DNA from: Asterochloris sp. CNOR1
Taxonomy: Eukaryota; Chlorophyta; Trebouxiophyceae; Trebouxiales; Trebouxiaceae
Assembly: GCA_963969365.1 (NCBI GenBank)
Contig: OZ017762.1
Coordinates: forward strand, 806,001 to 870,000
Length of the DNA: 64,000 bases
Direction: 5' to 3'
Shown in pieces: positions 1 to 64,000 of this stretch; within the stretch, counting starts at the first letter, position 1, and each line of letters starts with the position of its first letter. The notes beneath the pieces are model-generated. The model was not told the DNA's origin. It was given only the letters and a program-made list of their open reading frames with translations, and made no database searches. A program made the translations under genes and the position numbers.

Positions 1-3000
1 GCTTCTAGCGGGCTGCTTGCCCTTTGCACTGATGGTTCATCACCCACAACAAAGCTGATAATGGATGCTGCCTCACCCAGTCATAAGGGCCATCTGGCCC
101 CCACGAGCAGCCACCTGTCGGACTCTAATATCCTGAAAAGCCTGTTTGCTGTGCACCTGAAACTTTTGTCAGTGCCATGGCATGCTGTGCTCTGGTGGAT
201 GAACAAGACAGCAGTACTGCTGGTACGGTCGCTGGAGGCCTGTGGCGCAGCCCCAGACATAGTGGAGAATAGCAAGCGCAAGGTGGGTGCAGCCTGTCCT
301 CACATCTGTGTCTGCACGCCTTCATATCGAACCTTCATTCTCTTAGTAGCAATCAGTAGCCCAGGACAGGAAGAGGCACGGCCGTCAGCACTGCAAAACG
401 GGCAGCACCAGAGTGCTGTCTGGTGCAAAGCGGTGCCTGCTGTTCTCCCAACTGATTTCTACCAACAGAGAAGCCTGTTGGCCAGCTGCAGCCCAGACAT
501 GCCAGGCGGAAGCAACATGCCCTCCAGAACAGCCCAGCTCTGAACCTGGGACAAGCGGCCTGCAGGTCTGGCCGAGGCCGCTGCAGCAGGCTTTGGTTGC
601 TACTCTGCAGGGCGAGTAGCCTCAGCAGCGAAAGTGCCGCAGCGTCACAACAGCCTGCTGCCTGACCTGCAGGGCCAGCACTCTCAGGAGCAATTGCCTG
701 GACCCTGGAACCACATGGGGCCACCCTGCCAAGAGTTGCCAACCACCAGATCGTCCCGTTAGCCTAGTGCTTCTTGCCTTGCAGGGCGAGCAGTCTCAGG
801 AGCAGGTGCTGGGCTGGATGAAGCGGGAGATGGTTGCCAAAGCCAATGAGATCAAAGTGAGCTCCTACTACCGGGCACACTCAGCACTTGCTCACCTGTT
901 GTCTTGAGCACCTGGTATGCACCTCTGTTGTTGAGAACCAAGCAGCATCCATCTCCACCACTGACTGCCCGGAATAAGACAATTGCCTGTGCAGCCAGGA
1001 GAGCGTTCTGCAGCAGACTCTCCAGCATGGTTGCTTGCTGGACCGTGGCTGTACCACAAATCCTACTCTGCAGGCCATGAGCAGCTCTGTCTGTCACATT
1101 GCTGCATGCTCTGCATGCACCAAAACCTGGGATGCTTGACCTGCCCATATCTGATGCAGCAGCCCTTGAAAGGTCTGTCTCTCATCCGCTTGTTTCCTGC
1201 AGAGGCTGACAGACAATTTAGAGACATGCCAGGCAGCGAAGCGCAGGGCGATTGTGAAATTGCAGCGGGTGAGCAAGTCTCTCTTTGCCAGCTATGTTTT
1301 TGTCAGGTCCCTGAGCAGGAAACTGCAGCACTTGTGAACAGATGTGTCAGGTGCATCTGTGCCAGTATTGCACTGCGTCATGAGCTGGCTCAAAGTTCCC
1401 ATATGGCAGAGCCCAGTGCGCACAAGCCAATTAGTCATGAGGTTGCCCACTCCCAGCATATCAGCTTCTGCATGTCCCCTGCTTGCAGCATGACCAGCAT
1501 CTAGCTGTGCGGACAAGCCGGGTTTCCCAGCTCGGCTGTTGATGCAGCTCTGTCCTCTGAGCCAGGCACAGGGCATGCGCGCTTTGCACGCCACACAGAC
1601 ACGGCAACAAAACACTTTGCAGGCGCCTCCTTGGTCAGACTGAACGTACCACTGCAGGAGCAGGACTGTGCCATCTGCAAAGCATATACCAAGGCAGCAA
1701 GCTGCCTTGCAGATGTCGCACACACCAACCCACCCCCCCCCCCCCCCCCCACCCAGGCGCTTCTGATGGAGCAGTGCCCTGCAGGCACGTGAGGACTGTG
1801 CTACTTTCAAGGCTGAGCTGCAGGAGGAGCAGAGCCTGCGCAAGGCAGGGCCTGCCCCCCACAGGCATGCTGGGGATGCTTCGACTCATCCTGCGCCCAG
1901 TCAGCCGCAGGTAGGGCAGCTCAGGCCCGCACTTTTGATGTGGGTGTTGTGGCTTGGCAAGTAGAGAATGCCGCAGCCTTGCTTGGCGAGCAGGGTGAGC
2001 CTTGCCCGAACTGGCATCCCTGCACTGTCAAAGCTCGGGACAGGGCCCTCCATTGTCTACAGCAGTCAGGCAGGTAGGAGTTGCCCCAGCCCACCCTGCG
2101 CCTGGTCAGCCGTAGGTGTGGCACGCTGCGGTCATGCGTTCACCATCGTCTTTGCATTGGGCTCAACTGCGCGCTAACAGATGCCTTTGCTAGTGTCTCG
2201 TTATTTAGGTGTGCAGTGACTTACAAGCCCAGTAGCCTTTTATGTCAGTGGGCAACTTAGGCTGCACCTGATAGCTTGCAGGCCTGTTGCGCACCAGTGC
2301 TCAGTGTCAATGCATTTGCTGTTGACGCTTTACTCCTGCAGACCCAATGTGCCCGTGTGCAGGTGGCTGTCAACCTGACATGGGGCGTGGTGCACACCTC
2401 CAGTATTGCAGCAGGCATGTGCCTGTACTGGGCCCTGCAGCATGAGCTGCCGTCCATGGAGTACAAGTTCTTGCTCGTCTGCACATTCATGGTGAGTTTG
2501 CTTGCCCTCTTGCATGGTTCCAGATGGAGTACATACAAGCTTGTTTGCATGTGCATGTGTACGCTGCTTGCTGGTTGTTGGCTGCTCATGACCTGACCAC
2601 AAGTGCGAGTCGTTTGTTAGTGTATGCTTGTTTGCGACTCTTTAGTCAGCCCAGGCTGTGCTTCTGCGCATGAATGTGCAGCACTGGGGGCAACAGGGCC
2701 TGCTTGTGTACTTGAAATAGCTTGCAAATCTAAGCGTCCCCTGGTGAGATCACATATGTGCTGCTCGCTGGTCGCCAACTGCTAGGAGTATGAGTGGCCA
2801 GGGTGCTTGACATCCACCAGCCTGTGCTTCTGTTCATGCTGAGGCTCGGCCCAGACTTGAACAGTTGGTTGGGCACATGCATCTGGCACCATTCTGTCAT
2901 GGTGAGCTGCTATGTGTGCAGGCCTTCTTCACATGGCTATTTGCCCGGCTGTCAGCGCCAAGGGGCTTCATGGCGCTTCTCCTTTTTGGGCTGGCGTGGG

Positions 3001-3050
3001 CCTTTATGGGGTGGTCGGCCAGTGTGAAACTGCGGACCATGGGGCACTAA
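1..3050 (+). CDS. Unknown coiled-coil protein with C-terminal membrane segments (5' partial)
   Basis: Six exons chain without conflict, all in phase 0: 1-282 (open to the left edge), 785-856, 1203-1268, 1785-1910, 2342-2491 and 2922-3050, ending in TAA. Donors are GTGGGT, GTGAGC, GTGAGC, GTAGGG and GTGAGT; acceptors end in CAG. The first exon has a hydrophobic Trp-rich stretch (LLSVPWHAVLWWMNKTAVLL). Exons 2-4 are charged and heptad-like (GWMKREMVAKANEIK, RLTDNLETCQAAKRRAIVKL), which suggests a coiled coil. The last two exons carry hydrophobic segments (TWGVVHTSSIAAGMCLYWAL, ALLLFGLAWAFMGW) and a short basic tail. The shape suggests a tail-region membrane protein of the endomembrane system, but I do not recognise the family. 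The true start may lie left of the window; ATG at 61 is the first in frame. Confidence 0.6.
1733..1750. repeat. Poly-C tract (18 C) in an intron
   Basis: An uninterrupted run of 18 cytosines lies about 35 bp upstream of the acceptor of the exon at 1785-1910. It may act as an extreme polypyrimidine tract, and the strands could form i-motif or G-quadruplex structures. Confidence 0.9.
1876..2123 (+). repeat. Exon echo of an exon end and its donor
   Basis: The end of the 1785-1910 exon plus its donor (around 1887-1917, CTGCGCCCAGTCAGCCGCAG then GTAGGG) recurs about 205 bp downstream around 2093-2123 as CTGCGCCTGGTCAGCCGTAG then GTGTGG. About 25 of 31 bases match by eye. The downstream copy sits inside the following intron. 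Confidence 0.55.
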
Positions 3051-3457
3051 ACCTGCCAAAGAGTTCTCAGATGTGGTGGTGGAGGCCCACCTGTCAGCCC
3101 AGCAATTTTGATTACATTGCAGCTTGAGAGCATGTTGGAAACCCCCCGCATTGTGTCCTGCCCCTGACTAATCTTCCAGTCCAGTTTAATGCACGAACTT
3201 TGTATGGTGGGCCGTGTTGTGCACGAATTCCAAGGGTGAGAGGACCCTGCTAGGTCACCTTTTTGCCGCGAAGGTTTAATTGTGCAGCAGCTGGCCCACT
3301 CAAGACAGCTTCTGGCCCGCATGTCTCATGTTTGGGCCGCAGATCGCTTCTGCAAGGCCGGGTGTTGCCCATTCTAGCCTCATCCATTGTATCATGTTGA
3401 TGCCAGGTGAGCTTCGGTTGCTGACAGTCGACCAACACGTCCAGACCCCTGTGCCAT

Positions 3458-6206
3458 ATGACAGATTCCATTTCAGGACAACTGAGGCTCTTCGCCCTGC
3501 TCACATGCCTGCTGTGGACTGGAGGAGCCTCCAGACGGATCATTCCTGAGCATGATGCTGTGTCAGGGGCAGATGTGCTCAGAAGCACAGCAGCGCAGGC
3601 CTGCCATGCGCAGCTGCCAGATCTCATCACTCTCGCGCAGTGGCAGAGCAAGGGGCGCAGCTGTCACAAGGAGATCACCATCGTCACGCAGTGCAGCCTG
3701 GATAGGTGCGATGCTGACTTCATGCAGTGCTGGCTGGGCAGGCAGCATGATGTTCAGGCAGCAACTCTGATGGGTGAACCTGAGACCTTGGCAGTCTAAA
3801 TTTGAAAGTTACCCTGCTGCTCAGGTCTCCCCTGGCAGTCACCTGCAGCACTGGGTTCCTCTCTGCACCAGACTGCAAGAAGGGATTGAACAGACAGCAG
3901 GGAGTGATTTGCTCAGCTGAGGTGTTCCGGTGGCCTGCAGAACCAGGAGGCTTGGACAGTGCATCCCGTAGACAACTTGCTGAGCTATAGAGTATCAGCA
4001 GCCTGCAAATTGACTTTTAGGTTGCACTGGCACAATTTTGCAGATAGAAAATGGCTGCTTAGCTTACACCTGTCCAAGTGCCTGCAGAATTGGAAATCTG
4101 ATGCGCATGTGCCACACCTGGCACGGCGCCATTTCTGCCGCTGTCTACCTTCCCCTCAGTCCCCAGTCCGGGGCCGCAACTGCACACGCAGCTATGGAGC
4201 ACCTGGACAGGTGGCACTCAGACAACGAGAAGCTAGGCAAGTCTCCTGGCTCCTGCAGCCTGTCACTTACAGGTCCAGCTTTGGTGCAGTGTTCTTTGTT
4301 GCCTCTTGTCAGGATGGCATCAGCAGGCCTCAATGCCCTGCGCCAGCAGGTGCTGCTTCAGGCTCATGTGAGATAGATGGTATTCTACTGTACTGCATCG
4401 TGCATAAAGCCCATAAGCATTAGAGCCAATGTATTGCTGCAGAGTGGTCATCATGTTGCTGCTGGACCTAAAGCAAAACTCAGTCTCTGTGCCGTTGGAT
4501 ACAGCCTGGCCTGCCCAAGCAGGACACCAGCGTCTCCTGCTGACACGGCATGACTTGCTGCAGCACTGAGGGTTTAGATTCAGCTCCTCCACCTGCAGGC
4601 TTTTGCATGCTGGACATCACTCTTCAGGCTGAGATTGTCGAAGACGAGGCGGCTCACCTCTATCCTATCAATGCTCTCCGCAATCGGGCCCTGCAGGCTG
4701 CACAGACTGAGGTCTGCTGTGTGCCTCATCTGTTCTGGCGCTGACCAGTTGCCTGGATCTGCATGAAGTCCAGCAGCCTGTGCAACAGGTGGCTGCATGC
4801 TTCACCAAGGTGCATGCTAGCGCTAAAGTGCAACATCGTGAGCGCTGGCATGCAGTCAGCGTCCTTCATGCTGCTTTGGTGTCCACAGCATGATCCCCCA
4901 CCAACAAGAGCTTGGCATCACTGTCACAAGCTGTCCGCAGGTTCTCCTCTTGCTGGATGTTGACTTCATGGTCAGCCACAATCTGAACTCGGCAGGCCTT
5001 CAAGACCACATTTATCAGGCAGTACAGGCAGAGCAGCTGCTAGTGCTGCCTGCCTTTGAGGCCAGCCTGGAAAATGAGGCTGGCCAGCAGCTGGTAGATG
5101 CTGCCTGTGCAGGTAGGGCTTGCATACCATGCAGCGCCATGCAAGCCCTACACAGGCAATCATCATACTCAGTCCATCCTTGACCACTGCATCTAGCCGC
5201 ACTTATCAGGTGCTGCTTGTGCAGGTGAGGCATGCCCAGCATGCATCACATGTGTAACTGCATGTGAGCCAGGTGTTCGGCAGCGCTATCCTGCTGTCCA
5301 CGTCTGGCAGCAAAGACTGGCGCTGGTTGTGTGATTTGCAGGCTCTAAAGATGCTGCTCAGCAACTTATGCTGGCAGGTCAGCTGCGCCCTTTCCACGGC
5401 CTGAGGTTTGTGCCGGGACATGGCCAGACAGACTATGGCCGCTGGCTGAGTGCTACTGCGCCCTATCCTGTTCAATATGAGGAGGTCTGCATCTGTCAGT
5501 CTCATAGAGTTGTTGCCTGGGCAGACCTGTTTGGGACTACAGATATTGACCAAAAAGTGGCTCAGAGCTGCCTGTGTCCGCTCTGCAGGGATTTGAACCT
5601 TACGTACTGGTTAGCAAGACAATCGTGCCATGGTATGATGAGCGCTTTGCTGGGTACCTGGTGAGCTTTGCTTGTGCATGCTGGTAGAGCCGGTTGCAAT
5701 GGATGATCTCAGTCAAGTACTTGCCTGTGCAGGAAAACAAAATTCTGCATATACAACACATGCTGCAGCTGGGGCTGCAGCTTGTTGTGCACCCTGAAGC
5801 TTTTGTGGTGCACTATCCTCACAGCTACAGCGCTTCAGAACTGACCGTCAAGGCTGATGCAGCTCTGCAGCACAAGGTGCGCAATGTGAATGCTACTTTG
5901 CTCGCATCAAGGAGGGTGCTCACAGCTGGATCTCAATGCAGACGCTCCCCCAGAATGCATCAACAAGCCTTCCCCTTGTTTGTAGATCCAGGAGAGTGCT
6001 GCAGAGCTCAAGCAGCTCATGCAGGAGCCACTCAGGTACCTGCCACCCACCATGCTGTCACCCTGCCCCGTAGAGGGCTCTGGCTATCACACACCTGCCA
6101 TGCTTCACGAAGGCAGCCTCCTTGAATGCTCTAAGGAGGAGCCTGCAGCAGGTGGGAAGACTACAGCACCTGGCCTCAGCTCCAGCACCTGAACTTCCTA
6201 ACTTGA
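3458..6206 (+). CDS. GT49 (LARGE-type) glycosyltransferase, secretory pathway
   Basis: The N-terminus begins at ATG 3458 with a signal/anchor segment (MTDSISGQLRLFALLTCLLW), as expected of a Golgi enzyme. Exons: 3458-3705, 4088-4236, 4327-4367, about 4600-4711, 4941-5112, 5342-5484, 5589-5660, 5733-5876, 5986-6035 and 6152-6206 (TGA). All joins agree in phase except around 4367-4600, where an exon may be missing. Family marks of Glyco_transf_49 in order: ITIVTQCSLDR, WHGAISAAVYLPL, YPINALRNRALQAAQTE, the DxD metal site in VLLLDVDF (codons 4956-4964), LVLPAFE, GFEPYVLV, PWYDERFAGY, ILHIQHMLQLGLQLVVHPEA and VVHYPHSY. The product of about 400 aa would transfer a sugar, in animals GlcA or Xyl, onto a glycan. 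The algal acceptor is unknown. One intron (4237) appears to use a GC donor. Confidence 0.88.
5102..5158. repeat. Inverted repeat spanning a 5' splice site
   Basis: The left arm 5102-5125 covers the last 11 bases of the exon ending at 5112 and the first intron bases. The right arm 5139-5158 is its perfect 20-base reverse complement except that CAGG at the splice junction (5110-5113) is absent. The loop is 13 nt. In RNA this would form a strong hairpin that bulges out the splice site. Confidence 0.85.
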
Positions 6207-6295
6207 GCTTGCTGGACATCAAAATGACGCCTGTACCAGCCAGTCACTTTCAACATCTGTTTGGCACACTGGAGTTTGTTGTGCTCTCTTTGCAG

Positions 6296-8728
6296 GCCAG
6301 TCAGCCATATCTCCCCTATGGGGCATCCAAGGGGAGTCTTTCAAGCCTGATGGCTACATCTCAAAGGGTTGGGCTAAGGCTGGGTACAGAGAGGGCCAGC
6401 AGCCGCCGCTGCTGCCTGTCCTGACAGATCTCAAGCATGACTGGGGCGCTGTTGGCGACGGCATCCAAGACGATACTGAGGTGTGGGGCTGTTGATCTGG
6501 CTGAAGTGTGCAGAGCACTTGCTACTGTCAAGCTCACATTGCTGCTAGCTGCAAATTGTGCTGCGGTGCTGTGCATCACAGGTTGCTGCTGCACTCTGCA
6601 GCGTTGTGATGCTGCTGATGGTGATGTCCTGCAGCACTGACAGAGTACAGCATGGCCTGCAGGCCCTCCTCAGAGCCATAGCTGCAACACAGAACGGCGC
6701 CATCTACCTACCAGCAGGCACCTACAAGCTTACAGCTCAAGTCAACATCACACACCCTGTCGTGCTCAGAGGCGCCAGCAGATCAGAGACCACCCTACTC
6801 TTTCCCCACTCCCTCACCGACATGTTTGGCAACACCTTTGATCACAGGGGCTTCTCTCAGTGGTCCTTTAGGCCTGGCCTGATAAACTTTGTGGGGGACG
6901 ACCCCGTTGGAGACAGCACCCTGTTTGCTATGGTGACCAGCCCTGCGCGTCGCGGCGATGATGTGCTGCGCATCCGGGCCTGGCTGGGCCACATGCCTGT
7001 GGCTGGAGACTACCTCAGGCTGGTGCAGGTGGGCAGACTTTACAGTGCATGATCTCAGTGCTTGCCTGGATGAGCCCCGGCCACAGGCATGCGACCTAGC
7101 CAGGGGTTGACGCCGGTGCTACCTGTTGCAGCAATGCAAACGCACTTTGTAGGAGAAACACCAGCCACCTGGAGCTAGCTCTGCCGGGCAGCAAGCATGC
7201 CTTGCCTATTGGTGCAGTGTCGCCCAGCAGACAGGCACCCTTGCTAGCCGTTTGCAACACACTCAAGGGCTCGACGCTTGCACTGCAGAGCGATCCACCA
7301 GAGGGCCCCCATGCAGGCTCCCTCATCAACCATCTGCATGGCAGCCACGACGTGATTGGGCCGGACGTCCCTGAAGAGCTGCAAGGTCGTGAGCTTGTGG
7401 GCACCAAGCATGCAGCACAGCTGGTGGCTGTAGTTCGCAGTGTCACTGCAGACCAGGTGGGATCTTCTGCTGTCAGTAGTGGCTGAGATGTTGCAGCATC
7501 AGCTGCTTGGCAGATACTGATGCAAGATGCTGGGCTGGGCCAACGACACAAAGCAAGATTGGCCAAATCCTGCAACCTGCTCATCACCCTGGCCAGCACC
7601 TGCTCAAGCCCAGTGTACTTCATGTGGCAGCTGGTCTCCATACGAGGAGCTCTGCAGACTGGCACTGTGCAAACACGTTGTTGGTAACAATGCATTGGCT
7701 GCCGTGACATCAACCACATCCCTGCTCACCTTGACAACTGCTCATTCCGTCCAATGCTGCAGGTCCAACTGGATCGACCATTGCCCTTCGGCGTGCAGCC
7801 CGTCTGGGACCCCCAGATCCACCTGGTAAGCCTTGTCTTGGTGCTTTGCATTGGTGCACATCTGACACTCATTCTTGCTGAATGCTGGCCCACTTTGACA
7901 GGCTTATTTCCATGTGGCACCCATCCCATGGCTTCTGACTGGCATATTTCCTGGGCGCCTACCTCAGCTGGCACCACACAGTCCGCACTTGCTGATGCCG
8001 CTCTGTTGTCTCTTCAGGTGCGATCCAGTCTGACAGAGGCAGGCATCGAGGACATGACCATCCAATTCCCCGATGTTCCGTACACTGGCCACTTCAAAGA
8101 AGCTGGCTACAACGCCCTGTACTTCCATCGCACCCACCACTGCTGGGCCCGGAACGTTGCCATCAACAATGCAGACTATGGGCTTCAGGCCGATAGCACC
8201 TTCAGCTGCTTGTTCGACAGTGTCAGCCTTACGGGTGATGGCGGTCGCAGTGGCCACCATGGCATAGACCTAGCCTGGGGCTCCCACAACCTGGTCTCAA
8301 ACTTTGTTTTCAGCACTTCGTTCATTCATGATGTGAGCACTGAGTGGTTCACAAACAGCAACGTTTTCAGCAGTGGCAGCGCGCCAGCCCTCAACCTGGA
8401 CATGCACCGCGCTGCAGCCTTCAGCAACCTGTTCACCAATCTGTCCTCCCAGGCCAGCCTGCAGCTTTTTGACAGCAGCGGGGCCCAGGGTCGCGGGCCG
8501 CATGCAGCCGCCCACAATATGTTTTGGAATATTCAATCTGACGACAATCAGTGTGTACACTTGCCAGACCCTGGCTTTGGCCCAAATCAAGCTTTTGTGG
8601 GCATAGATTCCTGCACTATAACACCGACCTCACCTCTGTTTGTGCTTGCCGGATGGCACCTGGAGCCCAGCAAAGTCCCTGTGTGGCCCTTGAACCTTTT
8701 CACTGCTCTGCATGCCACTGCCTCCTGA
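6296..8728 (+). CDS. Pectate-lyase-like right-handed beta-helix protein
   Basis: Exons: 6296-6480, 6651-7028, 7289-7456, 7763-7825 and 8018-8728 (TGA), with phases agreeing throughout. The first visible exon reads SAISPLWGIQGESF followed by DWGAVGDGIQDDTE, the hallmark entry motif of the pectate-lyase-3 / GH28-like superfamily. It is followed by GLQALLRAIA, GAIYLPAGTYKL, HPVVLRGASRSETTL and HGIDLAWGSHNLVSNFVFS. Repeated short Asn/Ser turns such as TNSNVFSSGSAPALNLD fit a parallel beta-helix. The protein is probably extracellular and acts on or binds acidic wall polysaccharide. No catalytic triad could be assigned, so it may be a non-enzymatic family member. The first coding exon and any signal peptide were not found: only about 90 bp separate this frame from the stop of the upstream glycosyltransferase. 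About 560 aa are visible. Confidence 0.85.
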
Positions 8729-8776
8729 CCAAGTCAATTGCCCACCACTGAGTGTACTGTGATATGTCCATGATGT

Positions 8777-8781
8777 TGTAA
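8777..8781 (+). terminator. TGTAA poly(A) signal
   Basis: TGTAA, the standard chlorophyte polyadenylation signal, occurs 49 bp after the stop codon of the pectate-lyase-like gene. Confidence 0.6.
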
Positions 8782-9870
8782 CTCTAAAAGCATGTGCTGG
8801 GAGCAGTGCATTACAACTTGTGCATGTCTACGCATCCAGCCGCTTGGCTGGCCATCAAGTCAGTAGTATCATTTCTGCAAAAGAGGTCTTCAGCTTCGAC
8901 ATCAAAGGTTTAGTCTCTATCAGCAGCACCATATGGCTGTCACTGCTTGGCTCATCCAGAGGCAACCTTGTGGCCACAGCCGCAGGATTGCTGCCAAATG
9001 GCCCGCTGCGGCTGCCGCGGCACATGTGGCCTACTCCATGCACAGCTGTACTGCAGAGCCCAGTGCTATCTGTACAATCCTCCACTGCAGCTGCTGCAAA
9101 GCTGCAAACAAGCACCTCCGGTGGCACGAGCTAATGGCTAGATTCAACACTGCCTGGTGGCCCCAAGCAGTATGCCCTGTAGCAGTTGTGATCTCCCAGA
9201 AGGCAGTTGTGTTGGCATGCCCACCGCAACATAGCCAGGTGTTGGCCACCAGATAGCAGGCGTCTGGTCCCCGATCATCCCTGAGACATCCGCTGGCAGC
9301 CAGCGCCCAGGTCTACCTGGACAGTCTGTTCCTCGCTGGTGCACATGCTGCAGGTTGACTGGACTGCTCTTCAGAGCTGCTCACTGCAGTTGAGCTGACA
9401 CTTATCACAATACCACCTGCATCAGCCAGCTTAGTCTCTTTCACAGTACAGGGGTCAGTGTGAGCAACATGCGTTCAGCCATGCAGTGGTGTTACCCAAA
9501 AGTCTCCCTCTGCCTGAGACTCTCATGAAATGGTGCTCCCATACGATTATGAAAGTCAAGCCTTGGGGGACATAAGATGAGCGCAACTCCTACTGTTATG
9601 GAGAAAGACGGCAAGTGGCAGCCTCTAAAGCACTGTAAAAATTGATCATCCGGACAACTTGGCAGGAAAGCAGGAAGCCTTGAGACTCGAAACATGCTGG
9701 TCTCCTAGAACTCAGCAACTGCTTCTGGTCCTGAACAATCCGAATGCATGCCAGGCGGTATCATGCAGCAGCTCTCCAGCTTCACATTCCCTATGATGGT
9801 ATGAGGAACTCTGCCATGCCAACCGAGCAGGATGCATATTGCATGCACCAAACTTGCCATCTGCATGCAG
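8782..9870. other. Intergenic; no gene seen
   Basis: About 1.1 kb between two plus-strand genes. Open frames here are short, lack splice-consistent neighbours and show no recognisable motif. It should contain the promoter and 5' UTR or unrecognised first exon of the downstream membrane-protein gene. Confidence 0.5.
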
Positions 9871-12800
9871 TTCCACAATAAGGAGCTGGAAAGGGGCTAT
9901 GGACGCTATCATGCCAAGCATTACATGGGTGAGTTGTGCATAATGGGGCAGAGGCAGATGCCATATGGCAGCCCTTCCGCAGCAGATGTGCATATGTATG
10001 CCGCCTGCTGCTGGCCACACACACTGGGCCTTTGCTGCTGCATCAAGGCACAGCATAGTGCCCTGCCTGCGGCAAGTGGGACCGCTCAGCAAGCCGTCCC
10101 AGCTCAGCTGGCGGGAATGCAGCCTGGACACTTGCACCAGCTGGCCCAGGTGCGCTCACTGCAGGGCGGCACTGCTGGAGCTTGCTCCCGTGCTGTACCT
10201 GCCACTTTGCAGCAGCACCTGCCCATCCCCTGCACCTGGTAACGAGTGTGGCGCTGCAGCATTCAGCGCCCAAGCCGCCTGTCAGGAGGCCGGTGCTGCA
10301 CTGACCCACTTGACAGCTCGCACCTTGCAAGTATCCTGTGATGAGGTGTTCACTCCCTGTTGCAGGGGTGTACTGCTTGTGCAGCACTGCGCGCTGCCTG
10401 GCATGTGCAGCCCTTCTCGGTAACACTCAACAGCCTCCTTACAGACCGCACCCTTGGTCCCTGCTGCAGGGGTGGACTGCTTCTGGAGCATCATGTCTGG
10501 CCTGGCCTGGACAGTGCTCACCATCAAAGTGGGGTTCACCTTCATGTGGCAGTACGGCCTGGTCTGTTTCTTCGTGCTGGCGCTGATCGGGCTGCCAGTG
10601 GCAGCTGCCACCTTTGGCAAGCGGGAGCTCTACCTAGAGAAGTGAGTCTGCTGGGCCGCCTCTTTGCCAAACATGAGCCTGTTGCTGACGGCTGGCTATT
10701 GCCACCAAGGCAAGTGGAAGACGCATGCGGACAACTGAGGGCAAGTCCAGATCGCATCTGGCGTGAGTCTGCTGCCCGGCATGCATGTGCGCGTCTGGTT
10801 GTGCAGCTGCATTTCCCTCTTGGCGAGGGCACTGCTTGACCTGCCCGTGGTGTCTGCGTTTTCTGGGAGAGTGCAAACTCACCTCAAGCGGCTCATTCTC
10901 AGGACATCTGCAGCCTCCAGTGAAGCCCCCTTTCCTGTGCCTGGTCGCTATGCAGATGGGCTGCCTGCAGGTCAGCATAGCTTGCGTAATTTGTTGGGCT
11001 GTGGAGTGTTTCAAACTGCCTGCCAGCGCCTGTGCCTGCGCTGTCTCGGGCAACCCCTGCAGCACTTTCTCGTGGACTCCAAGCACTTGTGCTAGGTGCC
11101 CAACCTGGCCTAGTGGCACAGTGATGCAGGTCTCAATACTGGGACTCTTTAACTGCTATTCTCTGGCTTCTGACCAATGTATACTGCTCCTGCTGCAGGC
11201 GCACTGGAACTGCAAAACGGCCTTATTGCTGCTCTGCCGAGTCGTGCCCTCTTGCAAGGTGTTGGCCATGCTGCAGGCAACAGGCGTCCTGCTGCTGCTG
11301 TGCTTCTTTTTGGGGATACCTCAGGCAATGTTGGTTGCACAACAATCTGCATTCTTCCTGAAAACGTGCTTCGTCCTCAACCAAGACTGCGTTTTGTAAT
11401 GTGCTGCAGTCACACAGCATCCTGATGTTGACCTTGAAGGACGTGTCTGCTGCCGATCTGAGTAACTGCGTCCCAGACCAAGGCTATATCCCCCCCTCCA
11501 GTTGTGCCTGATGCTGCCTGAAAGACGGCTTAGCGGAGCGGGCCTGGCTGGTCTTGCTGCAGGCGCACAGGCATCCTGTTGCCGTCCAAATAGCCTTCAG
11601 TGGCGTGCCTGGTGCCGCTGAGAAGGACCGCTCTGCACATCAAGCCTGTCTTCCCCTGCTGCAGGCGAACAGGCCTGCTGATGCTGTCGCGCCTGGCGTC
11701 CACAGCAGTGACAGTGCGCCTGCACAAGCAGATCTTCTTCGAGAGCGAGGCCACCTCAATGGCCACCTTCCTCTGGAAGGTGCACTTCATGCTTGCTTGG
11801 CTGCTAGGGGAGGTAGCTGGCAGCTGCTGCGTGAACTGCCTCTAATCTGTGGATCTGGTGGTGTGCAATGGCAGGCTGTGTGGGGCAATGTCAATAGGCA
11901 GGGCTGCACAAGCACATCCTTTGAGAGCAAGGCAATATCCTTGAACACTCGCTTTTGAAGGTATGCCTCCTGTGTCGGCATGAGCATGCTGTATCAGGCT
12001 GTTAGGGTTGCAAATTGACTGCACAGGCTGACCCTCCAAGAGCAGAGGCCCGTCAATGGCCAAATGCTCTTTCAGCTGTGAGCCACCGGGTTTTGCTGGC
12101 GAGAAGGTGAGGGGAGTGAACAATGCTTGCACTGGTGGTTGCCAACAGTGGAGACAACCTGTTGCCACTGATGCGGCATAAGGAACTAACCCCCCGGGAC
12201 ATGGAGTGCAGACACACCTTTGGGTGGCTGATGGGTCTCCCTCCTGGCCCTGTTGCCCAACAAAGTCAGCACCTACCTCCTTGTCTCCACCTGCAGGTCT
12301 GAGTGGGCCCCAAGCATTGAATGTGGTAGCAGCGCCTGTCACATCATGTGCAGCCATGTTTTCTGCATCTGAGCATCAGCATGTACTGGGTCCCACTCCT
12401 GCCTCCAGGTGACACCATGCCTCAGGGTGAGCTGGGAGGCCAGAGCCCCCTTGGTTGCGAATACAGGTCCCCAACCCAACCATTCCTGCAGCTGCCAGCA
12501 GGCTCCTCAAGCTAATGCCTTTGCTCCTCAGCAACACCCACTTTCCCCGCGACTGTCCATTAGGGCCAGCCTGCCTCCGTCTGCAGGTCTCTATGGCCAT
12601 GTACTTCAAGGTGACCTTGTGGTGAATAATACCTTTCCAGACTAATACCTGGTGCTGCCCTGCAGGTGTCTGTGGGGCTTACAAAGGCGCTGCCCATGTG
12701 CAGCAGTCACATCTGCTGACTACCAATCCCAGAGCACCAATCTGCCTCTGCCTGCAGGTCGTTGTGGGCTCCAAGATGTTGCTCCTCGTGAACAACACCT

Positions 12801-15171
12801 TTGGATGCCAGCTCAAGTTCCCCGAGCACCTGCTCATGCAGCTCATTTCCTGGGGCCTCGTGCTGAGCAGCAACCCCGAGCTGTGAGTGCCAAAGTTGTG
12901 TTGTCATGACTCATTCCCTGTTCGCATCGTGCATTTTGCTGGGCATCTGCTGGCTGCTTGTACTCGGCCGCAAGCCCCAAGCCCTTAACTGTGTATTCCT
13001 GGGACTTGTTTTCGTTTCCTTTTCCTCCTCTCATGATGTGTGCAGGGCGGTTGCTGGCTGCACGTGCTAGGCAGCAACCTTTCTGTGCATGCTGACCTCG
13101 TGATCAGTCCTGCCTTGCATGGCTGTGCAAGCCATCAGAATGGGCTGCAGTGAGACATGTCAGTGCGCCACCCATCGTCCTGCTGTTGGCCACCAGCACG
13201 CCATGCCGGGAAGTGTGCTGCATGCAGGCGCCCCTTGGCCTGCCGCACAGCCTGTTGATGTGCTATAGGAAAGCAACAAGCTGCTGCTCAGCAGCTACCA
13301 GCATGGAGCCCTCTGACAATACAGCAAGCTTTGATAGCCGACCATGTTGCCACCTGCAGGTGCTGCCTGCCCTACGTCAGCTCCGTGGCGGGGCAGAAAT
13401 GGATGAACATGCTGTTCCACAGGCTGGTCATGAAAGCTCGCAACTGGAGCGGCATCAATCCTTTTGGGGACAGGTGGGTTCTGTTTCGTGCTTGATCTGT
13501 CAGGCTGGGGGAGGTGCTTGCCTCCTTCCGTGCGCAGCAGTTGCTCACGTCCTTCGTGGGTCCTGGGGGCTGCCTCCAATAAGGCTGCAGGGAGCAAACC
13601 GCCGCAGGGGCTTGGTCTCCCTCTGGGGACAACGGGGAGAGGTGGCGCTGCCTGCTTCTGGTGCATGCAATGTGCATCTGCATTTTGATCTGAGGGAGGC
13701 CAGCCTGTGCATGAGGCACCCAGGGGGGCTCAGGTGAACGCTATGATGCCTTGTTATGCTTGGTGAGATGTGACCTTTTGCTTCTCCAGATGGCCCGTTC
13801 TTGGGCAGGCTCTTCATTTGTCAGCAGTCCTGACCTGATGGCTTTGGCCATCAAGCAGCCGCATGCTGGGGAGACAGCTGGGAAGTCTCCTACTGACAAT
13901 ATGACATGCTTGAAGGGATGTTTTGCAAGGGCTGCCTGACTGCTGGCAAGGCCTGCCTTTTGACACATCTTGAAAACCTGCAGCTGCAGTGGCAATGACA
14001 TGCTGCCAGCACCTCGTCTCAGTTCTGCCCTCCTGACTTCAAGGATGTGGAGGCTGGCCAATGAAGCCCTGAAGGGGAGCAGCGCTCTTGGGCAAGCATT
14101 GCTTCTGACTTTGCATGTGCTGGCAGCGGCATAGCAATCTCCAATTTTGACTTAACCTTCATTGCTCAGCCTGCTTCAGCACTGCTGATGCCCCAGGACT
14201 GCCCCAGCCCACCATCAGCACTATCCAAAGCTTTCCTTGACCTCAGTGTGGCTCTGCATTGACAGTCTTGTGCTTGCCCCTGCAGTTTTCAGTTTACAGA
14301 TGGGAACGAGTGCATTCTGGTCCATGCCTTCCTTCAGACAGCCTTTGGTCTACTGATCCCCACCTGGGTCATCTACCTGGTGAGGCAGCCTGTGGCACCA
14401 GCTAGCTGAGCCTGCTTGTGGCAGTTGATGCTGTCGTGGGCCCTTGCACAGGTTTGCCTGCTGCATCGCGCAGCGCATTGGTGCCTGCAGTTCTATGCAC
14501 TCCTACAGCAGTCTGTTCTGCCAGTGGCCATCCAGCTTGTCTGTCTGCTGATTATGCTGCAGCAGGCAGTGCCGTATTCTGCAACCACTAGCACCCTGTA
14601 TTGTGCAGCCCAAGTGCCCATCAGTCGTGCTCCTTGAGTGCCTGCCTGAGTACCCACTGTTGACCTCAACAGCACTCTGTTGGTCGGCCAGTCCAGCTGT
14701 CTGTTGGCCTGCTTCATCAGGCAGGGCACTGGTGGATGCATACTCTACATACTGCACAGCCTGTGCATTCACATGCATTGCCTCTCTGTTCTGAAAGCTC
14801 CTGCTTGCGAACCTGGAGTTGAGTATGCAGATGCAAGTGCTGCATCCTGTTGCCTGGCACAGCCAAAACGAGTTGCCATCCACTTCAAGGTTCCTGTGCC
14901 GCCAACGCCGATGTCATTGCTGCACCTGCAGTCAGATGTGGTCACACGACGGTCCTATGCTGCTCAAGTACGGCAAGTCGCTGAAGACAGCAATGATGAG
15001 GACACATTTAGGATATGCAGCAGATTTTTAGCGCAGACCAGCACCCCTCGTCTTGTGTATGGCCTGATGCTCATGCCCATGACAGTCCTGTTGTGGCGCT
15101 TCCTTGAACTCCTTGACGTGTTGGCAGCAAAGGGCTACCTCAAGCCCACGCTGTCTCTGGTAGACCGTTAG
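9871..15171 (+). CDS. Unknown multi-pass integral membrane protein
   Basis: Exons that join in phase: 9871-9928, 10470-10641, 11665-11779, 12758-12882, 13360-13473 and 14286-14379. The N-terminal exon reads FHNKELERGYGRYHAKHYM, a soluble lead-in. Hydrophobic segments follow (FMWQYGLVCFFVLALIGLPV, LLMQLISWGLVLSS, LVHAFLQTAFGLLIPTWVIY). Between them lie basic loops including GQKWMNMLFHRLVMKARNW. The start codon is not identified and probably lies upstream. The C-terminus is unresolved: candidate last exons are around 14450-14600 and 14930-15171 (stop at 15169-15171). The introns hold several decayed copies of the exons. I do not recognise the family. Membrane location is inferred from hydrophobicity only. 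Confidence 0.6.
10355..10520 (+). repeat. Exon echo: acceptor plus exon start
   Basis: The acceptor and first bases of the exon beginning at 10470 (CCCTGCTGCAGGGGTGGACT from 10459) recur 104 bp upstream at 10355 as CCCTGTTGCAGGGGTGTACT. 28 of the first 33 bases match by eye, and similarity fades downstream. Confidence 0.8.
11193..11690 (+). repeat. Exon echoes: three copies upstream of one exon
   Basis: The start of the 11665 exon with its acceptor (CTGCAGGCGAACAGGCCTGC from 11659) is echoed at about 11557 (CTGCAGGCGCACAGGCATCC), 11271 (CTGCAGGCAACAGGCGTCCT) and more weakly at 11193. The 11557 copy matches about 24 of 30 bases. Confidence 0.65.
12575..12805 (+). repeat. Exon echo upstream of the 12758 exon
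   Basis: CTGCCTCCGTCTGCAGGTCT at about 12572 and GTGAATAATACCTTTCC at 12622 parallel the exon boundary CTGCCTCTGCCTGCAGGTCG and GTGAACAACACCTTTGG 166 bp further on. The copy has lost its reading frame. Confidence 0.65.
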
Positions 15172-15346
15172 TCTGCCCAACTGGGCAAGTCATCAACCGG
15201 CAGCCTGTGCAGCCCCAGACTCTGTATCTGCCCCGTAGTGCCCAATGCCTCAGCTCTGTGTACATGTCACTGTGTCTGGACTGCCTCGCATTGAAACCTT
15301 TACAAGGGAAACAAAGTTTTGAATTGCAAATGCGTTCATGTTCTTT

Positions 15347-18073
15347 TCAGCACATATCCATGCTGCTCAGCCAATTCATGATGCTGTCACAAGACAGAAG
15401 AGGGCAGACCACTGCAGCAGCACTGACAGCCTCGAAATCAGCAGAAGACAGGCCATGATAGTTGAGTAGACACTTAAGCTTCAGCTGAAGCTGCTTGGCT
15501 GCACCGTTCTGTGCTGGAAGTACAAACGCTCCCTGGGGGTTGCAAGCATTCATGCAAGATGTGCTGGTTCTCACTGCCCTCATAAGCAGGTTGGCTGAGA
15601 GGTCCATGACATTGTCCTTGTGACAAAGGGAGCAGGAGCTGAAAGCTGACGTGAAGGATCTCTGCCACTTGCTGTGAAGCAGATTCACCTGCTTGAGATA
15701 CACATGCATGCATCAAAGGTTCTCATATTTGGTATTGAAGCTCAAGAAAGACACTACAAATGGAATGCAGATGCAGGCAGAGTCAGCTCAGGGTAGTCAA
15801 GGCTTTACATCATGCTGTGCAGGCACTTGTGTGGCTTTTCTGCGGCTGCAGAGCAAACAGTGAGAGACTACCGTGCCCACCTGAGGAAGGTACATATGTG
15901 TCCAGGCAGGCAGTGAGCAGCCTGTGGGCCAGGCATTGCTGCCAGCCCTGTTTGCATTGCAGCCCCTTTGCTGCAATGCGAGCAATGCCCAGCGCAGCCA
16001 TCTGCTGCAGCCTGGGGCTCTTGGGCTCCTGCATGCGGCATGGCAGATCATCACATGTGGGCCTTGATGGCAGCAGCCCTCACTGGAGCCACGTGAAGCA
16101 CAGGAGATGGTTTTACTGCAATCATTTGGGTAGCCAATCCTGCAAGGTTGTCCTGTGCGCTGCTTGTGAGCTCGATGAAGAACAGCGCCCACCCGTCGAG
16201 GATGCCTGCAGCAGACGCAGCAGCTCAGAATGCTGCAGCTTTTCCAGACATGTGGAGCTGCTGTGAACTGCCAGCAGTAGTGCAGGTGCTGTGAGTTGCC
16301 AGTGAAGCTTGCACTGAGCTCACAGAGCGCCTGCTCAGCATAGTCAGTGAGCGTCAGCACTGGTGCCCGAAAGGCACAACAAGCTGCTTGGGAGGACTGC
16401 AAGCTGCAAACCTGCAAAGGCGGTCTCCCTGAGCTGAGCTGGGGCCTGTGTCTGGGCCACAACGCTTTCCAGCAGTGGCATCACAGCGCCCAAGTTGCTC
16501 TGGCTCATGAGACTGCAGCTGGCTGCCAGGCAAATGGCTGCTGCTGCTGAGGCTTCGGTGACACTGGTGGATGAGACACACACATTCCACAGCTGCACCA
16601 GCTTGCTGGAGGGGTGCAATCTGCTGCCCAGGGTTTGCTGGCATGCAAACGCTGGCTGCTCCCTGCAAGCACAGCCTGCCAGCTGCTAGTCGGACAGACT
16701 TCCACAGATGTCCGGCAGTCACATCAACATCTAGTCAGAAGCTATAATTTGGAAGTCCACATGCTGTCATGCTGCTGTGCAATGCAGTAGCCGCAAGGGC
16801 AGCGCGACCAGATCAGCTGCTGGGGTAACAGGGCAGGGGCAGCAGTGGTGTGCAGGAGGCTCACCAGGGCATGAGTCAGTGACCAGTGCTGCTGCCAGTG
16901 TCACAGCATGTGGCAGTCGCTCTGCCAGCAGGGCATTGAAGACCACAGCCTGGCGCTGCAGGTTGGCCTGCAGGTCACTGATGGCACAATCAATGTTGTT
17001 GGGAGCACTGAAGCTACATGCTGATGACAGACATCCCCACACGGCTGGTTGAGCTAGGTACATCAGGTGCAGTGTGCTGAGAGTTCTTTGCAGCTCTGGA
17101 GCAGGCAGAGGGCCAGCTGATAATGCTCGACCCACAGGTGACACATCACCAGCCCAGCTGAATCGTGTGGAGCTCTATTGCCTTCAGCAAGAGGTCATGC
17201 TGGCAATGCAGCACAGGACTGCGCGCTCACCAGCTGCGAATCACTGGAGGAGATGCCCGCTGTCGCTACTGCATCTGCTAGCTGCAACAGCACCGCTGCA
17301 CTTGGCAGCTGGGTGATCAGGGGTGGCTGCAGCAGGCAGTGCCTGAACAGCCTGGCTGCTTCGCTCTCCTTGAGAAAGCCTGATGTCAGACTGCAGTCAG
17401 AACACACAGGTAGGGTCTGCTCCACCTCAGCTGCAGGCATGTTACTGCCCTGCATCAAGTGTGCACCTCTTTGCCAACAGGGCACGTTTGCAGTGCTTGC
17501 CGATGTGCTGGGTTCTGCTGCAGCTGCCATCTTTCAGAGCTGCCACAAGCACAGCCTGAATGAGATCCGCGCTGCTGCAGCACTCAATGCATTTGGCGCT
17601 GTGCTCTCTGCATGCATGAAGGAACCTGGCATGGTCCTCATCACTGGTGCTGGCAAGGAGCCATAAGCAGAACCAAGTGTCAGATCGGTCAAGATCCATC
17701 AGATGGCGCCTAAACAATGCACAGAAAGGAAAAGGAGTAGACACAGCCTTGGACCCCAGATCAGTGTTCCTGTGACAGTCACTGTTGGTACCAGGCTGCA
17801 CTCGGGCTTGAGGAGTTCCACTTCGTTCTCACCTGCCCGAGGATGATGACCCCAGCACTGCAATGCTGTACTCCCTCCTCCCTGACATGGTGCCAACAGT
17901 GGGGCTCAGAGTCTGACAGCTGCCGGCAGGCACTACCTTTGGCCTTGCCACTCCAGTCCAGGCCTGGGCGTCCCACTTGCTGCTGAACTGATACTGTCCC
18001 CAGCGTCAGCCCCAACAGCTCTGGCTGCGGCTTCTGCAACTGCAACAGTTTGGTAACAGTCACCAGCCCTCAT
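15347..18073 (-). CDS. Unknown HEAT/ARM-like helical-repeat protein
   Basis: A minus-strand gene starting at ATG 18073. The first two exons (18073-17937 and 17919-17833) join in phase and give MRAGDCYQTVAVAEAAARAV... then TMSGRREYSIAVLGSSSSG. Further exons lie at about 17700-17440, 17397-17240 (GFLKESEAARLFRHCLLQ), 17110-16865 (LQRQAVVFNALLAERLPHAV), 16665-16410 (KLVQLWNVCVSSTSVTEASA, SNLGAVMPLLESVVAQ), 16205-16093 (GILDGWALFFIELTSSAQDN) and 16030-15900 (LQQMAALGIARIAAK). A long terminal frame ends at 15347 (SIMNWLSSMDMC stop). The Ala/Leu-rich amphipathic helices suggest HEAT or armadillo repeats, hence a scaffold. No specific orthologue is recognised. Only some junctions were checked for phase, so the product is probably longer than the parts listed. 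Confidence 0.5.
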
Positions 18074-18173
18074 GTATAGCGTCGTTTCATGCCCAAACGA
18101 ATTGTTGATTGGCCCAGACTCTGACTCCAGCAGTTCACTAACTCTTGGGCAACTTCATGTACAATCACAGGGA

Positions 18174-21100
18174 TCAAGCATGTTGCCGGGGTCCTCGCCC
18201 TCTGCGCCTCCTGTTCTTAGGCTCCTCAAAGGCGCCGTTGGCTGAGTTGCTGGCCTGAGCATTGCGGTTGGCCTGATCTGACTGGGCAGGAACATCCTCA
18301 GTGGGCGAGTCAGCCCGACTCTCCTGCAGGCGAGGCACGCCGTTCAGCATGATGCGTCTGTGTGCAACTTTTGCAAAGGCCAGTCAGTCAAGGCCACTAA
18401 CAGCTAGCTACCTAAGCTTCCCGGCGTAAGTTGACAAGCCATCTGGAAGAAAGAGAGCAACCTGGGATTCAGGGGTTAGGCTTAGGGGTTCACGTTCAAG
18501 CTTACCCCAGGAGCAATGTCATCGGCGCCAGTTGCTGTGCTGGCGGGCGTTTCCGGGCGATCCGCTGGGCGGCTGGACCCTGGGCCCCCCGACTGCCCCC
18601 TCAAAGCAGCAATCTCTGCGTCCTTGCGCTGGTTCTCCAGCTCCAGGGTGGCCAGCCTGGCTGCCAGGGCATCAGCACCTGTACCGCCTGTCAGGAGACC
18701 ACAGTTAGCTTCTTTGCGATCTAGCATCACTGAAACTTCACCCGGACACATTTGTTCGCTAGGGCATCTGCACCTGCACTTGCAGTCAGTGCCGCCGCCA
18801 GAGCTGTGCCCTGCAGCGCAACAGGCTCTCTGTCCTTGCGTTGCTTCTCCTGCTCCGGGGAGGTCAGCTTGGGCGACAGGGCACCCCACCACCTGCATCA
18901 GCTGGCTGCCTCAGATTGCAGGAGCCCTGGAATGACGGGGTTGCCAGGGCACCTGCATGAGCAACAACAACAGCAGCCCAGCACAGCCCCCTCAGCGCAG
19001 CAATTCCTGCTCAGCTCCAGAGACAGCCAACAAGGCTGCCATGACGCCAGCACCTGAACGACCTGGCAGCAGGAGACTGTCAGCTTGGGATGGCATCGAA
19101 GCCCACGGCACCTTCATATTGGCCAGCATGTGACGCAGCATTGCTGCTAGGGCACCAGTACCTGCACCACCTGAACTATGTGACAGACAGGATGTTCCCT
19201 TTGTTGCGTTGCAATGCGCTGGCAGTGAGCCAGATAGCTTGACTTTGGCCCATGTACATGTGGATAGCCACCAGCTGCAAACAGGCGACCGAGCACAGGG
19301 TGCCAAGTTCAACTGCACCGACTTGGGTAGAGCATCAGCGTGGGGCAGACTACCCTGCCTTCCCATAGGCCATCAGCAGCATGGTGTGGAATGCGCTGCT
19401 GATCCTCAAGACACAATCTGCACGCCTGGCGCTGCCTGTATGGTGGCACAGTAGCCCACCTTCAGACCCGGCAAGAGGCACCAGAGGTGGCTAAGCCTCC
19501 CCTGCCTTAGCAGGTTGATGCTCACTGTCAGGAGTGACCCTGGGTCCCACATGCTGTGCAACACCTCACCTGCAGAGGTCTGGGTGCCAATGGCTGCTGG
19601 CTGGCCGTTGAGCTTGGGCTGCACCACCGGGTCCGCGTGGGACAGCGCATTCTCCAGCGCCTGCTTCTGGGCCGGGGGCTGCAGGCAGGGTAGTGCAAGG
19701 CTGCCACACAGTGATTGCAGTGCTGGGCTCGCTTGCAGGACATTGCTGCCACCAGAGAACTATTTAGCTCAAGAAAAGCACTTCTCCTGTCTGCGGGCCA
19801 GCTCGCTAGGGCATACGCACCAGGCGGCCTTCAAGTTTCTCAAAAGTCACAGGCAGACAGCTGCTGTAACACAACACTGCCTTGAGGCGGGGCCGGCAGG
19901 TAAACAGGCCATGCAAAGACAAGCGAATCCTTGTCAAGCGCCCTGTGTTGCACACAACCAGTACCTTGCATTAACCACCCTCAGCACATGGACCTCACCA
20001 GCTAGTATACTGCCTCGCCCGTGCCCCGCGCCGAGACGCACAGCTCAGCGCCTGTACTCACCCGCTGCCCCTTGTAGATGACTTCGTCCACAATCAGCCC
20101 GTAGTCCTCCTTGATGCGGGCGAGGTCGGTGCGCATAGCCGTCAGGTCTCCCCGCGGGCACACCTTGTCAGCCCTCAGGGATGCCACCAGCGACTCCAGA
20201 GTGGTGATGCCGCTCTGGTACCCCTGACTGCGCAGGTACACGCTCTTTGCCGTTGCCTGCACCTCCTGCAGTGCACACAGGAGTACTGCAGTGAGCTTAT
20301 GCTTCAGAAGGCGCTTGATAAAGGACAAGCCTAGTAGACAATGTAGATGGATTTTTCAACACCACCTGTCAGAGTGTGCCTGCAGCATGTGAGTGCGTGA
20401 CAAGCTCTTCGACAGTGCTGCACCTCCTGCAGGTAGAGCCCAACCCAGCAATGTCAGAGTCAGTCTGCAGGGACACCATCAGGCATTCTGGAACACCAGA
20501 GTGCTGATGCCGCTCTGGTGACCATGGCAATGCAGGCAGTTACATGTCTTCTGCAGCTTCCTGCAGCTCATTGGCTCACATGCAGCTGTGCTGGAACACA
20601 GGTGCATGCCGGTGGCAGAGACCTGCGCCTCCTGCAAGGCACCTGGCACCTCTCAACAGTTAGCCACATGAGCGCAGGGTGAGATGCTATGCTGCCCTGC
20701 AAGCAACTGTTGATGCTTTCAGTAGCTGGATTTGATGTCTGTCAGCCTGCATCTCCTGTGACCGGTCTCCCTTGTAGGGCACAAACACGTCACCTGCGCC
20801 TGCTTCCCTATGTCCCTTCCCTCCGAAACAGACAGAAAACCATGACCAGCAACCAGGTAGTCCTGCCTGACCTGCAGCTGCTTCTCGTACTCCTTCTGGT
20901 GGCGCTTGTTGTTGGCGATGGCTTCCCCAGAGAGCTTGAGCAGCTCCAGCTCCTTCCCAGTCTTTATGGCTGCGGCCAACTTAGATGCGTACTTGGTTGC
21001 ACTGGCCTTGAGCTGCAGGGCAGACAAATACACAATCTCTTGAAAAGGCGGCATGAGAATCATTGAGTCTGTGGCCTGGGCCTCAGGGCAGCCGCAAGCT

Positions 21101-24100
21101 CCAAAGGTGCAGTTGGCAGCTTCTGCATGAGCTGCAGGGCACATGCACACATGCATTGGCATGGTCAAGGGACTGCTGTGGCTCCTTGCCAGCCTTGTAT
21201 GCACACTGGGTCACGCTGACCTTGAGCCACACAATAGATGAACAAACATGAGCAGCCCGTCGGGGATCATGCTGCAGGCAGCTCAGCGCCTTGAGACTCT
21301 GCCAGTCTGCATGGCACCCGCAAGCAGCACGCAAGCACCCAGACCAATATGCACACTGTCAATGAGTTGGGTTGCATATTTGACTGACCTCGCCCATGTA
21401 CTGGCTGCTGGACGTCAGCAGCTGCATCATTGACCGCGCCCACTGCCCAATGGCCACCTCCAGAGTCACAGGCAAGTCTGCGCCGTCCTCATTGCAGGCA
21501 CCAAAAGCCGACCCAAGCGTGTTGGCAGCTGACAGCTGCCTCTCAAAGGCGGCCACTTGCCCTGGCAGGGCATTTGCCTCTGCCTGCAGCACAGGAATCC
21601 GCATTACTTACGCCCAACAAGGCGCTGCAGACGCAACGCCCACTCCCCACTGAGTGAACCCCTGCCCTTGCACGGCATTGGCCTCTGCCTGGGCAAGGGT
21701 GATGTACAGGCTGTGCTGTGGCTTGGATGCGCAAACCTGTCCTGGCCTCACATGGCTCCTGCCAATACAGGTGCAGCAGGCAGCCACGTTGTGTGCGTGC
21801 TGTACTGCCAGCCAGCTGTTCTAGTGCCCTGGCTCCAGCACCTCTTGCACACAATCAACTGAGCAAAGGCTGCAGCACTGTGCAATGCTGCAGTAGATGC
21901 AATGGTGAAGCAGGCAGCGCCCACATGCAGGCAGGCGGCCCCTCACCCGGTCAGCTGTCGGGGAGTGCAGATTCTGCAGCGCAGCCTGGCACTTGATCTC
22001 CAGGTCCTTGGCCTGCTGCTTCCAGTAGGCCAGCTCCTTCTCCTTGTGCTGCAGGCAGGTTCATACAGAAGTCAGTGGCTGTCCTTTTGCAGTCATCCTG
22101 CACAATCACACTCCAGCTGGCATGACCCTGACGGGACCGCTCTCTTCAGAGAGGCCGTACGTCTAGGACTTGGAACGATCCGCAAAACACAGACATGGAC
22201 AACCTGCTCAGAGATCACTGAGCAACTGCAGCGGTTTCCTATGTTGAACTTCTTGTGCTGCAGCTCAGGGAGACAGGTGCCGCACAGGACGCAGGGTCTG
22301 CAGCAGCACATGGCGCAATGCACAGATACTGCTGCGTCCCAATCTTGCTTGCCCAGTGTGAGGTGCTGCTTGTACTGGGTCCTGCCAAGAATCAGGCACC
22401 TCACCATGATCTCTGCCTGCGCATGCGCCAGCTGCTGCCTGAGCACGTCCTCCTCGGTGTAGTACTTGGCACGCATTGTGGCAGGGTCGCGCTTGGTGGA
22501 GGGCTGCCGTCCCTTGCACCGCTGCAGGCATGCACACAGTATATTTCCAACTGCAGTATGCAGGGTGACTGCCATAGGAATGTAGGATCAAGTCTGAAGC
22601 ATCACACTTGAAAAATTCAAGCAGATAATTGCTTGGTGCAGATTGTCGCTAAGGGACGGAGACTGTCTCTGAGGAGGGGCATACACAGACTTGGCGGCCT
22701 GCAGATAATTTGCTACGGTCACGTCTCTTGTCAGAGGGGCTGGCGCTTCTTGCATTGCTGCACAGCAAACTTTTGCTTCAAGTCAGTCCTTCCAATGGGA
22801 GCCTCTTGCACCGCATCACAAATTGTGTGACTGTTACACAAATGGCGACTGTTTTACAAGCGAGAATGACGAGGCAGGCACAACCCAAATCTCACCAGAA
22901 TGTGCTGCTCCAGCAGGGGGCACAGGTGCAACAGGGCAGCCCCAGCAGGCTTCATCCAGGGTACCACTTTCACAGAGCTCTGTGCAGTCCTGTTGCACGC
23001 AGCCAGAAAGACAATTACTCCAAAGAGTACTTCCCCAGCTCACCACAATGTGCTGCTCCAGCAAGGCCTTCAGGTGCAGCAGGGCAGCCTGAGGGTTGCC
23101 AGCACCCCCCTGCCCGTCATGGGGCTCAGGCGCTTTCTCCACGCTGCTGCGACCCGTCAACAGGTCAACCTGCTCCTGTGCTAGGGCCACAGCCTCCTCG
23201 CTGGCCTGCACAGCGTCCCTGCAAGTGAAAAGCATGCTTGGCTCAGCCTGTGATCTGGAGCCACCGGCTTCAGCCACTCAGCATTCCCTTGTCCCCGTCT
23301 TGCACGTGCAGGAAGTTTTGGCAATCAGCATGGGCTCAAGCTGTGGGTTGGGGATCATTGCTGCGCTCCATCAGCAGCTTCATCTGCATGTATGGCATGG
23401 CCACCCACTTCTTGCAGCCTGCACAGCATCCTGCAGGCGCAAGATGCTCACTCAGCCCAGACTAAGCAGGTCCTCCGGCGCCACAACCTGGCCTGCGCAT
23501 GCACCCCTGCAGGCGCAGGGTGCTCACTCAACCGAGATGCAGCAGGTCCACCAGCTCCTGTGCCAAGGCCGCAGTGTCCCTGCTGGCCTGCATGGCATCT
23601 TTGCAAGACAGCGTCCCCTCTCACAGGCATGGGCCCAAACTCATGGTGTTAGAGCCTGGCTGGTCCACCCGCTCCAGCGACCCAGTGTTCCCTTATTTGT
23701 CGTGCAGGTGCAGCAACCTCAGTCAGCACGGCCTCAAGCTGCACCATGGATTGTTGCCATACAGCCTGCCTGATGTCTGACATGACGCGCCACCCATTTG
23801 TGTTGACGCCAGGCTTGCTGAACATACCGGAGGCCACAGCCGCTGTCTTGCTAACGAAACTCTGCTGCATGGTCTCGCCTCCCAGCAGCAGTGCTTCCCA
23901 ACCCAGCTTCAGACGCAATAGCTGACCTCACTTAGAGCCTGTGGCCACTGCCGTGCTGGCCAGCCTCTGCTGCGGCTGCATTGCCACCTCTCGCAGCGAA
24001 GCTCCCTTACCCAGCCCAATACTCGCGAACACCACTCACTTGGAGGCCATGGGAGCCGCCTTATTGGCCAGCCTCTGCTGCAGCTGCGTCGCCACTTCGC

Positions 24101-26907
24101 GCAGCCTGTCTCGCCCCTGGGCTGCCGCGGACACCTCCATGCCCAGCTCCCGCGCCTTCAGCCACACGATGATGGCCTGCACCGTCTCTGTGGCCGCCTG
24201 CAGCATGGGGTATGAGTTGAACCTATACCAAGCTCTGAGGTGGGAAGCCTTGTTGGCGCATTCGCTTTCTTCAAGGCATCTGCTTGAGGTGTCAAGACTT
24301 CCTGGTGGCTTATTGCCACAGGCATGTATAGACATGCGCATGAGCTGCACCCAGCGAGCAGGCTTCACAAGTCTTCATGACTCCCTCACGTATGTAGCAG
24401 CCGGAGGGGGCAGTGCAAAATATTGGCTGAAGACACACCCTGTGCTGCTGCCAGCAATCTGTAGGCTGCTAGCCCCCAACTGGGTGACTGAGACAGGCAG
24501 CACAGCACTGAATTCCCTCACGGCTGCAGGCAGCCACACCGAATGTGTGCGCACCCTCACAATCTCCCCTTTCGGCACCAGAGTCCACCCTTCCCCAGCC
24601 CCATACTGCCAGCCGCCACGCCAGCCGCCACAGAAGCCCCCAGGGCCCTTGACAGCCAAACTGAGCCTCAGCAAGCGCTCAGGCAAACTTCTGGGCAATG
24701 CTGGACTGGCCCCTGCCCCTGAAAGTAGGCTCACCTCCATGTCCTTTGCATCAAGGCTCATTGCAATTGCATCAGGTTTACAACCCCAGCCCCAGCGCAA
24801 TTGCGTCAGCAGACCCAGCGCCACGAGGGGCCCTCAGCAGCCATGCACAGCCCCAGCAGGTGCAGCCCCCCAGGCTTCCAGTCACTGCGCCACAGACCGT
24901 TGCGCCAGCGACAATAGGAGCCACCACTGGCACACAAGAGGCCCCTGGCCCCTGGAGAAGGCGTTCACCTTGACAATATCTTTTGCGTCAGAGTCCAGCC
25001 CCTGCCCCAGCCCGATCACTCCAGCAGCCACAGGCGCGACCAGGACCGCACTGTCTGGGTGCGTGAACACCGAGTTGAGCATCTTACGCAGGCGCTCCTC
25101 CCTTTCTGGGGCAAGCGGGGCAGATACGCAGCTGCCGACTGTCATCTCCAGAGCATCACTTGTCAACAATACCTGCAGGAGCACCATTGCCTCTTGAGGC
25201 ATAGCTTAGCAGATAGTGTCAGATGTGGGGCCGTTGTTAATCTCAGGGCATTAGTGTGTCTGCAGAAGTGAGACCACAATGATGGCCACATGAACCAGCC
25301 TGCGTCAAAGCTGGTGGGCCAGGCTAGCTGCAGCTTAGGCAGCCCATTGCATGCCTGCGGCAGAGGGCTCTGAGCAACATACGGCCAGCAGGAACCCCAC
25401 AGGAGGCAATGTTTAACAACCAGCTCCTTTGCCCTCACCTTTTTGAAGTCCACCTCCTTCCCATCAAACATATAGATCTCTTTGTCGTGAGCAGTGCGCC
25501 GCCCCTTTACCTGCAGACAGGGGCCAAAGGGTGCGTCACCCATGAGTTCTGCATTTTCAGAGGGGAGGTTGCCATGCAGCTGCCGAAGGCTGCTTCATGG
25601 GCAAGTTGTGCAGTTTTCAGAGTGGGAGCTATGCAGCGGCCACAGGGCCTTTTGTTCACCTGATCCACCCAGGAGCTCCACAGCTGCAGGCGCTCAGTGT
25701 CCCCCCGCAGGCTGACAGTCTTGGCAGCATGCGCCACCGCCTCCATGCCCTCATAGACGGTTTGGATCTGGGGCTTCCCTGTCTGGTCTGATGGCAGGGG
25801 CCCTGCTGAGGAGGTGGGTCCTGTGCCTGCAGCTGAGGCCTGGCCGCCCTGAAGCTGGGGCACTGTGCTGGCAGTGCTGCCCTTACGGGAGAGGCGGCCT
25901 GCAGGGCAGGGTGGCAGGAGGGGGGTCGGCGCGCAAGGTGGACTGCTGCAAGGGGCACTACTGAGGAAGGATGGCCCTGCGCCTGGCCTCCTTAAAGCTG
26001 GATCATCTTGCTAGCAAAGCTGAGGGGTAGCCTGCACGGCAGCGTGCCATAATGAGGGCCAGCTCGCCAGCGAGGTCGCAGAACAAGACCCAGCTCTGCG
26101 GCTGGACCTGTCTGCCATGAAGCTGAGGCAGCATGCTGGGCAGTATGCTGGCTGTGGCCTGCAGGGCAGACATAAGTGACAGGGTGAGGGCTGGAATTGC
26201 CATCCTGGTCCTGCTGGAAGAGGCCCTGCTGAGGAGGGAGGGCGTGCTGCTGCACCTGAGGTTGCACCTGGACACCATGTTGGCTGTGCTGCCCTTGCAC
26301 ACAGGTGGAGTGACGAGGCGAAGGTCAGCCAGCCAGCTTGTAGGCTGACGAAATCACTTGAGGCCTGCGAGGGTGCAGCTGAGGCGGCATGCTGGCTGTG
26401 TTGCCATCCAAATGAGAGGGGCCAAGACAGGCAGGAGGCTGAGCAGCCTCTTGTTATGGGGAAGATCTAGGGGACGCCTCTAGGCTGCCCATTCAAGCTT
26501 GACAATTGGGGCTGTCTCGCAGGGCAAGCTGGGCTGCAGGAATTTATGCACAGATGACGCGTGCTATCTTCACAAATCCAGGGCCCTCAGATATGTTCTT
26601 CTTTCACAGCTGAGGCACACAGGTGTAGACCAGAGGGCAAATGCCCCGTGGGGCGGTTGCATTACACATCCCGCAAGATCACACCTGCCAGCTGAAACCC
26701 ATCCTCCACAGCAACTTCTGGCTCAGGAGTAGGGCGCACTGTCTCCTCTGTTAAGTGTTCAGGGACAGGATCCTGCACCACTGCCTGATTGTCTGATCCC
26801 GCTCCTCCCTTCTTCTTGCTGCGGTTCTTCTTCTTCTTTTGAGAGCTGGCCTGAGGCTGTTCACCCGCTCCTTGAAGAATCGAGAACGCATTCAATGTCG
26901 CTGCCAT
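18174..26907 (-). CDS. Unknown long coiled-coil protein with basic ends
   Basis: Begins at ATG 26907 (MAATLNAFSILQGAG, then the basic run KKKKNRSKKK) in exon 26907-26685. Well-defined exons follow: about 25865-25660, 25511-25439, 25172-24969, 24198-24040, about 23860-23710, 23220-23044, 22521-22405, 22048-21947, 21583-21389, 21012-20872, 20265-20062, 18688-18506, and a last exon ending with TGA at 18174-18176. Many are whole codon counts with clean splice sites. Sequence is heptad-rich (EDVLRQQLAHAQAEIM, HKEKELAYWKQQAKDLEIKC, LATLELENQRKDAEIAALRG), so a long coiled coil is likely. The tail is arginine-rich (NRRRRGRGPRQHA). The Lys- and Arg-rich ends hint at nucleic-acid or ribosome contact, which is only inference. 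The introns are full of exon echoes. Family not recognised. Confidence 0.65.
18506..19200 (-). repeat. Four-copy exon-echo array
   Basis: The coiled-coil exon 18688-18506 is echoed three more times toward its 5' side, near 18808-18895, 18987-19080 and 19120-19180. Shared blocks include TCCTTGCG(C/T)TG.TTCTCC, CAGCTCCAG...CCAGCACCTG and AGGGCA.CAG.ACCTG. The 18987 copy continues past the exon edge into intron sequence (GGCAGCAGGAGACTGTCAGCT against GTCAGGAGACCACAGTTAGCT). Confidence 0.7.
22897..23090 (-). repeat. Exon echo with its donor
   Basis: AATGTGCTGCTCCAGCAGGG at 22899 repeats the exon end at 23047 (AATGTGCTGCTCCAGCAAGG) 148 bp away, 37 of 43 bases by eye. The CTCACCA preceding both is the minus-strand donor, so the splice boundary is copied too. 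Confidence 0.85.
23161..23607 (-). repeat. Exon echo, 65 bp ungapped
   Basis: 23161-23225 (start of the exon 23220-23044 and its acceptor) aligns without gaps to 23543-23607, about 51 of 65 bases. Between them a second family, starting CCTGCAGGCGCA at 23430 and again at 23506, repeats with about 37 of 44 matches at 76 bp spacing. Confidence 0.85.
23955..24106 (-). repeat. Exon echo, 108 bp spacing
   Basis: The 44 bases from 23955 (TGGCCAGCCTCTGCTGCGGC core) match those from 24063 (TGGCCAGCCTCTGCTGCAGC core) at about 36 positions. The 24063 copy is in the exon 24198-24040; the other lies in the adjoining intron. Confidence 0.85.
24700..24990 (-). repeat. Exon echo of an exon 3' end
   Basis: The end of exon 25172-24969 reads LGQGLDSDAKDIVK then GTGAAC. 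About 220 bp further along the intron the minus strand reads AIAMSLDAKDMEV beside a GTGAGC donor. The motif and splice site are recognisably duplicated. A third, weaker CAATTGCGTCAG copy lies near 24800. Whether the second copy is a used exon is open. Confidence 0.55.
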
Positions 26908-28192
26908 GTCTTGCACTCCTGGCACTCAAGGTGTCCTCTCTCAGATTGAATCGGAGCCCCAATCAAACCAATTGCACGCGATCTGAACTCGGTCAGTCAA
27001 TTTGACCTAAGCTAGACCTAAATGCACTGTATCTCATTGTTTGCCATGTCTATTAGCAGGCATGACATCACCAAAGCAAAGTTTGAAAATCTTGCTCAGC
27101 TGCTACATTGCGGCCTGTGCAGACCGTGTCACAAGCTGCTTGGACGAACTTTGGGCGCTGAGAGTCCCACAATAGCTTACAAACTTGGGTCAGGGTTAAT
27201 TTGCCGCAATGTCTCTTGTGATCTTCAGCAGGGGTCAGACTGCGAAGGCAAGTGCCACTGCGTATGTAGACCCAGTCTGAGATGCGAATTCAGCAGGCTC
27301 CGGTCTTTAGCTGGCATCTCAGGGCCGTACAGCCGCTGAAGCTTCCCCAACTTCCTTTTGGGCCAGTCTCAAGAGCACTGCCCGCAGAGCTGGCAGAAGC
27401 AGCATAGCGGCACTCTGATGCCTTCAGCAGAGAGCGGGCCATTCAGGCAGTGACAGGAGCTTCTGCAACTGCTGGGCTAGACGGCACAGCTGTGTCTGCA
27501 GTGGAGGTAGTGCGCAACAGGAGTGACATTGAGGCAGGTGCGGGCTGGCTGCATCTTCATTGCTTGCTCCTGCCAAGTTGTGTGCCTGGAGCTTTGCTCA
27601 ACACAAACATGGGCAGCCTTGCTCTACAATGGCTCTACGGAGTATGCTGTCTGTTATGCAGCTGCAGGCTCTTAGCCAGCAGAGTACTTTGCCAAGAGCC
27701 AGAGGCCGTAAGGCTGCACAGGCTTGCACAGATGCGCTGCATCAGTACACTGCTCTCTCATGCACGAGAGGGCTCAGCAGATGTTGAGCCCACGGTGGCT
27801 GCGTACCACCACAGGAGTGCAAGTTGTACCAGTGCGGGGCCCCTGGCTTGCAGCACTTCAGCTCTGCATTGGGTTTGACTCGTCCTGATGAGTAAGGGCA
27901 TAAAGACTTCAATTGTGATGTGGGCATCTCTCAATAAAAGGCAGGCTCGCATGGGAGTTTGGTCTATCATCACACAGGAAGACATCAACCAAGAGGAGGC
28001 AGGTGCAGGCGTAAGCCTAATAAATCACTCACACAATGAGGGCGAGCTCTTTGCCCAGACATGACAACAACAATGGGCAGGGGTCATGTCGCCAGGACCA
28101 GCTCTCGCCCTTTCTTTGATTTTCGCTGGAACGCCTGCAGAAGGACAGTTGGGAAGACATTATGGGAGAGGTGATGTCATGGTACATACAAA
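26908..28192. other. Intergenic; no gene seen
   Basis: Lies between the start of the long coiled-coil gene and the 3' end of the acetyltransferase gene, both on the minus strand. Open frames here are short and have no splice-consistent partners. It should contain the coiled-coil gene's promoter. Confidence 0.5.
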
Positions 28193-31100
28193 TCAGTTGA
28201 GGCAGCAGCATGGGTTTGACATACATCTTACCATGCCCTTGATGCCCTCAGGGTCTGCAGCAAAGCCAAGCTTTTTGTACAGGCCCACGACGCCAGGCCT
28301 GCAGCAAGGGCATGAAATGCACGAGAGGCTTGCTTCTAGGAACAGATGTGCACATCAGCCGCAGCCATTGCCTGGGTCGCACAGCAATGCTCCGCCAGCC
28401 TGCAGACAAAGTGGCAGGCAGTGGCAACCTGAGACTGGCTGCCTGCCTTTGCTGGCTGGAGCTGTCCCAAAAGAACGCTTGAAATTCCTCGCCCAGCTGC
28501 CGGATCATTTTGCATACTGCACCTCCTCCGAAGCAAGCCTGCCCAAAAGCAGCCTGTAACCCCCCAACATCAGGGGGGGGCCCTGGACATGGTGGGCATG
28601 CAGATAATGCCAACTGCAACTGCCGTCCAGGCGAGCTTGCACCATGGCGTGCAACCCCATACACAAGGGGTACCCCAAACTGGCCATGCCTGCTCACTCT
28701 GCATGCACTTGGAGCAGCTCCTGCACCACAGGCAGCAAGCTACACCCAAGCAAGGCTGACGCACTTTTCAAGCATGCAATTTGATAGTCTGGATACCCTA
28801 CAATCAACCCAGCAGGCAATTTGCCTCCCATAGTGGCATGCATGCTCACTCTGCATATAAGGTGATGGTCTGAATGCCCTCCTCAACGAGGGAGGCAGTC
28901 AGGCGCTCCACTGCTGCCCTGCCCAGGCCGCCACGCTGCCAGCCAGGGTCAACCTGCAGAGCACAACCCCGAATTTGGTTCCTTCACATTTCCAGGGTGT
29001 GGTAAGTGCTTGGCTGGTGCAGGCTGTAGCAGGGACCGGCAATCCTCATCTCAGTGAGGGTCTCAGTTCACAGCCTGAGGGGGTGCAGGTGTTTACATGC
29101 AGTGGCCATGGTGGAGGCAGGCAGACATTGTCGCCAGGCCATGTGTTGTGATCCAGGGTCGAGCAGCAGGGGCCCATCACCGCTGCTCTGTGCAAACCCC
29201 TGCAGCATACGGTGGCCATGAGGAGAGGGAGGCAGGCACCCCATTGCTGCGCTGCCCATGCTGCCGACGAGTCAGTCTGCATTGCCAGTCAGAGTCACAC
29301 AGACAAGACCAGTCTGTGGGGGCGGGCTGACCATTTGTCACTCAGAATCTGTACAGGGTCCTGCTGCACCGCCACACACAGCTTGGTGGGCACAAGAGCA
29401 GCATGTTGTCTAGGCTGCCGTCGCAGTGGGCTCATGCCAGGCGACAGTGCTGACTGTGCAGCAAGCCCACTGCAGGATCCCGCAGGGAAGCAGAAAGGGC
29501 GCCACTGCTAGCAGCCAGGGCAACAAACAGCAAGCACTGCAGCCCAGCTCTGTGCCACAGACATCAAGACAACAGGAATTGCATTTCACAAGAATGTCCC
29601 AAACGGCAGCGGGGAGGGTGCCAGCCTCTAGGAAGCCTGTCAAGAAGCCTAGGCGTGCGCTGCTGATGCAGGCCGCCCCAGTGCTAGCCAGTTGGGGCAG
29701 AGCGCAGAAAAGCAGGTTCAGGGACAGCCAATTGCTGACAGTGCCAATGCAGAACCTCTTCTGAAATGGTTGCGCACAGCGTCCCACTGCTGGTAGCTTG
29801 GGCCAAGCCAGCCAGCAGTACAGGCAGTGCAGGGGACAGGTTCGCGGGCCAGGCAGTGCTTCCCATGCAGGGACTCAATGCAGCATGCCAGCTGGTGGCC
29901 AACAGAGCCCAGTTGCTGGTGGCCCTAGCACAGGCAGCAGGCAGCCCAGGGGACTGGCTAACGGGCTGGCAGCGCCTGCACTGCCTGCTGGGAACAGGCA
30001 AGTGTACCACCCATGCCGTGACTCACTGCAACATCCCAGATGGTGGCAGACAGAGCTCCATCGCTGGTGGCCCGTGCAAAGCCCAGCAGCTGTCCCAGCT
30101 TGGCCCAGCGACTGCGCCGATTGCTGCGGATCCACAGGATGGTGTGGGTGTGGATGAGGGCCTCTGAGAGCTTCTGCGGGTCCCGCTTGGGGAAACCTAC
30201 CTGCAGGCAGGGCAAGCGTGCACCTTACAGCAAATGCACCTCACGCGCTACGCTGAGAAAGGATGTCAACACATGGCTGCTGCAGAGCTTGGCTTCCAGG
30301 TGAGGTCATGCCTGAGCTGTGCAGGATACCAGGTGGCCCCGCAGGTGACTGCTGCTCCAGAGCACGTGACTGAGCTGCCAGCTGCCGCATGCTAAGCAGT
30401 GCAGCATAACTTGAACCAGAGCTACAAACTTGATGTCTGATCGGAGCCACTTCACACTCTACACTACCTTCGCACGCAGCGTGAAGTCCATTGAGTCCCT
30501 GTAGGCACTACAGCCCTCAGCAGGCAACTCCAGGCTGGCCCTCAATCGCCTGGGACCTGAACGAGGCTAATTCTACAAAGAGCGGGTTGAATACCTCCAA
30601 TCAATCTGATGTCCCCCATACCATATGCACAGCATGAGCCCTGCCGGCAAGCCTTGCAGAAGGAGCCTCAGCTGCAGGCTGAGCCACCCTTGACTAGAGG
30701 TCAGATTTTTGACACGAGTCCAGTGTTGCCCCACTTTTGCTTTGATGAGGAGCACAAACCCTGCCTGCAGCTGTGCCATGCAAAAGCAGGAGCTTGATGG
30801 GCTCCTCTATGCCCAGCACCCTCCAAGGTGACAAGAGGCACAGTACAAGTCATCATGTTGAGCTATGACATGCAGTACAGCTCAAACAATGCCAAAGACA
30901 GGCTGAGCCAGGTGGCACGTCACAGGATAATTTGCCGAACTTGCAACATCTGAAGAATAAGACTCCCCCCCCCCTCACCCGCCTCCCCCCCCCCCCCGAC
31001 CCAGAATGTTTTCTGGTCGTGAGCCTTTGCGGGCTACCAGATGACGTATATGAGGGGGGCTATGAGGAAGCTCACCCTCACAAAGAGCTTGTTGAGCTCC

Positions 31101-31515
31101 TCAATGCTCAGATCAGACCCGCCCCACACGAAATCGCAGCCCTCCGTCTGGAAGGCGGCATCAGACTTGGACAGCTTGGGTGCAACAATCCTGTCTGTGT
31201 CCACCTGCAGGGGCCAGGTGGCCTTGGCCAAGCTGATCCCATCTGCTCGCCGTGCCGCTGCAGCTGCAGCAGACATGCGGTTATTATATCTTGACGATTG
31301 CAGGGCAGGCAGCAGTGCCTGTAGAGTGCCTAAGATGCACAGACACAGCAGTGGTAGAGGTGCAGAGCAGAGTGCCATGCACGGCAGAGTTTCATCTAAC
31401 CTGCGACTCCACCACCGATGTATATCAATTTGGGCTTGCCTGCAGGAGGGGCTGGAGAGGCAACAAAGCGCACCATTAGTGCATGCCTTCTCCTATAGCT
31501 GATGCAGTGCAGCAT
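28193..31515 (-). CDS. Plastid GNAT N-acetyltransferase, NSI / SNAT1 type
   Basis: Five exons join perfectly in phase: 31515-31401, 31257-31076, 30200-30027, 28953-28850 and 28298-28193 (TGA), giving about 226 aa. The start MLHCISYRRRHALMVRFVAS looks like a plastid transit peptide. The body matches plant NSI/GNAT2, also described as serotonin N-acetyltransferase: FVWGGSDLSIEELNKLFVR, VGFPKRDPQKL, THTILWI, GQLLGFARATSDGALSATIW, then the acetyl-CoA loop VDPGWQRGGLGRAAVERL and ITLYAEPGVVGLYKKLGFAA followed by DPEGIKGM. In Arabidopsis the enzyme acetylates plastid proteins and is needed for state transitions; SNAT activity also makes melatonin precursors. Function here is inferred from homology. 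The tail after KGM (VRCMSNPCCCLN) is unusual. Its introns carry decayed copies of exons 3 and 4. Confidence 0.93.
28886..29300 (-). repeat. Exon echo of GNAT exon 4
   Basis: The acetyl-CoA-loop exon (plus-strand text GAGGGAGGCAGTCAGGCGCT near 28889) is echoed at about 29225-29299 (GAGGGAGGCAGGCACCCCAT). Roughly 38 of 48 bases match with one 3-base gap. The copy is frame-broken and lies in the intron between exons 3 and 4. Confidence 0.7.
29484..30110 (-). repeat. Exon echoes of GNAT exon 3
   Basis: The exon 3 end (core ATGGTGGCAGACAGAGCTCC at 30040) is echoed at 29892 (CTGGTGGCCAACAGAGCCCA), 29766 (ATGGTTGCGCACAGCGTCCC) and more weakly at 29484. The 29892 copy also keeps the donor region (ACTCAATGCAGCATGCCAG against ACTCACTGCAACATCCCAG). 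Confidence 0.75.
30965..30997. repeat. C-rich tract (G-runs on the coding strand)
   Basis: C10, then a short spacer, then C13. On the transcribed minus strand this gives long G-runs about 80-110 nt after the donor of GNAT exon 2, so G-quadruplex formation in the intron is possible. Confidence 0.85.
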
Positions 31516-31767
31516 GCAGCAGTGAGACTGCCAGGCATGCCTCGGCAGTGAATGTCTAGGGCAAAGTGAGCCATGGCAGTGCTGATCCAGCATTTGCCCG
31601 GGCCTGGTGGTGGGCCAGGCCACGCTGCTGGCTAAGACAGTCTCATGGGACTTGCATCATGCCGGTCAGATCACTGCCAGGCATCGTGGAACGTCAAAAT
31701 TCTATAAGGATACATCCGAGCAAGCAGCAGCAAGCTTGGTATCCAAAGTAATTGAGACAGCAGCAAG
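31516..31767. promoter_or_regulatory. Divergent promoter region, GNAT / membrane protein
   Basis: Only 252 bp separate the two outward-facing start codons at 31515 (-) and 31768 (+), so both promoters and 5' UTRs must fit here. No clear TATA element was identified. Confidence 0.6.
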
Positions 31768-33612
31768 ATGGCAAGAGACGTCGAAACTGGAGGCATGGAG
31801 GCAGCCAGCGATCCACTACTCCCAGACCAAGATTGTAGCACTGGTGCCTGACACAAGCCTCAAGATGCAGGGCGGCAGGCCAGGGACATTGTGCATTCAT
31901 CTGCAGGTAGGTCGATGGCCTCATTGTAAGTGTCATGCTGTCACCTCTTCACATGTCATCATTGCACTGTCACCTCAAGCGGACAGCAACACAACTCGGT
32001 GTCTTGCGTGAAGTGCCGGCTTTTGATGCGCTGTCAATCAATGTTGCATGTGCAAGCGTGCGCATGGCATCGGCAGGGTTCTCCACTCAATCAGAATAGT
32101 GTCCTGCAGATGAAGGGCCGACCTCTGAGCCCACAGATGCCAAGTCCATCGCTGCTTCTGTTGCCACCCTGCTGTTCTCGATACCGGCACTAGGTGAGGC
32201 AGCTGTCTCGTTATGCAACATTTTGCTTTGGCAGCCATCATGCTTGACATAAGGAGCAGCCTCCAGCTTGCTGCAGCGCTGGACCCATTGATAGCTGGTT
32301 GTTGCACAATTGAGGTGGCATGCTGGCACGGCAGCAAGCTCTGAGTTTGTCCTGGTGCTGTTTGCAGTGGGCAGCTGATGCTGGCCGCTCCTGCTGGCTG
32401 GGTTCCTGGTGAGTCATCCATGCAGCCACACTGCACCTTGGTGATCTGCCCAGCTGGCTTTGACGTGGGTCTTATACAGCCTGATTGCTGATGTTGGGGG
32501 GCCCGTTTGCAGGGAATCACAGCTTCAGCAGGGGCAAAGGCATTCAGCCACAGCTTGAGCTTTGGGATTACTCTGGCAGCGCTTACAAACCTGGCACAAT
32601 ATCTGGCATGGAAGACAAGCGTGCGCAGGTGAGCTTCACTTCTCTACTATCATTGCTGAGGGGGATGCAGAGTCCTGGCGAGGGACATAGGCAGAGGCTG
32701 CGAGCTAGCAGGCTGCAATGCAACACCTGCTGCACAGTCTGTTCTGTTGACAGGACATCAACTCATGGCTGCTACTGCTGCACAGCACATGTGGGTCCTG
32801 GCTGTGTGGGTGGGCTATGCTGAGACTAGTCTTACTGCCAGACTGGCCACAGCTGGGTGCATGCAGCCATGAGCAAGTAACAGCTGAACCAAATGATAGC
32901 AAACAGCACGCGGCAACACATGACAGGGCTGCGAAACTGATTCTTTCCGCACACTCCTGCAGTGGGACACACTGGCAACGATATGGCCCACTGTACCTTA
33001 TGCTGCTGGCTGTGCCTCTTGTGATGGCAGACCTCACAAGGCATGTGCTGCAAGGTGAGAGATGAAAGGCAGGGTCTGTGTCCTTGCACCAATTGTGTGG
33101 CTGCAGCTTATTTCATGTGAGGCGTGGTTTGAACCAGGCTCTGAGAGGGCACTGCTTGCAACAGGTGGTCCGCGCTCTCCTGTGCATGAAGCAAGAAGCA
33201 TGGAGCTGGCCAGCACAGACATTCGTGCAGCTCCTCCTCACCTTGTGGCTGCTTCGCTGCAGATTCCGACATCTGGTCAGGACCAAGCAGCAGCATGTAC
33301 AGGCCCAACTGTGGCCACTCTGCTCATGGGCTTGGTGGCCTGACCTGCCTGTCTATCACTGGAGTCCTCTTCACCATTGTCTTCACATACACAGGCTTTG
33401 CCTGCATGATTGTTGGTGAGCCCAAGCCTTGATCAGCACGCTCTATCTGCTGTACCCTGTTGTGGTGCTTTGAGAGTGAACGTTCCATGTGCAACGCTGT
33501 GTCGGCCCCTCAGTCATCCCATCCTGCAGGTGTCTTTTGGGGAGCAGACATGGGCGTTAAGTTCAGGCAGGCTTGGCGCAACATCAGGGCAGCTCGCCGC
33601 CGCCAGACCTAG
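31768..33612 (+). CDS. Small uncharacterised membrane protein
   Basis: Seven exons join with consistent phase: 31768-31843, 32110-32193, 32513-32628, 32754-32809, 32963-33054, 33263-33415 and 33530-33612 (TAG), about 225 aa. It starts MARDVETGGMEAASDPLLPD, a soluble acidic N-terminus. Predicted membrane segments are IAASVATLLFSIPAL, GPLYLMLLAVPLVMADL and LSITGVLFTIVFTYTGFACM. The tail is basic (KFRQAWRNIRAARRRQT), which would face the cytosol. The loop GTHWQRYGPLYL and the end VFWGADMGVKF look conserved but I cannot name a family. Two further open stretches near 32230 and 32360 were left out because including them breaks the frame. The 3' end converges with GET1, 187 bp away. Confidence 0.7.
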
Positions 33613-33799
33613 CATTGCCGTTTCACTGCCCAGCGGGATGGAGAGCACAGTATCTGGAATATGCAGCGTGCATGCTAAAGCCACCTGCATGGTGGCCGCA
33701 TTGCAGTGAATTCACCAGACGTGTGCTCACATTCAAGCTGGCAGACTTTCTGCATTGCTGATTGCTGTTCAATACCATGATTGGATTGCACTGGACTCA

Positions 33800-34443
33800 T
33801 TACACAGCAAGACACCGTGCCACAGCAGATGCAGCTCGGTCACTTAGAAGAAACCAGGGCACTGCAGCAATGGTGCCACTATACCATGTGTGCTTGTCCA
33901 GCATTCCCCTCAACCAACTCCCAAGGGGCCAAACAGCTGATGGAGGTGCCAATGCTGCGGGCTGCCTCCATGTAATGAAGAGCAGCACAGCCAGCACAAG
34001 GTACTTGCAAGCAGTCAGGGTTCTCTGTACCAAGCTGCTGGAAAGCTGTCCCTGCATGGGTGTGTCAAGGGACCTCAGAGCCCAGAGATTTTGGCATTGA
34101 GGCCTCAAGGCACATCAGGAGCATTGCACCAACCTGCTGCAGCTCCTGCAGCTGTGCCTGCTTTTCAAGGGCAATGGCCTTGCGCTGGAGCTTGGCGCCC
34201 TGGGCAAAGGTTGCAGGAGACGAGAGCCTGGCTGCCTGCTTGTTCAGGTCTGCAGCCTCTGCCAGAGCCCTGCGCTGACCCTCAAGCAGCTCCCTACTCT
34301 GCAGCAGCAACGGTGATGTCACCACCGATCTAGGCAAAGGAATGCCCATGCAGGTCGCTCACGGGATTAGCAATTGCCAGCACTCCAGCAACCTGCACAA
34401 AGAGCAACACCAGAAAGCTGACCAGAGGGATCAACCACAGCAT
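33800..34443 (-). CDS. GET1: GET1/WRB, tail-anchored protein insertion receptor
   Basis: Three phase-0 exons (34443-34363, 34298-34134 and 34051-33800) encode about 165 aa, the usual GET1 length. Exon 1 is the first membrane segment (MLWLIPLVSFLVLLFVQVAG). Exon 2 is the cytosolic coiled coil that binds the GET3 ATPase (RRALAEAADLNKQAARLSSP, ATFAQGAKLQRKAIALEKQA), where the SP-x-TF-x-x-x-AKL-x-RK pattern is typical of GET1/WRB/CHD5. Exon 3 carries the second and third membrane segments (KYLVLAVLLFITWRQPAALA and GTIAAVPWFLLSDRAASAVA). The protein sits in the ER membrane and, with GET2/CAML, releases tail-anchored proteins from GET3 for insertion. It stops at TAA 33802-33800; the TGTAA overlapping the stop is probably chance. 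It shares a short divergent promoter with METTL22. Confidence 0.93.
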
Positions 34444-34580
34444 GGCTCAGAGCATCGGAAAATCAGAAAGATCAGCACTGACCGGCATGGACATTGACCA
34501 CGAGTCCTGCCAAAGGTTGTTATCAGGTGACACATAAGGGGTATGGTGTTGGCCACTGACCTGTGCAACAGCGTCTGGGC
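34444..34580. promoter_or_regulatory. Divergent promoter region, GET1 / METTL22
   Basis: 137 bp between the start codons at 34443 (-) and 34581 (+). This is one of the shortest possible shared promoters, and the two genes are likely to be co-expressed. It is shorter still if the METTL22 start lies further upstream. Confidence 0.55.
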
Positions 34581-36777
34581 ATGGATCTTCATCTGAGCGA
34601 GGTCCACATTGGCAGAGCTGGTCCAGAGCAGTGTGCGGCAGTAACAGCCTTCAAAATCAAGCCTGGATCCTCACAGCAGGCAAGCTGCCTCTGTCAATGC
34701 AGCACTCAGGCCTAGAGGATCAACTCACACTGTACAACATGCTGCAGGCCAAGCGTGATGAGGATGGGGACCTTATTGTCACAAGGACACATGACAAGAT
34801 CCTGATGCACCACGGCCTTGCCACCCTGTTGAATGACGTTGGTCTGCAGGTGAGGGCTGGCTGCATTCATCCCCAGAGAGTGACTGACAAAATGGGGGGC
34901 ATTCAAGTGGCTCCAAAAAGGGCAGGGCAGATCCACAGGCAAACTTTTGGGCATGAGCAGCACTTGTGTTGGGCGGCGGAATGTCAAATGGCGAGTCTGC
35001 AGGTCAGGGGCTTGATGCAGCACAGGGCACAGCCAGAATCATGGAAGCAATTTCATCTGCAGGATCTGGCACAAGACCATGCTGCTTTCTGCTCATCCAT
35101 TTCTCAGCTGCACTGCAGCAACCTCACCTCCTGGTGCTTGTTGTACCTTCCAGCTCTGCCTCACTGGGCACCTCACCTCCAGGTGTGGCCTGGAGCCTTG
35201 CTGCTGGCAGACTACCTCCTGGATCAGAGGAGCTATGATGGCTGCACAGCAGTGGAGCTGGGTGCAGGCCCAGGACTTGCTGGCATTGCACTGGCTCGCC
35301 AGGCAGCGCAGGTCTTCCTCACAGGTGACAGGCTGCTCCTGCAGCTGCCTGCTGCCACCCTGCTGCCACCTGTGCAGACATTCACCCGCAAGAGCTTGCT
35401 CCTGAAGCTGGCTGCGCCATTCAGACACACATGAGCTTGCCACTTCCCAGTGACAGTGCGCTTGCAACTGCATTGCCCAAATTCCAATAGTTGCAGCCTC
35501 AGTGACACTGTCCTGCACGCAGATGTTGGTGCTGAGGTGCTGTGCAACTGCCGCAAGAATGTTGACGCAAACGCTGCATCGTTTAAGCATGGACCCCAAG
35601 TAGCTCAAGTGCGACAGCTGGACTGGCTTGAGCCACTGCCACAGTCGTGCCCTCAAAGCAGTGCTGGGGACGACCCCTCTATTGACTTCAGCTGGTGCAA
35701 AGAAGATGTGCAGGCCCTGCAACACGCTCAAGTGAGCTATCACTGGTTGTGCCTGCTGCTGGATGTGGTTGTCCACAGCCTGCTAAGGCAGGCTGCTGTT
35801 GCTGGGCCTGTGGCTATCAGGCTGCTCACAGATGTTGCGCCTCTGGCAGCAGTTCGAGATGATCCCATCATGTCCAACTTGAAGTCACGCTCTGCATGCT
35901 CAGATAGCTGCCTGCATGCTTCAGAGTATGCACTGCAATTCATCTGGGCAGCGCACTGCATCTAACACAAGAGAGTGAGTGAGGGAGCTGCCCTCTCTTC
36001 ATGCCCAAGCCACCACCCTGCAGCCACCCCTGTGCGGGTGCATCTCTCTCACTTGACTGCAATGACTGCTGCTCATTTGTTTGCAATACCCTGCAGGTGC
36101 AATGCTTCTGAGAGTGTCAGACACTGGCTGGCCCTTACTGCAGGTGTTCCTTGCGGCCGACTGCATCTATGATAATGACCTCAGCGAGGCATTCATGCGC
36201 ACTGCAGCCCAGCTGCTGCGGGGTGCCCCCAGCAGCAACCTGCTGTTGGCACTGGAAAGACGCTTCAACTTCACACTGCGAGACATGGTGAGGGCTGTGA
36301 ACCTGCTGACTCTTACAGGAAGCTGATGTGGCTATCCTTGGAAACCATTGCATTGCTCGCCTTTGTTCCTGAGCCGTAGAATTGACATGCCAAATGCCCT
36401 GGGTGTTGTCCTGTGGTGTACATGCCTCTTGCAGGTGTCAGCTGCGTTGTCCAAGGGGGCAGCTTTGCCTCTTCTTTACAATACCAGCAAGTCTGTGCCT
36501 CTTCTTTACAAAACCAGCAAGTCTGTGGTCATGCTGCCGCTGCCTTGCTCTCTGATGACTTTCATGAGGACACACCTTTGGACTGAGGAGCTATGCTGTG
36601 CAGGATGTGGCTGCCCCAGCATACGACTACTGGCGCACTCTGTTTGCCGAGAAACACGGCAACAGCAAGTCTGGCTTGGTGGGCCATCAGGTCGCTTACG
36701 GCCCCCACCTGCATCATCTACACTCAGATGTCGACATGAGCAATGTTGAGCTCTGGCAGCTGGCCTGGCCCACTTGA
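34581..36777 (+). CDS. METTL22: METTL22-like protein lysine methyltransferase
   Basis: Exons: 34581-34640 (tentative), 34703-34849, 35183-35324, 35523-35731, 36144-36287 and 36604-36777 (TGA), about 290 aa with all phases agreeing. Similarity to animal METTL22 runs along the whole length: EVHIGR at the start, DEDGDLIVTR, GLQVWPGALLLADYLLD, the SAM-binding motif AVELGAGPGLAGIALAR, TDVGAEVLCNCRKNVDAN, VRQLDWLEP, FSWCKEDVQAL, VFLAADCIYDNDLSEAF, LALERRFNFTLRDM, AYDYWRTLF and ELWQLAW. This is a seven-beta-strand methyltransferase; the human enzyme methylates a lysine of the DNA-repair/RNA protein KIN17. Target and location here are inferred. The 62-bp first intron and the start codon are the weakest part of the model. 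Confidence 0.9.
36466..36525 (+). repeat. 30-bp tandem duplication
   Basis: Two adjacent 30-bp units (36466-36495 and 36496-36525) differ at one base. They lie in the last METTL22 intron. The unit is a multiple of three and reads as an open frame, but splicing DM to DVAA across it removes it. Confidence 0.95.
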
Positions 36778-37287
36778 GGCACAACCGCTTGCGGGCAGCA
36801 GAGTTAAGGCCAGACAGCACCATCTCGCCCCTGCAACTTTGTTGAGGCCAGGCCCACCCATGCCTGCAATGCCATTGCGGCCAGGCAAATCTGTCTCCGT
36901 ATTGAGGCCAGCCTCTTGGTGATCAAAAGTGAGTGCTGTGCCAATGATGTGCACAGCACTGACATCATGCAGGAAAGCTGCTGCTTGAGCCCTCACAACT
37001 GGATCAGTCAGCTGGCTCACGTCGCAAGTGTCTGCTGCAGGTTGACACAAGCTCCATTGCCATAGCCTGGGTGAGGCCAGCAGCAGCCCTTGTGCTTCCC
37101 AGCCCAGTAAGCCTGCTTGCACTCGATTAATCGTTTAGCCGTCTCACACTGGGTCTATGACACAGTCCACTGGCATTGACAGCACTGCTCAAGTTTGATG
37201 AGCTGAAGCTGCCATTCTTTAATCATTTAGACATTCTGGGAGTTCAGGTTCAAAACATAAAACAGGGGACTGTTTGGTAGTGTAGAC

Positions 37288-40200
37288 CTATCCTTGCACA
37301 GCCTCTGCAGCTTCAAGGCAGCATACAATGTAGGCCAGGGAGTCAGCATCTGGCACAGCTTTGCGCTCAGCACTGAACTTTTGGTAGGCATTCTGGATGA
37401 CCATAGGGGCCAATCCTGAGAATGTTTGGTTGCACCAGGTCATGAATGCGGCGGGGCTCAGGTCCTGGTGATCCAGCTCCTGCAGGCAAATGCACAGGCA
37501 TGTTGGGTGCTGCCAGGGTGGTCAGCCTTGATGCGTGCACAACGCAGAGGTTCTCTCAGCAGCTTGAACACCTCAAGGTCTGCCCTTCACGTGTGCAGGG
37601 TTGCTTTTGAAGTGGCTTGCAACAGTGCTGCTGATAGTCTGTCTGCAGGCCTCACAGTCAGCAGAGAGACCTGCTGTCTCATGCTGGACACACCAACGAG
37701 AGTTAGCCATCCCCACAACCAGTCTCATGGCACAGGCTTCACCAAGCAACAGGCACCTCACCCGTCTCTACCAAGTGCTCTGCAGCAGGTCGAGAGTGAT
37801 CCTGATCAGCACAGGGTGTCTGTCTGCGTGTCACGCAGAGACAACGCCATCCTCAGACGGAAGGCCATTCCTGCGGGCCCTGCTGCACATCGGCACAGCC
37901 CCTCACCTCTCTCCACCGCATGTGCCGCAAATCATTGTTCTGCAGCAGATCCAGGGTGAACATGTCCAGCACGGCAGCGACAGGGTCGCCGCCTGTGTCT
38001 GGCAGCCTGTGAGCCATCTCTATCTTGTCGTCCATGGAGGCAAAGGGGGCCAGCAGCTCCACCAGTGTCTTGGCTGACTGGGCATGCTCGGGGTGCCGCG
38101 CAATCAGCCAGCGCCACTGCATGGCTGCGTGTAAAAGGGATAGGGGTGAGCAACAGAGGAGCAGCAACAGGGGAACGACCATGCATCAAGGGCTGGGTGA
38201 CATTGAGAGAGCATCGTGCCATCAGGGAGCGCCACTGCATTGCGGCAGGAGTACGTGGGGTGGTTAATGCAGTCCAGTGCGAGTCGGATATGCTCAGTAA
38301 GCTGCTGTGGCCATCCAGCATGGCTGCACAGAGCAGGGGCAATGTAGTGCTCGTTGCATTTCAAGGTATGCTCGTTGCATTTCAAGGTATGCTCAAGGTC
38401 CCACACAAAGAGTCACTGCATAGCTAGACCCCCCTTAGCGTCATGCATGGTATGAGAATCTGGCATGGCCATAAGATGGGCAGCAAGTGGCACGAACATG
38501 CTGCAAAATAGTGCAGTGGGGGGGCAACCTGGCTGCTGGCCTGTGGCATGAAGCAATGGTGATACTGCTGCATGGCTGGCGAAAGCTGCACATCAGGTGC
38601 TGCACATTCAGAGGCTGAAGTACGCCTCCACCAAACGCTGCAACAGTAAGAATGCAGCATGCAGGTCTGGTGGGCTGCACAGGCTGCTCACTGTAGTGCC
38701 AGACGATCTCTGGAACGGCTCCAACCAGGATGGCCACAAACATCCTCAGCACCGCATATGTCCCCTGCAGGCAGCCGAGTACGCTGGAGGCTGCAGCTAG
38801 GGCTAAAGTCCAACATGTTCTTGCCGAGGCCTGCCGCACATGATTCAGCACTCAGTGCCACACATTGTCACCCTGAACACAAGACACTTGGCCATGCAGC
38901 TCTTCATCTGCACAGGCAGTACATGTTCATGCAAGCTCGGGGCCCTCCAGAGTGCACTCACTGCATGCTGCTCAAGTGCCTTCATGCAGCCATGCATGAA
39001 CTTGCTGGCCAAGGTGCCTTAAAGCTCCAACCTCTGCAGCCAGAGAGCAGGTCAATGCACACTGCTCCACTGCCAAGATGCAGCCAGATATAGAAAGCAC
39101 TGGCAGACAACTGCCACCAGGCAACAAGAGCGCATTCACCGCGCGCTTCTTCAGCGTCTGGACGGCCCCCTGCTTGAAAACAAGTGTGAGAGCTCTTTTG
39201 ATGCCCCCTTAACACTTGGATGGGACAGTCACAACATAGCAGCAGACTTGTATGCACCATGCGCTGCTCAGCGCTTGGATGCCGCCACTGAGACCACCTG
39301 TGCCGAAGTCACATGCTGAGCGGCCAGAGAGCGCTCACCGCCTGCTGCTCCAGCGCTTGTATGCACCCATGCGCGACCAGGGAGGCCACATCCCCGTGCC
39401 CATATCTGTCCTCAATAAAGCGGAAGAAGAAGTCTGCAGGCTGCTCCTCTGACAGCTTGCCCACCGCCCCTGCAGCCACAGGCGGAGTTGGTTGTCATGA
39501 AGCACCACTGGCAGCCAGCTGCAGGCCCTGCGGGCGGGTAGCGAAGCCTCAGTGTCCTGCTGTGTCTGGAAAGGGCAGTGCAGTGCCGACCAGCTGTGGG
39601 GTGGGCAGTGTTTGCGCTGCCCATTAAAGAGGGGCAGATGAGCCCAGAGTGTGTAGAGGTGCTCCTCAGACAGCATGCCACTGTCCCAGCACCTGAGAGA
39701 TGTCGTGAGCTGGATGAATACGGGTGGTCATCTGCATGCCCTACATACAGCTTGCAAGCATTCAGATAGGTACATCAACCAAACCCAGCAGTAGTCAGCT
39801 GTACCCCTGCACCAAGGCTACTGCATCTACCAAAGCACATTGCAGGAACCAGGCAGCTGGGCAGGAAAGCCAAGTGCTGTTGGGCACAGAGGGTGCAGTT
39901 GTGCACACAGGGAACATTACGTGCATGCGTCACTTATGTCCCTCTCTCCCCGTTCAGCCAAGCTCTTGTGCCTGCTGCAGGTGCCTCTATGCTGCTCCCA
40001 GGTGAGCTTCACCCCTGACCCGCTCATGGCAGGGGGCGACCATGCTGCTGCAGCTCTCCCCGAGTTGTGTCGGGCAATGTGTTGAGCTGAGTGCTGGCTG
40101 CGCCTGGCTCCCTCTACACCTCGAGGTGCTTGCCAGTAAGACTGCTGTGCTGGGCATAAGTGAGCAGCGTGCGCTCACAGAGGCAAAGCTGTGGGCCAGA

Positions 40201-43200
40201 GGTAGCCCCTGAGCGACCCAGCATGCTCAGGCCAGCATCACACTGTCAGCACTGGAGGGCTGTGTGTGCCCACCTGTATGTCGGCTGCGCCTGGCCAGGC
40301 AAGCCTCCGCCACCTCCAGAATGGCTGCACAACTCATCCTGCAGCCAGCAGTCTGGGCCTCAGGAGGAAGTCATTGGTGCACGCCCTCTGCCACACAGGG
40401 CATGCAGGGAGCGTGCATGGTGTTCCGTCCAGCAGGGCGGGGCCACCACCTGAGATACAAACAGCTGGGGCATCCAATGGGCCGAAGAACGCTGCACACC
40501 CCACACAGTGGGACCTCACCGGCGCGCCGTGGCTGCATTGGGCCGGTAGTCTGAGACGTAGCAGCGCGCATACATGCCCCACAGCAGGCGCAGCTGCTGG
40601 TGCATGTTGCCAAAGCGCCAGGACCCGTCGGGGCGCAGGCAGGCCTGGCGGGCCGACTCGTCCCACTGCTCTGGCAGCTGGTACTGAGCTGCATCGCTGG
40701 TGCTAGCCGGTAGAGCTGTGGCAGCCCACTCCGAGACGTCGTGGGTCCTGCTCCTGCAGCAGTAAGGATGTCAGGAGTAGAAGTATATGCCATTGGCGCC
40801 GACACTGAGCAGCCGTTCTGAGGGTTGCTGGCAGACCCAGTGACTGGTCCTGCGCAAGACAGAGCCAGATATTTCTGCATTGAGGAAGTCTCACTGCTTT
40901 GGCAATAATGAGCTGCATTGCTGCTTGCTATCTGCATTGCTGAACTGGCCTTCTCTTGAGGTGCCATGCATCTTGCATCTGCAGCAGACATTGAGAGGAG
41001 AGCTCATGCAACAGCGTATGCAGCAGGCCTGTTTGGGGTGCCATAGCTGCCTGCAAGTCTGTTGTGGCCTCTTGACATGCCGCAGGTGGCAACAGCAGAC
41101 AATGCTGATTGTCTCATTGTGTCTAGAGCAGCCAGTGCAGGGAACTGCAGCTACCATGCAGGGGCTCTGGTGCTGCCCTCACCACTGTACTTGCCTGCGT
41201 TTTCATGGGATGTCATATCTCTCTCAGCCCCGCAGCACCGTCACAGAAGCCTATGACACCGGCTCTCAACAACAGTAACTCATTGCTGCACCACAGAGGT
41301 ATGATAAGAGATGACAGATCAGGTGGTGTCGCATGTAGACAGACCCTGAATGAGCTGAAGTCTGGCGCAGCAGCCAGCCCAACACCCAGCATGCATGCAA
41401 GGCCTGCCTACAGTGATCCAAGCTGGATCTCTGGAGCTCGCACAGGACCTAGTGTGTGAAGCACCTGATTTGGTCAAAGTCTCAAGCACATGCAGGTTGG
41501 ACGGAAAACTCACTGCTGGACTTTTGTGCAGTCCCTGAGGGCGCTGATCTGGCGCATAAGCCCCATTGCATCTGAGATGAAGGCCGCCCTCAGTTGCGCT
41601 GCGTCCCCTGTGCCCGCCTCTGTCAAGCTCCTCTCATAGTTGTCCAGCGAAGAATGCAGCAGCAGCGCCAGCTGCTTCTCCAGGGCCTGCGCCTCTGCAG
41701 CAGAACACAGCGGGGGCGTGGCAGAAGCAGTGACCGCATCAGACAGGCTGCAGTGGCTGCAAAGCTCTTTGAATGCCTGCAGCTGCGCAGGCAAACATTA
41801 GGTGATTTCAGTGACGCATTGGGAAGACCACTTGTGCTGACACAAGTGGCCTGCAGTCCAGCAAGAAGGCCTTGCTCAAGCCCAGGCCAGCAGAGGTGCA
41901 GCATGCCCTCAGTGTGCTGTTGTGCATCGTTGCCCAGGGCGGGCAACAAGCAGTGAGGGCAGATCAGGAAAAGCCCCAGGCTAGCGGCGGCCCCCAATTG
42001 CTGCCAGTGCACTGGCAGTGAGAGCATATCAGGAAAAGTCCTCAGTCCAGCAGCGGCCCCCAATTGCTGTCTATGCACGAGTGCTCTGCTCTCAGAATGT
42101 AAGTGGAGCACGCGGTTAGCTGTTGTTTGTCAGCGCGATCATCGGCCATCTGAGACAGATTTGCACCTGCACAGAGCCCACACCAGTAGGCAAAATTGGG
42201 CCGCCCAGCATCTGCAAGGCCTTTGCTGCCATAGTCAGCGGCAGGCTGAGGCAAGCTGTGGCAGAGAGATCTAATCTCAGCAGTGACAAGCATGTAGCCC
42301 GTGACTTGTAAGCAACTCTTTGCTGTCACAGTCTGAGGCAAGCTGCACTGAGCCATTCCCAGCAGAGCAAGCAGGCAGCGCACCGTCTGTGAGCTGCTTC
42401 TTGCCGGCGTAGTCATTCGCAACCTGGCGCAGGGCATCCCTCAGCGCATTCTCCTGCTCGTGCACCTGCTGCTGGTGCTTCTCCTGTTTGACCTGTAGGG
42501 CAGTCCAGCTGGTGTTGATAGCAAAGCCCTGCGCAGTATTGCTGAAAGAGGCCGACAGAGGCGTAAGGGCTGCTGCAGTTCCTGAGTCACCGTACGTGCG
42601 TTCCAGCAACCCGGCTTGAAGAGCCAAGAGGCATGCAGCCTGCTGTAATGCATAGTGTCAGTCACATACATATGCAGCAGTGTTCTGCAGAGGTGTGAGC
42701 TGGCACCAGAGCTGAGCAGCTGGAGTGGGTTGGAGGCCAGCCCTGGCTGAGCCAGTTGGTCTCGAGCGGTATCTCACCTGCCTATTGAGTCTTTCCACGT
42801 CTGCTTTGAGACGATCAATTTTGTCCTGCAGCAGCATGACGCTGTCAGGACACCTTTGTAGCCCCTGGACCAACCTGCCAGACTAAGCAGCCGCCACAAG
42901 CCATTCATGTCTGAAGCATGCTTTCGAGAGCCACCGCAACAGGACAACACCCAAAGAGCAGGGCTGTCATGCATGGTGACCAAGCATCTATTGTATCATA
43001 GGGCAACTAGCGCCATGTCGCCTGTACAGTCGCCTCAAGATCACCAACAGGGCATCTCCTGCATCACATGCCACACTCAGCATGCTGCCTGTGAAGCGCC
43101 TCACCTCTGCTTGTCGGGTGAGCTTCCAGTGCTGGTCTGCTGTGGCCTGAGCAGCAGCCTTGGCCTGGCTGAGCTGCTTCTCCAAGCGGTCCCGCTCCAT

Positions 43201-45494
43201 TGTCAGATCTGCCGCCTGGAGCGTCAGGGTGGCCTCCTGCATAGCGGTACAGGGGTCATGGAAGGTCTGCTGACCACGTTGCATTTCCCTACGTTTCTGG
43301 TCAGCCTTGCCACATTGAGCTGCAGGGCTGCCTGCAGCAGGGGCTCTGCACTGCGCAGACTGCCCCTACCTGCCGCCACAGCAAGCGGGCCAAGACGATC
43401 TGGCCTGATCCGGGCTCCTGGGAGTAATGCTCCTGCAAGCCTCTGCTGGACACTGTTGAGAAGCTGCCACAATCTACAGCAATCAGGTTTTGCTGCTAAC
43501 TTGTCACATCATCCTTGATGCTCCTCCTCTGCGCCCAGCTAGCAGCACCAACCTCCATAAAAATCCATACAAATTGTCAGCGCCTCACCCTATCCTCAAG
43601 CGCTCTCCTCTGTTCCCGGTCAGCAGCCCCAATCTCCTGGGACTCTGAGAAGGCTGACTGCAGCGCCTCTGCCTGCTCCTGCTTGTGCTGCAGCTCAGCT
43701 TCGGCATTTGACCACAGCGCAAAGAAGGGCATGTGCCACACTGCAGACAGCGGAACAGGGCATGGGTCAGAGCGCAGGCAGCAGGCCATGCATTGAGGCA
43801 TTCAGTCTGGCTCATGTGAAGGCGTGGCAGGTAGCAGGTCTGGCTCTGGCTCTGGAGCAGGGAAACTAGTTGCTGTTATGGCTATGCTGCAGGCAACAGA
43901 TTTCATACACTGAGGCATCAGAGCTGAACTTCTTGTGCATCTGTATGCAGCTGCGCAGGCTGATGTGACTGTCTACCCTTGTGGCTGTTTATGTCAGCTG
44001 CAGGCAGCATGGCAGGCATGGATGCCGACAGCACTTCTTGTGCATGTGGGCATCAGCTGCAGCATCTGCTGTGAGACATTGTGACAATTTGTGTCGGTGC
44101 AAGTCAGCCGCAGGATGCAGGGATCGCACTCTTCAGCATTTGTGGGGCCAAGCAATGGGGGCCAGCACACTGATGAGTCCTGCGCACCAGGCTCTGCTGC
44201 TGCAGGGGTGAGCAGGCGCTGCGTGGTGGGCGCAGGGTGGGCGGATGCCCGCCTGCTGAAGGTGCTCAGGAAAACTTCTGGAAGGACGACCTCCATCACT
44301 TCCTGCAACGGCGCGACACTGGATTGCTCTACTTGCAGTCAGATAGCCAGCACACAAGCAGCCCTGAGCTGCAATTTTGGCAACAAGAGCGCCGGTAATC
44401 GAAGTCATCAGATTGCTTTCATTTGGGCCTGGTATAGGGAGCTGCTCTGGGGCCCCCTAATCTATGCACCACAGCAGGTTGCAGGTGCTCGTGGGATCTG
44501 AGATGGGAGGCTGCTGTGCAGCCTAGTTTGGAGGCCATCATCTCAGAAGTGTGCTCTCAAATACCTGCCTATGCTCACAGAGACCAGCCGGTTTTCAGTG
44601 CAGCAAGGGGCAATGCATTGACCATGGGCACAAGTCTGAAAGTTATGCCCCTGATCTGCCTAATGCCTTGCCATGGGTAAGAAGCACTGACAGGAAGGCT
44701 GGCCCTCTGCCAGGACAGGCATTGTTAAGAGACACGGTGGACAGACCTTGCCGGGCCAGACCGGGTGTTGAGATGGGCTGGCACATTCAGTGCACGTGAC
44801 TTGTGGCCAGACTGCAGGTGGGAAAAGATGCAGATGCCAGCATTGCGGACAGGCCCCCTGCTGTCCCACCTGGAGGCCTCCAAAGGCAGCATGCTGCAGC
44901 AGCTCCTGCAGCAGGCCATGCATGCAGGCCAGGCGCTTCACATCTGGGACGCCGCTGGCAGCCGGGGCACCTGCTGCCACCAGCAACTCCTGAAGCAGCA
45001 CCTGCAGACATTGCAACATGTCTGACAGCAGCAATACGTCAACAGGCTGCGAGATGCAGTATATATGCAGAGCCATTAGCAGTGGGCATTGGCAATGGTG
45101 GAGTGCGCGACCCCAGTAGCAGTTCTGCAGCCCCCTTATGTGATCGTGCCTGTGCTGCGCCCTCAATGACTCTGCAGGCAGGTGCAGAGACCAGTGCCTG
45201 CGGTTGCATGCAACACGCAGTGCAGATCAAGCTTAGGCTGCAAGCAAGGCTGACCAGGTATTGCTGTGCAGCCCCGTGCCACTTCCTGTGGTCCAAGACA
45301 GGCTTCTCGGGGCTTGCATGAGGGTGTGTGACGGCCTCCTGCAGAATGCGCTGCCTTGCACGTGCAACTGCGGCAGGCAATGGCGCCGGATGCTTGTTCT
45401 CCGCTGTACCTGCTCCCATGAGCATTGTCATGCTGAAGCGCCGGTCAGTGAAAGTGCTGGGCACAATGCTTGTCTGGCGCTGTGGAGCACCCAT
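37288..45494 (-). CDS. Unknown coiled-coil protein with folded C-terminal region
   Basis: Starts at ATG 45494 (MGAPQRQTSIVPSTFTDRRF). Exons near 44990-44880 (VPDVKRLACMHGLLQELLQH), 44290, 43700-43590, 43238-43107 (TMERDRLEKQLSQAKAAAQA), 42836-42780 (DKIDRLKADVERLNRQ) and 42500-42390 (HEQENALRDALRQVANDYAG) form a coiled coil. From there an unbroken phase-consistent chain follows: 41776-41514, 40753-40520, 40338-40274, 39469-39339, 38764-38692, 38124-37907 and 37479-37288 (TAG). It encodes a folded region with conserved-looking blocks (GNMHQQLRLLWGMYARCYVS, EEQPADFFFRFIEDRYGHGD, AVLRMFVAILVGAVPEIVWH, MQWRWLIARHPEHAQSA, AFMTWCNQTFSGLAPMVIQN). I do not recognise the family; a cytoskeletal or ciliary role would be a guess. 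The 5' exon joins are approximate, but the last coil exon joins the C-terminal chain in phase, which argues for a single gene. Confidence 0.6.
38111..38260 (-). repeat. Exon echo and 118-bp spacing copy
   Basis: The acceptor and start of exon 38124-37907 (plus text CAGCGCCACTGCATGGCTGC) recur about 117 bp away near 38227 (GGAGCGCCACTGCATTGCGG). About 22 of 28 bases match. Confidence 0.6.
38349..38390. repeat. 21-bp perfect tandem duplication
   Basis: Two identical 21-bp units starting GCTCGTTGCATTTCAAGG, followed by the first 5 bases of a third. Intronic within the coiled-coil gene and recent in appearance. Confidence 0.95.
38940..39469 (-). repeat. Exon echoes of the 39469-39339 exon
   Basis: The exon end encodes VAHGCIQALEQQA before a GTGAGC donor. 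A copy at about 39000-38940 still reads MHGCMKALEQHAVSAL on the minus strand, and a more decayed one lies near 39290-39245 (GGIQAL). Both are in the downstream intron. Confidence 0.65.
41951..42080. repeat. 65-bp tandem duplication, diverged
   Basis: Units begin CAGTGAGGGCAGATCAGGAA at 41951 and CAGTGAGAGCATATCAGGAA at 42016 and share CGGCCCCCAATTGCTG. About four in five bases match. Intronic. Confidence 0.85.
42110..42420 (-). repeat. Exon echoes, three frame-recognisable copies
   Basis: The coiled-coil exon ends NDYAGKKQLTDG (near 42415-42380). Successive intron copies on the same strand read DCDSKELLTSHG (about 42335-42300), ADYGSKGLADAG (about 42245-42205) and DDRADKQQLTACS (about 42150-42110). 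Spacing is roughly 80-100 bp. The first two echoes share TTTGCTG.CA.AGTC and TGAGGCAAGCTG. Confidence 0.65.
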
Positions 45495-45729
45495 GCTGGC
45501 CCTGGGATGCACCAACCAGAATGAGTCTCAGACTGCACCAACACTTGATGCAATCAGTTGGCAGAACAGTCGGGAACACCCATGAATATTGATGTCATGT
45601 GGTATCGCCATTGGTGGCATTGGCATCAGTGATTGTTCCTGGTGGAACCACAAAAATCTCAGGGGTTTTCGTCTCCCTGCCGTTGCAAGCAGCAATCAAA
45701 TACAGTTGATGCGGTCGGAGCGAAGTAGG
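45495..45729. promoter_or_regulatory. Divergent promoter region, coiled-coil gene / cellulase
   Basis: 235 bp between outward-facing start codons at 45494 (-) and 45730 (+). No specific element identified. Confidence 0.5.
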
Positions 45730-48700
45730 ATGCCAGCCTGCAGCATGGCGATGCGATGCGCAGGCCTGCTGGTATTGCTGGCCTGGGGCCATGGCGAGGC
45801 TCAGCCCCTTGTCAATGTGGGGAGTCTTCTCTCATCACACAGCATCAGCGATCCTGTCTGGTGCGCCAGGCCTCCTGCGAGAGCCGTTGTTGGATCGATT
45901 GTGCTTGCAGCATGCCAGATGCACAGAGTGCAGGCCATGCTTTGCTCCTTTAGCCTCAGTATGCAGCAGCAGCCTGCTCATTGCATGCCTGTCGCAGTAG
46001 ACAGGCCTGTGTGATGAGCTTGATCGCATCTGCTTCTTAGCTTGCAGCATCTGCTTCTTAGCATAAGCAGTGTGCAGTCCACAGGTCTGCCCCACTGCCT
46101 GCTGTCTCCTCTGGTCCTGCTGGCGCTGCCTGACCTGCTGCCTGCTTGTCCTGATGCTGCCACCTGCAAGTGCTATGATCTGCTTGCTCCGCTGGCAGCC
46201 TTCTCTGCCAGCCATCTGTCTGTTGTGCTGCCCTGCTGGAATTTATGTCCTGACTGCTGGCTGCCTGTAGAAATTGCTGCCGCTGGCCCTGATGGGAGCG
46301 CTCACTGCCAGCCCCTCCCGTCTTCTGCACATGTCATGTCCCTCTCTCCTAAGCCTGAAGTGCCGGCCACCTGCAGGGGAGGTGTCCCTCAAGTCAACCT
46401 CTCTGTCCTCAACAAGCCAGTCATCAACTCAACTCTCCCTACAAATGTCACCACATCCAACAGCACTACGCTGACCTTCACAACCGCCAAGAACACCACC
46501 ACGGTATTCTGTAGCTCCTGCTGCCGTGGGATGCTTGCCTTGAGCGACACTCAGCAGCACAGCTTTGAACTGGCATCAAGGCGACTGCCTGTGCAGCAGC
46601 CTGCTGTGGCAACTGTAAAAGAAGTCTCAGGCCTTTGTGCAGAGCATTGGCCAGTGAAAGCGGCTTGTGCTGTGGCTGCATCACCTGGCAGCAAGCGCAA
46701 AAAGGCCCATGACAATGCAGCAATTTGTTGTCGTGTCATGGAGGCTCACTGCTGCTGCTGCTGTGCCATTGCTTTATATCAGCACCTCATCCAGGGGCTG
46801 CTGCAGCTCTTGTGCTTGACGAGTCACCTCGTCATTGGCACCACACCAGGCGCCGCGCGCTTAGGCTTGTATACTGATCATGGCTCATCTGTTGCTGCTG
46901 TCAAGGGAACATCAGCAATGCTGTAGCCTGTCATTCCCCTCACTGGCAGTGATATACGTGCTCCTTACATGCAGGTGGTCCTCAACAATGCCGTGAACAC
47001 CGTGTCCATGCAGCACAGCCGCTGCACAGTGGTGTACGACAATCAGACAGCTTATGAGACCCTTGACAGCAATTTCACAGGCAGCCAGCGCCACACGTAT
47101 TCAGCTCTCCTGGTCCTCACCCTCACCAGCTCAGCCCTGTATGACACTGAGGCACCCTACAATGTCTCCCTGCAATCTCTGGCTGGCTACCTGGCTGTTG
47201 AGGACAGCTATGGCCTTGAGAATGCAACTGTCAGCGCTGGCGCAGCCTCGGGCATTGCAGCCTCTGAGGACCTTGTCCTACGACGTCTCGGGGGCAGCTC
47301 AGCTGAGGTTGGGCTGCTGCTGACCAGCAGCTCGCAAGACTTCAGCCCTGTGACAATCAGCATTGCAGGTTTGTCGATTCTTGCCTCTTGCGATTTGACC
47401 CTTGCATTGCCAGACACTCTCCTTGTTACAGGACAGACTGCAAGGTACCCTGATCTCCAGGCCATGGCTTGACAATGATTCTCGCTGTCAAAGTCCTCCC
47501 TGCAGAATGCTTTGCAAGCAATGTTGTGTGTGAAATCCCTGTTGTGCTCTGCGACATTTGACAGGGCTCCTGCTGCCTGCCTGATTGAGCATGTCTGGTG
47601 ACCTGCCTTGATCTGCAGGTGGTCAGCCATCTTTGCCAAACCTGCTGTGCTCTGCAGGCGAGCCCTGTGCGGTCATCAGCAACTTTAACCGAACCCTCTA
47701 CGAGCCTATCTTGGCGTCTGCCCAGCCCCGCACAGGCCAGGCTGGTGCAGAGTCAGCCGGACTGTACACCAGCGGCGGCCTCATTTATGGTCCAGATGGG
47801 AACACTGTGACACTACATGGCCTTAACTGGTTTGGCTTCGATGACGGTAGGTCAGGATGCCCTGCAGGGCTCAGCAACCCCTGCAGGCTGCTCAAAGCTC
47901 AGCCGCATTGGCCGCTACCCTACTTGGTGTCACCTCCATCTCTCCCCTTACTTTATGTGTATACAGGGAACACCATTGTGGACGGCCTGTGGGCAGGCTC
48001 TGACAGCAGCACGCTTGATGTGGCCACCATTCTCCTGCGCATGAAGGCACTCGGTTTCAATGCCATCCGCCTGCCCTTCTCCTTCAAGGTCCGATGCCCA
48101 GCTTGCTGCCTCCGGATAGTCAGCACAGTCATGCTTGCAGACCTGCTTGTCCTCTGTCTCATGTCTCCACAAGCCATGCCAGGCTCTTCTGCTGCACACA
48201 GGATCTCTTCTATAGTCCCCCCAAGTCCTACGCCAAGTCATGCCAGCAGCTCAGCCTGCAACAGCTTGCCCAGGTAAGCTGCCAAGTCGCCTCTTTACTT
48301 CCTGCACGGCTGCGATGCAGTCTGACAGTAACTCCTGTCTGCACCGCAGGGAGTGACCGAGCCAGGGATTGGGTCCTCAGGCAGCTTTCCCACACTGTCT
48401 TACCCCCCCAAGGCCACGCAGACACTTGGGATCTGTTCAGACTACATGGACGTCGGCACCACCTTCAATCGGTTTGTCTTCATGGTCCAGGTGTGCCTCA
48501 GTGCAGCTGTTCTGGGGCCACCAGCCTACTTGCAGAGGAAGTGAATGCCCGTCAGCCACTCGATCTGAGCTACAGCATCTGCTCTGCAGCTGCTGACCCA
48601 CAATGGCTTCTATGTCATAGCCGACAATCAATTCAACCTGGACACAACAGTGAGCTGCAATGATGGTAGTCCAGATCTGCTCATGCATTTCCATGCCTCT

Positions 48701-51700
48701 GTGCCGGCCAGCTATGCTGCAAAATAACGGAACCATCACGTGAACTAAGCTCTGCAGGTGCTTGACGACCAGAACCTGTGGTTGCGGCAATGGATTACAC
48801 TGCTCACAGCCATTGCGCAGGACCCTGTCTCAAAGAACATGCTCATCGTGAGCTCCAGTCTCTAGTAGGCCAGTCCGGCTTGCATTTTTTGCACATATGT
48901 GCCCATTCCTCAAGCATTTGACTGCTGTTAATGTAGGTTGATGCCCTGAATGAGCCGGATGTTTTTGGGTACAGTGCTTCTTTGCTCTGCTGAGACGGTC
49001 AGCTACACAAGTATGGCTTTCATTGCTTTTGTGGCATTGCTTTTGCAGACTGCGATGGGAAGCAGAGGGGAGCAAACCTGGCTACGCCGACTTAGCCCTC
49101 GCACTATTTGATGCAGCTGCAAGCGTAGTGCCAGGCGCACTGTTCATGGTAGAGGGGACAGGCCAGATTGTGCCAGGCGAGTGCACCCCTATGATGAGGC
49201 TGAGCCTATTTGCGTATGCAAGCCCTTGGTGGACCGCTGCTGTGCCTCTGCAGATGGCATGTCATACAATTGGGGCGATGGGCTGGCTGCCCAGCCTCAA
49301 GTTGTCATCCAGTTCCCCGGCATCAGTGATGCCAGCATTTTCTTTGAGCAAGTGGTGACCAGGCCCTACGCCAATCGAGTCATTGTTGGTAAGGCTGCAG
49401 CTGCGCTTTCAAATTTTGTCAAGGCAGGCAATTGATGAAAGGGCAAGCAGTCATCTCTGCTAAGAGTCACACTAGGCGGCTTCATCCTTTGTGCAGGTCC
49501 CCATGTATATGGGCCTGCCATCTCTGGCGCCACGGGTAGTTATTCAGGTTCAGCACTCTTCCAGCGTCTGAGCCAGTCCTTTGGCTATCTGAACAAGCAG
49601 GGCTACTGTGCTCAGTCCACTGGGCAGTGCCACCAGTTCCCTGTGGTTCTGGGGGAGTTTGGCAGCAGGCTGGAGGACCCACGTGACGTCTCACAGGCAA
49701 GCAATGCCTGCAGCTCAATCTGGCTTGCAGAAGTGCCTGGCGCTTGATTGATAATGAATCCTGCAGACTGCATCAGGCAGCCAGCGGTGTGCCCAGGCAG
49801 CAGAAGCACCTCTGGCACTGCTGCCAGGCTGTGCTTTAGTGCTCGGACAGCCACCTGCCAATGTTTGCTGCAAATTGCTCCCACCTGGAGCTCATATGCG
49901 GAGACATGCAGCTGCGTCACATGAGCTGTGCTTCTGCAGTTCAACGACATGGTCTCCTGGATGAATGTCGGCGATGATCTACACAACCCTGTTGCCGGGT
50001 GGTTCTGGTGAGTTCATAGCAGTCTGTTGGCGTTGGTGCTCTGCTGGGTCCTCATCAGCAGCAATGACACTGCTGCTGCGCCCCTGCAGGTGGTGCTGGA
50101 ATGCCAACTCAGGTGGGCAGGCTGTGCCCTTCGGCAACACTGGAATGTATGTCCCTTGTGGGCAAAGCAATTCTTTGGTGGACGCCATCTACATGAGCAA
50201 TATGTACTGCACTGCTGCAGGGGACACACAGGGCCTTGTGGCTGCTGACTGGTCCACCATTCTCTGGAATAAGATCGACTACCTGAAGCAGCAGGGTCTG
50301 CAGCCATGGTACTCTGTAGGATCCTCTAGGTGTGCAGGGCAGGTCACTGCACCCAAGTCATAGTCCACAAGGCAGGGCCAGTGCCAATGACGACAGGGTC
50401 TGCAAGGCAACAAACTTCCAGTCTACGACGCACCTTTGGTCTGCTTGTGCACTGCCGCTGAGTAGACCTTCTGCCCTGCAGCCCTGCCGCCTCAGGGGGC
50501 TCTTCATCTGGAGGTGGATCCTCATCTGGAGGTGGATCCTGTGCTGACATCCAGCCTCCAGGCGGCTACACTTGTGCACAGCAGGTGAGGTCTGCCCGCG
50601 GCAGATGCCTTGGCTCCGCGGGAGCTGCCTGTAAGCCCCACATTATGAGTGCTTGATCCCTTCTCCTCTTGCAGCGGTGTCTGTGCCACACATAGGCTGC
50701 AATATGGCTTGCATCCTCACCAAAGGCTGCTGTCCCAGTGCACTCTGTGCATGGACTTATTTGCTCCAGCTGGGCTCAGTGGCATGGCTGACCAGGGCAG
50801 TGTGTGCTCTTCAGCTGCCCAGTCCCCTGAGCTGTGCTGTGTGTTCTGGGTGCCATGGGCAAATGTGGCTGACCCTTCATGTGCGTTGACTGCGCCCGGA
50901 CCTGCAATTGGTGTTGATCCATCAGGAGCTTCCTGTGCTCATAAAATCAGCAACTATGGCTTGCTCAGTTCCCAGCTGTGGATGGCCAGTAGAATTGCAA
51001 GTCCTTTGCTGCAACAATGCAACTGCTCTAATCAACAAAAGCAGATTAGCAGGTTGGTCCTGCAGAGCGGTGCCCAGCTGTCAGGCAGTGGCTGTTGGGT
51101 TATGATGCTGCTGTGCAGCTCTCCTGCGCGTCACAATGCATGTCATTTGCGGCCTGCAACCCTTGGGACCTCCTATGCTTTGAATGACATGACCAGCAGC
51201 TCAATGACATGCACACTGATACACACTGTGCTGCGTGATCAGAGTGCATGGGGCAAATGTGGCGAGCCATTCATGAGGGGCTACTGCGCACAAGCCTGCG
51301 GGCGCTGCACCTCAGGCTGCTCTGATGTGCCACCACCGGGGAGGTTTTTTTGTGCTCAGCAGGTCAGCAGACATTGCGAGCCTGCAGCATTGTACATGTG
51401 GTGCATCATCAACTAATTGCAGTGCTCTGCACTTCATCCAGCAGCCTGGCTCTGCAGAGCCACTGCCCTGCTGCCAAGCAGTGGCTATGGCCAGGTGCTG
51501 CTGTGCAGCTCTCCTGCTCATCCCAATGCATGCCGTGTGGGACCTGCACCCCTCAAGACGCCCTATGCCTTGTTTGCTGTGCTCTTGATCATCAGTGACA
51601 TGACCAGCAGCACAATGACATACGCACTGACAGACAATGTGCTATGTGCTCAGAGTGCATGGGGCAAGTGTGGTGAGCCATTCATGAGCGGCTACTGCGC

Positions 51701-53044
51701 ACAAACCTGTGGGCGCTGCAATGCGGCGTCAAGAATGCCTGCCGCCACTTGTTCCGATGTTGCCCCACCAGGCGGATTCACCTGCGCTCAGCAGGTTCGC
51801 CTGTTGCATTGAGCAATGGTTGGCAGGCGTATTAAAATTCATCTCACATCAGCACAATGAATGCTGACTCGGGTGCTGGCTGATGGTTTGGTATCTCAAG
51901 ATGACATCTGGGCAGGGAGACTCCTGCAAGCTGCCTGCCTACTACAAGCTGCAGACAGCCAATGTGGGTCCTCCTCATGTGTTGACCAGGTTCCCAATGT
52001 AGATGGTGGCTTTCTTTGATGAGCTTTTGCTTGAAGCGCTATAATGGCTGCTCTGTTGCTATTTTGCTCAAACTAGTCCCCCTGGGTCCCTTCAGATGCT
52101 GCAAGGTGGCCTGCCACTGAGTGTGCTAATGGCCCGCCCACCTCCTGTCCTGTCTGTGCACGTGCTGCCTATCATTTCTGCGCTGTCCGAGAGCATTGCT
52201 TGTTTTGATGTCTCCTTACTCCCTCCCTTGTGCTGCGCAGCAAGCTTTTGGGAAATGCACCGAGGGGTAAGTTGTTGAGCATCCACTGGTCTCTGCCTCC
52301 TATTATCACTGCTGCCTGCAACGTGCGGACCCATCCCGAGCTTGATTTGTGCAGGTGGATGACAAGCGGTAACTATTGCCAGGTATGGCTGCACTCCCTG
52401 GCGCGCACTCAGCATGTGCATCTTGTACCTACAGCTGTGGAAGGACACGATTCGCAGTCAGAGTAGCAAAAGTCCAGGGTTGTCTGTTGCCTGCAGGCTA
52501 CTTGTGGCGCATGCAGCTCCAGCTGCAGCGACACTCCTCCTGACAGCTCGTACACTTGTGCCCAGCAAGCTCAATTTGGGAAGTGCAGTGAACCGTGAGT
52601 GGCACAAGTGACTTCGGCACTAAATCTGTGCTGGTGCTTCTCTGAGCTGACTGACTGACTGCATGAGCTTCCAGTACCTGTACAGAGAGATTCGTCTGAG
52701 TTGCAGGTGGATGACAAGTGGAGGGTTTTGCCGGACAACATGTGGAACCTGCGGCTGCAGTGACATTCCTCCCAGCAATCAGTCAGCCCTTTGGCTTCTG
52801 CTGCGCGCTGCTTGCTTAGTGAGAGTGCATGTTACAAGATCCGCATTTGCTCTGCTGCCTGCAGGTTCACATGCCCCCAGCAGGCTTCTTTTGGGCAGTG
52901 CAACCAGGTGAAGAAACTGCGCATTGCATGGCTGAGTGCATGATTGCCTTTCAGTGCTGAAAATTTTGGAATGCTGACATGGTGATTGGGTGCCTGCAGG
53001 AATTTATGCAAGGCTACTGCAAGCAGTCCTGTGGGCGTTGCTGA
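45730..53044 (+). CDS. Secreted GH5 cellulase with five C-terminal ShK-like domains
   Basis: ATG 45730 opens a signal peptide (RCAGLLVLLAWGHGEAQ). An N-glycan-rich domain of unknown function follows (exons about 46376-46503 and 46975-47368; NLS, NST, NVT, NTT sites). The GH5 catalytic domain starts in exon 47619-47846 (TLHGLNWFGFDDG) and continues through 47967-48088 (GLWAGSD, KALGFNAIRLPFSFK), 48202-48273, 48350-48490, 48590-48649 (GFYVIADNQFNLD), 48758-48847, 48937-48968 (DALNEPDVFG, proton-donor Glu codon 48952-48954), 49049-49176, 49254-49388, 49497-49696 (VVLGEFGS, nucleophile Glu codon 49655-49657), 49940-50005 and 50090-50329. A GGGS-type linker (50482-50584) leads to five Cys-rich ShK-like repeats, ending TGA 53042. 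It would cut beta-1,4-glucan outside the cell, with the repeats as protein-protein or wall-binding modules. Confidence 0.9.
50504..50539 (+). repeat. 18-bp coding repeat (GGGS linker)
   Basis: Two identical 18-bp units TCATCTGGAGGTGGATCC encode SSGGGS twice, making a flexible Gly/Ser linker between the cellulase domain and the ShK-like repeats. Confidence 0.9.
51060..51800 (+). repeat. About 400-bp intron-plus-exon tandem duplication
   Basis: A block containing intron sequence (GCTGCTGTGCAGCTCTCCTG at 51107 and again at 51497) and the ShK-domain exon (51243-51362 and 51654-51794) is present twice, offset 390-411 bp. Both exons are open, share splice phases and encode SAWGKCGEPFM.GYCAQ.CGRC, so the duplicate added a working domain. 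Confidence 0.9.
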
Positions 53045-53199
53045 CTGCTCCATCTTTTGAGCCGCCATCTACACATATGAGTTCTGTGGTTCTGCAACCT
53101 TTCACCTGCATCCCCTTCCCCCTCTGAGTTGATGGATGGCAACTTTGACAGCTTGCCCTTTGAAGTTGCTTCTGCATCCTGAACAGCCGCTTGTGCCGT

Positions 53200-53242
53200 T
53201 AAGCAACAGATCTGCTAAGCAACAGATCTGCTAAGCAACAGA
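53200..53242. repeat. 16-bp tandem repeat, 2.7 copies
   Basis: Perfect units TAAGCAACAGATCTGC at 53200, 53216 and (partial) 53232, between the cellulase stop and the PsbP-domain gene. Confidence 0.95.
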
Positions 53243-53380
53243 ATATGCTCCGGCCCAGAGGTCTGCTGATTGCTTCTTGCCTGGTGTGGACGGTCTTGAA
53301 GAGGGAGCCTGACTGCTCTTTCAAACGCCTATCATGTTCATCTCTCCTTCTGTCACATCCTGCGTTCAGTCGGCAACAAC

Positions 53381-55350
53381 ATGGTGCTGCAGCAACAACT
53401 AATACGCCACTCCTGTGGCCATGAGGTGCCTGTCTTTGCGCCCCGCTTGCTTAGGTGTAGATTGCATGCCCAAAGACAGCACACAGCCTGCAGTCAGCAC
53501 AGGCAGCAGGGCATGCAGCAGCAGGATGAGAGCTGCTGTCGACGCCAGCTATTGCAGGGAGCTGCTGCTGCTTTGGTGCTGCCATGGCTTGCAGATGGTG
53601 CCTTGGCTGCATCACTGCCACAAGAAGGTGAGGTGGAAGCTGTGCAGCCTGCAGCACAGCTTGACACCGTCAAGATCAGGTCCATGACTGTCCCAGCCAT
53701 TGCGAAATATAGCACGCTGCGGCTCAGTTTGCTGTGCATCACTAGCCCTGCCACTGTCACTCACCATGCATGCTCCTGCAGGCTTCAGGTTCCACCAGGA
53801 CAAGCTGGATGGCTACTCGTTTATCTATCCTGACAACTGGATTCCTGTCACAACATCAGGCAATGATGTCTTTTTCAGGAATCCCAGGCAGGTCCACACC
53901 TCTCGTCAGCTGCATACTGCAAGGCCTGTCATCAAGCTGCATCTTGGTCCAGTGGGTCTCCCCTCTCTGCATCACTGGCTGCGAAGTGTTGATTTGCTGT
54001 GCAGGAATGTGAATGAGAATGTGTTTGTCAACATCTCATCTCCCTCCTCTTCCAGATATACTGCAGTCAGCGACATCGGCAGCCCAGACAAGGTGCGCTG
54101 CGCAGCGCAGATGGCTCTCCTCACACTGCAGCGTAGTGAGAGCTGTGCCCTCAGTGCAGTGGCAGGCTGCATCGCTGCCCGCTTTGCTGTTGGCTCACAT
54201 GAGGGTGCAGCGCTGTGGAAGCTGTGACACCACTGCCATGGCAAGCTGCACTGCTGCCCAGCCTGCGGCTGACTTGCATGACGGTGCATCATGTGGTGTT
54301 TGAGGGCCCACCAGTGTGGTGGCAAGCTGCACTGCTGCCCACCCTGCTGCTTGCCCTGCGTGGCTCTCTGCAGGCAGTGCAGCTGTCTGTGCTTGTACCC
54401 ATGACCTGTTGCCGCCTGCTTGCGTCTCATGCCGCGCCAGCCAGCCGGGGATAGCAGGCTGCAGGTGGCAACAGCAATGCCTGCCCAACCTGCTCCTGTG
54501 CTGGAGCAGCTCCGCTCCGTGCTGGTCAGGCGGGCTACCCTGTGGACCCCACTCCATGTGGCCGCAGGTAGCAGACCGGCTCAAGCGGCAGTACCTCTCT
54601 GAGATGATGTCGACCAGGCTGGGCGTGAAGCGGGCAGCGGCTGTCAAGTCTGCTGCCAAGAGGCAGGGCTCAGATGGGAAGGAGTACTATGACATTCAGG
54701 TAGGCCTGCTGGCCAAGCACACTGGTGGCAATGGTTGGGGTCACTGGGTGGACGCCGAGCCTGGATACAGGGTAGGCTGCCGGCACACATAGCATGCATG
54801 TGCAGAGTGCTATGATCCGCAGGTCAGGCTGCTGGCAGAGCACAGCGCGGCAGAGCACAGAGCTGTCGGGCATGGGGTCTGCAGCCTCTACTTGACCATA
54901 GCTGCACACAGCGTGCATGGTTGTGCAGAGTGAAGGCGTACAGACCCAGCCTGACACTGGGTGATGCGCACAGCATGTGAACATGGTCCTGGCGCTCACT
55001 TGTGCTGGCACAATCAATCTCGGTCACCAGCAGGGGAGCAGCGACAGCATGGTGTGGCATGCTGCACCATGCCATGCAACCGCTGCAACAGAGGCCTCTA
55101 CCTGCATGCCTCCTGTGTGCAGATGGAGGTGCAGTCCTTTGCATCGCGCAACCAGCTGGCCGTCACCCAGACAGAGATCGACAAAGCCTTTGAGCTGGAG
55201 TGGGACCGCCGCCTCATCACAGTTCTGGGCGCTGCCAACAACAGGCTGTACGAGTTCAGGCTTCAGACCGCTAACAGTGCTTATGAGACTAACTCAGAGG
55301 GCCTGCTCCGAATTGCTGAATCGTTCAAGTGCAGAACAGTGGATGTCTGA
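53381..55350 (+). CDS. Thylakoid-lumen PsbP-domain protein (PPD type)
   Basis: Exons 53381-53627, 53782-53887, 54005-54092, 54568-54699 and 55123-55350 (TGA) agree in phase, about 267 aa. The N-terminus is a bipartite lumenal targeting sequence: a transit-like region, then a twin-arginine Tat signal (CCRRQLLQGAAAALVLPWLA) with an ADGALA cleavage region. The mature part has PsbP-fold signatures: GFRFHQDKLDGYSFIYPDNW, VFFRN, NVFVNISSPSSSRYTAVSDI, GSPD, VADRLKRQYLSEMM, GKEYYDIQ and a C-terminal strand-helix ending LLRIAESFKC. PPD proteins assist photosystem assembly or cyclic electron flow; which PPD this is cannot be decided. The second intron appears to use a GC donor (53888). A decayed copy of the last exon lies 400 bp beyond the stop. 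Confidence 0.9.
54100..54360 (+). repeat. Intronic minisatellite-like copies
   Basis: Degenerate units containing GGCAAGCTGCACTGCTGCCC recur at about 54160 (weaker), 54240 and 54320 inside the intron between PsbP-domain exons 3 and 4, spaced about 70-90 bp. Confidence 0.6.
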
Positions 55351-57529
55351 TGGCCGTCATCTGACCCAACCCTTACTCCCTGGCCCCCATCTATTTGGAC
55401 AGTGCGCACACTCAATGTCAGCAGTAACACCAACACCTTGTGTCATTGACATCGTGTTCAGGAGCTGCCATCACCTAGGCAGGGCACAGAGATGTCAGTC
55501 ACATTTTCAGGGTGGTGCCTCCCCCAGGTGGTGCCTCCCCCTTGGATGCATGGCTGAACCAATCAAGCACCCCTCACTGGGCAACACTCCAGTCTGGTTT
55601 TTGCCCTGACCTGGATCAGCTTGACATTGCACACAAAGCACATACGGCAGCACCAGGGTGTGGGCCATAGGTTGTGGTATGCTGCACAATGTACTGCTCT
55701 GCAGAGGCAGAGCAGGTCCGTGCTAACCCAAAGCTCTCCATCATGCAGAGGGAGGCGCAGTCTTTTGCATTGAGCCCCTAGCTGGCCTTCATCACAGAGG
55801 TTGGGCTGCATGATGACCAGCAACATCAATTCAGCCATGTGTCCTGTCTGACCCAAACAATGGGGCCTCTTGTCATCTGGGATTTGGTTACACAATTGTA
55901 GACACATCCCAAGGGCATTTTGAATCGAAAGACAACTTTGCATGAAATTGTTTAAATGTCTACGCTATGAGGGAGGCTGAATGTCAAGTTGGCCTACTTC
56001 TGCCTGGCTGGGGAGCTGACATGCTGCTGTTGCTGAACCAAGAGAAGCCGCCCTCTGGCCAGGTGCACAGCTCGGGGCATACTCAAGACTCTGTCTACAA
56101 TGCAGACCATTGGACCATGAAAAGCTAGGGCAAGTCAAGGGATTAGCTTCTGAGGTCGCTGCTGGGGTTGAGCCTGTCGCATGCATTCAAGGCCGTCAGA
56201 CCAGGAATGCATGCCAGGCATGCTGGCTGTCCAAGATTTGCTCAAAGGTCCTAGAGCCCCCTCTGCCTTGTGCTGAGCTGCCAGGGTCCCTGGTGACGGT
56301 TGCAGACCACTGCATTTGAGACTGGAAACTTGCTCTCTCAATGGCCAGATAGGTAGTCAGCAGTAGATGTTGCGCGCACAGGGTGGGTGAAGAGTTGTTG
56401 TTGTGATCCCAGCTTCCAAACCCCCCGCTGGGGTCAGCAGAACCCATGGCCGTACCAAGCACACTGTGCCTCAATGTAGAGAGGCTGCAGTTGTCTACCT
56501 GAAGCGAGAGCCCATCAGGGGCAAACAGGCAAGGGACAGAGCAACACAAAGCAGGACGCCAGCCCAGGAGCTGCCAGACCACTCCTGCACAGCAGCAAGT
56601 GGCACGTTCAGCCATCCAGGGTGCATGCCAAAGTAAGCGGGTGTACACTAAACAAGCATGCTCATTCATGGCTGCACAGCTGCTGGAGCATTTGTGGGGT
56701 GTACACCTCAGCTCCCGGGAGCTGAAGAGCCAAAGTGCCACGTCAAGCCTGTTCCTGACACCCTGTTTGCATGCTCCTTTGGTGCCATGAAGAGGATGCA
56801 CTTTGAGGTGTCCCAGGGTGGCACTTCTCGACCCTGCACAGTGCAAAGGGGACCAGACCCCAGGAGCCCAGCCATGCTCACCGCCGTCAGCCTGCAGGCA
56901 GCAGAAGGGCTGCAGAGCTCAATGCAGACGCAGCAGGAGGAGGCGCCTCCAAAGTTGAGCAACATGCCAGGAACAGTGGCATTGTATTGACTGCCAGGCT
57001 GCCCAGCAACACTGCGCTTCGACCACACTTGTGGCTTCATGGAAGCAGGAGGCTGAAGGACATACACGACGCAACCCAGCTGTCCCCAGGCCAGGAGTGA
57101 GCCGACATCTTGACCACTACCCTGAATGAATGGTTGCTGTTGGCCAGCAAGGAAGGCCAAGATACTCAGGTGGAATTGGCCACTCACCTGGAGGAAGGCG
57201 GCTGCGTTGCTCTGGGGCTCCCTTTGCACGGGGGACAGCAGGAAGGGTCAGTCCTGCACACACTTGGTGCAGCAGCACAGCGGACAGTGTCACCTCAACC
57301 ACAGTATGGCACAGAGCTAAAGGCGCCTCAATCAGAGACACAGCACCACTGCAAGATGGTGCACCAGAGGCAGGCCTGCGCCGAGGGTGAAGGGAGCCGG
57401 GCAGCATCCAGCCAGACAATGGCGGATCAACACTAATCAAACTGAGCATAGCAGGCTGAGGAGCGGTGAAGACATGAGGGCCACCGCAGACAGTGCCCTT
57501 ACCCTGCGTCCCGCACACCTACAGCCCGC
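55351..57529. other. Between convergent genes; no confident gene
   Basis: Contains the PsbP-gene 3' flank, an echo of its last exon near 55749, and several minus-strand open stretches (for example SLQVDNCSLSTLRHSVLGTA near 56500 and LQVSGQFHLSILAFLAGQQQ near 57150). These could be further 3' exons of the right-hand gene if the stop at 57530 is not used. None could be tied in by phase. Confidence 0.4.
55749..55800 (+). repeat. Orphan exon echo of the PsbP-gene last exon
   Basis: AGGGAGGCGCAGTCTTTTGC at 55749 matches the last exon start ATGGAGGTGCAGTCCTTTGC (55123), about 33 of 44 bases, including the upstream CAG acceptor. The preceding GTGGTATGCTGCACAATG also resembles the intron end GTGGCATGCTGCACCATG. 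Lies outside the gene, 626 bp from the source. Confidence 0.75.
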
Positions 57530-60500
57530 TCAGCGCAGCAGCAGCCGAAGAGCCAGGGGGCTGCTGCCGCTGAGGGGCAGTGTCTCCCCTTGTGGCCGCA
57601 GAGCTGGCTGCTCCTGCTGCTGGCCTGTCGCCCGCACCTGGGGAGCACAGGGGAAGAAGCGCGATTTGCCATGCAGGGCACAGGGCAACTGCAGGAGTCC
57701 ACAGCAACCTCTCTTGCATTGCAGAGCTTGTGGCACAGTGAGAGCCAGGCGCAGTTCACACAGAGTGTCACCCCACAGCTTGCTGGCGCCATGCTAATCT
57801 GCAGACGGCAACAGGGTTCCTGTGCAGAGTCTACTGCAAGACAGAGCTGTGCAAGCCTCTCAGAGAACAAGGCCCTCATGATCGTGATCAGGGTCATCAC
57901 AACAGGGGAGACAGTCAACCCACAACGCTGCAACGGAGCCTGAAGGCAGCATTCAGCCAAGGGACCACAACCCCACCGCCTGTTGCAGCGGCTGGGGGAG
58001 GCTGCCGGGTCGCCAGGGAGGCTCTGCGCCGCGCGAGGGCGGTGCTGTCTGGGCAGCGCGCAGCTGCCACTGTGCACAGCTCCCGGGCAGCTGAGCCTGA
58101 CATCTTCTCAGTCAGCAGGACAGCCTGCACAGCAGGGGCGCACCTGTTGTGCTGCACAGCAGAACGGACTCAGAGGGGGACCCTTGCGCACCTCTGGAGA
58201 TTGCGGCTGACAGCTTTTCAGGCAGCAGGCAGCAGGACAGCCTGCAGGGCAGGGGCCCATCAGGAGCCTGTGCAACCAGAGCAGACAGGACTGCAAGGGC
58301 GAGAGGTGCAAGGCGTCATTTCCCAAGCTGACATGCTTGGCTGCAGAACGTGACACTCACACACTTGTGCAGTGCAGTCAGCAAAGCATTCAGACATGGC
58401 TTCTTGGTGGGCACAACGCTCTGCCCAAGCAGGCATGCTGGAGCAGCTGCGCTGTTCAGGTCCAGGTTAGCTTCCTGGCGCATCACGAGGTCCACTCGGG
58501 GCAGCACGTCAGGCAGGAAGGCACCAGACAGCATGGTGTGTGTCAGAGGAGTCCTGCAGGATCCACCTGCAGCCACTGCGCGGGGGCCGCGGGCGGCATG
58601 CTGTTGATGAGGGCCCCTGCCACCAGGGGCAGCACCCAGGCTGCCTGCTGAGCTGCCTGGGGCTGGCTGGCCGCCAGGTCCAGGAACAGCTGGGCCAAGG
58701 CAGGGGTCGCCGGGCAGCAGCTGGCCGCAGCCTCTGCAAAAGGAGGCGGACATTGCTTGAGGCCCGCTGTTCATGCAGCGCGTGCCGTCATGCAGGTCTG
58801 AGGAAGGCGACAGCTGCTGCGCAGTGAGTGGATTGGGGGTGATGGAGACCACCTCTGCAGCCGGCAGGAAGTGCATGCCCATGCCTGCCTTCAGTAAGCA
58901 TGTTGCTGCAAGAGGGCTGCAGCACACATGCATGTCCTGATTCCTACGCAAGCTCAGCAGGTATTGCCCATTTTCTTCCATACGGCGCTCACCTGCGAGC
59001 TGCACTGCCTGCTTGCGGGGCAGGCTAGGCAGCAGGGCTTGCGCCACTGTAACAATGGAATGCCCATCATAGCACACGGGCTGCCTGAAGAACCTCTGGA
59101 GCTGCTCATCCTGCAGGGCAGGGACAGCAATGTCTGTGCAAGACAAGAAGGCGCCAGTGCACGCTGTGCCAATTTATGAGGTTGGGCAGCCCGTGAAGGG
59201 CAAGACTGCAACACTATGCACGGCAGGCTGACCTGCTGTGGAATCCGTGGCAGCAAGACATGTCCAGGCAGGTGGGCAGCCCTAAACAAGATGCCACTGT
59301 GACAATGTGCATGCAGCAGGCTCATCTGGGGTGGCAGCAAGCCTGGGAAGGCAACACCGTGACCCCTGCATGCAGCAGGCTCACCTGCAGTGGCGGCAGC
59401 TGCTGGAAATCCACCGCCTGCAGCTGCATTGCCGGCACCTGAGCTGCCATGAATCTGGTTGCCAAGGACAGCAGTGGAGCCGAGGACGGCTGTGGGGCCG
59501 CGGGAGGGGGCACCGGCCGTGTGGCTGCCGCTGTCCAGTGAAGATACTCCTTCCACATGTGCTCCTCCAGCTGCAGAGCAGGCGAGAGTTCACAAGTCAG
59601 TGGGTGTTTGTAAAACTCCTCCCCTGTACGTCTGCCCTGCAACACCGGTGCTCCCTCCACATGGGCTGCAGCGAAGCAGGCCAGCGTCCAGAGTGGCTGG
59701 AGTGCAGACACAACAGTCGCACTGATTAAGGCAGCAGCTGCCAGACGGGACTAGATTTATGTGGGGTGCAAGGCGTGGGTGGCTGCCTGCATGCCTTCAC
59801 TCACTGCGATGTCGAAACAGCCAGGATGATGATTAGGGCAGTATCTTCCACTGGTACTGCAGGACACCCTTCTCAGGATCGAGCTAACAGGAGACCAGAT
59901 CATCCTCAAAGCACCAAGGCACACAGGTGCAAGGCACGCCCACCTGTTGGCAGCCAGCTGCCAGCAACAGAGCGTCCTCAAAGGCTTGTCGTGCGGCCTC
60001 TGCCTGCCCACTGAGCGTCTCAAAGAGGGCCAGTGCCAGCCCCCAGAAGGCCCCCTCGACGCGGTGCAGGTGGGAGTCCGCTCCCGCCTTGATCTCACCC
60101 TCTTCCAGCTCCTCAGACTGAGCCCTGCACAGGAGCAGAGGCTGCAATGTAGGGTGGGCTGCTTGCTGACAGGTGGAAGTCCAAATTCCGGGAGAACAGT
60201 GCTTTCAAGGACACTGCTGTTATCTTTTGGTCTTGGGCTCACTCCCTGTGCTACCACAGTCACGCAGCACCCGCATGCATTCAGGCGGAAAGGCAGACTG
60301 CAATGCACATCAGATCGTAATCACATCCCCTCATGCACAAATGAGCCTGCGCCTGAAGATGCAGATCATCAGCTGACGGGAACCCCGCTAGTGCAGGCCA
60401 TGCCGCAGAACCTGATTGCCAGCTAACTGTAGACTGGAGTGCACAACGGTGCATTGTCAGATCAAATAAGGCCTATTTCAGCCAGAATGTGGTAAGCTCG

Positions 60501-63500
60501 CCTCCCCGTACCTGTCAGCTGGCAAGAGGGCTCGCTTCTGCAGTCCACACCGCACAGCCTGGTTGCCAGCCATCTTTCCCCACATCAGCGCATCCCTCAG
60601 GTGCATGGCTTCCTGCCCAGAGCCCGCCGGAGCACCGGCTGCAGCAGCTTGTAGAGCTGCTGCTGGAGACGGCGCCTTAGCTGGTGCTGCTGGCGCTGCC
60701 GCCGAAGCAGCTGCCGCAGGTTCCGTTACTGGTTCCCTCCTCGTGCCTGCAGGGGGAATTTGTAGTGGCCAGGTCAGCTTGCCACGAGGCATGGCACAGG
60801 GTTCACAGGACGGACCCCTTGACCAACATTGCTGCACAGCATCAGCAAGCGCAGAGGTGCCAGCTGTTCTGACGACTGCCTGTCTGCCTCTGTGTTTCAC
60901 GACTTCTCCTCGTTTGTGGTGTTGCACTTGAGTCCGGCAACCCAACAGTAAGAACACCAGTGAAGCGACATCCTGGCATGCCTGCTGGAGTTGTGCCTGT
61001 CAGCATCTTAGCCACAGAAAATGCACCAGCTGTAGGGCTGCAAGCTCTAAAATATTGAAATCAGATGGTGCTCACCAGCCTGCCTGCCGGCCTCCCGGCT
61101 ATCAGCCTCAGAGTCGGTGGATGAGGACGAGGACGAGGACGAGTAGCTGCTGGCGCTGCCCGTCCAGGAGCCGCTGGAAGACGAGGAGGTGTAGCTGCCT
61201 GACCCACTGTAGCTGCGGCTGCTGCCCGAGTAAGTGGTGCTGGTGCTGGCGCTGGGGGCCGGCGCATTTGAGCTGGAGGCGTGGTCATGCCTGCAGGGAA
61301 GTTGATCTAGCGTGTTACAGCCTGGCCGCTGCACGAGCACTGTGCATCAAGGTGCGAGGGGACCCAAAGTTGCGCAAGGTGTAGATGGAGCTGGACATGC
61401 ACAGCGCTCACATGGGGCTGACGAGAACGGATCGGCTTGGGGCAGCGGTGGAGGCCTCATAAGGTCAAGCAGGTTAGTCCTGCTTTGAGCGCTGTGCACT
61501 CTGGCAGGGCTTATCACAGTGACTGAGCCCAGATATGTGCAGCAACCCACCCTGTGAATGAAATCTCTCGTGCCTCCGCAGGCTGAGCGAGCTGCTGTGC
61601 CTTGGCAGCCGAAGGCGCTGCAACACGCACGGCTCTGCCGGGGGTCTGCGGCAGAGCCACACCCTGCAGCGCAGCCGCTGCTAGCAGGGCAAGGGCAGCA
61701 GTGGGCCCCTCCTCTAGGTGCCAGGCCCAGGCTGCCAGGCCAGACACCACCGCTGGGTGCAGCTGGGGCTGGGCGGCAGCCACCCCCACCACAGGATCCT
61801 GCGCCTGCTGCTGTCCAGCAGCCAGCCTCTGCAGCAGCTGCGAAGCGGCCTTGAAGGGCATGCACAGCGCGCGCTGCTGTGGCGCCTTGGCGGCAGAGGC
61901 GGCAGCGGCGGCCGCCTGGCCGCCACCAGCAGCCTGCCACTGCTGCACCCCCAGGACAAGGTCCTGCAGGGGCCTCTTGGCTGCTGCCAGCAGCCCGCTC
62001 TGCTGTAGGCACAGACTGCCTAGGGGCCAGGTGGCCTTGTGCCAGGCCTGCAGCAGGGCGTCGGGCAGCGGGTGCTGCAGGCGCACTGCCTGCTTGGCCG
62101 TCAGCTGGGACATGTACCTGCAGATAGAGGACATAGTCTGATCGGCAATCTGAAAACCACTTAAGCTCTAGCATACTGTCAGCTGGGAGGTGTGCTTGCA
62201 CACACAAAGGACACAAGCTAGCAGGATACTCCAGAGTGAATGCAGCTCCAGCCTTCCCTCTGCTAGACCTTGTACCTGCACGATGGTGGCGGACAGTTTG
62301 AAGTCGAGCAGGCAGTGCCTGAACCCGAGCTCTGGTCGGGCTGTGCAGCAGTGAGCCTGGGCCCAAGGGCACGGCAGCCGGACACATGGCACCAGCCTAC
62401 TCCCAGCCGCAGGCAGCCTCACATGGGTCAGTCACATCACCTCTTCACCTCCAACAAGCAGCCAGTACCTGACACTGAGGCATGGCTGCAGAGGCAGACA
62501 CATGAGGTGTGGGGACTCACAGAGCGCTGTTGACGCGGACAGCCCCCTCCGCATCCAGGCGGCTTGTCAGGTCGCCAAAGGCAGTTGACTGCAGCAGGAC
62601 CTGCGCTCCCGTGGCCTCCTGCCAGCCTGCTATGGACTGCGCCAGGGCCTGGCGCGGCCAGGCCGACTGCAGGGCTGCCTGAAGCGAAGCCTCATCTGAC
62701 ACCTGCGTGCCAGAGGGACGCAAGTAAGTGGCGCCAAGGGCAGCTGCAGGCATGAACATACCGCTGAAGTCTGCTGCCTTTGTGAGAGGCAGGTCTTCCT
62801 TGACTCTCCAGCGTCCCTGCTACTGGTGAAGAAGACGGCAACCTTTGAGCTGGGCCGTACTAAAATTGCCCCTGATTCAAGCACTCGCGTTTGTGTAGCT
62901 CACCATGGGAATCTCCTGTAGGCTGAGGCACCCACACCCAGGGCTGAGAGCTGCCGCCAGCGTCTGGCGCACTCTTGCATTGCTGGTTGCAGTTGGCAGC
63001 TGCTGCCACTTCAGAACAAAGGGCTCCTGCACATGGCCTAGCCTGGAGGCAGCAGGAAGTGCTTGTGATCCTCAAGTTGTGTACAGGCATCAGACACACA
63101 GCAATGGGAACCAGCGAAAGCCTGAGACTGGCTGCCTGGGCACGGCGACATTTCGACCAAGCATGGGATGAGTTGGGATAAGAGCTGCACATATCAGACA
63201 CATGAACAAGCCCACTGCCGCGTGCTGGCGTCTCTGGTGGCGTCACAGCAGTTCATATGCAGCCGGGCGGGCTGGCGCACCTGTGCAGCGCCCTGTCTGG
63301 GAGCACCCCAAAGGCCAGCATGTGGGTGCAGGTCAGCCAGAGCACGCAGGCCTGGGTGGGGTGCCCCTGCACGGCCTGCAGCAGAGCAGCACGTGCCGCG
63401 GGGCCCACTACCCAGGGATCCCTGGCCTCCAGACCTGCAGTCAGAGGTGGCACAGTGTGTCAGACAACTCCTGCAGCAGCCATCTGCCTGTGATGTGCTG

Positions 63501-64000
63501 GGAGCAAAGGGGAGAAATGGAGCCGTCGCCTCCAACGAGGAAGCAGAGTGAGAGCAGGGGCTGAGTACACTTGCCACACTGTGAGCTGTTACTGGCAACA
63601 GTGACCCAGGGCAGCTGCATCTGTCAAGTGCATGTGCACCACCAGCTCTGCTGCACAGCTCTGCTCAGCTCCCCTGCCCAGTGTGGACAGACAACCAAAG
63701 CAGCTGGCCCCACCTGGAACCTTTGCGCTGTGAGAGGCGTGCTGCACAGCTTTGCACATCTCTCCTGCCCAGGCTTCCGCCAGCTCAGCCCTCTCTGCAG
63801 CCACCCAGAGCTGCAGCAGGCGCAGCATTAGGTCCAGGGCAGCGCTGCTGCGCATGTCAGCTGCAGGTTGGGTCTGCTGGTCGCCAGTCACATCCACAAA
63901 GCCTGTGGTGGCTGCTGTGGGGTCAGTCAGCGGGGCGCTGGCTATGCGAATGATCCCGTGCTGCAGCAGCAGGGCTTTCTCTGCCCAGCTGGCTTGCACC
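57530..64000 (-). CDS. Unknown helical-repeat protein with Ser-rich segment (5' partial)
   Basis: Runs in from the right edge. Minus-strand exons with clean splice sites include 64000-63730 (LQHGIIRIASAPLTDPTAAT, ALDLMLRLLQLWVAAERAEL), 63438-63290, 62757-62520, 62120-61555 (Ala/Gln-rich helices), 61292-61078 (Ser-rich: SGSWTGSASSYSSSSSSSST), 60750-60515, 60127-59940 (SEELEEGEIKAG then FWGLALALFETLSGQAEAAR, TPR-like), 59580-59395, 59115-58990, 58740-58560, 58510-58350, 57905-57790 and a last exon to TGA 57530. Helical Ala/Leu repeats suggest a scaffold, and the EEGEI and Ser tracts resemble nuclear RNA-processing proteins. That is weak inference; no family is recognised. Junction phases were not all verified. 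Confidence 0.5.
58118..58265. repeat. Intronic echo pair, 111-bp spacing
   Basis: AGCAGGACAGCCTGCACAGC at 58118 recurs as AGCAGGACAGCCTGCAGGGC at about 58229. About 27 of 33 bases match, with similar flanks (TGACATCTTCTCAGTC against TGACAGCTTTTCAGGC). Confidence 0.75.

What the first reader, a model, noticed from the sequence alone, without database searches (positions are those of the whole stretch)
1..64000. Introns throughout the window carry decayed copies of adjacent exons (exon echoes)
In at least nine genes the neighbouring intron holds one to three degenerate copies of an exon edge, usually with the splice-site bases, offset mostly by 75-200 bp. Examples: 10355/10459, 22899/23047, 23161/23543, 23955/24063, 29766/29892/30040, 42224/42321/42402, 55123/55749. 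Copies are same-strand, frame-broken and more diverged than the exon. This is not a transposon or introner pattern, because each family is private to its own exon. Tandem duplication across an exon containing AGGT is an established model of intron creation. A window in which this seems ongoing and pervasive would be unusual, and could explain both the intron density and the near-uniform CTGCAG acceptors.
Basis: partly seen in the sequence, partly recalled or inferred. Interest (0 to 1): 0.85.

Follow-up and report, generated by a model that had tools for sequence, protein, structure and literature searches.

The report
Decayed tandem duplications echoing exon edges
The introns of this green alga really do hold worn copies of nearby exon ends, here and at other places sampled in the genome, and these are best explained as leftovers of mostly old, short tandem duplications that lengthened introns rather than as introns being created now.

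Summary
Same-strand repeats in the window are 50-75 times commoner at 75-150 bp offsets than at 2-10 kb; inverted ones are rare. Eighteen of 19 other 10-kb loci also have more direct than inverted local pairs. Over 334 kb, 93 of 608 modelled introns have an echo at one end.

The interpretation mostly fails. Donor and acceptor junctions, which AGGT intron creation would make alike, are alike in 1 of 595 introns (0.25 expected). Young copies are scarce: 5 of 84 intron-intron pairs are >=86% identical, against 108 of 338 in steady-state simulations. CTGCAG acceptors are not significantly commoner in echo introns (p=0.06).

Simulated random tandem duplication that ended roughly 0.2 substitutions per site ago, with exons conserved and introns decaying, reproduces echo spacing and one-sided decay; a slow-down with some later births fits better than a full stop. 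No splice-site-directed mechanism is needed.

The parts
656..697 (+). echo of acceptor edge of exon 785-856 (real copy 768-809, lag 112, 81%)
2067..2123 (+). echo of donor edge of exon 1785-1910 (real copy 1862-1918, lag 205, 72%)
   Evidence: genome search found only itself
11520..11586 (+). echo of acceptor edge of exon 11665-11779 (lag 102, 72%)
21663..21691 (-). echo of acceptor edge of exon 21389-21583 (lag 105, 90%)
29862..29933 (-). echo of donor edge of exon 30027-30200 (lag 148, 79%); a weaker further copy near 29766
38215..38246 (-). echo of acceptor edge of exon 37907-38124 (lag 118, 81%)
38947..39011 (-). copy of donor edge of exon 39339-39469 (lag 377, 74%), beyond the adjacent modelled intron; also matches 39127 and 39052
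41950..42078 (.). two-copy tandem duplication (66-bp period, 84% matches)
   Evidence: the same pair appears
50832..51709 (+). decayed tandem duplication with a unit of about 400 bp, up to three copies (lags 390-411 and 805)
54096..54362 (+). decayed tandem duplication inside a modelled intron (lag 79-81, about 70%)
55673..55798 (+). copy of the acceptor edge of exon 55123-55350, the last exon of the PsbP-domain model (lag 626, 68% gapped), 3' of the modelled gene end

Best explanation
Short segments (roughly 40-200 bp, some about 400 bp) of this alga's genome were duplicated in tandem more or less at random. A duplication across a splice site was tolerated when splicing kept using the copy that left the protein unchanged; the other copy, carrying the exon edge and its splice site, became intron sequence. 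Exons are conserved while introns decay, so an exon-intron pair loses similarity about half as fast as an intron-intron pair, and the duplicated intron tail fades first. What remains is an exon edge with a lone decayed echo. Most of the duplications are old, from about 0.2 to 0.4 neutral substitutions per site ago, with a lower rate since. They lengthened introns and rarely, if ever, created them. Shown: homology, locality, spread over sampled loci, one-sided decay, scarcity of young pairs. Inferred: the mutational event, tolerance by splicing, and the dating, which rests on simulations with hand-set parameters.
For: Intron-intron pairs are mostly tandem (span >=0.8 of the lag in about 61%). 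Intron tails of echo pairs keep residual homology 9-40 nt from the site (60 acceptors p=6e-7, 56 donors p=4e-11; 28% and 39% above the null 95th percentile). Mismatches by codon position 0.20/0.20/0.26 (acceptors) and 0.19/0.18/0.25 (donors), as for a free copy against a conserved exon. Splice dinucleotides survive about as often as local identity predicts. Exon-intron pairs exceed rotated-annotation expectation (159 against 122 +- 10 at score 16; 89 against 58 +- 7 at score 20), as slower decay predicts. Three pulse simulations at indel rate 0.12 give median lags of 130-157 (real 130), exon identity 0.73-0.76 at 10-20 nt (real 0.76), intron identity 0.33-0.36 at 20-30 nt (real 0.33). Intron-intron pairs >=86% identical: 5 of 84 real, 108 of 338 in three steady-state runs, p=1.8e-7.
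Against: Duplication rate, unit length, indel rate and timing were set by hand, so matching counts of echo-bearing edges (76, 113, 103 against 97 of 1216) is no independent test; runs at indel rate 0.2 gave 54 and 48. The exon-intron to intron-intron ratio (real 134/84 = 1.6) scatters widely in pulse runs: 0.91-2.1 for an end 0.15 units ago and 1.5-3.0 for 0.2, and age trades off against tolerance of edge duplications. A full stop underpredicts young pairs: 11 of 84 real intron-intron pairs are >=82% identical against 2 of 73 and 1 of 51 in two pulse runs. A 'decline' run gave ratio 0.77. Real exon-intron pairs are less often full tandem (about 24%) than in pulse runs (31-49%), intron-intron pairs more often (61% against 27-45%). 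Real coverage peaks at the splice site and tapers into the exon, while simulated coverage stays flat, and identity in the last 5 intron bases is higher than simulated (0.69 against 0.46-0.60 in pulse runs). The 39 real exon-exon pairs were excluded from the simulation by rule. Gene models lack RNA evidence. I lowered confidence from 0.75 to 0.70 on rechecking these points.
Confidence: 0.7

Rival explanations
1. Duplication continues at a steady rate today; young copies look scarce because the assembly collapsed them or the decay model is wrong.
For: Some high-identity tandem pairs exist, e.g. L015 7224-7459 and L016 5978-6064; 11 of 84 intron-intron pairs are >=82% identical, more than a full stop predicts.
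Against: With a constant birth rate the number of pairs should not rise with age, whatever the deletion rate (inference), yet 5 of 84 are >=86% identical against 108 of 338 simulated. Contigs are chromosome-sized, so collapse of 50-200 bp units seems unlikely (inference).
Confidence: 0.18
2. Ongoing creation of introns by tandem duplication of AGGT-containing exon segments (Rogers model).
For: One modelled intron, L022:8412-8500, has donor and acceptor junctions alike at 38 of 60 positions across AG|GT. A gapped donor-acceptor comparison reaches 17 in 10 of 595 introns against 0.6 expected.
Against: Junction-aligned matches 1 of 595, 0.25 expected; lag equals intron length in 2 of 94 acceptor and 2 of 86 donor edge pairs. 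Of the six best gapped cases printed, only one reaches 30 of 60 matches when the junctions are aligned without gaps.
Confidence: 0.03
3. Low complexity, codon bias and the CTGCAG motif mimic copies.
For: 61-71% of modelled acceptors are CTGCAG.
Against: Other-gene introns give 0.0-0.5 expected hits and reverse complements 0-2 where 9, 7, 36 and 37 are seen; far-lag control 6 pairs against 267.
Confidence: 0.01
4. Echoes are functional: decoy splice sites, mutually exclusive exon remnants, or competing RNA elements kept by selection.
For: About half the echoes keep the splice dinucleotide; tandem genomic duplication is named in a paper on competing RNA structures of mutually exclusive exons (PMC6071210, listing only).
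Against: Retention is about what local identity predicts, and mismatches are only mildly biased to third codon positions.
Confidence: 0.04
5. A splice-site-directed copying process copies exon edges with about 10 bp of intron.
For: Exon-intron pairs fade within 10-15 bp of the splice site on the intron side and are seldom full tandem; coverage peaks at the splice site more sharply than simulated.
Against: Neutral decay in simulation gives nearly the same identity profile; intron tails retain significant homology.
Confidence: 0.04

Closest known systems
Pseudogenic exons in mammals (Morais and Harrison 2009, PMC2718932; abstract, outline and part 1 of the results section read)
   Same: Decaying exon copies beside their parent gene.
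   Different: There 0.4-1.0% of genes, mostly at least half the parent exon, 12-22% on the opposite strand; here exon-edge pieces of about 45 bp, in 35 of 59 intron-bearing models, 22 inverted against 359 direct local pairs. Detection criteria differ.
Tandem genomic duplication intron gain (Rogers model; PMC3443670 and PMC4974935, passages read)
   Same: Tandem duplication across or near splice sites; the potato case duplicated an intron-exon segment.
   Different: Here the copy is absorbed into existing intron sequence; AGGT junction geometry in 1 of 595 introns.
Small tandem duplications (PMC8355091, passages read; it cites Messer and Arndt 2007, title seen only)
   Same: Possible mutational source.
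   Different: Break repair in mouse stem cells; no link was tested here.
Ubiquitous internal gene duplication (Gao and Lynch 2009; seen only as a citation)
   Same: Internal duplication of gene segments (recalled).
   Different: Paper not read.
Introners (PMC9860276, listing only)
   Same: Intron-associated repeats.
   Different: Introners insert copies into many genes; these echoes resemble their own exon only, as far as tested.

Membership tests
Decayed tandem (close direct) duplication | Same-strand excess confined to short lags | tested here: met
Decayed tandem (close direct) duplication | Copies adjacent (span about equal to lag) | tested here: inconclusive
   About 61% of intron-intron pairs, about 24% of exon-intron pairs; decay of the intron part explains much but not all of the difference
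Pseudogenic exon | Copy of an exon part near its parent, evolving without evident coding constraint | tested here: met
   own-gene specificity, codon-position mismatches
Pseudogenic exon | Frameshift or stop in the copy | not tested
   Not counted
AGGT tandem-duplication intron creation | Donor junction resembles acceptor junction, lag equals intron length | tested here: not met
   1 of 595; 2 of 94 and 2 of 86 edge pairs
AGGT tandem-duplication intron creation | Intron absent from orthologues | not testable with these tools
   The genome has no relatives in the search tool
Introner | Similar sequence in introns of many genes | tested here: not met
   Edges match other genes' introns at chance level; 3 of 3 echoes have no genome match outside their locus, at a sensitivity that missed two known local copies
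Repeat-induced point mutation | Strong excess of transitions | tested here: not met
   ti/tv 0.93 and 1.06

The most novel reading that the evidence does not exclude
A lineage-wide burst of 40-200 bp tandem duplication, now much slowed, built a sizeable share of intron length in this alga, with exon edges serving as clocks because one copy of each pair is held by selection. This would offer a mutational answer to why green algal introns are long.
Probability: 0.3. Interest if true: 0.6.

Novelty: new member of a known kind. Interest (0 to 1): 0.42.

Why it matters
Introns here keep a readable record of local duplication, anchored by conserved exon edges. That could make testable what sets the long introns of green algae: 'Comparative genomics of Chlamydomonas' (PMC8226300, passages read) reports conspicuously long introns in the Chlamydomonas-Volvox group, says the advantage of such lengths is unknown, and calls the driver of intron length likely ancient. 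Local exon copies with splice sites can also mislead gene prediction, and may have misled mine in echo-rich stretches.

Tried and rejected
Rejected or not supported: low complexity or CTGCAG bias, introners, RIP-like hypermutation, AGGT intron creation as the general mechanism, pure steady-state duplication, splice-directed copying.

A dust filter penalised long segments; searches use a length-normalised one, and one search replaces the counts. Tail homology rests on the older filter. A first gene model merged genes because stop codons were mis-scored; one search corrected this, but some neighbours remain fused. E. coli K-12 gave 18 direct pairs at lags 50-500 in 49 kb, 15 of them in aceF and yacH; as a bacterial genome it is a weak control. 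Locus L004 has as many inverted as direct local pairs, 9 and 9. No other eukaryote genome was at hand, so I cannot say how unusual this density is. The species was not identified; a PsbP domain, genome size and GC suggest a trebouxiophyte near Asterochloris (inference).
Full report
WHAT WAS CHECKED. The window is C17:806001-870000 of a 56.4-Mb, 21-contig genome, 55-62% GC in 4-kb steps. I compared it with itself on every diagonal, +1 match and -1 mismatch. Direct repeats of score >=16 run at 6.9 per million position pairs at lags of 75-150 bp against 0.09-0.13 at 2-10 kb, have largely faded by 1000 bp, and have almost no inverted counterpart. Nineteen further 10-kb loci from C1-C18 have 6-29 direct and 0-9 inverted pairs at lags 50-500; 18 of 19 have more direct than inverted, and L004 has 9 and 9. 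Two 40-kb stretches on C2 and C6 are thinner than the window (5.8 and 7.3 direct pairs per 10 kb against 14.1). So the phenomenon is real and widespread, with uneven density; 334 kb of 56 Mb were sampled.

GENE MODELS. I wrote a gene finder trained on its own predictions over those 334 kb. It converged on donor CAG|GTGAGC and acceptor CTGCAG|G, 61 genes, about 11 exons per gene, median intron 282 and exon 130; 30% exon, 61% intron, 9% intergenic. Pfam finds GT49, pectate-lyase-like, GNAT, Methyltransf_16, GH5 and PsbP domains in five of the seven window sequences scanned. Small exons and gene ends are unsure, and some neighbours are fused.

For each exon edge the best ungapped match to its own intron was compared with equal lengths of introns from other genes and with the reverse complement. 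Window: 9 of 115 acceptors and 7 of 115 donors reach 16, against 0.0 and 0.1 expected, and 0 and 0 on the reverse strand. Other loci: 36 and 37 of 458 each, against 0.5 each, and 2 and 0 on the reverse strand. Nine of the 11 cited pairs score 18-42 against slid maxima of 9-13; 42321/42402 is marginal and 42224/42402 fails. Three echoes searched across the genome matched nothing outside their own locus, but the search missed two known local copies, so only near copies are excluded.

ANATOMY. Acceptor echoes lie upstream and donor echoes downstream (56 of each with the copy in intron), partly forced by geometry. Exon-intron pairs exceed rotated-annotation expectation about 1.3- to 1.5-fold. Identity runs 30-40 bp into the exon but fades within 10-15 bp into the intron. 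Mismatches are mildly enriched at third codon positions, ti/tv is about 1, and splice dinucleotides survive in 28 of 47 and 24 of 50 echoes: the pattern of a free copy beside a conserved exon. Intron-intron pairs are mostly tandem; exon-intron pairs mostly show only the exon part. Intron tails of echo pairs keep significant residual homology.

IS IT INTRON CREATION? In the AGGT model the donor and acceptor junctions are copies of each other at a lag equal to intron length. Junction-aligned matches (30 of 60 or better) occur in 1 of 595 introns (0.25 expected); lag equals intron length within 6 bp in 2 of 94 and 2 of 86 edge pairs. A looser gapped comparison gives 10 of 595 against 0.6 expected, so at most a few per cent of introns could be of this kind. 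The best candidate is L022:8412-8500.

IS IT ONGOING? Under a constant birth rate the number of pairs should not rise with age (inference). Real intron-intron pairs in ten identity bins from 0.50 to 1.01 number 3, 14, 22, 14, 6, 14, 6, 3, 1, 1. At >=0.86 that is 5 of 84, against 108 of 338 in three steady-state simulations. But at >=0.82 it is 11 of 84, against 2 of 73 and 1 of 51 in two pulse runs, so births slowed rather than stopped. The exon-intron to intron-intron ratio is 1.6; steady-state runs give 0.49-0.98, pulse runs 0.91-2.1 (end 0.15 units ago) and 1.5-3.0 (0.2 units), older ends 3.0-4.8, a later end (0.1) 0.84 and a gradual decline 0.77. One unit of simulated time is about 1.2 base changes per unconstrained site (from the script's settings).

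DOES NEUTRAL DECAY SUFFICE? Artificial genes with the real layout were evolved with random tandem duplication, substitution, indels and protected exons. Three pulse runs at indel rate 0.12 match the real lags and the identity profile on both sides of the splice site. The numbers of echo-bearing edges (76, 113, 103 against 97 of 1216) also agree, but the duplication rate was chosen by me, so that is no test; runs at indel rate 0.2 gave 54 and 48. What does not fit: full-tandem fractions (exon-intron 24% real against 31-49%, intron-intron 61% against 27-45%), the sharper real coverage peak at splice sites, higher identity in the last five intron bases (0.69 against 0.46-0.60), and 39 exon-exon pairs that the rules left out.

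INTRON LENGTH AND ACCEPTORS. Introns with an echo are longer (median 464 against 272), partly because longer introns offer more room. Covered fraction by intron length is 0.145, 0.120, 0.096, 0.065, 0.078, 0.120, 0.191 and 0.091 from the shortest to the longest class: it rises from 300 to 1000 bp but is not monotonic. About 10.7% of the sequence lies in detectable local pairs. CTGCAG acceptors: 66 of 93 against 312 of 515, p=0.06. Intron density is ordinary for green algae (reported averages 7.0-9).

VERDICT. Real, widespread, and well explained by known processes: decayed short tandem duplications with exon edges as surviving landmarks. The density looks high beside mammalian pseudogenic exons (0.4-1.0% of genes, PMC2718932, against 35 of 59 models), but criteria differ and no related alga could be compared.

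Noticed in passing
L022:8412-8500: Candidate intron created by tandem duplication: donor and acceptor junctions alike at 38 of 60 positions across AG|GT, intron 89 bp.
   Followed up: no
L009:7485-7564: An exon echo whose substitutions over about 50 bp are all transitions at third codon positions, plus a one-base deletion (alignment printed, codons read by eye); the protein looks like ThiC (recalled, not searched). It may have been coding until recently.
   Followed up: no
50832-51709: Tandem duplication with a unit of about 400 bp, up to three copies, much larger than the usual unit.
   Followed up: no
199-15171: One model fuses a GT49 glycosyltransferase with a pectate-lyase-like gene; a further gene may follow.
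   Followed up: partly
45745-55350: One model joins a GH5 cellulase-like gene and a PsbP-domain gene (scanned as two parts).
   Followed up: partly
L015:7158-7500: One of few young-looking arrays: lag 82-85, about 86-92% identical, starting near an exon donor edge.
   Followed up: no
L004: The one sampled locus with as many inverted as direct local pairs (9 and 9).
   Followed up: no
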